From Spirochaetota bacterium (GTDB taxonomy: Bacteria > Spirochaetota > Spirochaetia > Treponematales > UBA12059), in the NCBI GenBank assembly GCA_022703505.1, contig JAKLDN010000008.1, positions 1-64,000 on the forward strand: a DNA stretch of 64,000 nucleotides, read 5' to 3'. Positions 1-64,000 of the stretch are shown piece after piece. Each line of letters opens with the position of its first letter. Positions within the stretch are counted from its first letter, which is position 1. Both the position numbers and the translations under genes were made by a program. The notes under the pieces are model-generated. The model ran no database searches. It was not told where the DNA came from and was given only the letters and a program-made list of their open reading frames with translations.

Positions 1-1618
<1,618 letters not shown>

Positions 1619-1845
1619 ATATCCTAACGGTCCGAAGACCGCTAGAAGCTATAACGGAGTGCATGTTCGCCGATCGCGCCTTCCGGCGCGTCAGCAGGTC
1701 TCGACGTCCACCCAATCCCGCTTGCGCGGTCTTGGGCTCTAGACGCACTGCCGTGCGCCCCGTCCTTACCCTTCCTGCTCTCCCTTCCCTATTCCTGTCC
1801 AAGATCCCTGCCCGCCAGCAACTTCCGTGCCAGAAGGCGTCGCTA

Positions 1846-1874
1846 CTTATATCTTCTTACCTGTTCTTTGTCAA
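1846..1874 (-). promoter_or_regulatory. rRNA operon promoter P1
   Basis: On the minus strand a perfect -35 TTGACA (1869-1874) is followed after 17 bp by TATAAG (1846-1851). The bases after the -10 are GC-rich, as in stringently controlled rRNA promoters. Transcription would start near 1839, giving a leader of about 220 nt before mature 16S rRNA. This is the best sigma-70-type promoter in the leader region. Confidence 0.8.
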
Positions 1875-1950
1875 GATCTATCAATTCGTTCTTATTTCGC
1901 CCTTACCAGGCTCCCGGTACCCCCGGTTTCCCGTTTTGGGCGCTCTATCA

Positions 1951-1979
1951 GGTTAATCTTTTATCCCCGCCCGTGTCAA
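1951..1979 (-). promoter_or_regulatory. possible second rRNA promoter
   Basis: A second perfect TTGACA occurs on the minus strand at 1974-1979, 105 bp upstream of the P1 -35 box. The best 17-bp-spaced partner is a poor -10, TTAACC (1951-1956). Tandem promoters are usual in rRNA operons, but this -10 is weak, so the call is tentative. Confidence 0.3.
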
Positions 1980-2038
1980 GGCCCTTCGCCCATCGGCGTC
2001 CTTCAACCGGTACACTGCGCAAAGCCCGGACGAACGGC

Positions 2039-2092
2039 CAGAATCGCGTTAGCGATTCTGAACCGTCAAACGGCGCGCAGCGCCGTTTGACG
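2039..2092. repeat. two adjacent perfect hairpins
   Basis: Two perfect inverted repeats lie side by side: a 9-bp stem with a 4-nt loop (2039-2047 with 2052-2060) and a 13-bp stem with a 3-nt loop (2064-2076 with 2080-2092). Neither is followed by a T-run on either strand, so they do not look like intrinsic terminators. They lie between the possible P2 and P3 promoters of the rRNA operon. Their build (long perfect stem, tiny loop) matches the gene-end hairpins elsewhere in this window. Confidence 0.7.
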
Positions 2093-2103
2093 AGGCGGTG
2101 GCT

Positions 2104-2133
2104 ACCCTACCCGATTCCCCCCGGGCGTGTCAA
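2104..2133 (-). promoter_or_regulatory. possible third rRNA promoter
   Basis: A third perfect TTGACA on the minus strand at 2128-2133, with TAGGGT (2104-2109) after an 18-bp spacer. Three TTGACA hexamers in 265 bp upstream of the 16S gene suggest a tandem promoter array, but only P1 has a good -10. Confidence 0.35.
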
Positions 2134-2368
2134 TCGAAGGCACGATGATTTCCCGCGAATTCTTCCGCCCCCTTCCACGATTCTCCACCGTCTGCCGCAT
2201 AACCGCATTCCGTCTACAGCTCCTCCGAAGGCCTTGGAACCATAGATCCAACAGGATTCACATGATGGTTCAAGATTAACAAGACGGGGATCTGGGCGCA
2301 TGAAGGATTCATCTCGTCGATCCTTCCCTAATTCTTGTCCATCTTGTTGGATAGAGGAGAAACACGCA
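2134..2368. other. intergenic, no recognised feature
   Basis: Between the rRNA promoter region and the end of comM. I see no credible coding region, tRNA or clear terminator; the short open frames here lack ribosome binding sites and family features. Confidence 0.5.
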
Positions 2369-3949
2369 TCAGGGAATCCTCCAGAAGGGATCCTCGTCCC
2401 CGTAGCGGCGCAGCTCCGCCGCCTCTTCGGCGTGGCGAAGGGAGATTGAAGCGGCGCCGTCCAGGTCCGCGATGGTACGGGAGACGCGCAGGATGGAATG
2501 CAGGGCCCGGGAGGACAATCCGAGAGCCTCGGACTGCCGGTCCAGGAAGGCCGTAGTCGTAGCGTCCACGGGGCAATACCTCCCCACGAAGCCCGCCGGG
2601 ATACGGCCGTTGACTTCGCAATCCAGGCCCTCGAACCTTTCCGCCTGGATCCGGCGGGCCCGTTCGACCCTGAGGCGAACGGCCGAGGAGGGTTCCTCCG
2701 GCGCCTGGAGATCCCGGAAAGGCGCCGGTTTCACGGGGACCCGGATGTCGATCCGGTCCATGAGGGGGCCGCCCAGCTTTTTCCAGTAGCGCCGAAGGTC
2801 CTGGATCGAACAGAGACAGACGGCCCCGGGCCGTCCCAGGGAGCCGCAGGGACAGGGATTGGCGGCCAGGACCAGTTGGAACCTGGCCGGGAACGACAGG
2901 GTCGCCTCCGCCCGGGCTATGGATATCTTCCCCTCCTCGGTCGGCTCCCGGAGGGCCTGGAGGATGTCCGATCGGAACTCCGGGGCCTCGTCCAGGAAGA
3001 GGACTCCCCCGTGGGCCAGGGAGATCTCCCCGGGCCGCGCACAGCGGCCTCCGCCCACGACCCCCTCCGCGGAGGCCCCGTGGTGGGGACTCCGGAAGGG
3101 CGGACGGCGCAGGAGTCCGGTCCCGGGGCCCAGGAGGCCCGCGAGGGAGTGGATCCGGGTCACGTCCACCGCGGCCGTTCCGGACAGGTCCGGAAGAAGG
3201 GTCGGGAGGCGTCGTGCCGCCAGGGTCTTTCCGACCCCCGGGGGGCCGAAGAGCAGGACATGGTGCCCTCCCGCGGCGGCCACCTCCAGGGCGCGCCGGA
3301 GCTGGGGCTGCCCCCGGATATCGGAAAAATCCCCCTCCGGGCCGCCGGCATCCTGTGCCGTCCAGGACGCCGCGGTCCGGGAATCCGCATCCGGATCCGC
3401 CGGAGTACCGGCGCATTCCGGGCAGGGTGCACCCTCCGCTAGGGCCCCGGCCGGAAGAAACAGGACGCAGAATTCCCCCAGGGAGGAGACCCCCCGCACC
3501 CTGCCCCGACCCAGGGACCGGGCTTCCGCCAGATTCTCCCGGGGAACCGCGAAGTCCTCGATGCCCGCCGAAAGCCCCGCGGCCACCGCCGGGAGGGCCC
3601 CCCTAGCGGGCCGGATATCCCCTCCCAGGCCGAGTTCGCCCAGGGCCAGGACGGGCCGGCCCGCCTCCGGAACCTGGCCGCTCTCCGCCAGGATGCCCAG
3701 GGCTATGGGCAGGTCGAAGGAGGCCCCGGACTTGCGCAGATCCGCGGGGGCCAGGTTGACCAGTACCCGGTCCAGGGGGAACTCGAACCCCGCGTTCCGG
3801 ATCGCGGCGCGGACGCGGTCCCGGGATTCCCGGACCGCGTCGTCGGGAAGGCCCGTGAGATCGAAGGCCGGGAGCCCCCTGCGGATATCCACCTCCACCC
3901 GGACCAGTCCCCCCTCGAATCCGGTCGGCGCGAACGCGTACACTTCCAT
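2369..3949 (-). CDS. comM: ComM/YifB family Mg-chelatase-like AAA+ ATPase
   Basis: A 526-residue protein of the YifB/ComM family, close to the usual 500-510. The N-terminal Lon-protease-like fold (about residues 1-170) begins MEVYAFAPTGFEGGLVRVEV. The Mg-chelatase AAA+ domain follows, with Walker A GPPGVGKT, Walker B VLFLDEAPEF and the family motif NPCPCGSLG, then a C-terminal helical domain. ComM proteins are hexameric helicases that promote branch migration during natural transformation; a role in competence here is inferred from the family. The ATG at 3949 has a GGAGG site 5 nt upstream. The gene is the last of a minus-strand series that begins with the fusion gene at 12734. Confidence 0.93.
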   Translation of the reverse strand: MEVYAFAPTGFEGGLVRVEVDIRRGLPAFDLTGLPDDAVRESRDRVRAAIRNAGFEFPLDRVLVNLAPADLRKSGASFDLPIALGILAESGQVPEAGRPVLALGELGLGGDIRPARGALPAVAAGLSAGIEDFAVPRENLAEARSLGRGRVRGVSSLGEFCVLFLPAGALAEGAPCPECAGTPADPDADSRTAASWTAQDAGGPEGDFSDIRGQPQLRRALEVAAAGGHHVLLFGPPGVGKTLAARRLPTLLPDLSGTAAVDVTRIHSLAGLLGPGTGLLRRPPFRSPHHGASAEGVVGGGRCARPGEISLAHGGVLFLDEAPEFRSDILQALREPTEEGKISIARAEATLSFPARFQLVLAANPCPCGSLGRPGAVCLCSIQDLRRYWKKLGGPLMDRIDIRVPVKPAPFRDLQAPEEPSSAVRLRVERARRIQAERFEGLDCEVNGRIPAGFVGRYCPVDATTTAFLDRQSEALGLSSRALHSILRVSRTIADLDGAASISLRHAEEAAELRRYGDEDPFWRIP

Positions 3950-4034
3950 GCGGACCTCCGGGGATATACCGCCCGGAACCGGCCGGACGCTTGCCCCGGC
4001 CGGGGCGGCGTCTCCCGCGGGAGCCCGTGGACCC

Positions 4035-4055
4035 GCGCGGTTTCGAAAACCGCGC
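4035..4055. repeat. perfect 9-bp hairpin
   Basis: Inverted repeat GCGCGGTTT / AAACCGCGC with the 3-nt loop cga, just downstream of the small membrane protein gene ending at 4079. It has no T-run, so termination is uncertain. It resembles the other gene-end hairpins of the window. Confidence 0.6.
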
Positions 4056-4078
4056 TATAAGGGGTGTTCTCGGCGGAT

Positions 4079-4384
4079 TCAGCGGAGGCGCTTGCGGGCG
4101 ACCATGACCGCGAAGGCCGCTCCGTACAGGAGGGTCGGAAGGTTGGAGAGGATGAGGACGGCCAGGGGAACCCCGGGAGCGGCCAGGGGGCCTTCCGGCA
4201 CCACCCCGAACCGGAAGAGGAGCCCGTACAGAATGTCCGCGTAGCCTGCCACCGTGCCGACCACCATGAGCATCCACGCGAGGTCCCGGGTCCGGGACCA
4301 GAGCACGATGGCCAGGAAGGTCGTGACGGCGGTCAGGGTGAGCCGGGAGACGAGCAGGACGGGGGCCGCGGTATCCATGTCCAT
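4079..4384 (-). CDS. small membrane protein, function unknown
   Basis: A 101-residue protein that I do not recognise. It shows three hydrophobic stretches that should span the membrane: about residues 9-28, 33-55 and 72-96. It ends in a basic tail (VMVARKRLR), which suggests a cytoplasmic C-terminus. The ATG at 4384 follows a GGAG site; a second ATG two codons later is also possible. It lies between comM and the acyl-CoA synthetase gene on the same strand, with a 147-bp palindromic element separating it from the latter. No charged catalytic motif is visible. Confidence 0.7.
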   Translation of the reverse strand: MDMDTAAPVLLVSRLTLTAVTTFLAIVLWSRTRDLAWMLMVVGTVAGYADILYGLLFRFGVVPEGPLAAPGVPLAVLILSNLPTLLYGAAFAVMVARKRLR

Positions 4385-4422
4385 ATACTACTCCGCAGGG
4401 GCCCCTCGGTAAAGCCGGGGGA

Positions 4423-4569
4423 CTAGGAGCCTGTCAGACTTGTGGATATTAAGCGCCGATAGGCGCTTAATATCCCGATTATCCGGTTCCTTTGGAGTTT
4501 ACAAAGTAGAAAAATCGCATACCTGCGATTTTTCTACTATTAAGGTGGGCAAGCCCGACAAACTCCTAG
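4423..4569 (-). repeat. 147-bp CTAG-bounded palindromic element, copy 1
   Basis: Same element as at 35914-36060, in the opposite orientation and of identical length. Both ends are CTAG and the 20-bp ends form an imperfect terminal inverted repeat (CTAGGAGTTTGTCGGGCTTG against CTAGGAGCCTGTCAGACTTG). Inside are a 14-bp hairpin with loop gata (4444-4457/4462-4475) and a 15-bp hairpin with loop tacc (4505-4519/4524-4538), with two shorter hairpins between them. The minus-strand acyl-CoA synthetase gene ends in the TAG supplied by the element's outer CTAG (4566-4568). It contains no open reading frame, so it would be non-autonomous. Confidence 0.85.
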
Positions 4570-6326
4570 AACGAATCCTTGTACAGGAATCTCTTGATCT
4601 TCCGGGTGCTGGTCTTTTCGAACTCCGTATCCCGGATCCTGTGATACACCACCTTCATGTACGGCGGCAGGGACTTGTTCACCCTCTGGACCTCGGACCG
4701 CACCAGGGAGCCCACGAATTCCGGATCCCCTTCCCGGCCGGGGTGGGCGGCCCGGATCGCGTCGAAATTGGGATGGCAGAGGGCCACCACGTCTTCCCCG
4801 GAGTGGCCTTCCGACCGTCCCCGGCCCAGGACCAGGACCTCCGCGATCCAGGGGGAATCGGAAAACCTCTGCTCGATCTCCTCGGGATACACGTTCTTCC
4901 CGCCCTCGGTGACGATGAGGTCCTTGGATCGGCCGGTGATGAAGATGAAGCCCCGACCGTCGACTCGCCCGAGGTCCCCGGTGCGGAGCCATCCGTCCGG
5001 GGTCAGGGTCCCGGCGGTCGCCTCGGGGGCGTTCAAGTACCCCTTCATCAGGGAGGGGCTTTTGACCTGGATCTCCCCGATCCCGTCGGGCCCCGCGTCC
5101 GCGATCCGGACTTCCGTGTTCCAGACCGGAACCCCCACGGAGCGGTTGTCCTTGAACCGGGGCAGGTTCACGGAAATCAGGGGGCCGTTCTCGCTCATCC
5201 CGTAGCCCTGGACCATGCGGAGTCCCAAGGCGTCGAAGAAGTGGGCTGTGGCCGGCAGCAGGGGCCCACCGCCGGACACGCACAGGCGCAGGGAATCGAG
5301 GCCGGCCTTCCTTCGGAGGAAACCCAGGAGCGGCCTTCCGGCGTCCAGGCCGCAGTCCACGGTCAGGAAGCGGGCGGCTCCGATCAGGGCCCGGAGCATC
5401 CAGCCCGCCGCGGCCGGCAGCTTCCGGAGCTCCCCCTCGATGCCCGCCCGGATCTTGTCGAACAGGAGGGGTACCCCGATCAGGACCGTCACCCGGGATT
5501 CCTCGATGTGGCGCAGGACCACGGAGGGGACGATCTTCTCCACGAAGGTCACCGAGCAGCCCGCCTCCAGGGGGGCCAGGAAGGTGCAGGTGGTCGCGTA
5601 GGTATGGTGCAGGGGCAGGACCGAGAGGATATTGTCCCGCCCGTCCACCCGCAGGGCCCGGATCGAGGCCTCCATGTTCGCCAGGATCCCGGCGTGGGAG
5701 AGGACGATGCCCTTGGCCACCCCGGTGGTGCCGGAGGTGAAGATGATCGCCGCCGTGGCGTCGCCGGGGATGGAGTCCGGATCTGGGAGGTCCGCGGAGG
5801 GAGGCTCGGCCTGGATGCGCCGGTAGGAGCGTTCAAGGACACCGTCGGAGGCCGTCCCGTCGTCCTCCCGGTCCAGATCCAGGAGGACGAGGCCGGCGAT
5901 CCCGGAAATGGCGGCCGCGGCTCGGGCCTTGTCCCTCTGCCGGGCGGAGTACGCCAGGACCCGGGCGGAGGAGGCGGCCAGGATGTTGGCTGCCCCCCGC
6001 TCGTCCAAGGCCGTGTCCAGGGGAACCGCCACGAGCCCGGCGATGACCGCGGCGAAGTAGCAGACGCACCATTCGGGACGGTTCTCCGAGTAGATGGCCA
6101 CGGGATCCCCCGCGGAAAGGCCCGCGGCTACGAAGAATCGGGACAGGTTCCGGACCCGGGACTCCAGTTCCCGGAAGGAGAGGGTCTCGTAGCCCTCCTC
6201 CTTCCCCGCCGGACGCGCCCGGAAGGCCGTGGAGTCCCCGTAGGCCCGGACCGTACCCGCGAGCATCCGGGCGAAGTTCCCGTAGTGCCAGCCGGGATGC
6301 TCCGCGAAATAGGTTTTGTAATCCAT
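4566..6326 (-). CDS. fadD: long-chain acyl-CoA synthetase (AMP-forming)
   Basis: A 586-residue ANL-superfamily ligase, full length. It shows the AMP-binding signature IIFTSGTTGVAKGIVLSHAG near residue 190, the A5-type motif QGYGMSENGP, the hinge segment WLRTGDLGRVDGRGFIFITGR and the C-terminal catalytic lysine region. It activates a carboxylic acid to an acyl-adenylate and then to acyl-CoA. Similarity is greatest to long-chain fatty acid ligases; the chain length is not determined by what I can see. The start at 6326 has an AAGGA site. It follows pheT by 36 bp and is probably co-transcribed with it. Its stop codon TAG is part of the palindromic element at 4423-4569. Confidence 0.88.
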   Translation of the reverse strand: MDYKTYFAEHPGWHYGNFARMLAGTVRAYGDSTAFRARPAGKEEGYETLSFRELESRVRNLSRFFVAAGLSAGDPVAIYSENRPEWCVCYFAAVIAGLVAVPLDTALDERGAANILAASSARVLAYSARQRDKARAAAAISGIAGLVLLDLDREDDGTASDGVLERSYRRIQAEPPSADLPDPDSIPGDATAAIIFTSGTTGVAKGIVLSHAGILANMEASIRALRVDGRDNILSVLPLHHTYATTCTFLAPLEAGCSVTFVEKIVPSVVLRHIEESRVTVLIGVPLLFDKIRAGIEGELRKLPAAAGWMLRALIGAARFLTVDCGLDAGRPLLGFLRRKAGLDSLRLCVSGGGPLLPATAHFFDALGLRMVQGYGMSENGPLISVNLPRFKDNRSVGVPVWNTEVRIADAGPDGIGEIQVKSPSLMKGYLNAPEATAGTLTPDGWLRTGDLGRVDGRGFIFITGRSKDLIVTEGGKNVYPEEIEQRFSDSPWIAEVLVLGRGRSEGHSGEDVVALCHPNFDAIRAAHPGREGDPEFVGSLVRSEVQRVNKSLPPYMKVVYHRIRDTEFEKTSTRKIKRFLYKDSF

Positions 6327-6362
6327 GGATCGTTCCTTGGCCCCCGCTCGGGACCTCCGATG

Positions 6363-8072
6363 TTAGAGGTATGCCTCCAGGTCCAGCTCCCCCGCCACGC
6401 AGGGCACCGTGATTCCCCAGTTCTCCAGGACCCGGGGGTGGATCTCGCCGAAGACGCCGACCCCGGCCCCGTTCCGGAGGATCCGGGCCTGGCGCCCGGG
6501 TATGAACCGGGGATCCTCGCATTCCTCCACGGAATACTCGGCGCCCAGGTAGTACAGCAAGGCCGAGACCAGGCTGGCGGCCTCGTTGTAGTTCGCCTCC
6601 CCGTGGGAGGACAGGAAGCCCAGGTAGGTCCGGGTCACGGAGCCGTAGTTGGCCGACTCGTCCTTGAACGCCACCTTGCCGGCCTCCAGGATCCGGTGGG
6701 GATACACGGCCTTCCCGGACACGGATTCCGAGCCCAGGAGGCAGGGAAGGATCGAGGGCCGGACGTACTCGAAGTTCTCGGTCATGGGGTTGGCGATGCG
6801 CAGGACCGCGTCCCCGGGGATGTTCATCCGCTCCACGTAGTCCCGGCCGGAGCCCAGGTAGTTGTAGACCATCTCCTGGTAGCCCATGCCCACCAGGACG
6901 GCCTTGGCCTTGCGCGCCAGGGTTTCCACGGGGGTCAACCGTCCGATGGTGAAGTCCTTGGGCCGCTCGGGCTGGAAGCCGGGCATCCCGACGCCGATCA
7001 TGACGTCCTCGATGATGTCCACGGGATGGAGGAAGTCGTTCCGGTACTCCGGGGGGAAGGCGGTGACGAATTGGCCGTGGGTCTCCGAACGGACGCCCAT
7101 CCGGGCGAGGGCCTCGGCCACCGCCGCGGGGGAGAGGGACCGGCCCAGGAGGCGGCCCGCCCGCCCGGAATCCACGGACACGGGCTTCTGGAAGTAGTAC
7201 GGGAACACGACGGTCCGGCCGAACTCGGTGGGCTCGGGGAAGTCGATGGCCACGGGCTCGATGGTGTAGCCCGCGTCCGCGAAGTCGCAGGCCACGATGG
7301 AGGCGGACAGGGTGACCGAGGCCAGGTCCGTGCCCGTCAGCTCCACCAGGAGGTCCGTGTCCCCCACCTGGACGGCCCCGATGTCCGCGCTGTTGATGAT
7401 GGGGGGATAGGACAGGACCCCGCCCCGGGAATCCGTCAGGAGGGGGTGCAGCTTCTTCCCCCGGTTTATGAATCCGAACTCCTGGCCCTTCGGGTGCTTG
7501 TCCAGGATCTCCGAGAGGTTCAGGGCCTCCGTCATCTGCAGGGGCACGAAGCGCACCGAGGCCGGGGGCACCGCCTTGTAGTGGACGGGCCACTGGATCA
7601 GGGAGGTCCGGTAGATGCCCATGGAGACGGAGGCGCGCTTGCGGCCGAAGTTCCAGCAGAGTTTTTCCTGGGTCTGGATGGCGTCCCGGAGCATGGAATC
7701 CGTGATGGGCTTGCCGGAAATCACGAAGGCGGCCATGAAGGGCCGCACCCCCAGGACCGAGGGGTCCACGACCACCCGGCGGGTCGCCGGGCGGAGGTCC
7801 CCCTCCCGGGAGAAGAAGGGATAGGACGGGACGGCCCCTCCCGCGAGGGTCCGGAGCTGGCGGGCGATCCCGGCGGTGGACCAGAGGTCCGGCCGGTTCG
7901 TGTCGTTCAGCTCGATCTTGATGGTCCGTTCCTCGGGGGCCACTCCGGCGCCGGTTTCCCAGCCGTCCAGCTCTGCCTTCGCGCCCTGGAGGGCAAGCTC
8001 CAGCTCCTCGGCCGAGTATTTCCGGCCCGCCAGGTCGAAGAAAAGCTTTTCGTTGACGTCTATCTTGGGCAT
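6363..8072 (-). CDS. pheT: phenylalanyl-tRNA synthetase beta subunit, archaeal type
   Basis: A 569-residue protein of the short archaeal/eukaryotic PheT type, not the roughly 800-residue form usual in bacteria. It begins MPKIDVNEKLFFDLAGRKYS, carries the B1 and B3/B4 editing-type regions in the first half, then the catalytic-like core domain. It lacks the N-terminal tRNA-binding EMAP domain and the C-terminal anticodon-binding domain of the usual bacterial form. Together with PheS it forms the (alpha-beta)2 enzyme that charges tRNA-Phe in the cytoplasm. It starts 21 bp after pheS, with a GAGGA site. Archaeal-type PheRS is an established feature of spirochaetes and is thought to have been acquired by ancient gene transfer. 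Confidence 0.94.
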   Translation of the reverse strand: MPKIDVNEKLFFDLAGRKYSAEELELALQGAKAELDGWETGAGVAPEERTIKIELNDTNRPDLWSTAGIARQLRTLAGGAVPSYPFFSREGDLRPATRRVVVDPSVLGVRPFMAAFVISGKPITDSMLRDAIQTQEKLCWNFGRKRASVSMGIYRTSLIQWPVHYKAVPPASVRFVPLQMTEALNLSEILDKHPKGQEFGFINRGKKLHPLLTDSRGGVLSYPPIINSADIGAVQVGDTDLLVELTGTDLASVTLSASIVACDFADAGYTIEPVAIDFPEPTEFGRTVVFPYYFQKPVSVDSGRAGRLLGRSLSPAAVAEALARMGVRSETHGQFVTAFPPEYRNDFLHPVDIIEDVMIGVGMPGFQPERPKDFTIGRLTPVETLARKAKAVLVGMGYQEMVYNYLGSGRDYVERMNIPGDAVLRIANPMTENFEYVRPSILPCLLGSESVSGKAVYPHRILEAGKVAFKDESANYGSVTRTYLGFLSSHGEANYNEAASLVSALLYYLGAEYSVEECEDPRFIPGRQARILRNGAGVGVFGEIHPRVLENWGITVPCVAGELDLEAYL

Positions 8073-8093
8073 ATCGCTATCCTCTGTCTTCCG

Positions 8094-9674
8094 CTAGATC
8101 TTGGCCCGGCGCAGGCGGACGCTCTCGATGTCCGGGCTGAAGAGCTCCCGGAGGTCGTTCAGGCCCAGGGCCATCAGGGCCATCCGGTCGATCCCGATCC
8201 CCCAGGCCAGGACCGGCACGTGCACCCCCAGGGGCTCGGTCACCTCGGGTCGGAATATGCCGGACCCCCCCAGCTCGAACCAGCCCAGGACGGGATGCTT
8301 GATGTGGACCTCCACGGAGGGTTCCGTGAAGGGGAAGTAGCCGGGTACGTACTTGACTTCCTTGGCCCCCGCCACCTCCACGGCGAACATCTCCAGGAAC
8401 CCCAGGAGGGTGCGCAGGTTGACGTCGGGACCCAGGACGATGCCCTCGGTCTGGTAGAAGTCGGACAAGTGGGTGGCGTCCACCTTGTCGTAGCGGAAGC
8501 ACCGGGCCATGCCGAAGTAGCGGCCCGGAATCTCCGCCTTGGGAAGGGTCCGGGCGGAGAGCACCGTGCCCTGGCTGCGCAGGATCAGACGCCGGGTGAA
8601 GTCCCGGTCGAAGCCGTAGCCCCAGCCCCGGCTGCCGGTCTCGCCCCCGTTCTCGTGGGCCGCGGCCACGTTGGACAGGAAGGGCTCCTCGATCTCTCGG
8701 GCGTGGGTGGGCTCCGCCAGGTGGTAGACGTCGTGGATGTCCCGGGCGGAGTGGAACTGGGGCATGAACAGGGCGTCGGAGTTCCAGAACTCGGTCTCCA
8801 CCAGGGACCCGTCGAACTCCTGGAAGCCCAGGGACACGAGCTTGTCCTTGACCCCTTCCAGGAACTCCATGTAGGGATTCCGCCTTCCCGGCAGGACCCG
8901 GGCGGCGGGGCCGCGTACGTTGTAGGCCCGGAAGCGGACGTTCTTCCAGGATCCCGTCTCGAGCATCTCCGGGGTCAGGGCCCCCTCCTCGTCCCCCGTT
9001 ATCCCGGCCTCCGCGAGCTCCTTCCGGACCTCGCCGGCCGCCTCGGTCAGGCGGTAGGCCACGGACTCCCGGTCCGAGACCCGGAAGGCCGCGTCCCCGG
9101 CGCCCCGCTTGCGGGCGATGCCGGCGACCGCGGCGCGCTCCTCCGGGGAAAGGGAGGATTCCTCCAGGATCCCTCCCTCCGCGGCCCTGGCCCGCTCCAG
9201 GACCTCCCGCACCCGGGCGATCCGGGGCTTCCGGCCGGAGGCGTGGGCCGTTTCGAACCACGCCGGATCGGCCACGGCCCGCTTCTCGGCGTCCATGGAG
9301 AGGACCCCCTCCTTGGACAAGAGGCCGAAGGCGGAGCCGACGTCCTTCTGCTCGAGGCCCAGGGCGGCACAGATCTCCGGCAACCGGGCCGGTCCCTTGT
9401 CCGTCAGGTGGCGGAGTATGCGCTCCTCGGGGGTTCCCGCTGTGATCCACTCGAGCCCCAGGGGGGTCAGCTCGTAGACCGTCCGGACCGTCCGTCCGGC
9501 CTCCTCGGCCAGGCCCTTGGCGGAGAGCCAGCTGAAGGCCTGGTTGGCCTGGCCCTCCTTGTATCCGAGGTCGGCGGCCAAAAGCGCCGCGGAGAGCTCC
9601 CGGCCCGGGACATAGGCTCCCAGGACCTTGATTTCGAGGGGGTGCATGGTGCGCACCAGGGACTTGGTATCCAT
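8094..9674 (-). CDS. pheS: phenylalanyl-tRNA synthetase alpha subunit, archaeal type
   Basis: A 526-residue class II synthetase subunit. The N-terminal 180 or so residues hold winged-helix repeats typical of archaeal/eukaryotic PheS, for example the region around LAADLGYKEGQANQAFSWL. The catalytic domain has class II motif 2 (LILRSQGTVLSART), the phenylalanine-site region and motif 3 in HVPVLAWGIGIDRMALMALG. It makes the aminoacyl-adenylate and transfers phenylalanine to tRNA. The ATG at 9674 has GGAG upstream. Only 48 bp separate it from the fusion gene at 9723, so both are probably in one transcript. Confidence 0.95.
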   Translation of the reverse strand: MDTKSLVRTMHPLEIKVLGAYVPGRELSAALLAADLGYKEGQANQAFSWLSAKGLAEEAGRTVRTVYELTPLGLEWITAGTPEERILRHLTDKGPARLPEICAALGLEQKDVGSAFGLLSKEGVLSMDAEKRAVADPAWFETAHASGRKPRIARVREVLERARAAEGGILEESSLSPEERAAVAGIARKRGAGDAAFRVSDRESVAYRLTEAAGEVRKELAEAGITGDEEGALTPEMLETGSWKNVRFRAYNVRGPAARVLPGRRNPYMEFLEGVKDKLVSLGFQEFDGSLVETEFWNSDALFMPQFHSARDIHDVYHLAEPTHAREIEEPFLSNVAAAHENGGETGSRGWGYGFDRDFTRRLILRSQGTVLSARTLPKAEIPGRYFGMARCFRYDKVDATHLSDFYQTEGIVLGPDVNLRTLLGFLEMFAVEVAGAKEVKYVPGYFPFTEPSVEVHIKHPVLGWFELGGSGIFRPEVTEPLGVHVPVLAWGIGIDRMALMALGLNDLRELFSPDIESVRLRRAKI

Positions 9675-9722
9675 ACTGTGCTCCGATCGTCGGGCCCCGA
9701 GGGGCGTTCCGGTGGTGTACCG

Positions 9723-12700
9723 TTATTCGCAGGCTATATTGTCGGAATCGGGTCCGGCGGTCAATGCGGCCGCCGATTTTTTGACCGTCGCGCTGGATTT
9801 CCGCCCGTCCATGAGGATCTCGAGGGGTTCCTCGAAGCGCAGGTGGACGCAGTGGGGGGTCCGGCGCTCGACGGGCCGGGTTTGGAGGTATTCCCAGTTC
9901 ACGAAAGCGCTCCGGGAGTCCCAGGGCACCGTGAAATAGCCGATGTTCATGGAGGTCACGTTGTGGAAGAAGTGGGAGCCCAGGGAGCCCTCCACCCGGA
10001 AGCCCTCCAGGTCCGCCTCCACGATGACCCGGGCCCCGGAGATCTGCATGAAGCTGACGGGTATGCCCAGGCGCCGATCCCGGGTCCCCCAGCGGCCGGG
10101 TCCGATCAGGATGTACTTCCGTTTCTCTTCCTTGAGCCGGTCGTTTAGCTGGGCGATCTCCTGGGCGATCTCCTGGGTGGCCTCGGGATCGAAGGTCTCG
10201 GGAACCACGAACACGAGGTCCCGGATGGAGACGTCCCGGCCGTTTCCCATGGCCCGGTCCGTGGTCAGGACGCAGTCCTCCCGGTCCACCTCCCCGAGAT
10301 CCACGGCCACCTTGTTCGCGTTCTGGATCAGGGGCTTGATCTGCAGGAGGTAGAGGGCCGGGACGCCCGAGGTCTCCGCAAGGTTTACGGCGTACTCGAT
10401 CTCGATGGGGATTCCCATGCTGTTGGAGCCCACCTCCAGGACGGCCTCCACCGCCGGTGCGAAGGGAAGTGCCTCGTGCTGGAGGATGTTGGCGAAGTCC
10501 AGGATCCGGGGACCCCGGGCGGAAATCCCCGGAACCAATCGGCGGTCCGCCAGGTCGAAGGTTGAGGCCACCAGGGGGAACTCGGGGGTCCCCTCCACCT
10601 CCTCGATGTCCAGTTCCGCGAGGCCCGCGTCTTCCCCCGAGAGGAGCTCCGGGGAGGCCCGGTCCAGGTCGATGGCTATGAATCTGCGCTGGGAGTTGGC
10701 CACCCGGTGCTCCTGGGCCACGATCTCCAGCTTGGGGTACCCCGGGGCGAAGCGGAAGGTGTCCCCCCCCTCCACCACCCAGCGCCCCAGGCCCAGGGCG
10801 GCGTTGCACAGTCCGTCCTCGGGCTTGAGGTAGGCCACGGGATAGTAGTTGTGGGACTGGGCGGTGCCGGAGATCGGGGGATAGAACCAGCGGCCCCGGC
10901 GGGTCCCGACCACCTCCTGGATCACGATGGCCATGCGCTCCTCGTCGATCTTGTACCGGGCGGCCTCGAAATAGGACCGGGCCTTGGGGGAGAAGAGGGA
11001 GGCGTAGGTCAGCCGGATGGCGTCCTGTAGCTGGCGGAGCCGTTCCTCCGGGTCCGGGTGGGAGTTAGGGATCAGGTAGGTGTCGTAGATCCCCGAGAAG
11101 GGCACCATCAGCATGTCCTCGAAGAGGCCCGAGGACCGGACGGCCAGGGGCTTGTCCGTCACGGTCAGGAAGCGGCGCAGACCCGAGTTGACATCCGGGG
11201 AGAGGGGGGCCGCCACGAAGCGGCGGCGGATCTCCTCGTAGTCGCCTCCCCCGTAGGCGAAGGACCAGAGGTTGTTGGATTCCAGGAAGCGCTCGAACTC
11301 GTCGATCCCGATGAAGATGGTGAAGGGAACCCGGATCTCCAGCTTCCCTTCCCAGGCCGGGAAGGCCATGTTGTCGATCAGGCTCTTCAGGAACATGAGG
11401 CCCCGTCCCTTGCCGCCCACGGAACCCGCGGCCAGGCGGGCCATGACGTTGGAGTCCCCGCACAGGGACACGTCGAAGTGCGGGATGAGCCCCCGGTTCT
11501 TGGACCGGCGGACGTCGTCCAGGAGGCGCAGGAGGAAGTCCCGCATCTCCTGGGGATCTGAAAAATCGTCGATCCGGTAGTTCCTCAGGATCCGGGCGAA
11601 GCGGATCTCCCCCCGGGCGGTGAGCCAGGCCGAGAAGTGGTTGCGCTTTCCGTGCAATAGCAGGCTGTCCGAGGGCACTTGCAGCAGGCGTTCCTCGAAC
11701 TCCGCCATGTTCCGGGCCCGAGCCAGTTCCGTCCCGTCGGGCCCCCGGAAGATGAAGGGTCCGAAGCCCAGGTTCTCCCGGAAGAATCCGTCCAGCTCCC
11801 GGGCCAGGGAGTCGGATCCCTTGGATATGAAGCCCGCCCCGAGCCGGTGGGCTTCCGTGCGGGCCTCGGGCTCGCTGGACTGGATCAGGACGGGAAGGTC
11901 CGGGCTGCTCTCCCGGATGTGGTCCAGGAGCTTGAAGCCCGCCCGGGGATCCTCGGTCCCGCCGCAGGAATACCGGACGTCGGAGATGACGGTCAGGATG
12001 TAGGGCTCGTACCGCTCGAAGAGGGCCACCGCCTCCTCGTAGCTGGTGGCCAGGAGGATCTTGGGGCGGCCCCGCATGCGCAAGACCTTGTAGGTCTCCA
12101 CCAGCTGCTCTTCCTCGATCAGGGCCTGGATCTGGCGCATGACGACGGAATAGAGCACCGGCAGGTACCGGGAATAATAACGGACTGAGTCTTCGACCAG
12201 GAGGACGACCCGCACCAAGCCCGTGCGGGTGTCGGAGTCCACGTTCCGCAGGTCCTCCACGTACTTGATCATCCCCACGAAGAGCTTGGAATACCCGTTC
12301 CAGACGAAGACCCGGTCCGCGTACCGGAGCTCGGGACGCTTGGGGTCCAGGTCCGCCAGGCTGGAGTTGTTCATGGCCAGGAGGATGACGGGCACCTCCG
12401 GCCGGACGGCCTTCAGGTCCCGGGCCAGGGCCAGGGGACCGTCGAAATCCATCCCCGCCATCAGGATGACCAGGTCGAAGGGGCCGGAGCGGAAGGTCTC
12501 CTGGGCGGATTCGGGGCTGTAGGCGCAGGTGACCCGGGGGGCCGAGGTCAGGTTGAGGCGGTAGTACTCCCCGTAGATCTGCTCCGAGAGAGCCCCGTCG
12601 CTCTCCAGGATGAAGGAATCGTACAGGCTGGCCACCAGCAGGATCTCCCGGACCCGGTATCGCATGAGGTCGTGGAAGATGTTCCGGTCGCGGCGTTCCT

Positions 12701-12734
12701 GGTCGTAGGCCGCGACGAGCTCGTTGAAGTACAT
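9723..12734 (-). CDS. REC-like / PEP-synthase ATP-binding domain fusion
   Basis: A 1003-residue protein. Two receiver-like segments come first: about 60-160 (DLVILMAGMDFDGPLALARD) and about 185-325 (VRVVLLVEDSVRYYSRYLPV, later TVISDVRYSCGG). The C-terminal half resembles the ATP-grasp domain of PEP synthase and pyruvate phosphate dikinase, with GSVGGKGRGLMFLKSL, PLAVRSSGLFEDML and VIQEVVGTRRGRWFYPP. The mobile phosphohistidine domain (TGG-TSHAA motif) and the PEP-binding barrel are missing, so it cannot be a full PEP synthase. It is probably an ATP-dependent phosphotransferase or signalling enzyme; the substrate is unknown. The start at 12734 has no Shine-Dalgarno site but lies 8 nt below a -10 box, so the message is probably leaderless. 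Confidence 0.8.
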   Translation of the reverse strand: MYFNELVAAYDQERRDRNIFHDLMRYRVREILLVASLYDSFILESDGALSEQIYGEYYRLNLTSAPRVTCAYSPESAQETFRSGPFDLVILMAGMDFDGPLALARDLKAVRPEVPVILLAMNNSSLADLDPKRPELRYADRVFVWNGYSKLFVGMIKYVEDLRNVDSDTRTGLVRVVLLVEDSVRYYSRYLPVLYSVVMRQIQALIEEEQLVETYKVLRMRGRPKILLATSYEEAVALFERYEPYILTVISDVRYSCGGTEDPRAGFKLLDHIRESSPDLPVLIQSSEPEARTEAHRLGAGFISKGSDSLARELDGFFRENLGFGPFIFRGPDGTELARARNMAEFEERLLQVPSDSLLLHGKRNHFSAWLTARGEIRFARILRNYRIDDFSDPQEMRDFLLRLLDDVRRSKNRGLIPHFDVSLCGDSNVMARLAAGSVGGKGRGLMFLKSLIDNMAFPAWEGKLEIRVPFTIFIGIDEFERFLESNNLWSFAYGGGDYEEIRRRFVAAPLSPDVNSGLRRFLTVTDKPLAVRSSGLFEDMLMVPFSGIYDTYLIPNSHPDPEERLRQLQDAIRLTYASLFSPKARSYFEAARYKIDEERMAIVIQEVVGTRRGRWFYPPISGTAQSHNYYPVAYLKPEDGLCNAALGLGRWVVEGGDTFRFAPGYPKLEIVAQEHRVANSQRRFIAIDLDRASPELLSGEDAGLAELDIEEVEGTPEFPLVASTFDLADRRLVPGISARGPRILDFANILQHEALPFAPAVEAVLEVGSNSMGIPIEIEYAVNLAETSGVPALYLLQIKPLIQNANKVAVDLGEVDREDCVLTTDRAMGNGRDVSIRDLVFVVPETFDPEATQEIAQEIAQLNDRLKEEKRKYILIGPGRWGTRDRRLGIPVSFMQISGARVIVEADLEGFRVEGSLGSHFFHNVTSMNIGYFTVPWDSRSAFVNWEYLQTRPVERRTPHCVHLRFEEPLEILMDGRKSSATVKKSAAALTAGPDSDNIACE

Positions 12735-12742
12735 GTGTAGAT

Positions 12743-12771
12743 AGTATGTCCGGCGGCGATCGGTTCTTCAA
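12743..12771 (-). promoter_or_regulatory. promoter of the REC/PEP-synthase-like gene
   Basis: Minus strand: TTGAAG (12766-12771), 17-bp spacer, CATACT (12743-12748). The -10 ends 8 nt before the ATG at 12734, which implies a leaderless mRNA. It is back to back with the promoter at 12781-12809. Confidence 0.6.
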
Positions 12772-12780
12772 GGGGAAACC

Positions 12781-12809
12781 CTGACAGCGCGGGCGGTTTA
12801 TCGTATACT
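12781..12809 (+). promoter_or_regulatory. promoter of the PAS-GGDEF-EAL gene
   Basis: Plus strand: CTGACA (12781-12786), 17-bp spacer, TATACT (12804-12809). The start site would be near 12816, giving a leader of about 75 nt. It is divergent from the promoter at 12743-12771, so the two may be co-regulated. Confidence 0.65.
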
Positions 12810-12890
12810 GGTAGCAGCGGCATCCCGGAATCCCAGCGGGATGGCGCGCAACCCGGCATCATACGCAAATCTCGGTCCACGGAGCCCCCC

Positions 12891-14561
12891 ATGAGCACGG
12901 TGCACGAAAAGATCCTGAACGCCTCCCGGGATTTCATCACCCTGGTCTCCTCGGAGTACGTGTACGAGTTCGTGAACGAGTCCTACTGCCGGGAGATCGG
13001 TCTGGACCGGCAGGCGATCCTGGGAAGGACGGTGGCGGAGGTCTGGGGCAAGCGCAAGTTCGAGACCCGGATCAAGCGGCACCTGGACGAATGCTTCGGC
13101 GGCGCCGAATCCCACGACATCGACCGGTTCAAGTTCGGGGACGAGGAGAAGTACGTCCACGTGGCGTACTATCCCTTCCGGGAGGGCACCCGGGTCACCC
13201 ACGTCATGGTGGACACCCACGACATCTCCGCCCTGAAGGACCTCCAGACCCGGATCATCAACTTCGAGTACAAGGACTCCACCACGGGGCTGTTCAACCG
13301 CAGGTCCTTCGACATCGTCCTGGACATGGAACTGGAGAAGGCCCGGAGATCCCAGACCGACAAGGTTCGGGCCATCCTCTTCGTGAACCTCAGGAATTTC
13401 ACCCAGATCAACGCCCGGTACGGCTACGAGGTCGGCGATCTTCTGCTGGAAGCCACGGGCATGCGGATCCGGGAAGCCCTGCGGGCCTCGGACTACGTCT
13501 TCCGCTTCGAGGGCAAGGACCTGGCCATCATCCTGACCACGATGAAGCGCAGCACGGACCTGTCCATCGTGGCCGACAACATCCGGGGCAAGGCCTTCTA
13601 CCCCTACACCCACCAGGGCGCGGTCATCAACATCGGGTGCAACATCGGGGCCTCGGTTTTCCCGGATGACGGGGACGACAAGAAGAGCCTGGTCAAGTTC
13701 GCCCTGTCCGCCATGGAGGAGGCCCAGACCAGGAACGAGCCCCTGATCATCTTCAACCAGGAGCTGCACCGGGCCGCCCTCCGGAAAGCCAAGCTGAGGT
13801 CCGACCTCCGGACGGCCCTGGTGGCGGAGCAGTTCGAGACCCACTTCCAGCCCATCGTGGACGCCGCGGGATCCCTGATCGGTGCGGAGGCCCTGATCCG
13901 GTGGTCCCACCCGGAGATGGGGAACATCCCGCCCATGGAGTTCATCCCCCTGGCGGAGGAATCCGGGGACACCATCATGATCGGCCGCTGGGTCCTCTTC
14001 CAGGTCTGCAAGCATATCAAGCGCTGGAGCGGGCTCCTGGGGGACCGGTACATCTCCGTGAACCTCTCGGCCAAGGAATTCGCCGGGGAAGGCCTCGTGG
14101 AGTACATCGACCGGGTCCTCCGCTCCGAGGGAGTTCCGCCGGCCCAGCTGAAGCTGGAGATCACGGAAACCCAGAGCATGATGGACATCGAGGACGCCAT
14201 CGGCAAGATACGCCGCCTGAAGGACATCGGGGTGGACGTCTACATCGACGACTTCGGAGCCGGCTACTCGTCCCTGGCCTACCTGAAGCGGCTTCCGGCG
14301 GGGGTCATCAAGATCGACAAGTGCTTCGTGGACAACGTGGCCGAGGACGAGGAGGAACGGGCTTTCCTGGCGGGAATGATCGGGATGATCGTAAGCAAGG
14401 ACAAGCGCATCGTCGTCGAGGGGGTCGCCACCCGGGAACAGCGCGACATCCTGGCAGGCCTGGGAGTGGAACGGATGCAGGGGTACTACTTCAGCAAGGC
14501 CCTTCCCGCCCCGGATTTCGAGGTCCTCCTGGGCCGCAGGGAGCCCCTGCCGGTGTCATAA
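12891..14561 (+). CDS. PAS-GGDEF-EAL protein, probable c-di-GMP phosphodiesterase
   Basis: A 556-residue cytoplasmic protein with no membrane segment. A PAS sensor comes first (about 1-120), then GGDEF (about 125-290, starting DSTTGLFNRRSFD) and EAL (about 300-545). The GGDEF active-site loop reads EGKDL, so diguanylate cyclase activity should be lost. The EAL domain keeps its key residues: EALIRW, the EITE motif, DDFGAGYSS, KIDKCFVDN, VVEGV and QGYYFSKAL. It should therefore degrade cyclic di-GMP, perhaps controlled by the PAS signal and by GTP binding to the degenerate GGDEF. In spirochaetes cyclic di-GMP governs motility and chemotaxis. It converges on gdhA. Confidence 0.92.
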   Translation: MSTVHEKILNASRDFITLVSSEYVYEFVNESYCREIGLDRQAILGRTVAEVWGKRKFETRIKRHLDECFGGAESHDIDRFKFGDEEKYVHVAYYPFREGTRVTHVMVDTHDISALKDLQTRIINFEYKDSTTGLFNRRSFDIVLDMELEKARRSQTDKVRAILFVNLRNFTQINARYGYEVGDLLLEATGMRIREALRASDYVFRFEGKDLAIILTTMKRSTDLSIVADNIRGKAFYPYTHQGAVINIGCNIGASVFPDDGDDKKSLVKFALSAMEEAQTRNEPLIIFNQELHRAALRKAKLRSDLRTALVAEQFETHFQPIVDAAGSLIGAEALIRWSHPEMGNIPPMEFIPLAEESGDTIMIGRWVLFQVCKHIKRWSGLLGDRYISVNLSAKEFAGEGLVEYIDRVLRSEGVPPAQLKLEITETQSMMDIEDAIGKIRRLKDIGVDVYIDDFGAGYSSLAYLKRLPAGVIKIDKCFVDNVAEDEEERAFLAGMIGMIVSKDKRIVVEGVATREQRDILAGLGVERMQGYYFSKALPAPDFEVLLGRREPLPVS

Positions 14562-14590
14562 AAAAGGGGCGGTCCCTTTCGGGACCGCCC
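14562..14590 (-). terminator. intrinsic terminator, strongest toward gdhA
   Basis: A 10-bp perfect stem GGGCGGTCCC / GGGACCGCCC with a 4-nt loop (14567-14576/14581-14590). Read on the minus strand it is followed by TTTTTT, a classic rho-independent terminator for gdhA transcripts. On the plus strand the trailing sequence is only GTACGTTTATT, so it may also serve the EAL gene, less well. The gdhA message would thus have a 3' untranslated region of about 325 nt that includes the tandem hairpin array. Confidence 0.85.
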
Positions 14591-14650
14591 GTACGTTTAT
14601 TCATACTTCATATCATCAGCCTGTCCGGCGCAGCGAGCTTCCTCGTCCAT

Positions 14651-14855
14651 ATCCTGGGCAGCCGGAACCCGCGCTTTGCGCGGGTTCCGAACAGCCGCGG
14701 CGCGAAGCGCCTACAGGACCAAATCCTGGGCAGCCGGAATCCGCGCCAAGCGCGGATTCCGAACAGCAACGGCGCGAAGCGCCTACAGGACCAAATCCTG
14801 GGCAGCCGGAACCCGCGCTTTGCGCGGGTTCCGAACAGCCGCGGCGCGAAGCGCC
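14651..14855 (-). repeat. 72-bp tandem repeat array (about 2.8 units) with paired hairpins
   Basis: Units start at 14651, 14723 and 14795, an exact 72-bp period. Each holds an 11-bp hairpin with a 3-nt loop (GGAACCCGCGC / GCGCGGGTTCC) and a short GGCGC-gaa-GCGCC hairpin. In the middle unit the stem reads GGAATCCGCGC / GCGCGGATTCC: the C-to-T change is matched by G-to-A in the other arm. On the minus strand each unit also carries GCCCAGGATTTGGT or a close variant, resembling the gdhA 3' end. The array lies in the presumed gdhA 3' untranslated region. Confidence 0.9.
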
Positions 14856-14859
14856 GCGG

Positions 14860-14899
14860 CTAGACCAGTCCCTGCGCGATCATGGCGTCCCGACGCCAT
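14860..14899 (-). repeat. displaced second copy of the gdhA C-terminal codons, with hairpin
   Basis: On the minus strand 14860-14889 reads as DAMIAQGLV followed by TAG, exactly the last nine residues of GdhA, 26 bp past the real stop. Five of the nine codons differ from the live copy by synonymous changes. The first ten bases (GACGCCATGA) form a 10-bp hairpin with TCATGGCGTC directly upstream. The copy is not in frame with gdhA because the live gene stops at 14916. Its TAG lies in a CTAG. Confidence 0.85.
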
Positions 14900-14915
14900 G
14901 ACCCTGCAGGCCGGT

Positions 14916-16262
14916 TTATACCAAGCCCTGGGCAATCATGGCGTCGGCGACCTTCTTGAAGCCCGCGATGTTCCCGCCCACGACGTAGTTCCCCTCGTGG
15001 CCGTACTGCTTGGCGGTCTCCACGCAGGCGCGGTGGATGTTGATCATGATCTCGTGGAGCCGCCTGTCCACTTCCTCGGCGCTCCAGGCCAGGCGCATGG
15101 AGTTCTGGCTCATCTCCAGGCCCGAGGTGGCCACGCCGCCCGCGTTCGCCGCCTTGCCGGGAGCGAAGGGGATCTTCTTCTCGATGAAGAGCTTCCAGGC
15201 CTCGGGGGTGCAGCCCATGTTGGAGACCTCGACGACGATCTTGACGCCGTTGGCCACCAGGGTCTTGGCGTCGTCCCCGTTGAGCTCGTTCTGGATGGCG
15301 CAGGGCATGGCGATGTCGACCTTCTGCTCCCAGGGCTTCTTGCCCGCGAAGAACTTGGCGTTGGGGAACTTCTTGGCGTAGGTCTCCACCTTGTTCCGGT
15401 CGATGACCAGCATCTGCTCCAGGTAGTTCCACTTCTCCTGGGTCCCGATCCCGTCCGGGTCGTAGACGTAACCGTCCGGACCGGAGATGGTGACGACCTT
15501 GGCGCCCAGCTGGGAGGCCTTGATGCAGGCGCCCCAGGCTACGTTGCCGAAGCCGGACACGGAGACGACCTTGCCCTTCAGGGAATCGTTCTTCAGCTTG
15601 AGCATCTCCTCGGCGAAGTAGACGGCGCCGAAGCCCGTGGCCTCCGGGCGGATGAGGGAGCCGCCGAAGGTCAGTCCCTTGCCCGTGAGGACGCCGGTGA
15701 ACTCGTTGGCCAAGCGCTTGTACTGGCCGAACATGTACCCGACCTCGCGGCCGCCCACGCCGATGTCGCCCGCCGGCACGTCCGTGTCCGGGCCGATGTG
15801 GCGGAAGAGCTCGGTCATGAAGCTCTGGCAGAAGCGCATGATCTCGTTGTCGCTCTTGCCGTTGGGATCGAAGTCCGAGCCGCCCTTGCCGCCGCCCATG
15901 GGCAGGCTGGTCAGGGAGTTCTTGAAGGTCTGCTCGAAGCCCAGGAACTTGAGGGTGGAGAGCTGGACCTTCGGGTGGAAGCGGATCCCGCCCTTGTAGG
16001 GACCGATGGCGGAGTTGAACTGAACGCGGTAGCCCCGGTTGACGTGGTATTCGCCCTTGTCGTCGATCCACGGAACGCGGAAGAGGATGGAGCGCTCGGG
16101 CTCGATGATGCGCTCCAGGATGCGCTGGGCCTTGTACTTGGGCTCCGCCTCGATGAGGGGCTCGATGGACTCCAGCACCTCCTCCGCGGCCTGGAGGAAC
16201 TCGTTCTCCCAGGGGTAGCGGGCCTTGAGGCCGTCCAGGACTTCCTTGATATATGCGTTCAC
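14916..16262 (-). CDS. gdhA: NADP-type glutamate dehydrogenase
   Basis: A 448-residue hexameric-class glutamate dehydrogenase, matching the usual 445-450. Key features: the glutamate-binding segment PYKGGIRFHP near residue 85, the catalytic-lysine motif GGGKGGSDFDPNGKS, and the dinucleotide-binding GFGNVAWGACIKASQLGA. It interconverts 2-oxoglutarate plus ammonia and glutamate in the cytoplasm. I chose the GTG at 16262 because an AAGGAGG site lies 6 nt upstream of it; an ATG seven codons earlier (16283) has no such site. The gene ends in TAA, and an extra copy of its last nine codons lies 26 bp downstream. It is expressed alone from its own promoter. Confidence 0.95.
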   Translation of the reverse strand: MNAYIKEVLDGLKARYPWENEFLQAAEEVLESIEPLIEAEPKYKAQRILERIIEPERSILFRVPWIDDKGEYHVNRGYRVQFNSAIGPYKGGIRFHPKVQLSTLKFLGFEQTFKNSLTSLPMGGGKGGSDFDPNGKSDNEIMRFCQSFMTELFRHIGPDTDVPAGDIGVGGREVGYMFGQYKRLANEFTGVLTGKGLTFGGSLIRPEATGFGAVYFAEEMLKLKNDSLKGKVVSVSGFGNVAWGACIKASQLGAKVVTISGPDGYVYDPDGIGTQEKWNYLEQMLVIDRNKVETYAKKFPNAKFFAGKKPWEQKVDIAMPCAIQNELNGDDAKTLVANGVKIVVEVSNMGCTPEAWKLFIEKKIPFAPGKAANAGGVATSGLEMSQNSMRLAWSAEEVDRRLHEIMINIHRACVETAKQYGHEGNYVVGGNIAGFKKVADAMIAQGLV

Positions 16263-16328
16263 GATGCCCTCCTTGTTGGACATACGCGTGTTTGGTGATT
16301 GAAGGGCGCTGCGGCCCTTCCTGGGTTT

Positions 16329-16357
16329 ATCTTACCCGGGTTTCCGGATTTGGGCAA
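16329..16357 (-). promoter_or_regulatory. gdhA promoter
   Basis: Minus strand: TTGCCC (16352-16357), 17-bp spacer, TAAGAT (16329-16334). The start site would be near 16322, leaving a leader of about 60 nt before the GTG at 16262. Confidence 0.6.
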
Positions 16358-16498
16358 GGCAGGAAAATCTTGTCATAGAATGAAATACTTTCCGTAGTAA
16401 CGGATATTTATACATCTTCCCGCACTCCGGCAGGGTCCGTCCCGGAGCATCTCCCGGGGATGGTATAAGTATACATATATCTATAAATTAAAAGCCAA

Positions 16499-18574
16499 TC
16501 AGCGGAGTCGCCGTATCTCCTCGAAGAGGCCCGGCCAGACGGGTTCCCCCGACGGGATCTCGGTCTGGGGCGCCGGGTTCCCGGGAGGCGGAGTCTTGCC
16601 CGCCGCGGCGTCCCCGGTCTCGGGCTTCGGAGGGTCGGGTTTCCGTACCACCGAATCCCCGAGATTGGAGCGGTCCAGGTATCCCGACCTGCGGAGCATC
16701 CCCTCGGAAACCTCCTCGTCCGTCCGGGTGATCTCGATCTCCCCGGTCACGTCGGCTTCCCGGTACGCGATCCCGATCCCCTGGGGGCTCGGGGCGATGC
16801 CGCCCTTCCGGACGACCAGAAGCGTATCCCCCGCCGCCACGCCGTCGTTCCTCCCCAGGTCCACGAGGACCTTGTCCCCGTTCCTGCGCAGGAGGGTGCC
16901 CCGGAGGGGTGGGGCGGATTCCAGGAGGCCGGCCAGGTGGGATACCGCCCGGGTGACCCGTTCGTTCCCGCTCCGGAGGGAGGAATAGGAGGCCGCGGGG
17001 CTTCCGGTCCGGGCCACGTAGACTTCCAGGGATAGCCGGATGTCCCTCTCGGTCTCCTCCGTCCGGACCAACCCGAACCAATCCGCCCCGGAATCCCGGG
17101 CCGAGCGGAAGGCGTCCGCGAAGGAGGCGGCGGCCGCGGTCTCGGAGGAAACCGCGTACCGGGAGGATCGGGCCGTCTCGTCCCTCAGGGCTCGGGCGAG
17201 GACCGCCCCGACCCCGGGATGATAGGCCGGGCCCTGTCCGGGGAGGGAGAAGAAAGCGATCCGGTAGGGACGCTTACCCAGAAGGAGCTGGTCCAGCCCC
17301 CAGGAACGGCCGACCGCACCCGACAGGGCGCTGGCGTAGTTCTCCGCGGCGTCCAGGATGGCCGGATCCGCCTTGTCCAGGGACTTCAGGAACTCCAGTT
17401 CCGCCAGATAGGAGGAAGGCTTTCCCCTAAGCCTGAGAAGCTCCGCGTAGCGTTCCCGGCCCGGCTTGGAGTAGGGATCCACCTTGAGGCCCCGCCGGTA
17501 CTCCGCCAGGGCCCGCTCGTATTCCCGGTTGGATTCGTATTGCCGGCCCCGGGCGAAGCGCTCCGCGGCCACCCGGGAGCGACGGGGGTCTTCGACCGGG
17601 GTGGCGTCGATCACCAGGTCCTCCAGGGCCCGGCGCGCGACCTCGTCGTCCGGGCGCAGGGACAGGGAGGCCTCGAAGGCGTAGATCCCCGGATCCGTCT
17701 GTCCCTGCCGGGAGCGGGCCACCCCCAGGGTGTACCAGGCCAGGGCGTCGTCCCGGTCCCGTGCCACCGCCGATTCCATGAGCTGGGCCGCGGTCCCGGG
17801 GTCTCCGGAATCCAGCAACAGGGAGGCCAGGAGACGCCGGGCCTCGCCGTAGGACGGACGGAGCTCCAGGGCCGACCGCGCCCGGTCCACCGCCTCCCGC
17901 TCGCGGCCGCTCCGGGCCGCCAGCCGGGCCGCCACGTACTGGGTACGGGGGTCCTGGGAGTGATAGCGCAGGGCGCTCTCGATGTAGGTCTGGGCGTCCC
18001 GGGACCGGCCCGCGTCCGCGGAGATCAGGGCCAGGGACAGGAGGGCCCGGGCGTTCCGGGGAGAGATACGCAGGCTCTCGGAGAGCCGCGCACGGGCGTC
18101 CGTGGATCGCCCGGACCTCAGGTCCAGCAGGGCGAGCCCGAATCGCGCCTCCAGGTCGTTCGGAAGCCGGGCCAGGACGGCCCGGAATAGCTCCGAGGCC
18201 TTGGCCGTCTCCCCCAGCCCGATGCGGATGAAGGCCTCCATGGACAGGAGGGCCGGGTCGTCCCCCTTGAACCTCCGGGCTTCCGTGACCCGGGTCAGGG
18301 CCTGGCCGTACTCCTCCAGGGCGTAGTAGGACTCCGCGAGCCCCTGGATAGCGTCGGTGTACGCGGGATTTACCTGCAGGGCGGCCAGGTAGAGCTCGAC
18401 GGCCTCGAACCAATCCTCCGCCAGCCGGGCTTCCGCGGCGCGCCGGACCAGGGCGGGAGCGTCCGTCCCGGTCTGGGCGGAAAGGGACGGGACGGACGAC
18501 GAGAGGATCAGGGCCGCCAGCAGGAGGGGGGCGGCGGACAGGGGCGCTCCCGGACGGATCGGCCTGCGCGTCAT
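16499..18574 (-). CDS. secreted TPR-repeat protein
   Basis: A 691-residue protein with a signal peptide (MTRRPIRPGAPLSAAPLLLA and a cleavage region near LSAQ). Residues 40-400 are a run of tetratricopeptide repeats, recognisable by the spaced A-Y-L-A-L pattern, for example NPAYTDAIQGLAESYYALEE. The C-terminal part (about 450-650) includes VDLGRNDGVAAGDTLLVVRK, like FlgT-C or SH3-type domains of envelope proteins, and ends in a low-complexity proline/glycine tail. It is probably a periplasmic or outer-membrane scaffold. The ATG at 18574 overlaps the corC stop (ATGA), so the gene is the last of the phoH operon. Its exact function is unknown. Confidence 0.8.
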   Translation of the reverse strand: MTRRPIRPGAPLSAAPLLLAALILSSSVPSLSAQTGTDAPALVRRAAEARLAEDWFEAVELYLAALQVNPAYTDAIQGLAESYYALEEYGQALTRVTEARRFKGDDPALLSMEAFIRIGLGETAKASELFRAVLARLPNDLEARFGLALLDLRSGRSTDARARLSESLRISPRNARALLSLALISADAGRSRDAQTYIESALRYHSQDPRTQYVAARLAARSGREREAVDRARSALELRPSYGEARRLLASLLLDSGDPGTAAQLMESAVARDRDDALAWYTLGVARSRQGQTDPGIYAFEASLSLRPDDEVARRALEDLVIDATPVEDPRRSRVAAERFARGRQYESNREYERALAEYRRGLKVDPYSKPGRERYAELLRLRGKPSSYLAELEFLKSLDKADPAILDAAENYASALSGAVGRSWGLDQLLLGKRPYRIAFFSLPGQGPAYHPGVGAVLARALRDETARSSRYAVSSETAAAASFADAFRSARDSGADWFGLVRTEETERDIRLSLEVYVARTGSPAASYSSLRSGNERVTRAVSHLAGLLESAPPLRGTLLRRNGDKVLVDLGRNDGVAAGDTLLVVRKGGIAPSPQGIGIAYREADVTGEIEITRTDEEVSEGMLRRSGYLDRSNLGDSVVRKPDPPKPETGDAAAGKTPPPGNPAPQTEIPSGEPVWPGLFEEIRRLR

Positions 18575-19362
18575 GGCTCCCCGGGTTCCTCGGGCCTGCG
18601 CACCATCTTCACGGAGGTGATGCGGTGGCCGTCCATCTCCTGGATCACGAAGTCCCATGCCTTCCAGGAAGCCTTCTCGTACCGGGCCGGGATCTTGCCG
18701 AAGAGGTCGAACACGAAGCCCCCGAGGGTGTCGAACTCCTCCACGGGCAGGGAGGCGTCGATCTCCTCGTTCAGGTCCTGGATGTTCACCCGGGCGTCGC
18801 AGAGCCAGATCCCGTCCCCCAGGGCGACGATGTCCTCCCGCTCGTTGTCGAACTCGTCCTGGATGTCCCCGACTATCTCCTCGATGATGTCCTCCATGCA
18901 GACGATCCCGGACACCCCGCCGTACTCGTCGATGGCCACGGCTATGTGGACCCGGCGCCGCTTGAATTCCCGGAGGAGGGAATCGATGCGCTTGGAATCG
19001 GGCACGAAGAAGGGTTTGCGGATGATCCCGGTCAGGTCCAGGTCAGCGCCCCGGACCAGGGTGCGCAGGAGGTCCTTCACGTAGAGGACACCCTCCACGT
19101 TGTCGATCGTGTCCCGGTACACCGGTATCCGGGAATGTCCGCAGGTGATCGCGGTTTCCAGGACCTCGTCCCGGTCCGCGTCCACGGGCAGGAAGACCGT
19201 GTCGATCCGCGGGACCATCACCTCCTTGACGGTGGTCTCCGAGAGCTCCTCGACGCCCCGAATCATCTCCTTGCGTTCCGTCGAGGCCTCGTCGGAATCC
19301 TCCTCCGACAGGGAACGCCGGCGCTGGGGAAAGAGCCGTTCCAAGAGCGAGGAAGTCTTCAA
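18571..19362 (-). CDS. corC: CorC/HlyC family CBS-domain protein
   Basis: A 263-residue soluble member of the CorC/HlyC family. Two CBS domains (about residues 40-165) include VMVPRIDTVFLPVDADRDEV and HIAVAIDEYGGVSGIVCMED. A CorC_HlyC domain (about 180-260) follows, with LPVEEFDTLGGFVFDLFG. CorC proteins are linked to magnesium/cobalt efflux; here the link is by family only. The start is the TTG at 19362, with GGAGG 9 nt upstream and overlapping the ybeY stop (TTGA). Longer in-frame starts upstream have no family similarity and would run through ybeY. ybeZ-pgpH-ybeY-corC is a well-known order across bacteria. Confidence 0.9.
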   Translation of the reverse strand: MKTSSLLERLFPQRRRSLSEEDSDEASTERKEMIRGVEELSETTVKEVMVPRIDTVFLPVDADRDEVLETAITCGHSRIPVYRDTIDNVEGVLYVKDLLRTLVRGADLDLTGIIRKPFFVPDSKRIDSLLREFKRRRVHIAVAIDEYGGVSGIVCMEDIIEEIVGDIQDEFDNEREDIVALGDGIWLCDARVNIQDLNEEIDASLPVEEFDTLGGFVFDLFGKIPARYEKASWKAWDFVIQEMDGHRITSVKMVRRPEEPGEP

Positions 19363-19814
19363 AGCAGGTGTACCTCCGAGAACTTTTTTAGAAGGGATTC
19401 CTGATAGTCCAGCATCTCCCCCCGGGGATCTGATTCGTCGTGGTCGTACCCCGACAGGTGCAGTATACCATGGAGAATGAGCCGCTTGAGCTCCTCGTTC
19501 ACGGGAATTCCGAGATCCGCACAGGTTCTTCCCAGGGTTTCCAGGGAGATCACGACGTCCCCCGCCAGGAAGCGGCGGTCTCCATCCCCGGACACGTACC
19601 ACTCGCCCTGCTCGAAGGAGAGCACGTCCGTGGAGACGTCCTTTCCCCGGTACTGGGCGTTCAGGCCGCGGATGAAGGAGTCCCCGCAGAGGAGGATGGA
19701 GAGTTCCCACCCGTCCTTCCCGAGTTCCGAAAGGACGGTCCGGGCGAAGGATTCCGCCCTTTCCATCCATTCCGGGGGGTCCACGCCCTCCACGGAGATC
19801 CCGATCGAGTTCAT
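19359..19814 (-). CDS. ybeY: endoribonuclease YbeY (16S rRNA maturation)
   Basis: A 151-residue YbeY, the usual length. The metal site is complete: HGILHLSGYDHDESDPRGEM near residues 114-133, supplying the three zinc-binding histidines. A conserved segment TDVLSFEQGE precedes it. YbeY is a single-strand-specific ribonuclease needed for 16S rRNA 3' end processing and 70S quality control. The ATG at 19814 overlaps the pgpH stop (ATGA) and its own stop overlaps the corC TTG, so translation is coupled on both sides. Confidence 0.96.
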   Translation of the reverse strand: MNSIGISVEGVDPPEWMERAESFARTVLSELGKDGWELSILLCGDSFIRGLNAQYRGKDVSTDVLSFEQGEWYVSGDGDRRFLAGDVVISLETLGRTCADLGIPVNEELKRLILHGILHLSGYDHDESDPRGEMLDYQESLLKKFSEVHLL

Positions 19815-22039
19815 CGGGCGGATTCCCGTGCCTTGGGATACTCGATCCGGGTGTGGAAGTGGCCCGCCAGGATCCGGGTGAAGGTGTTCATGATGGTCTC
19901 CAGGTCCCGGAAGGTCAGGTTCGTCCGGGCCAGCTGGCCCTGGGCGAACTTGTCCATGATCAGGTCGTGGATGGCCTGCTCCAGCCGGGCCAGGGTCGGT
20001 TTCTTGAGGCTCCGGGTGGCGGCTTCCACGGAATCCGCCAGCATCACCACCGCGGCCTCCCGGGAGGCGGGGGGCTGGCCGGGATAGGAAAAATCGTCCG
20101 GGCGGACCTCGCCGTCCGCCTTCAGGGCCTTGTCGTAGAACCAGGTGATGATCCCGTTGCCGTGGTGCTGGGCCACGATCTCCACCACCTCGTCCGGCAG
20201 CCCCAGGGACCGCGCCCGCTCCGCCCCGAGCTTGACGTGGCTGCGGATCACCGTGGCGGACAGGCGGGGGTTCATCTTGTCGTGCTTGTTGTACCCGCCC
20301 CCCTGGTTCTCGATGAAGTACTCGGGCTGCTCGATCTTCCCGATGTCGTGATAGTAGGCTCCGACCCGGGCCAGGAGGGCGTTGGCGCCGATCTCCCGAC
20401 AGGCGCTCTCCGCCAGGTGCGCCACGGTCACGGAGTGGCTGTAGGTTCCCGGGGCCACGGTCAGCAGGCGCTTCAGGATCGGGGCGTTCATGTCCGAGAG
20501 CTCCATGAGCCGGAACCGGGTGGGGGAGTTCAGGGCCTGCTCCAGGAGGGGCAGGAACCCCAGGGTGAGGACCCCGCAAAAGAACCCGTTCAGGAAGTCG
20601 GCGGCCACCCGCCGCGCGGCGTCCAGGATCTCCGTGGAGGCGAGCCCCGAGAGCATGAACCCCGCAGCCCCCTGCAGGAAGCCCAGGATCACTCCCGCCC
20701 GGATCAGGTCGATGCGCTTTTCCGCGTTCCGGGCGGCGAAGGTGCCCGAGAGCCCCGCGAAGGAGGCGGCCGCGAAGCTCAGGGAGTCGAAGCCCGACCC
20801 CAGAAGGGCCAGGAAGCCCAGGATGATCGTCGACAGGGCGGCGAACCTCGTGCCCAGGAGGATGGCGGCCAGCATGGAGAAGAGCCCCGTGGGCAGGAAG
20901 ACGGCCAGGGAGCCCGGGGCGTCCAGGGCAAAGAGCCGCCTGAGGCCTACGGCCAGCACGAAATACAGGGTCCCGAGGCCCAGGGTGAACAGGTAATGCT
21001 TGCGGTCCAGCCGTATCCCGGAAACCGGGTGGGACAGAAGGAGGATCGAGAACAGGAGGATGAGTCCGAGGAGGGCCGTCCCGCCCAGGAGGGGGCCCCA
21101 GTTCGGCGCGCGGGAGGATTCCCGGATCACCTGCAGCCGCTCCATGTCCGTTTCCGTCACGATGAAGCCCTTGCGGATGATCCGCTCTCCCCGCTCGATC
21201 TTGCGCACCACGGGCTCCACCGAGCGCTCCGCGGCCTCCAGGCGGCCCCGGCTAAGCACGGAATCGAAGGAGGCGTTCTCCTTGAGGTAGAGCTCCGTCA
21301 GCCGGAGGGCGGCCTGGTACGCGGGACGCGGGAGGTTCTTGGCCTGCAGGGCCGTCCGGGCCAGGCCCAGGGCGATCCGCAGGGTCGGGACCCGGTCCGC
21401 GGCGATCTGCTCGTACTCCAGCCTTCCTTTCACCCAGCGTCGGATCTCGATGGTGTCCGGGTTGAACCCCCCCAGGCCCTGCTCCGGCATGGCCACGATC
21501 CCGCGCTCGAACAGGGAGGTCAGCACCTGGGCGGCATGGGAAAAGGCCTGGCCCGGAGCCGTATAGGCGGCCAGGGCCTGGGCCTCGTCCAGGCCGAGGA
21601 GGTCCGGCCATTCCCTCTGGAAGCGCAGGCGGAAGGTCTCCGGGGGAAGGTCCTCGGCGGCCAGCTTCAGGAAGCCGTCCCGGAAGGCCTCGAAGGACGC
21701 CAGGGCCTGGGATCCGATCCGGTCGTCCACGACGAAGATCGGGGGCACGAGGCGCTTCTCCGCCTCCACCCTGAGCCGGGTCGCGGATTCGTCGGTGTAC
21801 ACGTAATCCCGTTCCGCGATGACGTCCTTGTCCGCGACCCTCCCGACCTCCAGCCCGATGTCCGCCCGGCCCAGCCGCGCGAGGTCCGCCTCCCCGAGGA
21901 GGAGGAAGGCCGCCGCGCAGGTCAGGAAAGCCCCGGCGAGGCTGAGTATCTCCGGGCGCTTCTCCCGGCCGGAATTCAACGCGGCCCGCAGCTTCCCCCA
22001 GGAAAACGGGGCCGGCCCGGAGGGATCACTCGGATTCAT
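19811..22039 (-). CDS. pgpH: 7TM-HD family c-di-AMP phosphodiesterase (PgpH-like)
   Basis: A 742-residue membrane protein. One transmembrane helix near residue 35 is followed by an extracytoplasmic 7TMR-HDED domain (about 70-300, with RLVPPIFVVDD). A block of seven membrane helices comes next (about 305-480), then a cytoplasmic HD domain. The HD motif is visible as SHSVTVAHLAE, then VGAYYHDIGK and KLGAERARSLGLPDEVVEIVAQHHG. Characterised members (Listeria PgpH) hydrolyse cyclic di-AMP. The ATG at 22039 overlaps the phoH end by 14 bp, so it is translated by coupling. A strong phoH-pgpH-ybeY context supports the call. Confidence 0.92.
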   Translation of the reverse strand: MNPSDPSGPAPFSWGKLRAALNSGREKRPEILSLAGAFLTCAAAFLLLGEADLARLGRADIGLEVGRVADKDVIAERDYVYTDESATRLRVEAEKRLVPPIFVVDDRIGSQALASFEAFRDGFLKLAAEDLPPETFRLRFQREWPDLLGLDEAQALAAYTAPGQAFSHAAQVLTSLFERGIVAMPEQGLGGFNPDTIEIRRWVKGRLEYEQIAADRVPTLRIALGLARTALQAKNLPRPAYQAALRLTELYLKENASFDSVLSRGRLEAAERSVEPVVRKIERGERIIRKGFIVTETDMERLQVIRESSRAPNWGPLLGGTALLGLILLFSILLLSHPVSGIRLDRKHYLFTLGLGTLYFVLAVGLRRLFALDAPGSLAVFLPTGLFSMLAAILLGTRFAALSTIILGFLALLGSGFDSLSFAAASFAGLSGTFAARNAEKRIDLIRAGVILGFLQGAAGFMLSGLASTEILDAARRVAADFLNGFFCGVLTLGFLPLLEQALNSPTRFRLMELSDMNAPILKRLLTVAPGTYSHSVTVAHLAESACREIGANALLARVGAYYHDIGKIEQPEYFIENQGGGYNKHDKMNPRLSATVIRSHVKLGAERARSLGLPDEVVEIVAQHHGNGIITWFYDKALKADGEVRPDDFSYPGQPPASREAAVVMLADSVEAATRSLKKPTLARLEQAIHDLIMDKFAQGQLARTNLTFRDLETIMNTFTRILAGHFHTRIEYPKARESAR

Positions 22040-22979
22040 AGGCTTGTATGATCCGTTTCACCAGGGGGTTGCGTACGACATCCCGGCCGTCCATGCGGCA
22101 CACGAAGATGCCGTCCAGGCCGGCCAGGAGTTCCAGGGCGTGGACCAGGCCGGAATCGGTCTTGCGGGGGAGGTCGATCTGGGTGATGTCCCCGGTGATG
22201 ACCGCGGCGGACTTTTCCCCCAGGCGGGTGAGGAACATCTTCATCTGCTCCTTCGTGGTGTTCTGGGCCTCGTCCAGGATCACGACGCAGTGGTTTAGGC
22301 TCCGGCCGCGCATGTAGGCCAGGGGCGCGATCTCGATGGCCCGGCTTTCCTCCAGCCTGCGGACGGTCTCGTAGGGCACCAGGGCTTCCATCGAATCGTA
22401 CAGGGGCCGTAGGTAGGGGCTGATCTTCTGCCCCAGATCGCCGGGAAGGTATCCCAGACTCTCACCGGCTTCCACCACGGGCCGGGTCAGGACGAGCTTG
22501 CGCCGGTTCTTGGACAGTAGCTCCCGGAGGGCCCAGGCTACGGCCAGGTAGGTCTTTCCCGTACCCGCGGGGCCCACCGCGAAGGAGATGTCGTGGGTGG
22601 CCAGACCCTTGAGGTAGAGGGTCTGGTTGGGGGTGCGGGGAAAAACCTTGCCGAATCCCCCGGGAATCTGGACGCAGGCGTCCCGGAAGGCGTCCGAGCA
22701 GGAGGAGGCCCCCTCGGGGGTCAGGGTGGCGTGGAGGGCGGTGATCAGATCGGGAGAGGCGGGCAGACCGTCCTCCACGGATTCCACGAGCTGGTCCAGG
22801 AGTCGGCGAAACACCTCCCGGTCCCCGGTATCCGAGGTTTCCAGAAAGATCTCGTTTCCCCGGGAAAAGACCCGGCCGCCCATCAGGCGTTCCAAAACCC
22901 GAAGGTTGTAATCGTTGACCCCGCAGATGTCGGCCAACAGGCTGGTATCCTCCAGCGCGATCCCGATGCAGCTTTCCAA
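22026..22979 (-). CDS. ybeZ: PhoH-like ATPase (YbeZ)
   Basis: A 317-residue PhoH-family protein. An N-terminal KH-like segment is followed by the ATPase core with Walker A AVGPAGTGKTYLAVA, the RPVVEAGESLGYLPGDL motif, Walker B CVVILDEAQN and the sensor region AAVITGDITQIDLP. It is probably an ATP-dependent RNA helicase or clamp that works with YbeY in rRNA processing. The start is a TTG at 22979; a GAGG lies upstream and a promoter ends about 17 nt before it. It is the first gene of a five-gene operon with the order phoH-pgpH-ybeY-corC-TPR. Confidence 0.93.
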   Translation of the reverse strand: MESCIGIALEDTSLLADICGVNDYNLRVLERLMGGRVFSRGNEIFLETSDTGDREVFRRLLDQLVESVEDGLPASPDLITALHATLTPEGASSCSDAFRDACVQIPGGFGKVFPRTPNQTLYLKGLATHDISFAVGPAGTGKTYLAVAWALRELLSKNRRKLVLTRPVVEAGESLGYLPGDLGQKISPYLRPLYDSMEALVPYETVRRLEESRAIEIAPLAYMRGRSLNHCVVILDEAQNTTKEQMKMFLTRLGEKSAAVITGDITQIDLPRKTDSGLVHALELLAGLDGIFVCRMDGRDVVRNPLVKRIIQAYESE

Positions 22980-22996
22980 TAGCGCCTCTTCCCCTC

Positions 22997-23025
22997 ATCC
23001 TACCCTTCCGGGTCTGAAAAATCAA
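22997..23025 (-). promoter_or_regulatory. promoter of the phoH operon
   Basis: Minus strand: TTGATT (23020-23025), 17-bp spacer, TAGGAT (22997-23002). The leader would be about 11 nt, short but with a GAGG. Confidence 0.55.
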
Positions 23026-23061
23026 GAAAGCGCCTGGCCGGTCCCGGTTCGTGCGGTCTCA

Positions 23062-26000
23062 CTACTTGGTGCGGAACCCTTCCTTGTCTTTGACCACGGA
23101 GGTGGTGATCTGGGGGATGGCCTTCCAGGTCAGGAACAGGGAAAAAGAGGAAATGAACTCGTAGACGTAGGGCGTCGAGGTGGTGATGAGCTCCGGGCCG
23201 CCCTTGTACTCGAAGACCAGGTCCCAATCCTCCATGTAATGGGTCGCCTTGACCGAGAGCCCCTTGAGCTTGAACTGGGCGCTCCGAAGAGCCGCGGGAT
23301 CCCAGAGGGAGACGGAATTCCAAAGATCCGCAAGGACGTTCACGGGTTCGAAGCCCAGGCCGGACATGCCGAACCAGTCCGGCGCGTACCTCCACACCGA
23401 GGAATTTTGGGAGGTCCCGGCGATCTCGACGTCCAGGATCCCGGGGACCGAGAGGGTTAGGCCGTAGGTGAGGGCCAGGACCGATTCCGTGGCTTTCAGC
23501 AGGCTTTGGGAGAACTGGGCGTTCATCGAACCCTTGAATCGGACCGATCCGTCCCGGGACAGTCCCAGGTCCGCCTCCGCCCGATAGGAGGCGGCGGCTT
23601 CCGAGAGACGGAGTTCCTCCGCGCCGACCGCCTGCCACCCGGAGCCCGGGATCAGCTCGAAGGCCTGGGATCTTCGTGCCGCGAGGGAAGCCCGGAAGCC
23701 GCCCCAGGCGAAGGAGGCCGTATTCGACGCGGCATATCCCTGCTCGGTGTTCCAGACGAACTGGTCCGTCAGGGTCGGCCCCTCGGCCGGACCCAGGGTG
23801 GCCCGCAGGGTCAGGGCGTCCCAGAGGAAATCCGCGCCCGCCACCGGCCGGTAGTACTTGGTCGTGCCTTGGAAGATCGCGTACGGCAGGTTCGCCTTGA
23901 GGTCCAGACCGTAGGATTCCAGGCGGGGAGGCAGGGTGGTCGTGAGGGTCAGGCTCTGCTCGTACCCGTAGGGCCGGACCCCCAGGGTGGCGGCCAGGCT
24001 GTGGACCTTGATCGTATCCGTCGACCAGTCCGGCCCGAAGACATCGTAGACGGGAACGCCGGGCGCGGACCCCTCCCGATAGACGGTATTGTACAGGTAT
24101 CCCGTCAGGGTGTAGCTCAGGGAGGTCGGGGCCAGGAGCCAGATCTCCCGCAGGGGGAAGCTCGTCAGCTTGAGAGTGCCGGTGACGCGCTCGTAACGGT
24201 ACCGGGCATCCTGGACCGCCCAGGCGTCCCGTTGGGCTGCGCTCACGTGGGTGATGTCCGGGTCGATCCCCGAGCGGACCTGGGCCTGGGAGTTCCAGGC
24301 CAGGGTCAGGCTGGAGCTCAGGACATCCGAGGCCCAGGACGTCCGGGCATCCAGGCTCGCGGCCAGGCGGTAGCCGGCCAGGTCGTAGAGGCCCTCGTTC
24401 ACCACGTCCGCGGGCTCGTCCCAGAAGGCCGTCGGGTACCGCCGCTCGAACTGCGCGGAGGGGGAGATCGAGTACGAGAGCCCGCCGGACAGGCCCGCGG
24501 CCCGGGATGCCGCGGGATCCGGGGAGGCCGGCGGAGGCTTGAAGGTCCAATCCTCCGGTCCGGAGGACCCGAGGACGGCATCCCCGCCCCTCCCGTCGTC
24601 CGAGGGCGCCCCGTCGTTACCGGCCGGCTCGGGAACCTCCGCGGCCCAGGGCGGCTCCGGCTCGGGGAGACCGGACGCGGGAGCTTCGGTCCCCGCCCCG
24701 GCGCCCGCCGAGCTCCCCCGGGCGGGATCGGGCGCCGCGGACGGGGTGCCCGAGAACCCCAGCAACTCCCCCCGGATGGTCAGGGCCAGGTCCGCGATCG
24801 TGAAGAGTTCCGGGGCGAAGAACTTCCGCAGGGGATCCACGGCGAAGAGGGTGGCTTCGTCCGGGTCCACCGGGGTCGCCCGAAGGATCGGCTTCCAGTA
24901 CAGGGAAATCGTCAGCCTGTCCAGGGTCAGGGCTCCGATCCAGGGCGCCAGGCCGGGGACGGGGACGGCCCCGGACAGGGAAAGGCGCTGGGTGAAGGAG
25001 CTCGTCTCCCCGGTCGCCGTCGCCGGGGCATCCCCGGACATGAGCTTGAGCCAGTTCATGTCCTCGGACCGGTTCCGGAAGTCCTGGTCGAAGAAGGGAT
25101 CCGAGGCTAGGGGCAAGGTCACGGCCGCCGTAAGGGGCCCGAGGGCGAGCTTCGTGTCCAGGTTCAACGAGTACCGGAACGGCAGGACGACACCCCATAG
25201 GGTGGATTCGTTCCAGACGCTCCGGAAATCCCCGGCGGACGTGAAGGGCGTGTAATACCCGCCCGAGGCGAAAAGGGACCGGCTCAGGCCGAGCCCCAGG
25301 GAGAACTTGAGGTCCCGGAAGCCCCCGAGGCTCTGGAAGGTGCCCTCCACGCCCAGGAAGGCCCCGAGGTTGGAGTAGACGTCCGCCAGGAGCTTGAGGT
25401 TGTCCCGGGGCACCTCCGTCCGAGGCCGGTTCGTCTCCCGGAGGAAGACCCCCCGGAGCTCCTTCTCGTACCCCGGGCCCGTGCGGACCGTCTTGAAGAG
25501 GTTGAAGTCGTCCCCGGAGGATTCCGCCTTCTCCCCGACCAGGTAGGTCGTGGTCTGGAGGAATCGCCCCTCCCGGGTCCGGTACCCGATGGCGGGGTGG
25601 AAGACGATCTCCTGCCCGGGGTAGTAGAAGAAGGGAAGGTACAGGACGGGGACGTTTCCGACCGAGAGAACCGCGTTGGCTATGGCCCACTCGTTCTCCG
25701 AAAGTAGCCAGATCCGGCTGGCCCGGACGGACCAATACGGATCCTCCGCCCGGCTGGAGGTGATGAGCCCGTCCCGGAGGGACAGGACCCCGCCCTTGAG
25801 CTTGCGGATCTCGTCGGCCGCGAACACGAGATCGCTTTCCTCGGCGCCCTCCCCGGAGGACCGGACGCTGCGTCCGTCCAGGAAGCGCCCTTCCCAGGAG
25901 TCGAGGTCGACGGTGATGGAGGAGCCGTAGAAGGTTTCCGTGCCGGAGGGGCCGCTCTTCTCGTAGTCCACGGCTCCCCGGGCCGCCAGGAGGTTCGTCG

Positions 26001-26454
26001 TCCGGTTGTACAGGATCTCGTCCGCCCGGATACGGTGGGTGGTGCCGGAATCCCCTTCCGTGTAGGTCAGGACCACCCCGCCCGAGAGCCGTACGTACTC
26101 CTCCCCCGGGGCGTCCAGCTTGAAGTACTCCGTCCGGTCCGCGGCCTCGATGCGGATGGAGTCCCCCGCCTGGCCGGCGGCGGGGGCCTGGATCCCGTAC
26201 TGGGAGTACAGCCGGGAGCGCAGCTGGTCGGCTCCCCCCGTCTCCGGAAGGCCCAGGGCCCGGACCCAGGCGATCAGTTCGTAGTACCCGGCCCCCGCGA
26301 TGTCCAGGGCCCGGGTCCCCTCGGCTCCCGCCCAGGGCTCCGCCTCGGTCTCCGCGACACGGGCCTCCGGCTCGGCGTCGTCCTGGGCGGACACGGCCCC
26401 GGCCGCGAGCGCCGCGAGGAGGATGGGGAGCCAGGCCGTCCGGGATCGACTCAC
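23062..26454 (-). CDS. lptD: LptD-like outer-membrane LPS-assembly protein
   Basis: A 1130-residue protein. A signal peptide (LPILLAALAAGAVSA, cut near Q24) is followed by an OstA/LptA-like jellyroll (about 110-290, with VVLTYTEGDSG, HRIRADEILYNRTTNLLAA and VPVLYLPFFYYPGQEIVFHP). A long C-terminal beta-barrel ends in aromatic-rich strands. A low-complexity proline/alanine insert sits near residues 575-650. LptD inserts lipopolysaccharide into the outer membrane; in spirochaetes that lack LPS the cargo of LptD-like proteins is uncertain. The GTG at 26454 is supported by a promoter whose -10 ends 6 nt upstream, which suggests a leaderless message. Confidence 0.82.
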   Translation of the reverse strand: MSRSRTAWLPILLAALAAGAVSAQDDAEPEARVAETEAEPWAGAEGTRALDIAGAGYYELIAWVRALGLPETGGADQLRSRLYSQYGIQAPAAGQAGDSIRIEAADRTEYFKLDAPGEEYVRLSGGVVLTYTEGDSGTTHRIRADEILYNRTTNLLAARGAVDYEKSGPSGTETFYGSSITVDLDSWEGRFLDGRSVRSSGEGAEESDLVFAADEIRKLKGGVLSLRDGLITSSRAEDPYWSVRASRIWLLSENEWAIANAVLSVGNVPVLYLPFFYYPGQEIVFHPAIGYRTREGRFLQTTTYLVGEKAESSGDDFNLFKTVRTGPGYEKELRGVFLRETNRPRTEVPRDNLKLLADVYSNLGAFLGVEGTFQSLGGFRDLKFSLGLGLSRSLFASGGYYTPFTSAGDFRSVWNESTLWGVVLPFRYSLNLDTKLALGPLTAAVTLPLASDPFFDQDFRNRSEDMNWLKLMSGDAPATATGETSSFTQRLSLSGAVPVPGLAPWIGALTLDRLTISLYWKPILRATPVDPDEATLFAVDPLRKFFAPELFTIADLALTIRGELLGFSGTPSAAPDPARGSSAGAGAGTEAPASGLPEPEPPWAAEVPEPAGNDGAPSDDGRGGDAVLGSSGPEDWTFKPPPASPDPAASRAAGLSGGLSYSISPSAQFERRYPTAFWDEPADVVNEGLYDLAGYRLAASLDARTSWASDVLSSSLTLAWNSQAQVRSGIDPDITHVSAAQRDAWAVQDARYRYERVTGTLKLTSFPLREIWLLAPTSLSYTLTGYLYNTVYREGSAPGVPVYDVFGPDWSTDTIKVHSLAATLGVRPYGYEQSLTLTTTLPPRLESYGLDLKANLPYAIFQGTTKYYRPVAGADFLWDALTLRATLGPAEGPTLTDQFVWNTEQGYAASNTASFAWGGFRASLAARRSQAFELIPGSGWQAVGAEELRLSEAAASYRAEADLGLSRDGSVRFKGSMNAQFSQSLLKATESVLALTYGLTLSVPGILDVEIAGTSQNSSVWRYAPDWFGMSGLGFEPVNVLADLWNSVSLWDPAALRSAQFKLKGLSVKATHYMEDWDLVFEYKGGPELITTSTPYVYEFISSFSLFLTWKAIPQITTSVVKDKEGFRTK

Positions 26455-26460
26455 GGAGGC

Positions 26461-26490
26461 AGTGTAAAGCAGGAGTCGGGGATCGGGCAA
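26461..26490 (-). promoter_or_regulatory. lptD promoter
   Basis: Minus strand: TTGCCC (26485-26490), 18-bp spacer, TACACT (26461-26466). The -10 ends 6 nt before the GTG start of lptD, again suggesting a leaderless transcript. Confidence 0.45.
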
Positions 26491-26502
26491 CAGCGGTGGT
26501 CC

Positions 26503-26572
26503 GTGGTCAGTGGACGGAAGAATCCGGTGTATCCGCTCGCTTTCCGTCCACTGTCCGCCGTTTACTGCTTCA
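26503..26572 (-). repeat. GTGGACAGTGGACGG-type palindromic repeat at the uvrA 3' end
   Basis: An inverted repeat pairs the left arm near 26507-26519 with the right arm near 26540-26553 (CAGTGGACGGAAG against CTTTCCGTCCACTG). The same motif, ACGGYGGACAGYGGACGGAA, recurs at 38661-38738. On the minus strand the repeat contributes the last residue and stop of uvrA (CAG TAA). Confidence 0.7.
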
Positions 26573-29384
26573 GGCTCTCCCTCAGGTACTTCCCCGTGTA
26601 CGAGCCCTTCGCCTTGGCGATCTCCTCGGGGGTTCCCCGGGCGATCAGGGATCCGCCCTTGTCCCCGCCCTCGGGCCCCAGGTCCAGGACCCAGTCCGCC
26701 TGCTTGATCACGTCCAGGTTGTGCTCGATCATCACCACCGTGTTCCCGGCTTCCACCAGGCGCTGGATGACCTCCATGAGCTGCTTTACGTCCGCGAAGT
26801 GGAGCCCCGTGGTCGGCTCGTCCATGAAGTAGAGGGTCTTGCCCGTGGACCGCTTGGCCAGCTCGAAGGCCAGCTTGACCCGCTGGGCTTCGCCGCCCGA
26901 GAGGGTCAGGGCCGACTGCCCGAGCTTGATGTAGCCCAGTCCCACGGACAGGAGGGTGTTCATGCGGTGGGCGATCGGGGGGATGTGCTCGAAGAAGGAG
27001 GCCGCCTCCTCGATGGTCATGTCCAGGACCTCGGAGATGTTCTTTCCCTTGTAGCGGACGTCCAGGGTGTCCGAGTTGAAGCGCTTCCCGTGGCAGGCGT
27101 CGCAGGTGATGTAGACGTCGGGCAGGAAGTTCATCTCGATCCGGATGGTGCCGTCCCCCTGGCAGTTCTCGCAGCGGCCGCCCTTCACGTTGAAGCTGAA
27201 GCGTCCGGGCTTCCAGCCCCGGGCCTTGGATTCCGGCAGGGTGGCGAAGAGGTCCCGGATGTGGGTGAAGACCCCGACGTAGGTGGCGGGGTTCGAGCGG
27301 GGGGTCCGGCCGATGGGGCTCTGGTCGATGTTGATGATCTTGTCGATGTGCTCGATACCCTCCAGGGAATCGAACTCTCCCTCGGGCCAGGAGGTTCCCA
27401 TCACCCGGTTGGAGATGGCCGGGTAGAGGAGGTCCGTGAGGAGGGTGCTCTTCCCGGAACCGGACACCCCGGTGATGCAGACGAATTTCCCCAGGGGCAG
27501 GTCCACGTCGATGCCCTTGAGGTTGTGCTCCCGGCAGCCTCGGATGACCAGGGACTTGCCGTTCCCCTCCCGGCGCCGGGCCGGGACGTCGATCCGCAGG
27601 GTCCCGGCCAGGTACTGTCCGGTAAGGCTCTTGGCGCTCCGCATCACCTGGTCGGGGGTGCCCTGGGCCACCACCCGGCCCCCGTGCACCCCGGCCCCGG
27701 GTCCCAGGTCCACGATCCAGTCCGCGGTCCGGAGGGTCTGCTCGTCGTGCTCCACCACGATCAGGGTGTTGCCGATGTCCCGCAGGTAGGTCAGGGTGTC
27801 GATGAGGCGCTGGTTGTCCCGCTGGTGCAGGCCGATGGACGGCTCGTCCAGGATGTACAGGACCCCCACCAGGGAGGACCCGATCTGGGTGGCCAGGCGG
27901 ATCCGCTGGGCCTCCCCGCCCGAGAGGGTCGCGGCCTTTCGCTCCAGGGTCAGGTACTCCAGCCCCACGTTCCGCATGAAGGTCAGGCGGGCCGTGATCT
28001 CCTTCAGGATCTGCTTGGCGATCTGCCGCCGGGTGTCCGAGAGCTCGACGTTTGAGAAGAAGTCGAGGGTGGCCTCCACGCTCCGGGCGGACAGGTCGTG
28101 GACGTTGACGCCCCCCACCGTGACGGCCAGGGCCTCGGGCCGGAGGCGGCGGCCTCCGCAGGCCTCGCAGGGCTTCTCGGTCATGAAGCGTTCCAGCCAC
28201 TGCTTGATCCCGTCGCTGGTGGTCTCCATGTAGCGGCGCTTAAGGTCCGCCAAAATGCCGGGGAAACGGCTCTCGTACTCGAAATGTCCCGTGCCCTCCC
28301 GGTTCTCGTAGCGGACCCGGACCGCGTCGTCCGTGCCGTAGAGGATGGCGTCCATGACTTTTTTGGGCAGACGACTGAAGGGCGTGCCCAGGGAGAACTT
28401 GTAGTGCTTGGCCAGGGCCTCGAAGCGGCTGCGGTTCCAGGCGGCGTCGGGGTTGTAGGGGATGCACCCCCCCTCCTCGAAGGAGAGGTCCGGGTCCGGA
28501 ATGACCAGGTTCGGGTCGAACTCCAGGTTCATCCCCAGCCCCGTGCAGGACGGGCAGGCTCCGTGGGGATTGTTGAAGGAGAAGAGGCGGGGCTCCAGCT
28601 CGGGCAGGCTGATTCCGCACTCCGGGCAGGCCCCCCGGCGGCTGAAGAACTCCTCGGTCTCGCCCTGCCCGGAGTCCCGGACGACGACGGCCGCGTCCTC
28701 GGCGATCTGCAGGGCCGTCTCCACGCTCTCCGCCAGGCGTTTCCGGGAATCCTCACTGAGCTTGATCCGGTCCACGATGATCTCGATGCTGTGCTTCTTC
28801 TGCTTCTCCAGCCGGATCTCGTCCTCCAGGGAGACTATCTCGCCGTTCACCCGCGCCCGGACGAAGCCCTGCTTCCGGGCGTCCTCCAGGATCTTCTGGT
28901 GCTCCCCCTTCTTGCCCCGGACCACGGGGGCCAGGATCTGGAGTTTGGAGCCCTTGGGCCAGGAGAGGATCGTGTCCAGGATCTGGTCGATGCCCTGCTC
29001 CTTGATCTCCCGGCCGCACTGGGGGCAGTGGGGGATCCCGATCCGGGCGTAGAGGAGACGGTAATAATCGTAGATCTCCGTAACCGTGCCCACCGTGGAC
29101 CGGGGGTTGCGATGGGTGCTCTTCTGCTCGATGGAGATGGCCGGGGACAGGCCCTCGATATAGTCGACGTCGGGCTTGTCCATGCGCCCCAGGAACTGAC
29201 GGGCGTAGGCGGACAGGGACTCCACGTAGCGCCTCTGTCCCTCCGCGAAGATCGTGTCGAAGGCCAGGGAGCTCTTGCCGGAGCCGGAGAGCCCGGAGAC
29301 GACGACCAGCTTGTCCCGGGGAAGTTCGATGTCTATGTTCTTCAGGTTGTGTTCCCGAGCGCCCTTGATGATCAGCTTATCCAT
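26562..29384 (-). CDS. uvrA: excinuclease ABC subunit A
   Basis: A 940-residue UvrA, the standard length. It has two ABC ATPase halves. The first Walker A is [15 protein letters not shown] with its signature [12 protein letters not shown]; the second Walker A is [12 protein letters not shown] with [12 protein letters not shown]. The structural zinc-binding CxxC pairs are present (CPECG...CPSC and CENCQ...CDACH). UvrA recognises bulky DNA damage and loads UvrB in nucleotide excision repair. The ATG at 29384 has no Shine-Dalgarno site; a good promoter ends 9 nt upstream. The C-terminus ends in LKQ, with the Q and stop read from a repeat. Confidence 0.98.
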
Positions 29385-29393
29385 GATGGCTAG

Positions 29394-29422
29394 AGCATAC
29401 CCAAGCCCGGGCGGCCGGGCAA
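29394..29422 (-). promoter_or_regulatory. uvrA promoter
   Basis: Minus strand: TTGCCC (29417-29422), 17-bp spacer, TATGCT (29394-29399). The -10 ends 9 nt before the uvrA ATG, so the 5' untranslated region would be only a few bases. Confidence 0.6.
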
Positions 29423-29470
29423 GGGGTGCTTAATATTTGTATAGCGGATTGTAGCGGCCGAGCTGTCCGG

Positions 29471-30508
29471 TCAGTCCCGACGGACGTCCCAGATCCGTAC
29501 GGAGCAGTCCCCCCCGGCCGTCGCGTACTGGCCGGAGCCCGAAGCCAGGCGCGAACCGTCGGGCGACCAGGCCAGGGACCATACGGGGGATCGATGGGCG
29601 GGAATCGTCGCCAGGATCCGGCCGTCGGAACCGTCCCGCACCGCGATGTCCCGGCCGTTCCCCGCGGTCGCCAGATACCTCCCGTCCGGGGACCACGCGA
29701 CCGCCCGGAGCCATCCGCCGGCTTGGGAGCTGGCTGCTATTAGGGCGCCCGTATCCGCGTTCCAGATCCGCACCCGGCCGTCCTGCTGGCAGACGGCGAT
29801 CCGGGTCCCGTCCGGGGACCAGGCCAGGCCGTTCACGTCCTTCCGGGCCTCCCCGGGCGCCCTCAGTTCCCGTTCTATCCGACCGGTCTGGGGATCCAGG
29901 ATCCGCACCACGAAATCCATGCCTCCGGCCGCTATCCGACGGCCGTCGGGAGACCAGGCCAGGGCTATGATCTGGGTGGACAGCCCCTCGGACCCGTCCG
30001 AGACGGGAAAGGTCGTTCCCTGGCCCGTATCCGCGTCGAGGACGAGGACGGATCCCGAGGACAGGCCGGCCGCCACGCGCGGTCCCCCGGGCGACCAGGA
30101 GACACAGTAGGCTCCGGACGCCTCCAGCCGGACTTCCCGTTCCAGGGTCCCGTCCCGGCGGAAGATGCGCAGGACGGAATCCACGGACGCCGCGGCGAAG
30201 CGGCGGGAATCCGGCGCCCAGGACACTCCCCAGACCGCGGCCGGGATCGAGACGACGGCGGTCGGGATCCCTCCGGAGGGATCCCAGATCCGGCAGGTCC
30301 TGTCCCCTCCCGCGGAGGCCAGGAGCCCGCCGTCCGGGGACCAGGCCAGGGAGTTCACGGCTCCCGTATGGCCGGGGAGTTCCGACCCCGGGGAGAATCC
30401 GGCCCGGGCTTCCTGCCCGAAGGCGGCGGACGGCCCGAATAGGCACAACAGCAGGACGACCCGGGCTGCGACGCGAATCCTGCGTTTTCCCTCGATCTTC
30501 GCTGACAT
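29471..30508 (-). CDS. secreted WD40 beta-propeller protein
   Basis: A 345-residue protein with a signal peptide (ARVVLLLCLFGPSAAFG, cut near residue 31). Almost all the rest is seven WD40 repeats, each carrying the SPDGxxLAxxxxD core, such as LAWSPDGGLLASAGGDRTC and LAWSPDGSRLASGSGQYA. It should fold as a single seven-bladed propeller outside the cytoplasm and act as a binding scaffold; its partner is unknown. The start at 30508 has an AAGGAAG site. It lies 86 bp upstream of uvrA on the same strand but uvrA has its own promoter. It is divergent from the coiled-coil gene at 30541, whose -35 box overlaps this start codon. Confidence 0.85.
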   Translation of the reverse strand: MSAKIEGKRRIRVAARVVLLLCLFGPSAAFGQEARAGFSPGSELPGHTGAVNSLAWSPDGGLLASAGGDRTCRIWDPSGGIPTAVVSIPAAVWGVSWAPDSRRFAAASVDSVLRIFRRDGTLEREVRLEASGAYCVSWSPGGPRVAAGLSSGSVLVLDADTGQGTTFPVSDGSEGLSTQIIALAWSPDGRRIAAGGMDFVVRILDPQTGRIERELRAPGEARKDVNGLAWSPDGTRIAVCQQDGRVRIWNADTGALIAASSQAGGWLRAVAWSPDGRYLATAGNGRDIAVRDGSDGRILATIPAHRSPVWSLAWSPDGSRLASGSGQYATAGGDCSVRIWDVRRD

Positions 30509-30530
30509 TTCCCGCTTCCTTCGCTATAGT
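30502..30530 (+). promoter_or_regulatory. promoter of the coiled-coil/zinc protein gene
   Basis: Plus strand: CTGACA (30502-30507), 17-bp spacer, TATAGT (30525-30530). The -10 ends 10 nt before the ATG at 30541 and no Shine-Dalgarno site exists. The -35 hexamer overlaps the first bases of the divergent WD40 gene. Confidence 0.6.
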
Positions 30531-30540
30531 TTACCACGAA

Positions 30541-31116
30541 ATGTCCAAGAATGACGAAGCCGATCACGCCCTCCACTCCCTGCGCCGGGAGCAGTTGGTG
30601 GAGGAGGTCCGCCGCCTGCGCGCCCTCCTGGAAGACACTCGGGACCTTCCGGACATGGCCAGCGACGCCCTCCGCAGGGCCAACGCACGGACCGAGGAAT
30701 ACCGGACGGCCTTCGTGGTGGCCACGGAGGAGTTGGCACGCGCTCGTTCGGCCCTCCAGGAAACCTGGCGGGTACTGAAGGCCCAGGAGTTCTCCGCCCC
30801 CGCCTACAGCCTGTACGCGGAGACCGGAGGCGAGGCTCTCGGCGCGACCGCCGGTTCTCCCTCCCTACCGGAGGCCCGGGAGCGCGGGGCCTGCCCGGCC
30901 TGCGGGGGCTTCGGCTCCCATTCCCCCTCCTGCTCCCTGGCGCGGGCCCTGGAGCCTTCCCGGGACCCCCGGCCCCCGCGAGGCGAACTGGAACGGGCCG
31001 TGGACCGGGCCTGGGAGGAGCGGACCGGGGAAAAGGACGGGGTCCGCGCCCGGCTCGTCTTCCTGGACGTGCTCTTCGAGGAGCTGGCCAAGCGAGGCCT
31101 GGTCCGGGAAGACTGA
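30541..31116 (+). CDS. coiled-coil protein with a Cys/His zinc motif
   Basis: A 191-residue soluble protein that I do not recognise. Residues 5-85 are strongly helical with heptad-like spacing, a probable coiled coil. Near residue 118 there is CPACGGFGSHSPSC, a likely zinc-binding knuckle. The C-terminal 45 residues (VRARLVFLDVLFEELAKRGL) look like another amphipathic helix. No catalytic motif is seen. The gene stands alone, has no Shine-Dalgarno site and is probably leaderless. Its stop codon abuts the most diverged copy of the ychF 3' end. Confidence 0.7.
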   Translation: MSKNDEADHALHSLRREQLVEEVRRLRALLEDTRDLPDMASDALRRANARTEEYRTAFVVATEELARARSALQETWRVLKAQEFSAPAYSLYAETGGEALGATAGSPSLPEARERGACPACGGFGSHSPSCSLARALEPSRDPRPPRGELERAVDRAWEERTGEKDGVRARLVFLDVLFEELAKRGLVRED

Positions 31117-31118
31117 AC

Positions 31119-31217
31119 ATTGAATTTGAAGAACATCACACCCCCGTCTCGTCCGGCGCGGGGCGCCGGACGGCGACGAACGCGTTCGCGTTCGTCGATC
31201 CCACCGGAACGTCGTCC
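31119..31217 (-). repeat. third ychF 3'-end copy plus palindromes (direct repeat copy 1)
   Basis: About 95 bp nearly identical to 31302-31400, at an offset of exactly 183 bp. On the minus strand it starts with a diverged copy of the ychF C-terminal codons (DGGVMFFKFNV, no stop). The downstream part holds two perfect hairpins: a 10-bp stem around the GGCGCC core near 31153-31173 and an 11-bp stem CGACGAACGCG / CGCGTTCGTCG at about 31174-31197. Confidence 0.85.
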
Positions 31218-31218
31218 G

Positions 31219-31285
31219 CGCCGGAGCGCCGGGCGCTCCGGCGGCGCGGAAGGCCTCTAAGCCTTCCGCGATCCACCGAATCGCG
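31219..31285. repeat. cluster of GC-rich hairpins
   Basis: Three perfect inverted repeats in 67 bp: an 11-bp stem (31219-31229/31233-31243), a 10-bp stem with loop ctctaa (31245-31254/31261-31270) and a 6-bp stem CGCGAT/ATCGCG (31267-31272/31280-31285). The last two overlap, so they may be alternative folds. No T-run follows. They separate the two 95-bp direct repeats. Confidence 0.75.
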
Positions 31286-31295
31286 AGTCTTTTAG

Positions 31296-31400
31296 CTAGA
31301 TATTAAACTTGAAGAACATCACATCCCCGTCTCGTCCGGCGCGGGGCGCCGGACGGCGACGAACGCGTTCGCGTTCGTCGATATTCCTGAAACGTCGTCC
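31296..31400 (-). repeat. second ychF 3'-end copy plus palindromes (direct repeat copy 2)
   Basis: On the minus strand 31296-31328 reads DGDVMFFKFNI then TAG, identical in protein to the real YchF C-terminus but with three synonymous codon changes. The TAG lies in a CTAG (31296-31299). The rest repeats the two hairpins found at 31119-31217. The stretch 31392-31408 is an inverted copy of gene sequence just inside ychF (CGTCGTCCAGGACGGG). Confidence 0.85.
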
Positions 31401-31414
31401 AGGACGGGCGGGTA

Positions 31415-32512
31415 TCAAATATTGAATTTGAAGAACATCACATCCCCGTCCTGGACGACGTACTCCTTGCCTTCCAGGCGGAGTTTGCCGGCGGACTTCA
31501 CGGCGTGCTCACTGCCGTATTCCATGAGGTCGTCGTAGCGGTAGACCTCGGCCTTGATGAAACCCTTCTCGAAGTCCGTGTGGATGGTCCCCGCCGCGGC
31601 GGGAGCCTTGTCCCCGACATGGATGGTCCAGGCCCGGCACTCGTCCTCCCCGGCGGTGAAGAAGGTGCGCAGGCCCAGGAGGTGGTAGACGGCGTGGATC
31701 AGGGCCGACAGGCCGGATTCCGCCAGGCCCAGCTCCGCCAGGAATTCCGCCTTCTCCTCCTCGCTCTCCAGGTCCGCCAGCTCGGACTCGAACTTCCCGC
31801 AGATGACCACGCACTCGGCGCCCTCGGCCTCGGCGATCCTCCGCACCGCCTCGACGTGGGGGCTGCCCGTGCAGATCCCCTCCTCGTCGGCGTTGCAGAC
31901 GTAGATCTCCTTCTTCATCGTGATGAGGAAGGAGCGCTTGACCGCCTCGGCCTCCTCGGCATCCAGGGAGACGGACCGGGCCGGACGGCCCTCCTGCAGG
32001 GCGGGGCGGATCTTGGCGTAGGCGGCCAGTTCCCGTTCGGCATCCTTCTTCTTGGCGGGATCCTTCAGCTCCTTCTGGAGTTTTTCCGCGCGCTTGTCCA
32101 CGGTCTCCAGGTCCGCCAGGGCCAGCTCCAGGTGGAGCATCTCGATGTCGTCCCCGGGGCTCACCCGGTTGGAGACGTGGGGCACCTCGGGGTCCTCGAA
32201 GCACCGGACCACGTGGGCCAGGACCGCGGAGTCCCGGATGTGGGCCAGGAACTGGTTGGCTCCCTCCTTCTTGGAGGCCGCGGAGGCCAGCCCCGCGATG
32301 TCCACGAACTCCACCGTGGCGGGGACCTTCTTCCGGGGCTTGAACATCTCCGTGAGCCGGTCCAGCCGTGGGTCCGGCACGGCGATGATGCCCAGGTTGG
32401 GATTCTTGGCGGAGGAATAGTTGGAGATCTCCGCCTTGACCCGGGTCAGGGCGGTGAATATCGTGGTCTTGCCGACCGTGGGCAGTCCGATGATTCCGCA
32501 GTTCAGGGGCAT
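31415..32512 (-). CDS. ychF: redox-regulated ATPase YchF
   Basis: A 365-residue Obg-family P-loop protein, the usual length. The G1 motif is GLPTVGKT, G3 is DIAGLASAASKKEGANQFL, and G4 is NADE rather than NKxD, which is the YchF signature for ATP over GTP. A coiled coil and a C-terminal TGS domain follow (about residues 280-363, ending EYVVQDGDVMFFKFNI). YchF binds ribosomes and is linked to stress responses. The start at 32512 has a GAGG site; an upstream ATG (32548) adds 12 residues unlike the family. The stop is TGA, and two further copies of the last codons lie downstream. Confidence 0.96.
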   Translation of the reverse strand: MPLNCGIIGLPTVGKTTIFTALTRVKAEISNYSSAKNPNLGIIAVPDPRLDRLTEMFKPRKKVPATVEFVDIAGLASAASKKEGANQFLAHIRDSAVLAHVVRCFEDPEVPHVSNRVSPGDDIEMLHLELALADLETVDKRAEKLQKELKDPAKKKDAERELAAYAKIRPALQEGRPARSVSLDAEEAEAVKRSFLITMKKEIYVCNADEEGICTGSPHVEAVRRIAEAEGAECVVICGKFESELADLESEEEKAEFLAELGLAESGLSALIHAVYHLLGLRTFFTAGEDECRAWTIHVGDKAPAAAGTIHTDFEKGFIKAEVYRYDDLMEYGSEHAVKSAGKLRLEGKEYVVQDGDVMFFKFNI

Positions 32513-32744
32513 ATGTACCTCGCTCGGGAGGGGCACCGGACCGCTCACGGTCCTTCGACGGCCCTTTCCTACACCCTAAAGAAAGCGCCTCCCCGCGTCA
32601 ATGCCGGATCCCGCCGCAGAAAACCGCGCTTGCCCGGCTCCGGACCCGCAACCTTTACGAAGCGGCTCCGTATCGGTTAGCATGATCGGAACTGCCGGAC
32701 CGGGCCGGTCGCCCGGAACGGCGAAACCACCAAGGAGACGATCC

Positions 32745-33980
32745 ATGGCTTCCTTCGAATCGCTCTATTCCGAGAACGCCCTGAACATGAAGAAATCCGT
32801 CATCCGGGAGCTCCTCAAGCTGACCCAGAAGCCGGACATCATCTCGTTCGCGGGCGGACTCCCCGCGCCGGAGACCTTCCCGGTGGAGGACCTCCGGGCC
32901 GCCGCCGACGTCGTGTTCGTCAAGCACGCGACCAAGGCCCTCCAGTACGGGACCACCGAGGGCGATCCGGACCTGAAGGATGAGCTGATCAAATTCGAGG
33001 CCCGCCAGGGGGTGAAGATCGGCCAGGACCACCTCCTGGTCGTATCCGCCAGCCAGCAGGCCCTGGACATCGTGGCCAAGGTCTTCATCGATCCGGGGGA
33101 CTACATCATCGGCGGCCACCCCACCTACCTGGGGACCATCCAGGCCATCCAGTCCTACCGGGGCCGGGTCCTGGGCATCCCCTTCAGCAAGGCGGACGAC
33201 GGGTTCGACATGGACGAACTGGAGAGGCGCTACGCCTCCGCCCTGCGGGACGGCAAGCGGATCAAGTTCATCTACGTCATACCGGACTTCCAGAACCCCA
33301 CGGGGATCTGCTGGAGCGTGGAGAAGCGGAAGGCCCTCCTGGAATTCTCCTACCGGACCGGCCTTCCCCTGGTGGAGGATTCCCCCTACCGGGAGATCCG
33401 GTTCCTGGGCAAGACCCTGCCCTCGATCTTCCAGCTGGACCAGGAGGGGGAGAACCGGGGGAACGTCCTCAATTTCAAGACCTTCTCCAAGATCCTCGCC
33501 CCGGGCACCCGGATGGGCTGGGTCATGGCGAACCCGGACATCATCTCCAAGTTCGTGGTGGCCAAGCAGGCCATGGACCTGTGCACGAACGTCTTCGCCC
33601 AGAAGTGGATCGCCGAGTACCTCAAGACCGGCAAGATCTACTCCGTCATCGAGCACACCTGCGGCATCTACCGGGACAAGCGCAATTACATGACCGAACT
33701 GCTGGAACAGCACATGCCCAAGCGGCCGGATATCTCCTGGACCAAACCCGAGGGGGGCCTGTTCCTCTGGATCCGCCTCCCCGAGGGGATCGACACGGAC
33801 AAGATGCTGCTCAAGGCCATCGAGCGCAAGGTCGCGTACGTGGGAGGGTCGTCCTTCTACTTCGACGAGCCCGAGCACAACACCATGCGCATCAACTTCT
33901 CCTACAGCTCCCTGGAGCAGATCGAGGAGGGAGTCAAGCGCCTGGCTCGGGTGGTGGCCGAGGAGCTCGAGGGCCGCTGA
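32745..33980 (+). CDS. class I PLP-dependent aminotransferase
   Basis: A 411-residue fold-type I aminotransferase. It has DIISFAGGLPAPETFP near the start, the substrate/PLP segments YGTTEGDPDL and PDFQNPTG, and the PLP lysine in FSKILAPGTRMGW. This pattern is shared by LysN/2-aminoadipate-type and MocR-related aminotransferases without the DNA-binding domain. Aromatic, 2-aminoadipate or branched-chain amino acids are possible substrates. The ATG at 32745 has AAGGAG 9 nt upstream. It is a single gene divergent from ychF. Its nearness to the branched-chain acid operon at 36-40.7 kb makes a role in amino acid fermentation possible, but this is inference. Confidence 0.9.
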   Translation: MASFESLYSENALNMKKSVIRELLKLTQKPDIISFAGGLPAPETFPVEDLRAAADVVFVKHATKALQYGTTEGDPDLKDELIKFEARQGVKIGQDHLLVVSASQQALDIVAKVFIDPGDYIIGGHPTYLGTIQAIQSYRGRVLGIPFSKADDGFDMDELERRYASALRDGKRIKFIYVIPDFQNPTGICWSVEKRKALLEFSYRTGLPLVEDSPYREIRFLGKTLPSIFQLDQEGENRGNVLNFKTFSKILAPGTRMGWVMANPDIISKFVVAKQAMDLCTNVFAQKWIAEYLKTGKIYSVIEHTCGIYRDKRNYMTELLEQHMPKRPDISWTKPEGGLFLWIRLPEGIDTDKMLLKAIERKVAYVGGSSFYFDEPEHNTMRINFSYSSLEQIEEGVKRLARVVAEELEGR

Positions 33981-34031
33981 TCCCGACCCCCGGGATTCCG
34001 AGGGACCGGAATCCCGGCTTCGCGCTTTCAT

Positions 34032-34060
34032 TTGACGGACCCGGACTTCGGCCCTAGAAT
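34032..34060 (+). promoter_or_regulatory. promoter of the CZB chemoreceptor gene
   Basis: Plus strand: TTGACG (34032-34037), 17-bp spacer, TAGAAT (34055-34060). It ends only 5 nt before the ATG at 34066; no Shine-Dalgarno site is present, so the message is probably leaderless. Confidence 0.6.
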
Positions 34061-34065
34061 GGCCC

Positions 34066-35802
34066 ATGCTGTCCAACCTTGTCAGGCAAACCGCCGCGGG
34101 TGCCCTCCTGGGCGCCGCCGTCCAGTCCTCCCTGGTCCTCCTCCTGGCACCCGGCACTCCCCTTCCCGCCCTGGCCGCTTCCGCCGCCGCGGGATTTTCC
34201 GTCTTCCTCCTGGCGGGCACGCTGGTCCTTCGCTTCGGGGTCGAAAAGCCCTCCGCCCGGATCGCGGATCGGGTCCGCACCCTGGCGGAAGGGGACCTCA
34301 TAGGACGCGTCGGCGAGGTGCGAGGGCATGAGGCCCTCCGCACCGCGGCGGTCGAACTGGACGAAACCCTGGCGGGCAACTACCAGGTCATCCTCCTGGG
34401 ACTTAAAGAGATCACCCGCCGCAACCTGGAGGCCGCCCGGGCCTTCCGTGCGGACCTGGATTCCGCCGTCCGGTCCATAGCGGCCGCCCGGGATCCCGTG
34501 TCCTCCCTGGGCGAAAAGGTCGGACGCCTTTCCGCTAGACTGTCCTCGGCCTCCTCGGAATCCAAGACCGTCCGGGCCTCCGTGACCCGGCTGGCCGAGC
34601 GGGTCGCGGACCAGGCCGGGGCGGTCGAGCAGTCCAGCGCCGCGATCGAGGAAACCGGGAGCCAGATACGGTCCATCGCCCAGACGGCCCGGAAGGAGCG
34701 CCAGGCCGCCCTGGACCTCGCCGAGGCCGTGGAACGGGGCGGCCGGGGGATCGGGACGGTGGCGGAGGTCATCGGGGGGCTTTCGACGGGTATCGCCGAG
34801 GTGGCCGAGCTGTCCCGGATGATCAACCAGGTGGCCGCCCGGACGAACCTCCTGGCCATGAACGCGGCCATCGAGGCGGCCCACGCCGGGGAGTACGGCC
34901 GGGGGTTCGCGGTGGTGGCCGGGGAGATCCGGAACCTCGCGGAATCCGCGGGGGAGGGGGCCAAGAAGATCGCCGGAGCCCTGGCGGGCTTTTCCGAACG
35001 CATCCGGTCCGCCTCGGACTCCAACGAATCCCTCAAGTCCCTGTTCGAGGAACTCAAGCGGGACTCGGAGAGCTTCCTGGCGGCCTTCAAGGAGATATCC
35101 GGAGGCACCGAGGAGATCGCCGCCGGGACGGCCCAGATGGTCGACGCCGTGCAGGAACTGCGGGTCATCTCCACCGAGAACCGGGACGCGTTCGGGGAGA
35201 TCGGCCGCTCCGTGGAATCCCTGGACCGCATCTTCGAGGAGGCCGCGGGGTTCTTCGAGGCCCTGGGCCGGGACGAGCGGACCATGTCCGCGGCCTTCGG
35301 GGAGGCCGCCGGCCGGGTGGAAGCCCTGGGCCTGCGGGGCGGGGAAAGCGAACGGAGCTTCTCGGAGATCGCGTCGGAGCTCCGGTACTTCTCCCTGGAC
35401 AAGGGCGAGGAGAACGCCGCCTACCGTCCGGAGATCAAGCGCATCATCTTCGACCACAAGCGCCGGGTCGTCTCGGGCCGGTTGTACCTGGACGGCCGCG
35501 TGGACGCGCGGAACCTTCCCGCCCGGAGCCGCACCGAGGACTGCCTCCTGGACCCCCTGCTCAAGAGGATTTCCCCCACCCTTCCCGAACGGGCGGACAT
35601 GCTGGGCAGACTGGACCGCGCCCACCGGGCCTTCCACGAGGCGTACAACGCCTTCCAGGAGGAATGCCTGCGCCCCGGCCCGGACGAAGCCGGACGGCGG
35701 GCCCGGGCCTCCGCCCTCTTCGAGGAGGCGGAACTGCGCTGGAAGGCCCTCTTCGACTACCGGGAGGAGCTCAACCTGGTACTGGAGAAGGCGGGCGGCT
35801 GA
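34066..35802 (+). CDS. methyl-accepting chemotaxis protein with C-terminal CZB-type domain
   Basis: A 578-residue chemoreceptor. Two hydrophobic segments (about 10-30 and 33-57) make an N-terminal hairpin with almost no periplasmic loop, so no external ligand domain is present. The signalling tip is clear: [20 protein letters not shown], then [16 protein letters not shown]. Unusually, about 115 residues follow the signalling helices. They contain IFDHKRRVV, then [12 protein letters not shown] and [11 protein letters not shown], which fits the His/Cys/HxxxH pattern of chemoreceptor zinc-binding (CZB) domains. It probably senses an internal cue such as zinc or hypochlorite-type oxidation, as known CZB receptors do. 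The gene is probably leaderless and ends in a terminator. Confidence 0.87.
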
Positions 35803-35848
35803 GAGCCGGTCCCCCGCCGCGTCGGACGGATTCCCGGCGCAAAAATAA

Positions 35849-35884
35849 GAGGCGCCCGCCGATACGGTTGGGCGCCTCTCTTTC
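35849..35884 (+). terminator. intrinsic terminator after the CZB chemoreceptor
   Basis: A 9-bp stem GAGGCGCCC / GGGCGCCTC (35849-35857/35870-35878) with a 12-nt loop, followed by tcttt. It lies 46 bp after the chemoreceptor stop. Confidence 0.75.
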
Positions 35885-35913
35885 GGAGACACGGCCGGAA
35901 GACAGATCCGGCG

Positions 35914-36060
35914 CTAGGAGTTTGTCGGGCTTGCCCATCAAAACCAAAGAAAAATCGCATACCTGCGATTTTTCTACCTCGCAAACTCCCGAGGAGCCCG
36001 TTAATCGGGGCTTTATACGCCGATAGGCGTATAAAGCCCACAAGTCCGACGGACTCCTAG
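35914..36060 (+). repeat. 147-bp CTAG-bounded palindromic element, copy 2
   Basis: Full-length partner of 4423-4569, same length, opposite orientation. CTAG at both ends; terminal repeats CTAGGAGTTTGTCGGGCTTG and CTAGGAGTCCGTCGGACTTG (right end, complement). The hairpin with loop gata (36008-36021/36026-36039) differs from copy 1 at five stem positions, all compensated in the other arm. The hairpin with loop tacc (35948-35959/35964-35975) is conserved. Short inner hairpins CTCC-cga-GGAG and CCCG-ttaat-CGGG lie between. The korC stop codon TAG is the right-end CTAG (36057-36059). Confidence 0.88.
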
Positions 36061-36590
36061 ACGGCGGACTTGCCCGCCTCGATGGCCTTCAGGTTCATCT
36101 CGATAAACCTGTGCTTGCTGGGCGGGAAGAAACTCTTGAGCACGGGCTCCAGCTTGTCCAGCTTGACCGCACCGGTGACCTTGGACAGGGCGCCCATCAT
36201 CACCATATTGGCGATCTTCCCGTCCCCTATCTTCTCCGCGATCTCGTTGCAGGGGACCTTCACGACCCTGCAGTCCTTGCGCTTGGTCTCGGTCTTCACC
36301 AGGGAGGAGTTGATGAGGAGGGTGCCTCCCTGCTTGACGATCCCCTCGCAGAGGGGCAGGGAGTCCTCGTTCATCACCACCGCGCTGTCCGGAGTGGTCA
36401 CGAGGGGGCTGGCGATCTCCGTGGTGGAGACCACGCAGCCCGCCCGGGCGATGCCGCCGCGCTTCTCGGCTCCGTAGAAGGGGAACATGGTGACTTCGAG
36501 GCCTTCCTTCATGCCGCAGTAGACCCAGAGCTGGCCCATGGAGATGATGCCCTGGCCGCCGAACCCGGCCATGAAACTCTTTTCCGTCAT
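36057..36590 (-). CDS. korC: 2-oxoacid:ferredoxin oxidoreductase gamma subunit
   Basis: A 177-residue gamma subunit of the 2-oxoacid:ferredoxin oxidoreductase family. It opens with MTEKSFMAGFGGQGIISMGQ, the family's CoA/nucleotide-binding GxGGQG motif, and has AEKRGGIARAGCVVS. With the alpha, beta and delta subunits it oxidatively decarboxylates a 2-oxoacid to acyl-CoA and reduces ferredoxin. The ATG at 36590 overlaps the korB stop (ATGA) and has GGAGG upstream. It is the last gene of the buk-ptb-korDABC operon. Its TAG stop is contributed by the palindromic element at 35914-36060. Confidence 0.92.
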   Translation of the reverse strand: MTEKSFMAGFGGQGIISMGQLWVYCGMKEGLEVTMFPFYGAEKRGGIARAGCVVSTTEIASPLVTTPDSAVVMNEDSLPLCEGIVKQGGTLLINSSLVKTETKRKDCRVVKVPCNEIAEKIGDGKIANMVMMGALSKVTGAVKLDKLEPVLKSFFPPSKHRFIEMNLKAIEAGKSAV

Positions 36591-37345
36591 TTGGATGCCT
36601 CCAGGGTGTTCTTGACCTCCCCGAGCTGGTAGAAGGGGATCATGTTCTTCTCCAGCCACTCCACGCTCTCCTGGGGATCCATGCTCCAGTTGGTCGGGCA
36701 CTGGGAGAGGATCTCCACCATCGTGAAGCCCACACCGCTCATCTGGGCCTCGAAGGCCTTCTTGATGTACTGCTTGGTCTTACGGACGTTGGCCGCGTTG
36801 TTCACGGAACCCCGGGCCAGGTAGCGGGTGCCCTCCAGGGTCGCCAGCATCTCCAGGACGTGGATGGGATAGCCCATCCCGGCGCCCTCGGGGTCCCGGC
36901 CGTAGGGGGCGGTGGTGGCCTTCTGACCCACCAGGGTCGTGGGGGCCATCTGCCCGCCGGTCATGCCGTAGATGGCGTTGTTCACGAAGATGGTGGTGAA
37001 CTTCTCGCCCCGGTTGGCGGCGTGGACGATCTCCGCGGTGCCGATGGCGGCCAGGTCGCCGTCGCCCTGGTAGCAGATCACCAGGTGGTCCGGGCGCACC
37101 CGCTTGACGCCGGTGGCCGCCGCGGGGGTCCGGCCGTGGGCCGGCTGGACGGAGTCGATGTCGAAGTAGAGGTCCGCCCAGATGGAGCAGCCCACCGGGT
37201 TGGTGATGATGCTCTTCTCCTGGAGGCCCAGCTCGTCGATCACCTCGCAGATGATGCGGTGGATCACCCCGTGTCCGCAGCCGGGGCAGTACTTGGTCTG
37301 TATGGGTTTCAGGCTCTTGGGATGCCCGTACGCGAGTTCCATCAT
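36587..37345 (-). CDS. korB: 2-oxoacid:ferredoxin oxidoreductase beta subunit (TPP-binding)
   Basis: A 252-residue thiamine-diphosphate-binding subunit. It has YCPGCGHGVIHRII near residue 19, the TPP/Mg motif GDGDLAAIGTAEIVHAANRG and NNAIYGMTGGQMAPTT. It binds TPP and carries out decarboxylation. Two adjacent ATGs (37345 and 37342) follow AGGAGG; the second has better spacing, so the true protein may be one residue shorter. The product matches the VorA/KorB family. Substrate preference cannot be read directly, but the neighbouring ptb and buk genes argue for branched-chain 2-oxoacids. Confidence 0.93.
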   Translation of the reverse strand: MMELAYGHPKSLKPIQTKYCPGCGHGVIHRIICEVIDELGLQEKSIITNPVGCSIWADLYFDIDSVQPAHGRTPAAATGVKRVRPDHLVICYQGDGDLAAIGTAEIVHAANRGEKFTTIFVNNAIYGMTGGQMAPTTLVGQKATTAPYGRDPEGAGMGYPIHVLEMLATLEGTRYLARGSVNNAANVRKTKQYIKKAFEAQMSGVGFTMVEILSQCPTNWSMDPQESVEWLEKNMIPFYQLGEVKNTLEASK

Positions 37346-37351
37346 ATCCTC

Positions 37352-38419
37352 CTATTTTCCCAGAAGCTTGCGGGCTTCCGCCAGGACCGCTTCCTCGGTG
37401 GGGATGTTGCCCCCGCAGCGGCCGTAGAACGAGACCTGCGCCTTGCCGGCGACCGCGAGCTGGACGTCCTGGACCATCTGTCCCATGCTCATCTCCACCG
37501 TCAGGAAGCGCTTGCCCTTGGCGGCCAGGGCCGCGATCCGGTCATAGGGGAAGGGCCAGAGGGAGATGGGCCGGAAGATGCCCAGCTCGATCCCCAGGGC
37601 CTTGGCCATCTGCTGGGCCCCCAGGCAGACGCGGCTGGAGGTCCCGTAGGCCACCAGGATCAGGTCCGCCTTGTCGGTGTTGACCTCCTCGAACCGGATC
37701 TCCTTCTTCTTGATCTGTTCGTAGCGCAGGAAGCGCTCGTGGACCTTGGCCTCCAGCTCGTCGGGGACCAGGTTGATGGAGGAGACGTGGTTGATGGGCC
37801 GGTGGGTCTTGTACTGGCCGCCGGCGGCCCAGGGCCGGGCCGGGAGCTTTTCCAGGTCCCGGGGCTCCGGGAAGGTCACGCCCTCCATCATCTGCCCGAT
37901 CATCCCGTCCGCCAGGATCATGACGGGCATCCGCCACTGGTCGGCCAGGTCGAAGGCTTCGAAGGTCAACTCCGCAGCCTCCTGGACGCTCTTGGGGGCC
38001 AGGACCAGGTGGAAGTAGTCCCCGTGTCCGCCGCCCCGGGTGGCCTGGAAATAGTCGCCCTGGCCGGGGGAGATCCCCCCGAGGCCCGGGCCCGAGCGGG
38101 CCACGTTCACGACCACGCAGGGGACGTCGGCTCCGCAGGCGTAGGAGATCCCCTCCTGCTTGAGGCTGATCCCGGGGCTGGAGGAGCTGGTCATGGCCCG
38201 GGCTCCCGCGGCCGCGGCCCCGAAGACCATGTTGATCGCGGAAACCTCGCTCTCCGCCTGGATGAAGGTCCGCTTGTGGTCGATCATGTGGCGGGCCATG
38301 TAGGCGGTCAGCTCGTTCTGGGGGGTGATGGGGTACCCGAAATAGGCAGTGCACCCGGCGCGGATCGCGGCCTCTCCGATGGCGTCGTTGCCCTTCATCA
38401 ATCGCTTTTCTTCGGCCAT
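37352..38419 (-). CDS. vorB: 2-oxoacid:ferredoxin oxidoreductase alpha subunit (VorB-like)
   Basis: A 355-residue alpha subunit. Segments AYFGYPITPQNELTAYMARH, QAESEVSAINMVFGAAAAGA and the core ARAMTSSSSPGISLKQEG are typical of 3-methyl-2-oxobutanoate:ferredoxin oxidoreductase subunit VorB and of KorA. It contributes the pyrimidine and core domains of the enzyme. The ATG at 38419 has AAGGAGG. It is followed by korB after 6 bp and preceded by korD after 13 bp. The VorB name rests on the ptb-buk context and should be treated as probable, not certain. Confidence 0.9.
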   Translation of the reverse strand: MAEEKRLMKGNDAIGEAAIRAGCTAYFGYPITPQNELTAYMARHMIDHKRTFIQAESEVSAINMVFGAAAAGARAMTSSSSPGISLKQEGISYACGADVPCVVVNVARSGPGLGGISPGQGDYFQATRGGGHGDYFHLVLAPKSVQEAAELTFEAFDLADQWRMPVMILADGMIGQMMEGVTFPEPRDLEKLPARPWAAGGQYKTHRPINHVSSINLVPDELEAKVHERFLRYEQIKKKEIRFEEVNTDKADLILVAYGTSSRVCLGAQQMAKALGIELGIFRPISLWPFPYDRIAALAAKGKRFLTVEMSMGQMVQDVQLAVAGKAQVSFYGRCGGNIPTEEAVLAEARKLLGK

Positions 38420-38432
38420 GTTCCGTGCCTCC

Positions 38433-38648
38433 TTACAGCTTGTAGACCGTGACGGCCACGTCCGGGCAGACGAGGTAGCAGTTGCCGCAGGCTATGCATT
38501 TGTCCGGCGCCGCCGCCCGGGCGGGATAGTAGCCCCAGGAGTTCGGAGCCGCGTCCGCCTCCAGCACCTTGGTCGGGCAGGCGCGCACGCAGAGCATGCA
38601 CCCCTTGCATCGTTCCCGGTCTATCTCCGGTTTTCCCTTGATCGCCAT
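38433..38648 (-). CDS. korD: 2-oxoacid oxidoreductase delta subunit, 2[4Fe-4S] ferredoxin
   Basis: A 71-residue small ferredoxin subunit. Two full cluster motifs are seen: CKGCMLCVRACP and CIACGNCYLVCP, eight cysteines in all. It passes electrons from the TPP site to free ferredoxin. The ATG at 38648 follows AAGGAG. It is the first of the four oxidoreductase subunit genes and is separated from ptb by a palindromic repeat that reaches into the ptb end. Confidence 0.93.
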   Translation of the reverse strand: MAIKGKPEIDRERCKGCMLCVRACPTKVLEADAAPNSWGYYPARAAAPDKCIACGNCYLVCPDVAVTVYKL

Positions 38649-38660
38649 AGATACTCCTTT

Positions 38661-38738
38661 CGGTGGACGGTGGACAGCGGACGGAAGGATGGAAATCCTC
38701 TCCACGGTTCACCGTTCACTGTTCACTGTTCACTTCCC
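38661..38738 (-). repeat. GTGGACAG-type palindromic repeat at the ptb 3' end
   Basis: Left part GGTGGACGGTGGACAGCGG and right part with three GTTCACT units form a degenerate inverted repeat. The motif ACGGYGGACAGYGGACGGAA is shared with 26503-26572. On the minus strand the repeat encodes the last ptb residues S-E-Q and its TGA stop (38723-38725). Confidence 0.75.
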
Positions 38739-39634
38739 GTCGCCACCACGCAGGCCAGGGCAATGCTGGCCAGTTTCACGTCCGCCGTGTCGGCCCGGCT
38801 GGTCAGCACCACCGGCCTGGCCGCTCCCACCACGATCCCGGCCCCCTTGGCCTGACCCAGGTCCAGTAGGCACTTGTACAGGATGTTCCCCGCCTCGATG
38901 TCCGGGGCCACGAAGATGTCCGCGTCCCCGGCCACCTCGGACACGATGCCCTTGATACGGGCCCGCTCCGCGCTGACCGCGTTGTCCAGGGCCAGGGGGC
39001 CGTCCACCAGGCAGCCCTTGATCTGCCCCCGCCGGTTCATCTGGGTCAGGACCGCCGCGTCGGCGGTGCAGGGCATCTTCTCCCAGTTCACCTTCTCCAC
39101 CGCCGCCAAGAGCGCCACCTTGGGCACCGGAATCCCCAGGGCCTGGGCCACCTGGACCGCGTTGGCGATGATGTCGATCTTGCCGGGAATGTCCGGGGCT
39201 ATGTTGATGGCTGCGTCGGTGACGAACAGGAGCTTGTGGTAGGTCTGGGTTTCCATCACCGCCACGTGGCTGGTCAAGCGGCCCGTGTTCAGGCCGTTTT
39301 CCTTGTTCAGCACCGCCTTCAGCAGGACCGAGGTGTCTAGGATGCCCTTCATGAGGAGGTCCGCACGGCCTTCCCGGACGAGTTCCACGGCCCGGGCCGC
39401 GGCCTTCCCGCTGTCCTTCTCCTCGATGCGCTGGAACCGGGACACGTCGAGGCCGAGCTCCCCGGCGATGCGGTCCACCGCCGCCAGGTCCCCGATCAGG
39501 ATGGGGTCCGCCACCCCGTGTTCCGCCGCCGCGCAGGCCGCCTCCAAGGCGCTGTGCTCCTGAGCCGCCGCCACGGCGATCCGCTTGCGCCCCAGGGACC
39601 GGGCCCTGTCCAGTATCTCCTGAATGGTCTTCAT
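38723..39634 (-). CDS. ptb: phosphate butyryltransferase
   Basis: A 303-residue member of the phosphate acetyl/butyryltransferase family, with LLMKGILDTSVLLKAVLNKE and a C-terminal core ending VVGAARPVVLTSRADTADVK. It converts butyryl- or branched-chain acyl-CoA to acyl phosphate. With Buk downstream in the pathway it makes ATP by substrate-level phosphorylation. The start at 39634 has AGGAG and lies 1 bp past the buk stop. The last codons S-E-Q and the stop are part of a repeat (38661-38738), so the C-terminus has been remodelled there. Confidence 0.93.
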   Translation of the reverse strand: MKTIQEILDRARSLGRKRIAVAAAQEHSALEAACAAAEHGVADPILIGDLAAVDRIAGELGLDVSRFQRIEEKDSGKAAARAVELVREGRADLLMKGILDTSVLLKAVLNKENGLNTGRLTSHVAVMETQTYHKLLFVTDAAINIAPDIPGKIDIIANAVQVAQALGIPVPKVALLAAVEKVNWEKMPCTADAAVLTQMNRRGQIKGCLVDGPLALDNAVSAERARIKGIVSEVAGDADIFVAPDIEAGNILYKCLLDLGQAKGAGIVVGAARPVVLTSRADTADVKLASIALACVVATGSEQ

Positions 39635-39635
39635 C

Positions 39636-40700
39636 TCAATACTCCTGGATATGAGCTTCCCCGGACAGGGCCCGGCTGCCCGCCAGGGCCAAGGCTTCCA
39701 GCTCGCCCTCTCCGGGATACACGACGACCGGGGCGATCCAACCGCACAGCCCGGCGATGCCTTCCTGGATCCCCTTGCCGTGGGCGATCCCGCCGGTCAG
39801 GATGATCGCGTCCACCTTGCCGGCCGCGGCCGCGGCCATCGAGCCTATGAACTTTCCCACGTTGTAGATGAAGGCGCGGTAATAGAGGTCCGCCTTGGGA
39901 TCCCCCGCCTGGACGGCCTTCTCGACCTCCCGCATGTCGTTGGTGCCCAGTAGGCTGACCATGCCCCCCTGCCCCGTGATCATCTTGAGGACTTCCTTCT
40001 CCGAGTGCTTGCCCGAGAAGCAGAGCTTGGCCAGGTCCCCGGCCGGGAGGGTTCCCGAGCGTTCGGGACTGAAGGGGCCCTCCCCGTTCAGGGCCTGGTT
40101 CACGTCCGTCACCCGGCCCCTCCGGTGCAGACCGACGGAGACACCGCCCCCCATGTGGGCCACGATCAGGGTCAGGTCCTCGTAGGCGCGGCCGGATTCC
40201 CGGGCGTACCTGCGGCAGACGGCTTTCTGGTTCAGGGCGTGGAAGATGCTGCGGCGCTGGAAGAGGGCGTGCCCCGCCACACGGGCGACGTCGGAGAGTT
40301 CGTCCACCACCACGGGGTCCGCGATGAAGGAAGGGACCCCCCACTCCCGGCCCAGGGCGTCGGCGATGAGGGCACCGAGGTTGGAGGCGTGTTCCCCGTA
40401 CTTGGCCGCCCGAAGGTCCTCCAGCATGGGGCTCGAGACGCGGTACACCCCGCCCGGTATGGGTCGGAGCAGTCCTCCGCGGCCGACCACCGCGTCGATG
40501 CCGTGCGCGTCGAAACCGCGCTTCCGAAGGGCGTCCCGGATGTGCTGTTCCCGGAAGCCGTACTGGTCGGCTATGGAAGCGTACCGGCCGATCTCCTCGG
40601 CCGAATGGTTCACCGTTTCCGTGAAGACCTCCTCGAGATCCCGGAAGACGCCTATCTTCGTGGAAGTGGATCCCGGATTGATCACAAGAATGGTTGCCAT
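39636..40700 (-). CDS. buk: butyrate kinase
   Basis: A 354-residue ASKHA-family acid kinase: NPGSTSTKIGVF at the N-terminus, GRGGLLRPIPGGVYRV, AHMGGGVSVGLHRRGRVTDV and TGGIAHG near the C-terminus. It transfers phosphate from butyryl or isobutyryl phosphate to ADP. The family also accepts branched chains, which fits the neighbouring VOR-type oxidoreductase. The ATG at 40700 has AAGGAG. It is the first gene of the buk-ptb-korDABC operon, which has its own promoter about 90 nt upstream. Confidence 0.95.
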   Translation of the reverse strand: MATILVINPGSTSTKIGVFRDLEEVFTETVNHSAEEIGRYASIADQYGFREQHIRDALRKRGFDAHGIDAVVGRGGLLRPIPGGVYRVSSPMLEDLRAAKYGEHASNLGALIADALGREWGVPSFIADPVVVDELSDVARVAGHALFQRRSIFHALNQKAVCRRYARESGRAYEDLTLIVAHMGGGVSVGLHRRGRVTDVNQALNGEGPFSPERSGTLPAGDLAKLCFSGKHSEKEVLKMITGQGGMVSLLGTNDMREVEKAVQAGDPKADLYYRAFIYNVGKFIGSMAAAAAGKVDAIILTGGIAHGKGIQEGIAGLCGWIAPVVVYPGEGELEALALAGSRALSGEAHIQEY

Positions 40701-40795
40701 GGACGCTCCTTAGTCCCGGATATCCGAAGGCCCGCGCTGGCCGTCAGGAGGAGGTTGTTTCGATGCCGGTCGGCATGGGTTCCGTCGGATGCTTG

Positions 40796-40824
40796 AGTAT
40801 ACCCGTGAATTCCGGAGTGCGCAA
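40796..40824 (-). promoter_or_regulatory. promoter of the buk-ptb-kor operon
   Basis: Minus strand: TTGCGC (40819-40824), 17-bp spacer, TATACT (40796-40801). The leader would be about 90 nt. An AT-rich stretch lies just upstream of the -35 box. Confidence 0.6.
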
Positions 40825-40902
40825 GAAAAAACTGCAATTGTTGAAAGGACGTTTCGTTGATCAAAATACTTATTCCTATGTTTGAATAGAATGGGTCTTG
40901 GT

Positions 40903-40933
40903 GCTGCCCGGGCGGGAGTATTGCCCGGGCAGC
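40903..40933. terminator. 11-bp hairpin, possible terminator of the 40975 gene
   Basis: Perfect inverted repeat GCTGCCCGGGC / GCCCGGGCAGC with a 9-nt loop. It lies 42 bp beyond the stop of the minus-strand gene at 40975 and upstream of the buk promoter. There is no T-run, so intrinsic termination is only possible, not shown. Confidence 0.45.
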
Positions 40934-40974
40934 TTAGGCGATTGATGGAAGCAGGAAGGGTGGAACCGTCGGAA

Positions 40975-42900
40975 CTACCGGGTTTTGAGAAGCCGGACCA
41001 TGTAGAGGCGGATATACTCCTCCAGGGCCGAGTGGTTCCGGATCTTGAGCAGGGAGGGGGTATCCGCCAGGGTCGCGGCCAGGCCCTTGACCCGCTCGGC
41101 GGTGAAATTCGAAGGCTTCAGGGAGCGGAGCAGCCCCCGCAGGTAATCCCGGACCAGGGAGTTGACGTCCTCGGTCAGGTCCGCCTTGGCCTGGGGGTTC
41201 AGCATGGTGTTCCATCGGTTGATCAGGACCGAGAGGTACTCGTCCAGCTTGTACCCCTCCGGCAGGAGGACCTGCTCGACCTTGGCCGCCGCCGCGGCGA
41301 ACTCGATCCTCCGGTCGGAGAATTTCGCGGAGGTCCCCGTCTTCTCGGTCTTCGGCTCCGAGGCTTTCTCCGCGATGCTGGCCAGCCGCTCCTTCCGGGC
41401 CCGCTTCCGGCTGGTCAGCCGGAACAGGAAGGCGAAGAGCCCGGAGAGGATGGGGAGGGTGTACCAGATGGGCAGGAGATTGCGGACATCCGTCACCATG
41501 TGCTTCCGCCGCAGGTCCAGAAGTTCGTCGATCGGGACCAGGTCCCCCTTGGAGAAGAACCGGTCCAGCTCCGGGACCGCGTCCGGGGTCTCCCGGAGTT
41601 CGTTGTAGACCAGGGAGAATATGCGCTCCGAGATCAGGACGAAGAGGATCGGATACCCCTTGGCGACCCGTTCCTCCAGGTCCCGGCGGTAGGCGGCGTC
41701 GTCCTCCATGGTGGGCGTCGAGGCGTAGACCTCCAGCACCGACTTCCACTCGGCGATCAGGGAGGTCCGGATCGAGGCCCGGGCCTCTCCCAGGAGACGG
41801 ACCACCAGGGGCAGGACCCGGTCCTTGGCGACCAGCCACCGCTGGCCCCGGGACGTGACGGGCATCAGGATCTCCGGGAGGCGTCCGGTCTCCGCCCGGG
41901 TGGTGCGCTCCCGGATCCACTCCTCCAGCTCCTCCCGGGTGTATTTTCCCAGGAGGGGACGCCCCATGGAATCCCGGAAGTTCGTCACCTCGTCCAGGGT
42001 GAAGTTGTAGGGGGATTTGCGGAGCAGGGTGTCCAGGGTCTTGAAGGCCGTCTCCCGCTCGACCGCCCGCTGCGCCTTCCCTTTATAGAAGTTGTTGTAC
42101 ACCTCGCAGAGGTAGATGGCCTGGAGATAGGCCCAATCCTCCGGGTTCTTGTCCGATTTCTTGAAGACATCCTGCTTCATGTAGCTGGCCAGGTAGGCCC
42201 AGAGGGCGAAGGTGAAGTCGTTCCCGGAGGTCCTCATGTCCCGAACCGCGTCGAAGGGCTTGATCAGGATGGTGGAGAGGGACTCCTTGAGCTGCATCTC
42301 CTTGCCCGGAAAGGCGTAGGACAGCTTGTTCTGGACGAAGTCCTTGTTCCCCCCCTTGCGGAGGTACTGGCGGACCTTCAGGACCGCGTGCTCCAGGACC
42401 TTGTCCGCCGCCATCGGGGACAGGATCAGCACGGGGCGTATGCCCTCCGGAAAGACCAGCCGATAGAAGGGGGCCGCCCGGTCCCGGGTGGTTTCGATCA
42501 GGGAGCTCAGGTCCGTCTCGACGGAGACCGCCTGGACCCATTCGGCCGGGAGCTCCGCGTGGATGCTCTCGTCGTCCGGGAAGGGGATGTCGGGATTCTC
42601 CTCCATCCGGCGGTATTCCGCCAGGAGGAGGTCCGTGAAGTGCTCCGGCAGGGAGATGGATTCGATCTGCCCGCCCACGGTGTTGATGGATAGGTTGCGG
42701 TCCCGGGCGTACTGGAAGAGCTTCGGGACCAGGACGACATCCGGATTGGAGGCCAGGTCCCGGTATATCGGTTCCGGACGGTTGGCCTGAGCGGCCTGCC
42801 GTTGGACCATCTGCGCGAAGGAACGGTAGTCTATGGTCGAGACCTTGTTCTTCGTGGCGTAGGAGCGTAGAAGCTGAAGTACGTCGATATCACGGGCCAT
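40975..42900 (-). CDS. large protein with one membrane segment, function unknown
   Basis: A 641-residue protein that I do not recognise. Its start (MARDIDVLQLLRSYATKNKV) and helical content suggest a cytoplasmic or membrane-associated regulatory or envelope protein. One hydrophobic stretch near residues 495-512 (YTLPILSGLFAFLFRLTS) is followed by basic residues and probably spans the membrane. No catalytic motif is evident. The ATG at 42900 has no Shine-Dalgarno site in a usable position. A promoter ends 5 nt upstream, so this is probably leaderless. In-frame sequence further upstream overlaps the small gene at 42983 in another frame and is not part of the protein. Confidence 0.75.
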   Translation of the reverse strand: MARDIDVLQLLRSYATKNKVSTIDYRSFAQMVQRQAAQANRPEPIYRDLASNPDVVLVPKLFQYARDRNLSINTVGGQIESISLPEHFTDLLLAEYRRMEENPDIPFPDDESIHAELPAEWVQAVSVETDLSSLIETTRDRAAPFYRLVFPEGIRPVLILSPMAADKVLEHAVLKVRQYLRKGGNKDFVQNKLSYAFPGKEMQLKESLSTILIKPFDAVRDMRTSGNDFTFALWAYLASYMKQDVFKKSDKNPEDWAYLQAIYLCEVYNNFYKGKAQRAVERETAFKTLDTLLRKSPYNFTLDEVTNFRDSMGRPLLGKYTREELEEWIRERTTRAETGRLPEILMPVTSRGQRWLVAKDRVLPLVVRLLGEARASIRTSLIAEWKSVLEVYASTPTMEDDAAYRRDLEERVAKGYPILFVLISERIFSLVYNELRETPDAVPELDRFFSKGDLVPIDELLDLRRKHMVTDVRNLLPIWYTLPILSGLFAFLFRLTSRKRARKERLASIAEKASEPKTEKTGTSAKFSDRRIEFAAAAAKVEQVLLPEGYKLDEYLSVLINRWNTMLNPQAKADLTEDVNSLVRDYLRGLLRSLKPSNFTAERVKGLAATLADTPSLLKIRNHSALEEYIRLYMVRLLKTR

Positions 42901-42905
42901 AGGGT

Positions 42906-42934
42906 ATACTACCCGCCTCCGAAGGATCGGGCAA
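42906..42934 (-). promoter_or_regulatory. promoter of the 40975-42900 gene
   Basis: Minus strand: TTGCCC (42929-42934), 17-bp spacer, TAGTAT (42906-42911). It ends 5 nt before the ATG. The only GGAGG nearby lies inside the spacer and could not be transcribed from this promoter. Confidence 0.6.
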
Positions 42935-42935
42935 C

Positions 42936-42967
42936 AAAAAACGGCCGATCCCAGCGGGAACGGCCGC
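42936..42967 (-). terminator. intrinsic terminator after the 29-residue protein gene
   Basis: Minus strand: GCGGCCG, an inner TCCC-gct-GGGA stem, then CGGCCG followed by TTTTTT. A strong rho-independent terminator directly after the small gene, and immediately before the next promoter. Confidence 0.85.
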
Positions 42968-42982
42968 TTCTCCCGCGACGCG

Positions 42983-43072
42983 TCAACGGGTCTTGTGCCG
43001 GTTCTTTCTCTTCTTCTTCTTGCGCTTATGCGTCGCGATCTTCTTGAGCTTTCGCTTTCTTCCGCAGGGCAC
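42983..43072 (-). CDS. 29-residue basic AURKAIP1/COX24-type ribosomal protein
   Basis: A 29-residue, very basic protein that starts MPCGRKRKLKKIATHKRKKK and ends in RKNRHKTR. It matches the short bacterial proteins with the AURKAIP1/COX24 domain (related to mitochondrial mS38 and counted as a small-subunit ribosomal protein in some bacteria). Start GTG at 43072 with AAGGAG 7 nt upstream; stop TGA at 42983-42985. It has its own promoter and its own terminator, so it is a free-standing unit. The identification is by sequence pattern; its place on the ribosome here is inferred. Confidence 0.85.
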   Translation of the reverse strand: MPCGRKRKLKKIATHKRKKKKRKNRHKTR

Positions 43073-43155
43073 GGTCGCACTCCTTCTATGAGCTGGGTCC
43101 TACGCACGGCCCGCCGGAGGCCGCCGGGACTCCGTACCGCGTAGACGTGTCCGCA

Positions 43156-43184
43156 AGTATGCGAAAAAGCGGTCCGGCCGTCAA
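43156..43184 (-). promoter_or_regulatory. promoter of the 29-residue protein gene
   Basis: Minus strand: TTGACG (43179-43184), 17-bp spacer, CATACT (43156-43161). It gives a leader of about 75 nt. Confidence 0.6.
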
Positions 43185-43217
43185 GGGGCCCGGGCACCGC
43201 TTTTCCCTTCCCGCGCC

Positions 43218-43246
43218 TTGCAAACTTGACGGCCATGGATTATACA
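43218..43246 (+). promoter_or_regulatory. promoter of the CheY-like gene
   Basis: Plus strand: TTGCAA (43218-43223), 17-bp spacer, TATACA (43241-43246). The leader would be about 100 nt. It is divergent from the promoter at 43156-43184. Confidence 0.5.
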
Positions 43247-43356
43247 GTAGCAAGGTATCCGGGCTGTCCAAGAGGCTCGATCGGCTTATTGGTCAGCTGG
43301 TTCCGATGCGGCGGTATCCGCCACCCGCGGACCGGGGAAAAGGAGCTTGGACGCGT

Positions 43357-43794
43357 ATGATAGCCAAGAGCGACATGCCGAATATCAACGAAAAGCGCCC
43401 CGACGGAGTCAAACCCGACGGATCCCCCTATCGCGTCCTGATCGTGGACGATTCCATGTTCATCGCCAAACAGCTGGGGCAGATCCTGACCTCCGAGGGC
43501 TTCGACGTGGTGGGCACGGCGGGGGACGGAGTCGCGGGCATCGAAAAATACAAGGAACTGTATCCGAACGTGGACCTGGTCACCATGGACATCACCATGC
43601 CCAAGATGGACGGCGTCACGGCCCTGGAAAAGATACTGGAATTCGACAAGAACGCGGCGGTGGTGATGGTAAGCGCCCTGGGCAAGGAGGACATCGTCAA
43701 GAAGTCCCTCCTGCTGGGAGCCAAGAGCTATATCGTCAAGCCCCTGGACCGGAAGAAAGTGCTGGAACGGATCCTGACGATCCTGGGCAGGTGA
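43357..43794 (+). CDS. CheY-like response regulator
   Basis: A 145-residue single-domain receiver. The acidic pair is VLIVDDS, the phosphorylated aspartate lies in LVTMDITMPKMDGVTAL, the conserved threonine/serine is in AVVMVSALGKED, and the lysine is in KSYIVKPLDRKK. A 25-residue hydrophilic N-terminal extension precedes the receiver. It should take phosphate from CheA or another kinase and act by protein binding; no output domain is present. The ATG at 43357 has AAAGGAG 11 nt upstream; the ATG at 43375 is an alternative. It stands alone, not in a chemotaxis operon. Confidence 0.92.
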   Translation: MIAKSDMPNINEKRPDGVKPDGSPYRVLIVDDSMFIAKQLGQILTSEGFDVVGTAGDGVAGIEKYKELYPNVDLVTMDITMPKMDGVTALEKILEFDKNAAVVMVSALGKEDIVKKSLLLGAKSYIVKPLDRKKVLERILTILGR

Positions 43795-43816
43795 AGCCGG
43801 CCGCTCCCCGCCGGGA

Positions 43817-44179
43817 TCAATCCTCGACGCTCTCCCCGCCCTTCTCGGAATCCTTCTTGCGGACCACCATCTTTCTCCGGGGTCCTTCCTTGGCGGAATC
43901 CCCGTCCGGCCGGACCGCGGGCCTGGCTGCGCGCCGGGGCTTTTTGGGCGCCTGGGAGGTGTCGATGTACCGCAGGGCCTTCTCGAAAGCCTGGAGGAAC
44001 TCCCGCATGTCTTCCTTGAAGACCACGATGGACCTGCGGTCGAACTCCGCGTTCTCCGTGGGCTTGGACTCCACGATGTTCAGGAACACGTCCCCGGTCC
44101 GGTTTTCCTTGACGTTGAAGAAATAGGATCTGCCCCTGCAGTTGATCTTGCTGGAGAACAACTCACCCCGAATGCCCAT
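43817..44179 (-). CDS. Pur-alpha-domain nucleic-acid-binding protein (BpuR-like)
   Basis: A 120-residue protein. The first 75 residues match a single PUR domain, with RSYFFNVKENRTGDVFLNIVE close to the Borrelia BpuR pattern. The rest is a basic, low-complexity tail (PKKPRRAARPAVRP and RRKMVVRKK). BpuR-type proteins bind DNA and RNA and tune gene expression; the same is likely here, with the tail adding charge. It has AAAGGAG upstream and its own promoter 30 nt before. The tail is longer than in BpuR. Confidence 0.88.
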   Translation of the reverse strand: MGIRGELFSSKINCRGRSYFFNVKENRTGDVFLNIVESKPTENAEFDRRSIVVFKEDMREFLQAFEKALRYIDTSQAPKKPRRAARPAVRPDGDSAKEGPRRKMVVRKKDSEKGGESVED

Positions 44180-44206
44180 GCACGCTCCTTTTGCGCCCGT
44201 TCGCGG

Positions 44207-44235
44207 ATAGTAGCAGATAATGGAGGCGGGCGCAA
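44207..44235 (-). promoter_or_regulatory. promoter of the Pur-domain gene
   Basis: Minus strand: TTGCGC (44230-44235), 17-bp spacer, TACTAT (44207-44212). It gives a leader of about 20 nt that contains AAAGGAG. Confidence 0.6.
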
Positions 44236-44236
44236 G

Positions 44237-44273
44237 ACAGGAGCCCTGGCTCCTGTTACCTGACTCCTGAATC
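44237..44273 (-). repeat. CAGGAG-type palindrome at the phosphohexomutase 3' end
   Basis: A perfect 9-bp hairpin with a 2-nt loop (ACAGGAGCC-ct-GGCTCCTGT, 44237-44256) followed by further CAGGAGTCAGG-type units that, on the minus strand, encode the last residues (S-G-V-R) and stop of the phosphohexomutase. It is another repeat placed exactly at a gene end. Confidence 0.65.
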
Positions 44274-46157
44274 CTTCACCATTTCCTTCAGCCATTCCAG
44301 GAGCCGGGTCTCGCCCTCGGGATCCCTGCCTCGGAGGTCCGCCATGATGCGGAGGACCGGCTCCGTGCCGCTGCCCCGCATCCAGAGGAACCCCGCGGGC
44401 AGACCCTTCCCGTCCCGGAAAAGGATCCGCAGCCCCCCCCGCCCGGCGGCCCCGAAGTCCCCGGTCGCGTCCCGTTCCCCCGAGCCCGCCGAAGCCCGGG
44501 CCTCCCAGGATACGAAGCCGAAGCTCCGGGCGAACTCCCCGCGGCGGGCTTCCCAGTCTTCCCGGAACCGGGCCTGGAATCGTCGCTTCAGCTCCGCCGG
44601 ATCCCCCGCGGAGATGCGCAGCAGGGCCCGTTCCTCGAAGACGCTGGTGGTCGTCCAGGCCGGCAGGCTGGAAAGGACATCGTCCAGGGTGAAGTCCGGG
44701 GAATACTCCCCGCCCCGGCCCGAAGCCTCCATCCAGACCCGGAAGGGGGCCGGCCCGCCCCCGGTTCCCCGGAGGGCCAGGAGCTTGACCAGGGCCGTCA
44801 CGGTGTTCAGGGGATCCCGGACCGCCGCGGGATGGGTGATGTTCCCTCCGTTCGACCCCTCCCCCAGGATTCGGACCGTCCAACCCTCGGCCCGGAGGGC
44901 CCGGGCCAGGTTCACGACGTTGGCTTCCCCCGTCTCCGCCCGGAAGACCTCGGCTCCCAGGGTCCGGGCGATCTCGTCGATCCGGAGGCTGGTCGCGTCG
45001 TTCACGGCCACCGCGACCTTGCCGGAACCCTCGCCTCCGGCTCCGCGGAGGAGGGCCAACTCGGAAAGGACGGCAAGGGAGAAGACCTCCTGGGCCTCCA
45101 GGGCCTCCGCACCGCCTGAGGCATCTGACCAGCGGACCAGGTTTCCCCGGTCTCCGTCGCAGTCCGGCACGTAGCCCAGGACAAAGGCCGGATCCTGGGC
45201 CCGGGCCGCTTCCAGTTCCTTCCGGCAGAGGTCCAGGGAGGCTCCCTCCGGGACGATGCGGTGGGCAAAGGCCCGGGGCCTGGCGTTCACGAGACGGGGC
45301 CGGGCACCCAGCATGGAAAGGTAGTCCGCGTCGATGGACAGGGAGCGGGCGGACCCGTTCATCTCCGCCACGATCCCCAGGGGGCGGGACTCGCAGGCCC
45401 GGGCCAGATCGTCCAGGACCCGCTCCTGCTCGTCGAGGTCTTCCCGGTCCGCGGCTGTCCGCCGGGCGAAGAGGGTATAGGCGGAGACTGCGGACCTCTT
45501 CTCCGCGGAGCAGGCGGAGAAGACCCGGGCCACCGCCCGCTCGTCGACCTTGGAGGCCGCCTCCAGGACGGAGCGCCGGGCGGCCTGATCCCGGGCTAAA
45601 GTCCGGAACCGTCCGGCCAGGGCGTCCGCCTCGGAGGCCGGAAGGACCCCCCCGTCCGCGAAGCCGAACTTGACCCCGTTGTGTCCGGGGGGATTGTGGC
45701 TGGCGGAGATGTAGCAGAATCCGGAAAGCCCGGAGCCCTCCGCCCGGGTCCAAGCCATGATCTCCGGGGCCGCGATGATGAAGGCGTACTTCGGGACGAT
45801 CCCGGAGGCCAGGAAGACCCGGACCATGACGTCCGCCAGGGCGGGGCCCGTGGGCCGGGAGTCGATCCCCAGGGCCAGGGCCGGCGCCGTTCCCGGGCTC
45901 GCCGCGTCCGCCAGGCGCTCCGCGAAAACCCGGGCCATGCAGGCGGCCAGGCAGAGGTCCGCGGGACGTACGGCGGGGGTAAGGGACTCCTCCTCGCCGT
46001 CCCCGGCGAAGACCTTGCGCCACCCCGAGGCGGACAGGATCAGGGAACCGAGGGCGGCTTCGAGGTCCGCGTCCGAGGGCTCCCGGGACGGGTCCAGGGG
46101 ACGGAGGGAGGGATCTCCCACGGGAAAGCCCGTGGAGGGATGAAGTATGAGGGCCAT
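44256..46157 (-). CDS. phosphohexomutase (PGM/PMM family)
   Basis: A 633-residue alpha-D-phosphohexomutase with all four family sites. The catalytic serine loop is CYISASHNPPGHNG, the metal loop is VPDCDGDRGN, the sugar-binding loop is LGEGSNGGNI, and the phosphate-binding site is RGSGTEPVLRIMADL. It isomerises hexose 1- and 6-phosphates; glucose or mannose cannot be told apart here. It is longer than the common 450-580 residues. The ATG at 46157 lies 8 nt below a TATAAT and has no Shine-Dalgarno site. It follows csrA but has its own promoter. Confidence 0.9.
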   Translation of the reverse strand: MALILHPSTGFPVGDPSLRPLDPSREPSDADLEAALGSLILSASGWRKVFAGDGEEESLTPAVRPADLCLAACMARVFAERLADAASPGTAPALALGIDSRPTGPALADVMVRVFLASGIVPKYAFIIAAPEIMAWTRAEGSGLSGFCYISASHNPPGHNGVKFGFADGGVLPASEADALAGRFRTLARDQAARRSVLEAASKVDERAVARVFSACSAEKRSAVSAYTLFARRTAADREDLDEQERVLDDLARACESRPLGIVAEMNGSARSLSIDADYLSMLGARPRLVNARPRAFAHRIVPEGASLDLCRKELEAARAQDPAFVLGYVPDCDGDRGNLVRWSDASGGAEALEAQEVFSLAVLSELALLRGAGGEGSGKVAVAVNDATSLRIDEIARTLGAEVFRAETGEANVVNLARALRAEGWTVRILGEGSNGGNITHPAAVRDPLNTVTALVKLLALRGTGGGPAPFRVWMEASGRGGEYSPDFTLDDVLSSLPAWTTTSVFEERALLRISAGDPAELKRRFQARFREDWEARRGEFARSFGFVSWEARASAGSGERDATGDFGAAGRGGLRILFRDGKGLPAGFLWMRGSGTEPVLRIMADLRGRDPEGETRLLEWLKEMVKDSGVR

Positions 46158-46165
46158 GGGACCGG

Positions 46166-46174
46166 ATTATAGCA
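46166..46174 (-). promoter_or_regulatory. extended -10 promoter of the phosphohexomutase gene
   Basis: Minus strand TGCTATAAT: an extended -10 with a perfect TATAAT (46166-46171). No good -35 is seen. It ends 8 nt before the ATG at 46157; leaderless transcription is likely. Confidence 0.55.
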
Positions 46175-46183
46175 CGGAAGGGG

Positions 46184-46396
46184 TCAGAGACCGAGGTCCG
46201 GGAGCTTGAGGGGACTCTCGGCGGCCCGCAGGTTCTCCTGCTGGATCGAGTCGAAGACTTCCTGGCGGTAGACCTTCACGTTCCGCGGCGCGTCGATGCC
46301 CAGCTTGACCTGGTCACCCCGAACCTCCACGACGGAGATCACGACGTCCTCCCCGATGACGATCCGCTCCCCGAGCCTGCGGGACAGGATGAGCAT
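46184..46396 (-). CDS. csrA: carbon storage regulator CsrA
   Basis: A 70-residue CsrA, starting MLILSRRLGERIVIGEDVVI and containing the RNA-binding face VEVRGDQVKLGIDAPRNVKVYRQEVF (first 20 of these residues shown by position 24-49). CsrA dimers bind GGA motifs in mRNAs and block translation. It follows fliW by 4 bp; FliW sequesters CsrA, a pairing conserved in spirochaetes and Bacillus, linking flagellin expression to flagellar assembly. It is the end of the flagellar block. Confidence 0.97.
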   Translation of the reverse strand: MLILSRRLGERIVIGEDVVISVVEVRGDQVKLGIDAPRNVKVYRQEVFDSIQQENLRAAESPLKLPDLGL

Positions 46397-46400
46397 GCCG

Positions 46401-46844
46401 CTACTTCCCGGCCGCCGCCAGCTCGGCCAGCACGTCGTGCTTGGTCTGCCAGCGGGGATCGGTCATGACGGCTTGGACTCCGCGCCGGCTGGCCCGGTCC
46501 ACGATCAGGGGACCCATGAGGTTGGCCGTGATCGGGGATCCGTCCGCGGGGACCGTCACGATGGACAGGACCAGGGCGTCCTCGGGCCGCTCGATCCCCA
46601 CCGAGGACAGCAGGGCGTCGTCGGCGTCCACGGAATAGTCGGGCCGGAACAGGAAGGGATCGATCAGGACGAAGGCGAGCTCGGAGATGTCCATCGATTG
46701 GAGGTAGAAGAAGGGCTTCTGCGCGGCGTCCAGGAGGGCGTAGTCCTTGAACTTCTCGAAGCCCAGGAGGCCGTCCGGGAAGTGGAGGACCTGCCGCTCG
46801 TCGACGTCCAGGGGACCGTAGGCTTTGGTCTGTATTCGGATCAT
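46401..46844 (-). CDS. fliW: flagellar assembly factor FliW
   Basis: A 147-residue FliW, starting MIRIQTKAYGPLDVDERQVL, with FPDGLLGFEKFKDYALLD and a typical VNLMGP-like region (TANLMGPLIVDRAS). FliW binds both flagellin and CsrA and so couples flagellin levels to CsrA repression. The ATG at 46844 has GGGGAG upstream; an in-frame ATG 13 codons earlier is unlike the family. It sits 22 bp past flgL. Confidence 0.95.
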   Translation of the reverse strand: MIRIQTKAYGPLDVDERQVLHFPDGLLGFEKFKDYALLDAAQKPFFYLQSMDISELAFVLIDPFLFRPDYSVDADDALLSSVGIERPEDALVLSIVTVPADGSPITANLMGPLIVDRASRRGVQAVMTDPRWQTKHDVLAELAAAGK

Positions 46845-46866
46845 GACGGTGCCAGTCTCCCCTTTC

Positions 46867-48114
46867 CTAGCGCAGGAAGTCAAGGAGGGTCTTGGGAAGC
46901 AAACGGCCCGCGGTCTGCAGGGACGCCTGATGGGTGTATTCCAGCATCTTTAGGTTCGTGACGGCCTCGGTCATGTCCAGGTCCCGTTCCCCCGACAGCA
47001 GGGCCGTGACGTCCGGGATCTCCTTGTTGAGCCGGGACCGGGTGGCGGCCAGGCGCTCGGTCCGGGCTCCCAGCTCGGCCACCCGGTGGTTGAGGTTTTC
47101 CAGGCCCGCGTCCAGGACTCCCAGGACCCTCCCCCCGGTCTCGATCACGTCCCCCTTGTACAGGGAATCCCGCAGGGCCTTCACGGCGTCGAACAGGGAC
47201 CCCCCGGAGATCTGGGCCGTGTGGGCCACGTTGTCCGGGGGAGGCGCGTCGGGATCCCGCAGGATCCCCAGGTCCGTGAGTACCCGGCCCCCGCTCCCCT
47301 CCTCCAGCCAGATCTGGTGGGGGAAGGTCCCTTCCAGGACCAGGGAGTTCCGGGCCGGATCCAGGGAAGCCTTCACCGGGGCCCCGGAGTCGTTGATCTT
47401 GGCTACGATGGCGTGCACCGTGTCCCCGGGCCGGAGCTCGATGGAGCGCCCGTCCACCCGTATCGTGGAGGGTTCCAGGACCCGGTACTCGCCGGCCTCT
47501 CGGGAGGAGAACACCCTCTGGCGCTCCGCCCAGAAGACTTCGTTGCCGGGCTGGTCCAGGACGGCGTAGGAACCCTGGGTGATCTCCGCCTCCCGTGCGG
47601 CTATGTTGCCCGTGTATTGGACGTCGATGATCTGTTCTTCCCCGGCGCCCGCCACGAAGCCCCGGACCAGGCGGAAGGGCTGGGTCCCCGCCTCGGTCCC
47701 GGAAAAAAGGAATTTCCCGTCCGGTCCCTGGGCGTTGCCGAGGGAGGCCAGCTCCTCCAGGAGCTCGTTCACCTCCGCGGCCATGTAGCCCGTGTCCTGT
47801 TTGGTGAAGACGCCGTTGGCGCCCTGGACCGCCAGTTCCCGGACCCGCTGGACGATGTCCACCGCCTGCCGGACATAGCCCTCGGAGATTCGGTACCGGT
47901 CCTCCGCGAAGGCCGCGTTCTTCTCGAAGCGGACCAGCCGGCTCACGAAGGACTCGTACTTCACCGCGTGGGCCGCGGCCAGGGGGTCGTCCCGGAGCTC
48001 CGCGATGCGGGTCTGCCGGGCCATCTTGGTCTCCAGGCGCGCGGTCCGGTCCTCGGTCCTGCGGAGCCAGTACTGCATGTCTGTGTTCATCTGGTCCGTG
48101 CTGACGCGTTTCAT
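46867..48114 (-). CDS. flgL: flagellar hook-associated protein 3
   Basis: A 415-residue FlgL. The flagellin-like N-terminus is KRVSTDQMNTDMQYWLRRTE, with the conserved D-P pair in ELRDDPLAAAHAVKY. The C-terminal D0/D1 helix is DMTEAVTNLKMLEYTHQASL, near the end. FlgL joins the hook-filament junction with FlgK. In spirochaetes the flagella are periplasmic. The ATG at 48114 follows flgK by 5 bp. The protein is longer than E. coli FlgL (317), as expected for spirochaetes. Confidence 0.95.
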   Translation of the reverse strand: MKRVSTDQMNTDMQYWLRRTEDRTARLETKMARQTRIAELRDDPLAAAHAVKYESFVSRLVRFEKNAAFAEDRYRISEGYVRQAVDIVQRVRELAVQGANGVFTKQDTGYMAAEVNELLEELASLGNAQGPDGKFLFSGTEAGTQPFRLVRGFVAGAGEEQIIDVQYTGNIAAREAEITQGSYAVLDQPGNEVFWAERQRVFSSREAGEYRVLEPSTIRVDGRSIELRPGDTVHAIVAKINDSGAPVKASLDPARNSLVLEGTFPHQIWLEEGSGGRVLTDLGILRDPDAPPPDNVAHTAQISGGSLFDAVKALRDSLYKGDVIETGGRVLGVLDAGLENLNHRVAELGARTERLAATRSRLNKEIPDVTALLSGERDLDMTEAVTNLKMLEYTHQASLQTAGRLLPKTLLDFLR

Positions 48115-48119
48115 CGGGC

Positions 48120-49997
48120 TTACACTCCCATCCGGTTGATGATGGTATCCAGCATCTCGTCGAAGTTGGCGATGAACCGGGCCGCCGCGGCGTAGCCGTG
48201 CTGGAACTTGATCATGTTGGAAAGCTCCTCGTCGATGTTGACGCCGGAGATCGAGTCCCGCATGTCCGCCAGGTTCTTCACGATCCGGGACTGGGTTTCC
48301 GCGGAGCGCTCCGCCTGCTCGCCCATGAGACCGATCCGGGCCGCCGCGTCGGCGAACCAGTCGTCGAAGGTCGCCAGGGAGCCCACCATGACGGGCCGGT
48401 CCCGCAGGGCCGCGATGGCCAGGGCGGCGCTGCCGTCCCCGATCTCGGCGGGCTTGCCGTTCTCCCCGAAGCCCGCGGCCACCTTCATGGGGTTGCGGCC
48501 CACGGTCTCGGTCACCTCGATCCATCCCGACGGATGGGCGATGGGAGCCACCGCGTAGTCCAGGCCCCCGGTCCGGAGGCCCAGGACGGCGTCCGGGCGC
48601 TCCCAGTCGAAGGCTCCGGCCTCCCCCGAGGCGGCCAGGATCCCGGCGTAGCCCGCCAGGAACTCCCCCGAATCCTCCAGGTGCCGGATCACGAAGTCCG
48701 GATTCTCCCGGGCGTCCGCCGCGGTGGCCCGCAGCTGGAGGCGCCCCTCCCGGGTCAGCCGGGCCGTCACCTCCGCCCCGGAGGTGTTTATCCGGGCCAC
48801 CAGGTCCCCCACGGTGTCCGTGGGCCGGTAGTCGATCTCCAGGATGCCCCCGGGGCCGGAAAGGCGGATCGTGCCCGCCAGCCCTATCTGCTCCTGCCCG
48901 TCCAGCCGGTTCACCCCGGTGACGCGGTAGATGTAGGTGGAATCGTACTGTCCGTCCCCGTTCCGGTCGTAGTTGCCCGCGACGTTGTTGACCGCGGGAT
49001 ACTCGGAGAAGAAGTCCGTGCCCGTCGACCCGTCCAGGCCGTAGGCCGCCCGGTGGGCCTCGTTCACCAGATCCGTGAAGGTCAGGGTCATGGTGTCCAG
49101 GGACTGGATCTCCTCCCGGATATCCCCGTCCCGCAGCTGGAAGAGGGCCCCCAGGACGCCCCCGCGGTAGTTCGCCTCGTCCCCCGTGTCCGCCCAGACC
49201 GCGCGGCCGTAGCCGTCGTCCTCGGGCCCCGAGGTCAGCGCGAAGGCCCGGGCGATCTTTCCCTGCACCAGGACCTGGCCGTCCACGTGGACCATGAACT
49301 CGTCCGCGTCCCGGCCGTCGGTGGTCACGGGGACCAGTCTGCCGAGCTTTTCCACCAGGAGGTCCCGGCGGTCCAGGAGGTCGTTGGGGCTGTCCCCCAG
49401 GGCCTTCACCTTGACGATTTCCACGTTGAGGGCCGCGATCTGCCGGGACAGGTCGTTCACCTGCTTGATCACGATCCCGATGTCCTGGTCGGCCATCTCC
49501 CGGATGCCGGACAGGCGCTGGTACCGCTCGTGGATCGAGTCGATCAGGGTCCGGCCCCGCTCCACCACGGCCCTGCGGGCGGGAAGCTCGCCGGGATGCA
49601 GGGAGAGCTCCTGCCAGGCGTCCCAGAACATGTCCATGCGGGAGCGGATGGAGACGTCCGTGGGCTCGTCGTAGACCTGCTCCAGCAGGCCCACGTACTT
49701 GTCCCGGGTCTCCCAGTAACCCAGGCCGCCCTGCTGGGCTACGATCCGGCCCTCCAGGAGCTCGTCCTTGACCCGCTCGATGCGGCTTACCTGGACGCCC
49801 TGGCCGATCTGGCCGGGGGTCTCCTCGCGGTTCAGCTGGGGGGCGTAGATGGGCTCCACGGTGCCCAGGTGCACCCGCTGGCGGGAGTACCCTTCCGTGG
49901 AGGCGTTGGTCAGGTTGTGGCCCGTGGTCACCAGGCCCTGCTGATGGGCCACGAGGCCCCGTTTACCTATCTCAATGCCCGCGAACGTAGACTGCAT
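48120..49997 (-). CDS. flgK: flagellar hook-associated protein 1
   Basis: A 625-residue FlgK. The N-terminus MQSTFAGIEIGKRGLVAHQQ and the following ASTEGYSRQRVHL are the hallmark of hook-associated proteins, and the C-terminus ELSNMIKFQHGYAAAARFI is the paired D0 helix. It forms the junction between hook and filament together with FlgL. It follows flgN by 13 bp. It fits in a flgN-flgK-flgL-fliW-csrA operon typical of spirochaetes. Confidence 0.96.
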   Translation of the reverse strand: MQSTFAGIEIGKRGLVAHQQGLVTTGHNLTNASTEGYSRQRVHLGTVEPIYAPQLNREETPGQIGQGVQVSRIERVKDELLEGRIVAQQGGLGYWETRDKYVGLLEQVYDEPTDVSIRSRMDMFWDAWQELSLHPGELPARRAVVERGRTLIDSIHERYQRLSGIREMADQDIGIVIKQVNDLSRQIAALNVEIVKVKALGDSPNDLLDRRDLLVEKLGRLVPVTTDGRDADEFMVHVDGQVLVQGKIARAFALTSGPEDDGYGRAVWADTGDEANYRGGVLGALFQLRDGDIREEIQSLDTMTLTFTDLVNEAHRAAYGLDGSTGTDFFSEYPAVNNVAGNYDRNGDGQYDSTYIYRVTGVNRLDGQEQIGLAGTIRLSGPGGILEIDYRPTDTVGDLVARINTSGAEVTARLTREGRLQLRATAADARENPDFVIRHLEDSGEFLAGYAGILAASGEAGAFDWERPDAVLGLRTGGLDYAVAPIAHPSGWIEVTETVGRNPMKVAAGFGENGKPAEIGDGSAALAIAALRDRPVMVGSLATFDDWFADAAARIGLMGEQAERSAETQSRIVKNLADMRDSISGVNIDEELSNMIKFQHGYAAAARFIANFDEMLDTIINRMGV

Positions 49998-50010
49998 TCC
50001 GTCCCCCCGC

Positions 50011-50505
50011 CTACAACGCCGTGTCCAGGACGATGGGCCGGACGCCCGCCGCCACGGCGTGCCCCGAGCGGCCGTAGATCCGGCCCTTCTGGTCCGGATA
50101 GAGCTCCTCCACCACGGACCGTATCGTGCCCGCGGTCTCGCCTACGTATTCGCCCAGGGCTTCGTTTTCCACCCGGGCGCGCAGGGCCGCCACTTTCAAC
50201 CGTCGGTACGCGTCCGAGAGCATGCTCCGTTCAGGTTCCGGCACGCCCAGGGCCAGCCGGTACACCGAGGAGTCCGAGGGAAGCCCGTTGTCCGCCAGGA
50301 TCTCCTCCCAGAGGGCGGAGCGGTTCCGCTCGGTGGCCTCCGCCAGGAGGGCTATGCCTTCGATCCGCAGCAGGACGTCCTGCAGGGCGGACCAATCCCT
50401 GCGGCGAATCGCGTCGGACAGGACCTTGCGCTCTTCCAGGTACTTCTCGAGCGCGGCGGCCTCGTCGAGGACGGATCGGATCAGCGCGGGAATCTTCGTC
50501 GTCAT
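50011..50505 (-). CDS. flgN: FlgN-like flagellar export chaperone
   Basis: A 164-residue, almost wholly helical protein, starting MTTKIPALIRSVLDEAAALE. Its length, helical makeup and place just before flgK fit the FlgN chaperones that hold FlgK and FlgL for export. Sequence conservation in this family is low, so the call leans on context. The ATG at 50505 has AAGGAG. A sigma-28-like promoter lies immediately upstream. Confidence 0.8.
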   Translation of the reverse strand: MTTKIPALIRSVLDEAAALEKYLEERKVLSDAIRRRDWSALQDVLLRIEGIALLAEATERNRSALWEEILADNGLPSDSSVYRLALGVPEPERSMLSDAYRRLKVAALRARVENEALGEYVGETAGTIRSVVEELYPDQKGRIYGRSGHAVAAGVRPIVLDTAL

Positions 50506-50525
50506 AGGGCGCTCCTTCTCTACGA

Positions 50526-50552
50526 ATATCGGAAGGCCGAGCCGGCGGTTTA
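50526..50552 (-). promoter_or_regulatory. sigma-28 (FliA) type flagellar promoter
   Basis: Minus strand: TAAA (50549-50552), 15-bp spacer, TCCGATAT (50526-50533). It is close to the consensus TAAA-N15-GCCGATAA. It lies 21 nt before flgN, just where a late flagellar operon promoter is expected. Confidence 0.65.
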
Positions 50553-50570
50553 GAGGATTCCGGCGCCGGC

Positions 50571-50600
50571 TTGTCTGCATAGGCGGCGGCGGGGTAGTAT
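50571..50600 (+). promoter_or_regulatory. promoter of the P-loop/Asp23 gene
   Basis: Plus strand: TTGTCT (50571-50576), 18-bp spacer, TAGTAT (50595-50600). It ends 8 nt before the ATG at 50609 and no Shine-Dalgarno site is seen. It is divergent from the flgN promoter. Confidence 0.45.
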
Positions 50601-50608
50601 TCGGGACG

Positions 50609-51496
50609 ATGTTCCGATTCATCAACGACCTCTTCTGGCTAGCCCGGGGAGTCCGGGTCTTCGCCTTGGTGGGCGAGAGCGGCACGGGCAAGAGCTTCCG
50701 GGCCAAGCTGGTGGCCCAGAAGTACGGCATCGACGTCATCATCGACGACGGCCTATTGATCAAGGGAGACTCCATCGTCGCAGGCAAGAGCGCCAAGCGG
50801 GAACAGCTGTACATGACCGCCGTCAAGACCGCCCTCTTTCACGACAAGGCCCACCGGGACCAGGTGGCCAAGGCCATCGCCAAGGCGCATTTCAAGAAGA
50901 TCCTGGTCATCGGGACCTCCCAGAAGATGACGGAGAAGATCACCGAGCGCCTCCAGCTCCCCCACCCCTCCAAGATCATCAAGATCGAGGACATCGCCAC
51001 GACGGAGGAGATCGAGAAGGCCATCCGGACCCGGCGGGTGGAGGGGAAGCACGTCATTCCCGTGCCCGCCATCGAGGTGAAGCGCAGCTACCCCCGGATC
51101 TTCTACGACTCCATACGGGTCTTCCTGCAGAAGAACCTGGGCACCCGGGCCATCTCGGCCCCCAAGGTCTACGAGAAGTCCGTGGTCCGTCCCGAGTTCT
51201 CCAAGCGGGGCCGGGTGGCCATCTCCGAGGCGGCCCTGTCCCAGATGGTCCTGCACTGCGTGAGCGAATTCAATTCGGAGGTCCGGATCAAGAAGATCAC
51301 CGTGGGCTCCGACTCCCAGGGCTACCGGCTTACCCTGGCCATCGAGGTCCCCTACGGCACCCAGCTTTCCGGCAACATCCACCACCTCCAGCAGTACGTG
51401 ATCGACAACATCGAACGCTTCACGGGCATCCTTATCGAGGAGGTGAACATCGTGGTGGAGAGGTTCGGTCCGGTGCAGGAGGCGGGGGAGGTTTGA
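50609..51496 (+). CDS. P-loop ATPase fused to an Asp23/Gls24-type domain
   Basis: A 295-residue protein. The N-terminal part (about 1-130) is a P-loop NTPase with Walker A ALVGESGTGKSFRAK and a likely Walker B region at KKILVIGTS. Residues 200-290 (SEAALSQMVLHCVSEFNSEV and following beta strands) look like an Asp23/Gls24 domain, the alkaline-shock/envelope-stress fold. The two parts are joined by a basic linker with ISAPKVYEKSVVRPEF. The biochemical role is unknown; ATP-dependent cell-envelope stress handling is a guess. It appears leaderless. It ends in TGA overlapping the -35 box of the next gene. Confidence 0.78.
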   Translation: MFRFINDLFWLARGVRVFALVGESGTGKSFRAKLVAQKYGIDVIIDDGLLIKGDSIVAGKSAKREQLYMTAVKTALFHDKAHRDQVAKAIAKAHFKKILVIGTSQKMTEKITERLQLPHPSKIIKIEDIATTEEIEKAIRTRRVEGKHVIPVPAIEVKRSYPRIFYDSIRVFLQKNLGTRAISAPKVYEKSVVRPEFSKRGRVAISEAALSQMVLHCVSEFNSEVRIKKITVGSDSQGYRLTLAIEVPYGTQLSGNIHHLQQYVIDNIERFTGILIEEVNIVVERFGPVQEAGEV

Positions 51497-51521
51497 CAAA
51501 CCGCCTTGCGGGTTCTAGGAT
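51493..51521 (+). promoter_or_regulatory. promoter of the Peptidase-MA-like gene
   Basis: Plus strand: perfect TTGACA (51493-51498), 17-bp spacer, TAGGAT (51516-51521). The -35 overlaps the upstream stop codon. The leader would be about 65 nt and ends in a GGGAGG site. Confidence 0.6.
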
Positions 51522-51591
51522 TAGGGCGATTCCAAGATGCTCCGGCATTTTGATTGACGGAAGTACGTCCACGCGATATCCGGGAGGAATC

Positions 51592-52776
51592 ATGAAAAGG
51601 CTTCTGGCCGCGGCCGCCGCGGCATTCGTATTGGCCTCGGCCCTTCCCGCCCAGGGATCCAATTTCGCCCAGGCCCGGTCCGACCATTACACGGTCTGGG
51701 CGGAAGCCGGCCAGGCCCGGGCGGACGAACTGGCCAAGGTCCTGGAAGGCCTGTTCACCCTCTTCGAGGAGGACATGCGCTTCGACTCGAGCCGCCTGAA
51801 CAGCCGGCTGACCGTCCGGGTATTCCGGGACAAGGCGGGCTTCGACGCCCACCTGACCCGCGTCGTCGGCGAAACGAGGTCCGATTTCGTCTACCTCCAC
51901 TACCCCACCCTCGAGCGGTCCGAGCTCCTGGTCTTCGAGAAGGAGGAGCCGGATTTCTCCGCCTCCCTGGCCCACCAGGCCTACGTCCAGTTCCTCAAGG
52001 CCTTCATCCCGAATCCCCCCCTGTGGATCCGGGAGGGCTTCGCGGTTTATTACGAACGCTCCGCCTGGGACGCGGCCGCCGGAACCGTGGTGTTCCAGGA
52101 GAACGCGGCCTGGCTGGAGACCCTGAAGGCCCTCCAGAATTCGGGCAAGCTCCTCGGCATCGAGGCCCTCCTGGGCATCAGCCCCGAGCGGGCGGAGAGC
52201 GCCCGGGACGTCTTCTACCCCCAGTCCTGGGCCTTCGTCAGTTTCCTGCTGGACGGAAGGGAGCCCCGGTACACCCGGTTCCTCTGGGATTCCCTGGCCA
52301 TCCTGGCCCCGGGGGCGAGCCTGGAGGAGAACCAGGGCGCCGTATCCGCCCTGTTCCGCCGCTGGCACGACGGCAAGGCCGCCCAGGAGGATTTCCTGGC
52401 CTGGCTGGGTTCCCGAAAGACCTTCGCGGAACTGGTGGAGACCGGGGTCCGGCTCTACGGGGAGAAGAACCTGGACGAGTCCGAGGCCTCCTTCGCGGAA
52501 GCCCTGGCCAAGAACGAGGGCAACTACATACCGTATTACTACCTGGGCCTGATTTCCTACGGTCGGAACGACTTCGACATGGCGGACTACTACTACAAGA
52601 CCGCCCTCCAGCTGGGCTGCGATCCGGCCACGACGAACTTCGCCCTGGGCCTGAACGCCTACGCCGTGAACCGCCTGGAGGACGCCAAGGCCTATCTGGC
52701 CAAGGCCAAGGAGGCCGCCCCGGACCGCTACGCAGCCCGGGTGGACGAGATCCTCGGGCGGATCGGCACACCCTAG
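51592..52776 (+). CDS. secreted Peptidase-MA-like protein with TPR tail
   Basis: A 394-residue protein. A signal peptide (MKRLLAAAAAAFVLASALPA, cut near AQG) comes first. The middle resembles DUF1570/peptidase-MA-like proteins: SDFVYLHYPTLERSELLVFE then LAHQAYVQFLKAF and PLWIREGFAVYYE. The usual HExxH zinc site reads AHQAYV, with the glutamate missing, so it is probably not an active protease. Residues 300-390 hold TPR repeats (DESEASFAEALAKNEGNYIP). It may be a periplasmic scaffold. The ATG at 51592 has GGGAGG and a promoter upstream. Confidence 0.75.
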   Translation: MKRLLAAAAAAFVLASALPAQGSNFAQARSDHYTVWAEAGQARADELAKVLEGLFTLFEEDMRFDSSRLNSRLTVRVFRDKAGFDAHLTRVVGETRSDFVYLHYPTLERSELLVFEKEEPDFSASLAHQAYVQFLKAFIPNPPLWIREGFAVYYERSAWDAAAGTVVFQENAAWLETLKALQNSGKLLGIEALLGISPERAESARDVFYPQSWAFVSFLLDGREPRYTRFLWDSLAILAPGASLEENQGAVSALFRRWHDGKAAQEDFLAWLGSRKTFAELVETGVRLYGEKNLDESEASFAEALAKNEGNYIPYYYLGLISYGRNDFDMADYYYKTALQLGCDPATTNFALGLNAYAVNRLEDAKAYLAKAKEAAPDRYAARVDEILGRIGTP

Positions 52777-52809
52777 CCGACCCGTCGTGATCACCGGGGA
52801 TCCGGGGCG

Positions 52810-52832
52810 CTAGGAGTTTGTCGGGCTCCTAG
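52810..52832 (+). repeat. 23-bp remnant of the 147-bp CTAG element
   Basis: CTAGGAGTTTGTCGGG joined directly to CTCCTAG. It is the left 16 bp and right 7 bp of the 147-bp element with the interior deleted. The rnhB stop codon TAG comes from its right CTAG (52829-52831), the same position as in the full copies. Confidence 0.8.
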
Positions 52833-53434
52833 GCCGTCCCGGATCCGCCGATCCTGATCCGGAACGTCAGCCGCTGGATGGGGGAAGGCCCAAGCCTCAG
52901 ACAGGTCTCCCGATGCTCCGAGGTCGGATAGCCCTTGTGCCGGGCATACCCGTACTCGGGATAGAGCCAGTCGTACCGATCCATGACCCGGTCCCGGGCC
53001 GTCTTGGCCAGGATGGACGCGGCCATGATCTCCGGAACCCGGTTGTCCCCCCGGACCACGGCCAGGCAGGGCGCGGGCAGATCGGGGACCCGGTTGCCGT
53101 CCACGAGAACCAGGTCCGACTCCGTCCCGAGGGCTCCGTAGGCCCGGGCCATGGCTTCTAGGGTCGCGGCCAGGATGTTCATCCGGTCGATCTCCCAGGG
53201 ACTCGCCCAGCCCAGGGCCCAGGCCCGGGCCCGTTCCCGGATCGTCGCCGCGGCGTCCTCCCTGCGGGCCGGGGACAGGACCTTGGAGTCCGCCAGGATC
53301 CCGACGGGAAAGTCCTCCGGCAGGATGACCGCGGCGGCGCACACGGGCCCCGCCAGGGGGCCGCGGCCCGCCTCGTCGATTCCGCAGAGTCTCCCGGCCG
53401 CGGCCGCCCGGGCCTCCCACGTCCCATCCCGCAT
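52829..53434 (-). CDS. rnhB: ribonuclease HII
   Basis: A 201-residue RNase HII, full length. The catalytic motif GIDEAGRGPLAGPV is near residue 18, with the further acidic residues in LVDGN and in EIMAASILAKTARDR. It removes ribonucleotides from RNA-DNA hybrids. The ATG at 53434 has no Shine-Dalgarno site, and a TTGCGA/TAGAGT promoter ends 6 nt upstream. Its stop codon TAG belongs to the 23-bp CTAG element at its 3' end. It is divergent from the DapF-like gene. Confidence 0.95.
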   Translation of the reverse strand: MRDGTWEARAAAAGRLCGIDEAGRGPLAGPVCAAAVILPEDFPVGILADSKVLSPARREDAAATIRERARAWALGWASPWEIDRMNILAATLEAMARAYGALGTESDLVLVDGNRVPDLPAPCLAVVRGDNRVPEIMAASILAKTARDRVMDRYDWLYPEYGYARHKGYPTSEHRETCLRLGPSPIQRLTFRIRIGGSGTA

Positions 53435-53440
53435 GGGGCC

Positions 53441-53469
53441 ACTCTAATTCCCGAATGCCCCTTTCGCAA
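53441..53469 (-). promoter_or_regulatory. rnhB promoter
   Basis: Minus strand: TTGCGA (53464-53469), 17-bp spacer, TAGAGT (53441-53446). It ends 6 nt before the rnhB ATG. Its -35 overlaps that of the divergent gene at 53463-53468. Confidence 0.6.
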
Positions 53470-53490
53470 GGCCGGCAAAGCGGATAGAGT
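53463..53490 (+). promoter_or_regulatory. promoter of the DapF-like gene
   Basis: Plus strand: TTCGCA (53463-53468), 16-bp spacer, TAGAGT (53485-53490). It ends 6 nt before the ATG at 53497. The -35 is weak and shares bases with the rnhB -35, so the two promoters should compete. Confidence 0.45.
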
Positions 53491-53496
53491 TTCCCC

Positions 53497-54354
53497 ATGG
53501 AAATCCGGTTCTACAAGCTTCAGGTGTGCGGGATCGACTGGCTCCTCCTGGACCGCACGGGCGCGGACCCGGGTCCCGTCCCGGATTTCGGAAACCTGGC
53601 GCGTTCCCTGTGCCGCAGGCGCCGGGGAGCCGGAGGCATGGGAGTCATCGCCCTCTCCCGGCCCGAGAAGGACATCTGGGCGGAATGTTTCGACGCCGCC
53701 GGGAACGACGTCCCCCTGGCGCCCTGCGCGGCCCTCTGCGCCGCCCGGTACCTCTTCGATTCCGGACGCGGCGGACGGGAATCCCTGGAACTCCGGACCC
53801 GGGAGGGCCCCGCGCGGGTGGACGTCATCGACTCCACCCGGTTCGCCCTGAACCTGGGCCCTGCCCTCTCGCCTTCGGGATCCCCCCTGCGGGAGGGCGA
53901 GGCGGACCGGGCCGCGGCGGAACTGGACGTCGAGGGCAGGGCCCTCTCCATCCTGCCCGTCCGCCTGGCCGGCCTGACCTTCGCGGTGGTCGTGGCGGAA
54001 GGCGGCCTCCGGGACGCCCTGGCGCCCTTCGAGGAAGCCGTTTCGGCCGCCCGCCGTCCGGACCAGCCCCGCATGAAGTGGACGCCCCTGGCGGTGCGGA
54101 TCGACTCCCGGAACAGCCTCGCGGCCGCGGGAAGGACCTTCGACGCCTGCGCCGCCGCGGGCGCCGCCCTGGCCGCCGCGGGGGCCTACGGACTCGCGGA
54201 CCGGGAAGCGGCGGTCCGCCTGGGGGGGGACGCCGTGTTCGTGAACGGGGACGCGGACGACGGCCTGTACGCGGCCGCCCGGCCCGCGTACGTGTTCTCC
54301 GGGGAGTACTGGCTGGAGACCGGCCCTTCCGAGGAAGGCTCCCGGGAGGCTTGA
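53497..54354 (+). CDS. diaminopimelate-epimerase-like protein, active site altered
   Basis: A 285-residue protein with the DapF length and two-domain layout. The two active-site cysteine motifs are changed: the first (CGNG in DapF) reads APCAALCAARYLF, and the second (GSG) lies in FDACAAAGAALAAAGAYGLA. A general GIGADG-like segment (GAGGMGVIAL) remains. It could be a DapF paralogue of other specificity or a non-catalytic one. Spirochaetes use ornithine rather than diaminopimelate in their wall in many cases, so another isomerisation is plausible. It is probably leaderless and stands alone. Confidence 0.7.
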   Translation: MEIRFYKLQVCGIDWLLLDRTGADPGPVPDFGNLARSLCRRRRGAGGMGVIALSRPEKDIWAECFDAAGNDVPLAPCAALCAARYLFDSGRGGRESLELRTREGPARVDVIDSTRFALNLGPALSPSGSPLREGEADRAAAELDVEGRALSILPVRLAGLTFAVVVAEGGLRDALAPFEEAVSAARRPDQPRMKWTPLAVRIDSRNSLAAAGRTFDACAAAGAALAAAGAYGLADREAAVRLGGDAVFVNGDADDGLYAAARPAYVFSGEYWLETGPSEEGSREA

Positions 54355-54482
54355 CCCGCCCCGCAGGGACTCAGGAACCCCCGAAAAACCGCCGATAGGC
54401 TTAGAACGGCGCCCTCGAAGCTTCCGATCCGGCCGCGGCGTATGTCCCCGCGCCGGTCCGGGAAGGCGCCCGGGAGGTCTCC

Positions 54483-55451
54483 ATGGGTTCCAGCCGGACC
54501 GTCATGATCGCGGACTGCGACCACGCCAGCGTGGACATCGAACGCGAAACCCTAAAGCTCATCTGCCGGGAGGTACCCTGGCAGTCCTGTCGCACCGAGG
54601 AGGACGTCATCCGGATCTGCTCCACCGCGGAGGGTCTGCTCGTCCAGTACTCGCCCCTGACCGCCCGGGTCCTTCGGGAACTGAAGCGCTGCCGGGGCAT
54701 CGTCCGGTACGGGGTCGGGGTGGACACCATCGACCTAGAAGCGGCCTCGGACCTGGGTATCGTGGTCAGCAACGTGCCGGATTATGGGACCGAGGAGGTC
54801 TCGGATCACGCCTTGGCCTTGATCCTGAACCTCGTGCGGAAGATCTACCGGGCCGACGGCCTGGTCAAGAGCGGGGTCTGGGATTTCGCCCGCATGAAAC
54901 CCGTCCCCCGCCTGGGGGAGCTGACCCTGGGGATAGTGGGCTTCGGCCGCATCGGGAGTTCCCTGGCCCGCAAGGCCGATTCCCTGGGCATGCGCATCGT
55001 GGCCTGCGACCCCTACATGCCCCCGGCCGCCATCCCCGGCTACGTCTCCATCCTGAAGCTGGAAGAGCTTCTGGCCCGTGCCGACGTGGTCTCGGTCCAC
55101 TGCCCCCTGAACGCGGAAACCCGCAATCTGCTCTCCGCGGAGAGAATCGCCCGGATGAAACCCGGCGCCTACCTCGTGAACACCGCCCGGGGAGGCATTG
55201 TGGACGAGGACGCCCTCGCGGAAGCCCTCCGGGGGGGGCGCCTGGCCGGGGTGGCCCTGGATGTCCTGGCCGTTGAGCCCATCCGCCCCGACCATCCCCT
55301 CCTGGGGCACCCGGATTTCCTGTGCACTCCCCACATGGCTTGGCATTCCTCCTCCGCGGAACGGGATCTCAAGCGTAAGGCCGCCGAGGAGATAGCCCGC
55401 ATCGTCACCGGACAGACTCCGAAGTACCAGGTCAACCGCAGGGCTTCCTAG
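54483..55451 (+). CDS. CtBP-like D-2-hydroxyacid dehydrogenase
   Basis: A 322-residue member of the D-isomer-specific 2-hydroxyacid dehydrogenases. The NAD-binding motif is LGIVGFGRIGSSLARKADSL and the catalytic set is RGGIVDEDAL, the arginine and glutamate of the family, and histidine in LCTPHMAWHS. It resembles C-terminal-binding proteins and phosphoglycerate-dehydrogenase-type enzymes. The substrate is unknown. The ATG at 54483 has GGAGG. Its stop TAG is part of the CTAG that begins the 137-bp element at 55448. Confidence 0.9.
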   Translation: MGSSRTVMIADCDHASVDIERETLKLICREVPWQSCRTEEDVIRICSTAEGLLVQYSPLTARVLRELKRCRGIVRYGVGVDTIDLEAASDLGIVVSNVPDYGTEEVSDHALALILNLVRKIYRADGLVKSGVWDFARMKPVPRLGELTLGIVGFGRIGSSLARKADSLGMRIVACDPYMPPAAIPGYVSILKLEELLARADVVSVHCPLNAETRNLLSAERIARMKPGAYLVNTARGGIVDEDALAEALRGGRLAGVALDVLAVEPIRPDHPLLGHPDFLCTPHMAWHSSSAERDLKRKAAEEIARIVTGQTPKYQVNRRAS

Positions 55452-55584
55452 CAGGTTGTTGAAATACTCGAGGCATTTCAACAACCTGCTATCCATTGCT
55501 CGAGGACCTTACGGTTCTATGCGCAATTGCGATATTAAGGTAGTGATGAAAAAGGCTCTATAGCCTTTTTCATCACCGTGCTAG
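55448..55584. repeat. 137-bp CTAG-bounded element with two long hairpins
   Basis: Bounded by CTAG at both ends, like the 147-bp element, but of different sequence. A 17-bp perfect hairpin (55449-55465/55475-55491) lies at the left end and a 15-bp hairpin with loop ctat (55543-55557/55562-55576) near the right end. No terminal inverted repeat and no reading frame. It starts on the stop codon TAG of the CtBP-like gene and lies 52 bp before the end of the chemoreceptor. Confidence 0.8.
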
Positions 55585-55635
55585 AGCACCGCAGGGTTAC
55601 CGACCGGTGATCGACCCGGAACCGTTCACCTCCCG

Positions 55636-57585
55636 TCACGCCTCCGGGGGAGGCAGGGCGCCCCGCCCCGGATGTTCCCCGGGGTCCGAGCCAAGTCGGA
55701 ATACCGCCATCGTCTCCTTGAGTTGGGCCGCCTGCCCGGAGAGTTCCTCGGCCATGCCGGCCATCTCCTCGCTGGCGCTGGCGTTCTGTTGGATCACCTG
55801 ATCCAGCTGCGTAACCGCCCGGGATATCTGGTCGACCCCGGAAGCCTGCTCCCGGCTCGCGGCGCTGATTTCCTGGACCAGTTCGGCGGTCCTGCGGATG
55901 TCCGGAACGATGCTTCCCAGCAGCGATCCCGCCTGGTCCGCCACCTCGATGGACGCCGAGGACAGGCCTGAAATCTCCCCGGCGGCGGTCTGGCTTCGTT
56001 CCGCCAGCTTGCGGACTTCCCCGGCCACGACCGCGAAGCCTTTTCCCGCCTCGCCGGCCCGGGCCGCCTCGATGGCCGCGTTCAGGGCCAGGAGATTCGT
56101 CTGCCGGGCGATCTCCTCGATGATGCCGATCTTGCCCGCGATGTCCTTCATGGCCTGGACCGTCCGGGCCACCGCCTCGCCTCCCCGGGTCCCGGATTCC
56201 GCGGCCTTGCGGGCCGTGGCTTCGGTAGCCGCGGCGTTGTCGGAGTTCTGCTTGATGGAGGAGCTCATCTCCTCCACCGAGGCGGATACTTCCTCCGCCC
56301 CCGCGGCCTGCTCGGTGGCGCCCTGGGAGAGGGTTTGGGCGGTCTGGCTCATCTGCTGGGCGCCCTGGGAAATGCTCCGACCGGCGTCCAGGATGGAGGA
56401 AACGATGCCCCGGAGCCCGCCGATCATGCGGTCCACGGATCGCGCCAGGTCCCCGATCTCGTCCCGGCGCGCGAGGAACCGCTCGGCCGGCGACTCGGTC
56501 AGGTCGCTGCGGGCCACCCGGTCCGCGATGGCCACCGCCGCGGCCAGGGGCCGGGTGATCGACACGGACAGGTAGAGGAAGACCGCGACCAGGACGGCGA
56601 GCCCGGCCGCGGAAACCGCCAGGATCAGGGCCAGGAGCCGGTAGGAAGCCTCGTAGAGCTCTCCGGTCGGAACCACCATTGAGAATACCCACGGAGCTTC
56701 GGCACCGCCTACGAATATGGGAGCATAGCTCTTCGTGACAAAGCCCATTAAAGATTCGGAATACGCGACCTGCGTGAAGGCCTCCCCCTTGGAAAGTCTC
56801 CGAAGGATCTCGACGTCCTCCTTGGTTTTCCTTTCACCCCAGGGTTTCCCGACCTGCTTAACGTCCGGATGTGCGATGACGATTCCGGATGCTGATAGGA
56901 ACCTCCCGAATCCCGTCTTGCCGTACTTGATCTTTGCGTATTTGACCTTCAATTCATTCAGGGCGATATCGATGCCCGCGACCCCCAGGGGTTTGCCGTT
57001 GGCTCCCTTGATGGGCACCATCAGGGAGGTGAGCGTGAGCGTCCGATTCCCGACGGTGTACTCGTAAGGCTCGATCACCTGCTCCTTCCCGGTGCGCACG
57101 GGAAGAATGTAATAGTCCCCGGCCCCCTCCTTATCGTAGTCGACCAGGGGGGACAGCTCCACGGGGCCCTCAAAACGACTCCAGTAGGGGATGAACCGGC
57201 CCGTCCCGTCGTGGCCCGGAGCGTCCACGAATTCCCGATCGCGGCCGTCCAGGGCGTTCGGCTCCCATCCCGTGGAAGCCCCCAGGAACCCGGGGTTCTT
57301 CTCCACGATGGATCGGAGCATCTTGCTGTAGTCCTCCCGCCGCTCGTCCGCATGGAGGCTCTCGTACCCTTCGAAGATCTGGGCCAGGGTGCGCGCCGCG
57401 TCCATGGCGACCTCGAGTTCCACGTTGATCTCCGCGGCATGTTCCTTGGAGAGTGCCTCGAGCAGGTCCACGGCGTCCTTCCGGCTTTGCTCCAGGGTTC
57501 GGACGGCGGTGATGCCCGCCACGGTGCCGAGGGTGAGAATGACGGGGATCAAGGAAAACAGGAGTATCCGGGCGCGCAGTTTCAT
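55636..57585 (-). CDS. methyl-accepting chemotaxis protein with dCache domain
   Basis: A 649-residue chemoreceptor. A membrane helix near residues 5-25 is followed by a periplasmic dCache-type ligand domain (about 30-300, containing [17 protein letters not shown] and [12 protein letters not shown]). A second membrane helix lies near 312-340, then HAMP ([19 protein letters not shown]). The signalling domain has the tip [20 protein letters not shown] and [16 protein letters not shown]. dCache domains bind small ligands such as amino or organic acids. The ATG at 57585 has GGAGGAG. The ligand-domain DNA is noticeably richer in A+T than the flanks. Confidence 0.93.
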
Positions 57586-57604
57586 GGTCTCCTCCGGTGA
57601 GGTA

Positions 57605-57633
57605 AGGATAGTGCATGCCCGCGTCCGCCGCAA
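57605..57633 (-). promoter_or_regulatory. promoter of the dCache chemoreceptor gene
   Basis: Minus strand: TTGCGG (57628-57633), 17-bp spacer, TATCCT (57605-57610). The leader is about 13 nt and contains the GGAGG, a leadered start unlike the sensor-kinase gene next to it. Confidence 0.5.
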
Positions 57634-57657
57634 ACCCGAGGTGCCGCCCCTCGCGCC

Positions 57658-57685
57658 TTGCGCGATTCCCGATCCCGGCTATAAT
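57658..57685 (+). promoter_or_regulatory. promoter of the sensor kinase gene
   Basis: Plus strand: TTGCGC (57658-57663), 16-bp spacer, perfect TATAAT (57680-57685). It ends 8 nt before the ATG at 57694; no Shine-Dalgarno site. Confidence 0.6.
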
Positions 57686-57693
57686 CTTTTCCC

Positions 57694-59343
57694 ATGCGCG
57701 TCACCGATCCGGCCCCCGGGCGGCACGGACGCCGGTCCGCTTCCGCGGCGGCGATCCTGCTGATCCTCGCCGGGGCCGCCGGATGCTCCCGGCCGCCCCG
57801 GAACAGCGCCGCCTTTGGAGGCTCTTCTCCGGAATCCCGGCCCTCCCGCGTCGTCGTGGTCACCGACGAGTTCTATCCCCCCTACGTCATGCGGAACGAA
57901 GTCGGCGAGCTGGAAGGCATCGTGGTGGACCTGTGGGAGATCTGGGAGCGGATCACCGGGATTCCCGTGGAGATCCGGGCCTATTCTTGGTCGGAGGCCC
58001 AGGATCGGTTCGCCCGGGGCGAGGGGGACGTGATCGAGACGATCTTCGACACCCCCGAACGCCGGGAGCGGCTGTCCTTCTCCCCTCCCTACGCCCGGAT
58101 CCCGGTTCCGGTCTTCACCCATGCCTCCATCACCGGGATCGCCGGCCCAGAGGACCTGAGGGGATTCCGGATCGCGGTGAAGTCCGGCGACGCCGCCGTG
58201 GCCGAGCTGATCCGACGGGGGGTCTCCGACCTTTCCCTCTACCGGAGCTACAAGGATATCGTGGAAGCGGCCGCGCGGCATGAAGTCCGGGTGTTCTGCG
58301 TCGACGGCCCCCCCGCGTACCACTACCTGTACAGGCTCGGGATCGACCGGGAATTCCGCCAGGCTTTCATCCTGAACGAAGGAGCCTTCAGCCGGGCGGT
58401 CCGCCGGGGAGACGAGTCCCTGCTCGCGACGGTCCAGCGGGGATTCGACGCCCTTCCTCCCGGGCAGGCCGCGGCAGTCAACCGCCGGTGGATGGGGAGC
58501 GAGCTCCCCCGGGTTCCGGATTGGCGGATCCTGGGAGGCCTCGGGGCCGCCGCCGCCCTCCTGGTGGCCTTCCTGGCGGGCGCCACGGTCAGCCTGCGCC
58601 GCAGGGTGGAGCGGGCTACCCGGGAGCTCAAGGAGAAGATCTCCCAGCTGGAGGCTAGCGAGACCCGGATAACCCGGGCGCTCCGGGAAAAGGAAGTCCT
58701 GCTCCAGGAGATCCACCATCGGGTCAAGAACAACCTGCAGATCATCTCCAGCCTTTTGCGGCTCCAGGCGGAGGACCTCGCGTCCCCGGCGGCCCGGGAC
58801 CTCCTGCTGGGAACCCAGAGCCGTATCGCTGCCATGGCGGACCTCCACGACCGGCTTTACAACAGCCGGGACCTGGAGCGGATCGACGCGGGGGAGTATC
58901 TGAGAAGCATAGGGGACACCCTGGCCACGACCTTCCGGTTCGACGGGTTCCGCTTCGACACCCAGGCCTTGACGGTCAGCATCGAGACGGCCCTGCCCCT
59001 GGGCCTCCTGGTCAACGAATGCGCGATCAATGCGGTTAAGTACGCCTACCCGGACAGCCGGACCGGGTCCGTTGAGATAGGGCTTCGCCGGGACGGCCCG
59101 GACTGCGTCTGCTCCGTCCGGGATTTCGGTCGGGGGCTCCCGGCGGGAGTGGTCCCCGAGACCGCCGGAACCCTGGGCTTCACCATCGTCCGCAGCCTGG
59201 CGGACCAGCTCCGAGGGCGTGTCCGGTTCGACTCCTCCGCCGGCTTCCTGGCGGAGCTCCGCTTTCCCCTGCCCGAAGAGCAGGTTGCGGCCGCCGCCCC
59301 CGGGGCAAGCCCGGACGGGTCACCTTCCGGGGGAGGCTTCTAG
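57694..59343 (+). CDS. sensor histidine kinase with SBP-type receptor domain
   Basis: A 549-residue kinase. An N-terminal signal segment ends in a lipoprotein-like AAGC at residue 30. A type-3 solute-binding-protein domain (about 50-270, with SFSPPYARIPVPVF and GFRIAVKSG) serves as the extracytoplasmic receptor. A membrane helix near residue 290 and a short coiled coil lead to a HisKA_2-type domain with HHRVKNNLQIISSLLRLQAE. The ATPase part has NECAINAVKYAY and DFGRGLPAG. No receiver or response regulator lies next to it, so its partner is elsewhere. It is probably leaderless. It shares its CTAG stop with yhcH. Confidence 0.9.
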   Translation: MRVTDPAPGRHGRRSASAAAILLILAGAAGCSRPPRNSAAFGGSSPESRPSRVVVVTDEFYPPYVMRNEVGELEGIVVDLWEIWERITGIPVEIRAYSWSEAQDRFARGEGDVIETIFDTPERRERLSFSPPYARIPVPVFTHASITGIAGPEDLRGFRIAVKSGDAAVAELIRRGVSDLSLYRSYKDIVEAAARHEVRVFCVDGPPAYHYLYRLGIDREFRQAFILNEGAFSRAVRRGDESLLATVQRGFDALPPGQAAAVNRRWMGSELPRVPDWRILGGLGAAAALLVAFLAGATVSLRRRVERATRELKEKISQLEASETRITRALREKEVLLQEIHHRVKNNLQIISSLLRLQAEDLASPAARDLLLGTQSRIAAMADLHDRLYNSRDLERIDAGEYLRSIGDTLATTFRFDGFRFDTQALTVSIETALPLGLLVNECAINAVKYAYPDSRTGSVEIGLRRDGPDCVCSVRDFGRGLPAGVVPETAGTLGFTIVRSLADQLRGRVRFDSSAGFLAELRFPLPEEQVAAAAPGASPDGSPSGGGF

Positions 59344-59798
59344 CGGGCGGCCTTCACGACCACCTTGTGGATCGGCTCCGGGACCCCGTCCCGGGCCAGG
59401 CCGGGGCGGTGGGCGTCCTCAGGGAAGAAGACCAGGGCCGTACCCGGGGCCAGGAGGAACTCGTGGCAGGTCCCCGGCTCCGGGAAGTCGTAGAGCTCGA
59501 TGTCCGGCTTGTAGGGCACCGAGACCGAAAGGCCCACGGCGCTCCGGGCCTCCACGGTCTCCCGGCCGGAGACGAGCAGCTGTATGTCGATGTAGTCCCT
59601 ATGGGTCTCGTAGCGTGCTTCCTGCGGGGCCTTGGAGGTATAGCGCGAAACCAGGGCGTAGACCTCGGTTCCCGCGATCTCGTGCCGGCCTTCCGGGAGG
59701 GACTCCCATCCGCCCGCCTCCAGCCAGTCGATGGCCTTGGCCAGGCTCGGGCTCAGGGTCTTGTACCTGCCCAGGTTCTCCAGGGGTGTCGCGATCAT
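59340..59798 (-). CDS. yhcH: YhcH/YjgK/YiaL family protein
   Basis: A 152-residue member of the YhcH/YjgK/YiaL (DUF386) family. Typical segments are HRDYIDIQLLVSGRE and VFFPEDAHRPGL. Family members bind metal and take part in sugar or sugar-acid metabolism, possibly as mutarotases or lyases. It follows kduD by 8 bp and its ATG at 59798 has AGGAGGAG. Its place in a kduI-kduD-yhcH operon suggests a role in uronate breakdown. Its stop overlaps that of the sensor kinase in one CTAG. Confidence 0.88.
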   Translation of the reverse strand: MIATPLENLGRYKTLSPSLAKAIDWLEAGGWESLPEGRHEIAGTEVYALVSRYTSKAPQEARYETHRDYIDIQLLVSGRETVEARSAVGLSVSVPYKPDIELYDFPEPGTCHEFLLAPGTALVFFPEDAHRPGLARDGVPEPIHKVVVKAAR

Positions 59799-59806
59799 GT
59801 CTCCTC

Positions 59807-60568
59807 CTACCGGGCCAGCCAGCCGCCGTCCACGGCCAGGGTGTAGCCGTTCACGTAGTCCGAGGCCCGGGAGGCCAGGAAGACCGCCGCCCCCTGCACG
59901 TCCGCCGGGGTGCCCCAGCGCCCCGCGGGGATGCGGTCCAGGATGGCCTTGCTCCGCTCCTCGTCCGCCCGGAGGGCGGCGGTGTTGTTGGTGGCCATGT
60001 AGCCCGGGGCGATGGCGTTGGCGTTGATCCCGTGCTTGGCCCACTCGTTGGCCATGAGCCGGGTCACCCCCATGACGGCGCTCTTCGAGGCCGTGTAGGA
60101 GGGAACCCGGATGCCGCCTTGGAACGAAAGCATGGAGGCGATGTTGACGATCTTGCCCCCCGAGCCCTGGGCGATGTAGCGCCGGGCCGCCGCCTGGCTC
60201 AGGAAGAAGACCGTCTTGGCGTTGATGTTCATGACGTCGTCCCAGTCTTTTTCGGTGAAATCGACGGCGTCCTGCCTGCGGATGATCCCCGCGTTGTTGA
60301 CCAGGATGTCCAGGCGGCCCAGGGTCCGCACGGTGTCCTCGACGATACCGACCGCCGGCGCGATGGACGAGAGGTCCGCCACGATCTCCAGGAAACGACG
60401 GCCCAGGGCCTCGACCGTCCGTTTCGTCTCCGGGGAGGCCACGTAGTCCACCCCCGCTACGTCCGCCCCCGCCTCGGCCAGGGCCACGGCGATGCCCTGC
60501 CCCAGCCCGGTGGAACTGCCCGTCACGACGGCCACCTTGCCGTCCAGCTTGAAAGCGTCCAGGATCAT
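59807..60568 (-). CDS. kduD: 2-deoxy-D-gluconate 3-dehydrogenase
   Basis: A 253-residue short-chain dehydrogenase. The NAD motif is VTGSSTGLGQGIAVALAEAG, followed by NNAG and the catalytic S-Y-K triad in MLSFQGGIRVPSYTASKSAV. It converts 2-keto-3-deoxygluconate-type intermediates, acting just after KduI in pectin/uronate breakdown. It follows kduI by 18 bp on the same strand. Start at 60568 has a GAGAGG site. SDR names are not unique, so the KduD call rests on the match to the family and on kduI. Confidence 0.9.
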   Translation of the reverse strand: MILDAFKLDGKVAVVTGSSTGLGQGIAVALAEAGADVAGVDYVASPETKRTVEALGRRFLEIVADLSSIAPAVGIVEDTVRTLGRLDILVNNAGIIRRQDAVDFTEKDWDDVMNINAKTVFFLSQAAARRYIAQGSGGKIVNIASMLSFQGGIRVPSYTASKSAVMGVTRLMANEWAKHGINANAIAPGYMATNNTAALRADEERSKAILDRIPAGRWGTPADVQGAAVFLASRASDYVNGYTLAVDGGWLAR

Positions 60569-60586
60569 GTTCGTCCTCTCCTTCCG

Positions 60587-61417
60587 TTATCTTAGGACCG
60601 ACATGGGCACCGCGTCCATGTCCGTGAAGGTCTGGTTTTCCCCCGCCATGCCCCAGATGAAGGTGTACGGCCCCGTGCCCACCCCGGAGTGGATGGACCA
60701 GGAAGGGCTGATGACGGCCTCCTCGTTGCGCACCACCAGGTGGCGCGTCTCCTCCGGTTTTCCCAGGAAGTGGAAGACCACGCGGTCCGCGGGCATGTCG
60801 AAATACAGGTACACCTCCATGCGGCGCTCGTGGGTGTGCACGGGCATGGTGTTCCAGACGCTGCCTTCGGAGAAGGTGGTCATGCCCATGACCAGCTGGC
60901 AGGACTCCAGAACCGCGGGATGGATGAACTGGTTGATCACCCGCTGGTTGCATTCGGCGGCGCTCCCCATCTCGACCCGCTTGGCCTGGGCCATGGTCAC
61001 GAGCCGGGTCGGGCAGGTCCGATGTGCCGGGGCGCTGTTCAGGTAGAACTTGGCGGGCCGGGCCGGATCGGCGCTCTCGAAGGACACTTCCTTGGAGCCC
61101 ATGGAGACGTAGAGGCCGTCCCGGCTTTTCATCTCGTACCGGGTCCCGTCGACCGTCACGGCTCCGGGTCCCCCGATGTTGATCACCCCCATCTCCCGAC
61201 GTTCCAGGAAGTACTCCGTGCCCAGGTCCTTGGTGGCGGCCAGGGCCAGGGGCCCGGGCACGGGGGTGACGCCCCCGGCGATCATCCGGTCCACGTGGCT
61301 GTAGGTCAGGGAAATCTCCCCGGGTTTGAAGAGCCCGGAGACCAGGAACCGGGAACGCAGGCCCTCGGTGTCCAGGGTCTTGGCGTACTCGGAATTGACG
61401 TTTTCACGGATATCCAT
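60587..61417 (-). CDS. kduI: 5-dehydro-4-deoxy-D-glucuronate isomerase
   Basis: A 276-residue KduI, full length. The metal site is visible in [14 protein letters not shown] and [20 protein letters not shown]. The enzyme isomerises 4-deoxy-L-threo-5-hexosulose uronate to 3-deoxy-D-glycero-2,5-hexodiulosonate, in breakdown of pectin or other uronates. The ATG at 61417 has AAGGAG. It heads the kduI-kduD-yhcH operon, divergent from the IclR regulator, with an operator-like palindrome between. Confidence 0.95.
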
Positions 61418-61480
61418 TTCAATCTCCTTGGCGTCGAGAAACCCTCTCGACCATATCTTATATTCGTACGTTTCGTATTG

Positions 61481-61495
61481 TGGAACTATATTCCA
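61481..61495. promoter_or_regulatory. IclR-type operator between kduI and iclR
   Basis: A dyad TGGAA-CTATA-TTCCA. It lies immediately downstream of the kduI -10 box, where a bound IclR-family protein would block transcription. The pattern fits IclR-family operators in general. Confidence 0.6.
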
Positions 61496-61496
61496 T

Positions 61497-61524
61497 ATTG
61501 TAACTTGCATATTTAGAAAGTCAA
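61497..61524 (-). promoter_or_regulatory. kduI operon promoter
   Basis: Minus strand: TTGACT (61519-61524), 16-bp spacer, TACAAT (61497-61502). The leader is about 70 nt. The TGGAA-N5-TTCCA dyad covers the start site. Confidence 0.65.
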
Positions 61525-61533
61525 GACTAAACT
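61505..61533 (+). promoter_or_regulatory. iclR promoter
   Basis: Plus strand: TTGCAT (61505-61510), 17-bp spacer, TAAACT (61528-61533). It overlaps the kduI promoter on the other strand, which suggests mutual exclusion or autoregulation. Confidence 0.5.
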
Positions 61534-61567
61534 GGCGATGGTCCGTATCGATTCCCCGGGAGGTCCC

Positions 61568-62335
61568 ATGGCGGATATGAAAGTCCAATCCCTCGACCGC
61601 ACCTTCGGCATCCTCCAGATGCTGGCCAAGGATCCCAACGGCCTGACCCTGGCCGCGATCGCGGAGGGCGAGGATCTTCCCAAGAGCACCGCGTTCCGGC
61701 TGCTGGCGGTCCTGGCCCGGCACGAGTACGTGCGGAAAAACCCCGATACCAACCTGTATCGCCTGGGCCCGGCTTTCCTGGAGCTGTCCAGCCGCTACCT
61801 GAACAGCCTAGAGCTCAAGACCGAATCCGCCCCCTACATGAGCGAGCTGGCCGCCGCCCTGGGGACCATCGTCTTCCTGGCCCGGAGGCAGGGGAACCGC
61901 ATGGTCTACATCGACAAGCAGGACCAGTATACGAGCCTCCGGAAATACTCCATCATCGGCCAGCAGAAGCCTCTGTACTGTACCTCCCTGGGGAAGGCCC
62001 TGATCCTGGACATGCCGGACGACGAGATCCGTGCCCTCCTTGCGGGGGAATCCTTCGAGAAATTCGGTCCCAACACCCACACGGGGGTGGAGGACCTCCT
62101 CGCGGATCTTCACGCCTGCAGGGGGCGCGGGTGGACCCGGGACAACGAGGAGGCGGAACCGGGGGTCAACTGCGTGGCCGCCCCCATCCGGGATTACCGC
62201 GGCGAGGTCATCTCCTCGGTGAGCACGGCTTGGTACCTGGACAGCCGGCCCGACTTGAGCCCCGACAAGGTCGCCACCCAGGTCCTGCGGGCGGCGGAGG
62301 GGATCTCCCACAGCATGGGATGGACCAAGGACTAG
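61568..62335 (+). CDS. IclR-family transcriptional regulator (KdgR-like)
   Basis: A 255-residue IclR-type protein. The winged helix-turn-helix (about residues 5-65) has [20 protein letters not shown] and [20 protein letters not shown]. The effector domain (about 80-250) has [13 protein letters not shown] and [14 protein letters not shown]. It is divergent from kduI, so it probably controls uronate breakdown with 2-keto-3-deoxygluconate as effector. I chose the ATG at 61568 because it has GGGAGG and matches the family start; an ATG at 61538 is 4 nt from a -10 and is possible. It shares its CTAG stop with the GNAT gene. Confidence 0.9.
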
Positions 62336-63198
62336 AGGTAGTCCACCCGGAAGGGCCCCGCGTCCAGGAAACCCATGGAAAGGTACAGGCTCCGGGCGGC
62401 CGGGTTGCCCTCCTTCACGAACAGTCCCGCGGCCTTGCCCGCCCGGGAAATCAATCCGACCAAGTGGGACACCACGTACCGCCCCCAACCCCGGCCCCGC
62501 AGTTCGGGGATCACATAGACCCCGCCTATCTGCCAGGTCCGGAATCCCCGGGCGTTGGTACGGGCCGTGGCCGCCGCCCGGCCGTCCAGTTCCGCCACCG
62601 CCACGATCTCGGAGGCCAGGATTCCCTCCAGGGCGGCCCGGGAAGCCCGGGCGTCGAAGCGGTGGATCTCCGTGACGACCTCCTCCCGCTCGTAGGCGGA
62701 ATGCAGGGGGAAGAGGGCCGCCGCGTCCCGGGGTCCGGCGGTTCGCACGGCCGCTCGCGGGTCCGGCGGCGGGCGGGAGGGATCCGGGGGGATCGGGTCC
62801 AGGTACAGGGAGCGATAGGGTGTGGCGACCCGGGGCTCGAGCCCCAGGATGCCCTCCAGGGCTTCGACATCCGGCCCGGCTCCCAGGAAGGACGCGATCG
62901 CCCCTCCCTTGAAGAACCGCCCCAGACGCTCGCCTTCCGGAATGTCCGAGGCATCCTTGAACGCGGGGAACACGGTCCCGCCCCGGGTCCAGAGCACCGC
63001 GTCCCGGAGGCCTTCGGGGGCGAAGCACCCGAACACGCCCCCCTCCAGCGGGCCCGGGATCCGCAGCCCCCCGGATCGGAGGAGCCGGCCCGTGAAGCCC
63101 GCCGCGTAGTCCTCCCGGGGGACCAGGAACTCCCGGAGCGCCGGGGCGTCCTCGGGCCCGAGGCGTCGCCATCCGGCCCCGTCGGATCCGGGGATCAT
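62332..63198 (-). CDS. GNAT family N-acetyltransferase
   Basis: A 288-residue protein. The C-terminal half is a GNAT domain with the acetyl-CoA loop VYVIPELRGRGWGRYVVSHL and GNPAARSLYLSMGF. The N-terminal half is a diverged acetyltransferase-like region without a clear loop. The substrate is unknown. The ATG at 63198 overlaps the stop of the GH3 gene (ATGA), so the two are translated together. The nearby GH3 suggests amino sugars, but that is only a guess. Its stop codon overlaps that of iclR. Confidence 0.88.
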   Translation of the reverse strand: MIPGSDGAGWRRLGPEDAPALREFLVPREDYAAGFTGRLLRSGGLRIPGPLEGGVFGCFAPEGLRDAVLWTRGGTVFPAFKDASDIPEGERLGRFFKGGAIASFLGAGPDVEALEGILGLEPRVATPYRSLYLDPIPPDPSRPPPDPRAAVRTAGPRDAAALFPLHSAYEREEVVTEIHRFDARASRAALEGILASEIVAVAELDGRAAATARTNARGFRTWQIGGVYVIPELRGRGWGRYVVSHLVGLISRAGKAAGLFVKEGNPAARSLYLSMGFLDAGPFRVDYL

Positions 63199-64000
63199 GG
63201 ATTCCGGGGTATGGGCAGGATCCCGCAGCCTTCCACGGCGCCGGACAGGACCGCAAACGCCGCCGCGTAGGACTCCCGGGAACCGTTGTAGACCGCCACC
63301 CCCCCGGCGATGGGACCCGCGTCCAGGGCGAACACGGGGGACAGGACGGAGACCAGGTAGACCGGGACCCCCATCCGGGAGGCGGCGCGCGCGAAGGCCG
63401 CCCCCGTGGAGTTCGCCACGCCCACCACGACGGCCCCGGCTCCCCGGGCCCGGCTCCGGAAGGATTCCAGTTCGGCGTCCAGCACCTCCGGACCGGGCTG
63501 GTAGGTGAACCGGAAGGAGTCCGCCCCGGGGTACCTCGCGGTCCCCTCGGCGAAGAAGTCGGAAAAACTGCCGGCCAGCAGGACCCGTCCCGCGCCGGGG
63601 GCCAGGGGGAGCCCGGCTCCCTCCAGGACGGTGGCGCTGCGGTAGGCCTGATCCGTGAAGAAGATCCGGGCGTCCCGGCTCTGCAGGAGCGACGCGCGTT
63701 CCGACCGGGGCGCGACCCCGGCGGGGCCCTTCGGTTTGAGGTAGGCCTGCTTGGCCCGCAGGATGCGGAGGGCGGACTGCCGGACCCGGGCTTTGAACTC
63801 CGGATCGGTCCGATACTCCCGAAGCAGGCGCATCCAAGCTTCCTCGGAGAACTCCAGGATCCGGGAGATCATGAGGATGTCATTCCCGGCCATCACGGCC
63901 CGGACGCAGATCTCCGGGAATCCGCCGGGCACGGCGGCCGCGGTCATGAACAGGTCGTCGGTCACCACCAGTCCGTCGAAGCCCATCCGGTCCCGGAGTA
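63195..64000 (-). CDS. glycoside hydrolase family 3 protein (partial)
   Basis: The 5' end lies beyond the window; at least 268 residues are seen. The readable part begins with LRDRMGFDGLVVTDDLFMTA, the GH3 nucleophile region, here with D in TDD. Then AVMAGNDILMISR and a C-terminal alpha/beta-sandwich domain that ends CGILPIPRNP. The layout fits NagZ-like beta-N-acetylhexosaminidases with an added C-terminal domain, used in wall recycling or in sugar scavenging. It is co-transcribed with the GNAT gene. Confidence 0.85.
   Translation of the reverse strand, partial: LRDRMGFDGLVVTDDLFMTAAAVPGGFPEICVRAVMAGNDILMISRILEFSEEAWMRLLREYRTDPEFKARVRQSALRILRAKQAYLKPKGPAGVAPRSERASLLQSRDARIFFTDQAYRSATVLEGAGLPLAPGAGRVLLAGSFSDFFAEGTARYPGADSFRFTYQPGPEVLDAELESFRSRARGAGAVVVGVANSTGAAFARAASRMGVPVYLVSVLSPVFALDAGPIAGGVAVYNGSRESYAAAFAVLSGAVEGCGILPIPRNP

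Follow-up and report, generated by a model that had tools for sequence, protein, structure and literature searches.

What kind of element is a 147-bp repeat that occurs twice in one stretch of spirochete DNA, and how do its stems come to differ between the copies and still pair? The window, that is, the whole stretch of DNA analyzed here, comprises 64,000 nucleotides of a Spirochaetota bacterium (positions 1 to 64,000 of contig JAKLDN010000008.1, assembly GCA_022703505.1) and has a 16S rRNA gene at 77-1618 on the minus strand. An earlier note had described two copies of equal length in opposite orientation. Both are present, copy 1 at 4423-4569 on the minus strand (T-end at 4569, C-end at 4423) and copy 2 at 35914-36060 on the plus strand (T-end at 35914, C-end at 36060), each 147 bp long, with 113 of 147 positions identical. 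The note was right to see here a family of structured repeats whose stems are compensated and which shows signs of mobility; its origin and the cause of the compensation appear to differ from those proposed.

Read from the T-end to the C-end, the element consists of a T-end hairpin (e.g., GGGCTTGCCC), a hairpin H1, the core CTTGCAAACTCCAAAGGAGCC, a hairpin H2, and the C-end; CTAGGAGTTTG marks the T-end and CTAGGAGCCTG the C-end. The terminal repeat, CTAGGAGNYTGTCGGRCTT, is about 20 bp long and lies in copy 1 at 4550-4569 (T-end, minus strand) and 4423-4442 (C-end, plus strand) and in copy 2 at 35914-35933 (T-end, plus strand) and 36041-36060 (C-end, minus strand). H1 has a 15-bp stem in copy 1 (4505-4538, minus strand) and a 12-bp stem in copy 2 (35948-35975, plus strand), H2 has a 14-bp stem in both (4444-4475, minus strand; 36008-36039, plus strand), and the short core hairpin is formed by CTCC/GGAG. 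Most of the fold drawn earlier was recovered, namely, the 20-bp outer stem, H1, the core hairpin, and H2, but its fourth inner hairpin is weak (2 to 4 bp, in some folds). Two copies from a Treponema metagenome-assembled genome (MAG), L176 and L195, have an extra small hairpin, CGAACC..GGTTCG, in the H1 region.

Searches with BLAST and with a covariance model derived from 23 copies (20 belonging to the window's own genome) found 20 full copies of 145 to 148 bp in that genome (3.66 Mb, 14 contigs), so that the window copies are not a chance pair, the outcome that the earlier note had left open. Beyond these there are one 158-bp copy with an insert and several truncated or interrupted ones. The repeat is short and gene-less (without a transposase gene) and has many dispersed copies in one genome, as a miniature inverted-repeat transposable element (MITE) would, and it is best read as one. 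At 45 and 51% G+C, the copies in the window lie below the window as a whole (66.6%). One insertion (L019) is common to the own genome and the genome G001 (L040), with matching flanks. Some copies are themselves broken by other palindromic inserts, as in L041/L047 (G002:C67, inside H1) and L021 (G000:C11:211387-211632).

The own genome also contains five 23-bp pieces of the form CTAGGAG-n9-CTCCTAG, one of which, CTAGGAGTTTGTCGGGCTCCTAG, lies in the window at 52810-52832 (no strand assigned). Four of the five consist of the element's left 18 bases fused to its last 5; the fusion falls at short direct repeats (GGCT or ACT) present in both ends, as would be expected from deletion across a palindrome. 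The fifth, at C7:372338-372360, has a different interior and directly adjoins a full copy.

Where does the element insert? CTAG stands at both of its ends, and at 9 of 11 sites with an ortholog a single CTAG is found in at least one of two species of the same genus (L001, L006, L009, L010, L011, L012, L013, L018, and L022). For this comparison, the flanks of twelve own insertion sites were joined by one CTAG and searched in the genus, and the ortholog was fetched for 11. Two orthologs lack CTAG at the junction (L004, with CTAT, and L007), the second species lacks it at some sites (L066, with GTAG; L068; L069, with TTAG; and L072), and L058 has a CTAG displaced from the junction by a few bases. 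Element motifs were found in 0 of 20 ortholog loci. Insertion is thus accompanied by a short target duplication, seen as CTAG, and a duplication of TA inside CTAG would look identical. No stem-loop target of the IS1272 type, lost on insertion, was found at these sites; the junction-spanning alignments run through plain CTAG, and in L001, L009/L071, and L010 the spacer beside the junction is unaligned and could hide more than that.

The occupied CTAGs share a second property. At 16 of 22 MITE sites (20 full and 2 half copies), a Pfam-domain frame ends with its TAG stop inside the CTAG. Only 6 of the 28 unoccupied CTAGs of the window hold such a stop (Fisher p 0.0005), the control being a single window in which all open frames of at least 90 codons were scanned and several CTAGs belong to the rRNA gene or its vicinity. 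Frames were chosen by Pfam support, and a codon-usage gene finder was dropped since it picked some antisense open reading frames (ORFs). In the window, the terminal CTAG at the T-end of copy 1 holds the stop of a gene for an AMP-binding enzyme (4566-6326, minus strand), the terminal CTAG at the C-end of copy 2 that of a gene with a POR domain (pyruvate ferredoxin/flavodoxin oxidoreductase; 36057-36701, minus strand), and the CTAG of the 23-bp remnant that of the ribonuclease HII gene (52829-53434, minus strand). At L008, Pfam-domain frames end in the CTAG on both strands. The window itself has two CTAGs, at 59340-59343 and 62332-62335, each of which provides the TAG stop for two Pfam-supported frames that converge on it, one per strand. 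Since TAG is a stop codon, an insertion there leaves the gene intact, and this is why most of the copies examined stand at gene 3' ends; CTAG stop codons offer the MITE family a safe place to insert. The excess of stop codons fits an insertion preference and a purging of insertions within genes equally well.

Which enzyme could have moved the element? The terminal repeat CTAGGAGNYTGTCGGRCTT of the MITE is also found on IS1182-family (DDE) elements from the same order, and the end variants GTCGGACTT, GTTGCGCTT, and GTGGGACTT (GTCGG, GTTGCGC, and GTGGG) are seen on MITEs as well as on IS1182 elements. The genome G358 has a 1,648-bp element (L085:387-2034, GTCGG ends) with terminal inverted repeats at both ends and an IS1182-type transposase (NF033551, E-value of 2.2e-60; Pfam DDE_Tnp_1_6), which scores 204.9 bits, below the curated NF033551 cutoff of 270. 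This transposase is split into two frames, a 105-codon N-terminal part and the rest, as either a disabling mutation or a programmed frameshift might produce. A 1,575-bp element with both ends, of the GACCATCT variant, is present in G286; IS1182 elements with a long transposase ORF and both ends were recovered only twice. A search with the G358 protein gave matches in 22 of 390 genomes, and its 28 further loci form 24 distinct regions (grouped by hand). The end score reaches at least 14/19 in 12 of these regions and at least 16/19 in 8, many contigs being cut, whereas 60 shuffles of the end patterns gave means of 1.9 and 0.17 regions at the two thresholds and maxima of 9 and 7. In one Treponema MAG with many MITE copies, the start of an IS1182 gene adjoins a MITE, with the CTAG and the GTGGGACTTTGG end in common. 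Because its ends of about 20 bp are IS1182-family ends, we infer that a DDE transposase of that family moved the MITE in trans.

No IS1182 transposase was found in the own genome, G001, or G002 with NF033551, the G358 protein, or PF13751, and in the own genome no own ends (at most 3 mismatches) face each other at a distance of 1 to 3 kb. The MITE copies of the window's genome therefore look orphaned. In G050 no IS1182 transposase was found by the NF033551 search, and this genome is also absent among the matches to the G358 protein. The NF033551 search detected an IS1182 transposase in only 12 of 27 genomes, and the own genome and its relatives had none; this counts against the proposed mobilizer, and mobilization at the present time is no more than a possibility. 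An autonomous partner in the same genome, which a MITE does not strictly require, was found in none of G000, G001, and G002. The interiors of two representative MITEs gave no match better than an E-value of 0.05 against 13 IS1182 loci. The one-contig genome G031, which carries the MITE, has twelve weak matches to the IS1182 model (50 to 52 bits) with a 499-amino-acid open frame; no matching ends were found near the three places that were fetched (L116, L121, and L128).

The family extends well beyond the window's genome, and relatives of the MITE are present in several Treponema-like genera. A sequence search of 58 genomes, including the own one, gave matches in 5. The terminal repeat CTAGGAGNYTGTCGGRCTNG occurs with at most 1 mismatch in 38 of 390 genomes, in 25 of 91 genera of the order, compared with 6 genomes, once each, for the same pattern read backwards. 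The covariance model, whose filters lose weak matches, hit 11 of 392 genomes of the phylum, all in the same order. A core-pattern scan of named genomes found at least 113 stretches; all 80 matches listed are titled Treponema or Spirochaetaceae MAGs, and Kf353_bin150, with dozens of stretches, is among them. Over the compared locus, a G002 contig is identical to a contig of Treponema sp. isolate AS27yjCOA_177. Many contigs of one Treponema MAG end in copies of the MITE. A second short element of about 200 to 240 bp has the same CTAGGAGNCTGTCGGACT ends and another interior (L088, L090, L091, L094, and L095).

Why, then, do the stems stay paired? In an alignment of 23 copies (22 distinct), 95.5% of the cells pair, and 10 of 52 pairs are changed on both sides; with the pairing partners slid by 1 to 3 columns, 3 to 6 such pairs were counted. 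Within the genus, the pairs changed on both sides belong to H2 (9 of 14) and H1 (1 of 14); neither the core hairpin, with 4 pairs, nor the outer stem, with 20, has any. The covariation survived a check against 500 shuffles, none of which reached the observed value on any of five measures, although the tool cautions that relatedness alone can give this result, even where there is no structure. Across the family, the stems of H1 and H2 are quite different yet mostly well paired (68 of 69 distinct elements parsed), and despite these differences the same hairpin layout recurs across several genera. In the window pair, the hairpin with the GATA loop differs at stem positions 3, 4, 5, 9, and 10, and all five changes are compensated, just as the earlier note had observed. 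Its loop had been taken as unchanged; GATA is indeed read on the plus strand at both places, but as one copy is inverted relative to the other, the loop of H2 in element orientation is TATC in copy 1 and GATA in copy 2 and has itself been inverted.

Two observations bear on the molecule in which the compensation arose. Mismatches in 83 unique stems comprise 10 G-T and 15 A-C pairs (p 0.42; symmetric scoring, all 69 elements), and neither strand is therefore favored. A G-T excess (37 against 15 A-C) seen in another count came from a stem finder that rewarded wobbles and was gone on the symmetric recount. In addition, where different loops top identical 9-bp apical stems (72 pairs), 4 pairs are reverse complements and none is reversed or complemented; the window pair and L026 versus L008 are further loop inversions. 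The absence of strand bias and the inverted loops point to palindrome maintenance at the DNA level, such as template switching, which yields compensated stems without selection for the fold and would account for double changes (e.g., A-T to T-A) that pass through no wobble intermediate. The covariation, real as it is, fits DNA-level template switching and is no proof of selection for a folded RNA. The view that it is strong evidence for a folded form being kept is weakened accordingly.

Could the fold itself nevertheless be selected, with hairpins that act in transposition, e.g., as extruded cruciforms, and are kept through mobility? We regard this as conceivable but on balance doubtful. Template switching alone leaves the persistence of the hairpin layout over several genera with quite different stems unexplained, which gives room for selection on the fold, and IS1272, a member of the IS1182 family, has been reported to insert at stem-loops and replace them (PMC5678879). 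However, the empty sites described above align through plain CTAG, template switching produces the same pattern of stem changes, and the outer stem has no pair changed on both sides within the genus. Truncated copies are about equally well paired: in H2, 78 of 84 pairs are formed in six truncated copies and 267 of 278 in full ones (92 of 98 in the truncated set if L020, a full copy with an insert, is counted there), a result that selection and homogenization would both allow. A stronger version, which we consider unlikely, makes the hairpin interior a functional transposition module whose folded DNA (a cruciform or replication hairpins) captures IS1182 transposases of many lineages. If this were true, only the layout and the ends would be conserved while template switching kept changing the stems, and the MITE would be defined by its shape and not by its sequence.

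It is less probable still, and in our judgment very unlikely, that a transcribed RNA structure is selected, for instance one that acts at gene 3' ends as a portable bidirectional terminator. Many copies have an H1 of the A-tract/GC/T-tract form, a gene stop abuts the element at the 16 of 22 sites mentioned above, and insertions of IS1182 have been reported to be overrepresented between convergent genes (PMC9208149). Against a selected RNA stand the wobble pairs, which show no strand bias, and the AT-rich H1 of other genomes. In a scan for terminators, the surroundings of copy 1 yielded no site and those of copy 2 a single one (H1), while shuffles yielded 0.9, and the only Rfam match of the window at the gathering score is the 16S rRNA, with none for the MITE.

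The likeness to REP sequences noted earlier suggested a REP/BIME-like element moved as single-stranded DNA by a Y1 (HUH) enzyme of the TnpA_REP/RAYT or IS200/IS605 type, with CTAG as the recognition tetranucleotide. The own genome does have five Y1_Tnp genes (L031-L035), a tetranucleotide lies near a hairpin in GGGCTTGCCC, and single-strand insertion beside CTAG could likewise leave CTAG at the empty site; but CTAGGAG is found within 1.5 kb of 0 of the 5 Y1 genes, the terminal inverted repeats are symmetric, and the same ends flank IS1182 transposases, so that a Y1 enzyme can hardly be the mobilizer. IS5 and IS630 prefer CTAG or TA targets, and CTAG ends alone would fit a MITE of such a DDE family, but the matching ends are found on transposases of the IS1182 family, the DDE family that our searches covered, which makes this origin very improbable.

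We conclude that the repeat is, with high probability, a MITE with IS1182-family ends that inserts at CTAG and has a conserved hairpin interior. The family, its ends, target, and empty sites, the stop-codon context, the covariation, and the loop inversion are direct observations, whereas movement in trans and template switching of the stems are the proposed mechanisms behind them. According to this model, an IS1182-family DDE transposase supplied in trans would have moved the MITE, which enters at CTAG and leaves CTAG at either end. Its interior does not resemble that of a deleted IS and is a conserved set of hairpins, H1, the CTCC/GGAG core hairpin, and H2. Template switching during replication would copy one arm onto the other, so that stems are rewritten between subfamilies yet remain paired, and loops flip. 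The element would then be a natural example of covariation that textbooks take as evidence for a folded molecule but that mutation probably brought about, and covariation-based claims of structure on mobile palindromes become testable.

How does this family compare with known systems? REP/BIME elements of the RAYT (TnpA_REP) systems resemble the MITE in being short and hairpin-rich with a tetranucleotide at their ends and differ from it in depending on a Y1 transposase and having no DDE-type ends. Template switching between inverted repeats has been reported to homogenize arms and invert spacers (PMC8604942) and has been proposed to make multibase compensatory changes (PMC8794818); these cases were described in yeast coding DNA and in RNA genes, whereas ours are bacterial MITEs. 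Insertion sequences of the IS1182 family share the transposase family and a length of about 1.6 kb with the transposase-bearing elements found here, and ISPse1 (1653 bp, inverted repeats 16/16) also has a 4-bp duplication (PMC3281130). Unlike the MITE, ISPse1 and IS1272 carry a transposase (PMC3281130, PMC5678879). For IS1272, replacement of stem-loop targets with no duplication has been reported (PMC5678879), in contrast to the plain CTAG at empty sites of the MITE. Closest in kind are two MITEs of Methanosarcina acetivorans attributed to ISMac2, an IS1182-family element, which are 160 and 169 bp long and present in 14 and 7 copies, have inverted repeats that measure 26 and 25 bp, and show a 4-bp duplication in one case out of the two (PMC3852290). 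Like the spirochete MITE they are attributed to IS1182, and unlike it they are archaeal; the passages of that paper compared here mention no CTAG target, hairpin interior, or stop-codon context, and neither "hairpin" nor "secondary structure" appears in their wording (PMC3852290). Since MITEs derived from IS1182 have been published, among them one that has a 4-bp duplication (PMC3852290), the kind is already known. The present family was not found described in the titles and abstract beginnings of the open-license PMC literature. It adds an IS1182-type MITE family of several Treponema-like genera, in which, as far as our searches show, the spirochete family itself, its CTAG/stop-codon habit, its hairpin interior, and its loop inversions are new.

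Follow-up and report, generated by a model that had tools for sequence, protein, structure and literature searches.

A 72-bp double-hairpin array at the 3' end of gdhA in a spirochaete, and the copied gene tails beside it

The 3' end of gdhA in a spirochaete of the order Treponematales shows a tandem array of perfect hairpins between the gene and its terminator, and raises the question of whether these hairpins are kept by selection on the RNA or are the product of DNA rearrangement at the end of the gene. The window is the whole stretch of 64,000 nucleotides that was analysed (contig JAKLDN010000008.1, positions 1 to 64,000). It contains gdhA, an ORF encoding a glutamate dehydrogenase (Pfam PF00208 and PF02812), on the minus strand at 14916-16283; the stop is at 14916 and the final 10 codons, stop included, occupy 14916-14945. 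The array of double-hairpin units is located on the same strand at 14647-14855. Tandem Repeats Finder gives a period of 72, 2.9 copies and 89% matches, and a repeat finder gives unit spacings of exactly 72 and 72, in agreement with the three units at exact 72-bp steps described in the initial annotation. All three units contain one hairpin B, with a perfect stem and a loop of 3: at 14663-14689 in the unit farthest from gdhA, at 14735-14761 in the middle unit and at 14807-14833 in the unit closest to gdhA (all on the minus strand). This hairpin had been described before as one of 11 bp; the hairpin is there in every unit, and its stem measures 12 bp. A second palindrome, GGCGCGAAGCGCC (hairpin A, not assigned to a strand), was missing from that first list and is present in every unit, at 14699-14711, 14771-14783 and 14843-14855, the last copy extending to 14837-14861. 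The minus strand also shows a unit segment, GCCCAGGATTTGGTCCTGTAG, at 14711-14731, with a second copy at 14783-14803, which is weakly similar to the gdhA tail (AQDLVL-stop). Beyond the array, an intrinsic terminator read in the gdhA direction is found on the minus strand at 14567-14590, with a stem that faces the convergent EAL/GGDEF gene at its end as well. The array is located, as previously stated, between the gdhA stop (14916) and this terminator (14590-14567) and, judging from the sequence, it is likely to be within the gdhA transcript if transcription reaches the terminator.

The array is a single locus in the 3.66-Mb genome (G000). A genome search with the hairpin pattern, allowing one mismatch at most, finds only the three units described here, with one extra match at three mismatches, and the palindrome GGCGCGAAGCGCC does not form a frequent repeat family. 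The closest gdhA matches among named sequences are spirochaete MAGs, at 85%. When units are counted in close relatives, where some assemblies (G001 onwards) are fragmented, two congeners show the array at the same place: G001 contains two units and G002 contains one, versus 2.9 here. The initial annotation had considered a conserved RNA role unlikely if close relatives lacked the array, and it is present in both congeners, in a series of 3, 2 and 1 units. No other family genome in which a gdhA end is present contains it, and its position is conserved inside one genus, not beyond.

A functional RNA is the first explanation to weigh: the array would be a 3' UTR element, maintained by selection, that shields the gdhA mRNA from 3' exonucleases or binds a protein. 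Its placement ahead of the terminator is consistent with this role, and the minus-strand RNA folds far more strongly than shuffled sequences, with z = -9.8 for 14644-14918 and z = -10.5 for 14560-14960. An Rfam search of the array gives no family, the best score being 24.5 bits, below the gathering threshold of 34.7. The hairpin part is conserved among the units and the segment behind it is not. In the alignment of six units from three species, 96 of the 96 scored pair cells hold standard pairs, and two pairs show changes on both sides; shuffling gives as high a covariation score in only 3 of 500 cases, yet relatedness alone can yield that. The change from C-G to T-A on both arms of hairpin B in the middle unit, reported previously, is present in the sequence. 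However, the same hairpins contain loop inversions. The loop of hairpin B is TTG on the T-A stem of the middle unit and CAA on an identical stem in G001, an exact inversion, and hairpin A has the loop GAA in G002 versus TTC in the other five units. Homogenised arms combined with inverted spacers are a published outcome of DNA polymerase template switching between the arms of inverted repeats (PMC8604942), and both hallmarks are found in the six-unit alignment. Because of the loop inversions and this template-switch signature, the paired change does not discriminate for an RNA role: copying errors of the DNA at hairpins would produce a base change on two arms just as readily, and the compensated pair does not support selection on the RNA. 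A conserved RNA role is further weakened by the restriction of the array to one genus, by the series of 3, 2 and 1 units, and by the unrelated hairpin arrays found behind other genes of the genome. All the evidence for an RNA function of the array is also explained by template switching, and such a function is possible, but we regard it as unlikely. Template switching itself is a mutational mechanism and, although it accounts for the homogenised arms and the inverted spacers of the array hairpins, alone it leaves the replaced gene ends described below unexplained.

Between gdhA and the array there is a second copy of the gdhA tail, which was not reported before. It is located at 14860-14889 on the minus strand and codes for DAMIAQGLV followed by a TAG stop, and it departs from the gene tail by synonymous changes only. 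A further, inverted tail copy (CCGACGCCATGA on the plus strand) is annotated on the minus strand at 14890-14901 and is able to pair with the gene tail at 14936-14947 or with the second tail; a homologous inverted piece is present in G001, G002 and G005. The second tail is found beside the array in all three congeners (G000, G001 and G002). G005 shows two extra gdhA tails with a homologous spacer, G008 shows short tail-inverted-tail units of 20 bp, and G192 and the MAG Spiro_07, from another part of the order, show a double hairpin and then a gdhA tail copy. In the genome scan, none of the 76 other (non-spirochaete) gdhA loci contains a tail copy. According to the initial annotation, each unit carries a GCCCAGG..TTGGT piece like the gdhA end, and the units may have spread from there. 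The piece is present, and 4 of 5000 shuffles match the own gdhA tail equally well, but against the congener tails 212 and 312 of 5000 shuffles do so, and this resemblance, taken alone, is weak. The proposal that pieces of the gdhA end had been copied was right in kind: a full tail copy, a much closer match than the piece inside the units, adjoins the array. Translation of the second tail by readthrough or frameshift was considered and rejected; at gdhA the second tail is offset by 26 nt from the first stop, out of frame, in the three congeners, and a common mechanism of this type was discarded because the reading frame of the second tail differs between loci.

The same window shows a 3' anatomy like that of gdhA at ychF (Pfam PF06071), located on the minus strand at 31415-32548. 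An inverted ychF tail piece of 17 nt, at 31392-31408, is 100% complementary to 31445-31461. A second tail copy, at 31296-31331, ends in a TAG stop and has only synonymous differences, and a third copy, at 31116-31148, is decayed and has no stop; the three features are on the minus strand. A double hairpin not assigned to a strand (31333-31380, with hairpins at 31333-31355 and 31357-31380) is ahead of the second tail, and it is repeated at 31150-31172 and 31174-31197, ahead of the third. The gdhA array is likewise directly behind the second gdhA tail, and its unit, as at ychF, consists of two hairpins and a weak tail-like segment. Copies of the ychF tail are found in G001, G004, G013, G016 and G020, which include other genera, and in G025, which belongs to another family; in G004 the copy is identical to the own gene tail, past the stop too. 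Other observations concern the surroundings of these gene ends. The ychF tail array is the meeting point of ychF and a convergent gene (positions 30541-32548), and the third, decayed tail ends at the stop of the convergent gene. At the ychF locus of G008 (L213), a serine recombinase gene (Pfam Resolvase) is directly after the altered ychF 3' end, and the contig ends inside it. Elsewhere in the window, a CACTGTT tandem repeat of 4.6 copies is located at a gene end (38703-38734).

When 926 gene ends were scanned in 1.26 Mb, roughly 35% of the genome, with genes called by a simple codon-composition rule, scores above 30 were obtained only for gdhA, ychF, groEL, aspS and a single spurious ORF that lies within a hairpin array. 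The four genes share the same anatomy: the gene tail, an inverted piece of the tail, hairpins, and a tail copy with a stop, in a duplicated gene end with restored reading frame. Tail copies of groEL are found in 8 of the 17 scored loci of the family and those of aspS in six of its genomes; in several genera the aspS copy starts at one and the same codon (GA(T/C)TGCCC). In aspS and groEL, a module contains two hairpins with a connecting linker that resembles ACTACAATNNNTTCCNCTCCG. In this genus, the gdhA and ychF modules lack this linker, and therefore the gdhA/ychF and the aspS/groEL modules may belong to separate families. For the latter, a covariance model was abandoned, as the alignment of locus-specific hairpins gave no consensus structure, and an Rfam search of the other double-hairpin loci found only Chlorobi-1 (27.6 versus a threshold of 50), which was discarded because the match consists of one hairpin and the coding tail. 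Most family genomes show an inverted groEL tail copy 54-65 nt past the stop, even those without a direct copy (L338-L360). In the aspS locus of G006 (L381), double-hairpin modules interrupt the downstream tail copy at two points, apparently with no loss of coding bases.

The main rival explanation for these copies remains plain tandem duplication, in which slippage or template switching copies tail and hairpins where they are, neither a mobile module nor a foreign tail being involved, and the copies diverge later and are partly homogenised. It fits the direct-inverted-direct order of the tails at gdhA, at ychF and in the 20-bp units of G008 gdhA, the locus-specific hairpin sequences, and the G004 ychF copy, which matches its own gene tail without a difference even past the stop; the count of 3, 2 and 1 units is typical of direct-repeat instability. 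Three sets of data are against it. At the aspS end of G000, the downstream copy, with about 170 nt beyond it, aligns with the gene end of G002, including a changed C-terminus, VDSSEPR, and the gene-proximal tail is different. In groEL, each tail has its own terminator, and the terminators of the copies differ far more than the hairpin module between them, which is identical. The groEL segments after the stop pair in a shuffled order across the three congeners, with identities of 0.91 between module 2 of G000 and module 2 of G002, 0.84 between module 1 of G001 and module 1 of G002, and 0.83 between module 1 of G000 and module 2 of G001; the gene bodies of the three congeners are about equally distant (0.94-0.96). 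The groEL tails are repetitive (GGM), and this can inflate similarity. The third set is a strong synonymous excess: in 27 pairs of tail copies and gene tails, picked by similarity and by hand and including related species that are not independent, differences are found at 86 of 177 synonymous sites and at 23 of 756 nonsynonymous sites, a nonsynonymous share lowered already by the gene-tail branch, which is always under coding selection. Unselected decay of the copies would give many more amino acid changes. The stops are nearly always kept in the copies, and often exchanged for another stop. The aspS collinearity, the groEL order and the synonymous excess favour displacement of former gene ends over decay of duplicates. 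Recombination among direct repeats could yield part of the pattern in aspS, groEL and the copies, and the aspS collinearity can also be read as a loss by such recombination in G002. Plain tandem duplication is a possible, though not the probable, origin of the copies.

Other locus-specific tandem arrays, with periods of 45-130 bp, are present in this genome at C1:406996-407530 and at seven other places in 1.26 Mb. They are mostly hairpin-rich, with unrelated sequences, and most of them are directly behind gene ends; the arrays at C1:435000 and C1:406996 appear to include pieces of the end of the neighbouring gene. With moderate confidence, the gdhA array is filed with them. Two dispersed repeats were also observed. 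A REP-like repeat, GGGGACAGAGCTC, is found at C1:449003-449065 and at about 35 other places in 1.26 Mb, with one cluster directly before a gene resembling a REP-associated tyrosine transposase (RAYT). In the genomes of family f3 (L384-L395), a double-hairpin repeat combines a variable first hairpin with a conserved second one, CTGAGTCAAGG..AAGCGAAGCGT.CCTTGACCAG; it shows five copies in G293, is in tandem in G285, and is located at the gdhA and ychF ends and also at other intergenic places, mostly without tail copies. In L386 the end of the neighbouring gene contributes to the first hairpin of this repeat. An origin of the gdhA array as a REP, BIME or REPIN-type element mobilised by a RAYT transposase was also weighed. 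REP and BIME palindromes are located near the 3' ends of genes and in the space between convergent ones (PMC3733652), as the palindromes do here, and the genome contains the dispersed GGGGACAGAGCTC repeat beside a gene with RAYT-like sequence. However, these elements have a dispersed common sequence with a tag motif (PMC3733652), one sequence in many copies, whereas here each sequence has one locus, the gdhA unit included. This largely contradicts such an origin, which is very improbable.

The duplicated ends and their modules may be compared with three other systems. Phages and islands integrate into gene 3' ends and classically leave these duplicated, with synonymous differences, so that the arrays could be scars of integration at att sites, since deleted. 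The spirochaete loci share with such integration the duplicated gene end, the restored reading frame and the synonymous differences, and the serine recombinase gene is directly after the ychF end of G008. In contrast, none of the arrays seen contains cargo or an integrase, the modules measure only 70-220 bp with many repeats per locus, and the gdhA array shows no similarity to phages or plasmids, all of which makes an integration scar a rather remote explanation. Mitochondrial double-hairpin and other hairpin elements contain two hairpins with a short linker and form intergenic clusters, as the spirochaete modules do. The latter differ from them in their locus-specific hairpin sequences, and we know of no copied gene tail for the mitochondrial elements. 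The closest known case is that of the C-terminus-replacing ORFs of fungal mitochondria: mobile ORFs of Glomus and Allomyces carry an endonuclease and duplicate C-termini (PMC3630166). In both systems the gene receives a new C-terminus and its native piece is found downstream, the differences are mostly synonymous and several housekeeping genes are struck (PMC3630166). The fungal inserts encode a homing endonuclease, whereas the spirochaete inserts, in a bacterium, are double hairpins of 70-220 bp that code for no protein; no endonuclease ORF is found between the tails, where the intervals are short runs of hairpins and spacer of about 26-270 bp.

The best reading of the gdhA array is that of a residue of repeated duplication or displacement of the 3' end by small non-coding double-hairpin modules, reshaped by template switching. 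We give about an even chance to the full account, in which a locus-specific double-hairpin array arose from DNA rearrangement at the gene 3' end, with modules replacing gene ends and template switching acting later. Small non-coding double-hairpin modules would repeatedly settle at the ends of conserved genes in this spirochaete order, each arriving with a complete replacement for the final codons and the stop and, at groEL, for the terminator too. The former gene end would be shifted downstream and remain there as a tail copy. Template switching between the arms would keep the palindromes perfect and flip the loops, and units would be gained and lost as direct repeats. The modules would thus be mobile and inserted rather than duplicated in tandem, presumably with the involvement of an enzyme, and the 72-bp units of gdhA would be part of the same process despite the missing aspS/groEL linker. 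A search for a recombinase or a circular form of the modules found only the serine recombinase gene after the ychF end of G008.

A more far-reaching version, which we put forward tentatively and as less probable than not, is a cassette-like system that swaps the 3' ends of housekeeping genes: a short non-coding double-hairpin module would enter at a fixed point in the last codons with a complete new end, made up of codons, stop and in some cases a terminator, and the old ends would be recorded downstream, the newest being gene-proximal. A compensated base pair within a repeat array must not be counted as proof of a functional RNA. If the modules do replace gene ends, core genes such as aspS and groEL would trade C-termini and terminators by way of tiny non-coding elements. 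This would open a new route for gene evolution in bacteria and provide a test case for the spread of protein-free hairpin elements. Even if only tandem duplication is involved, the arrays are natural records of template switching.
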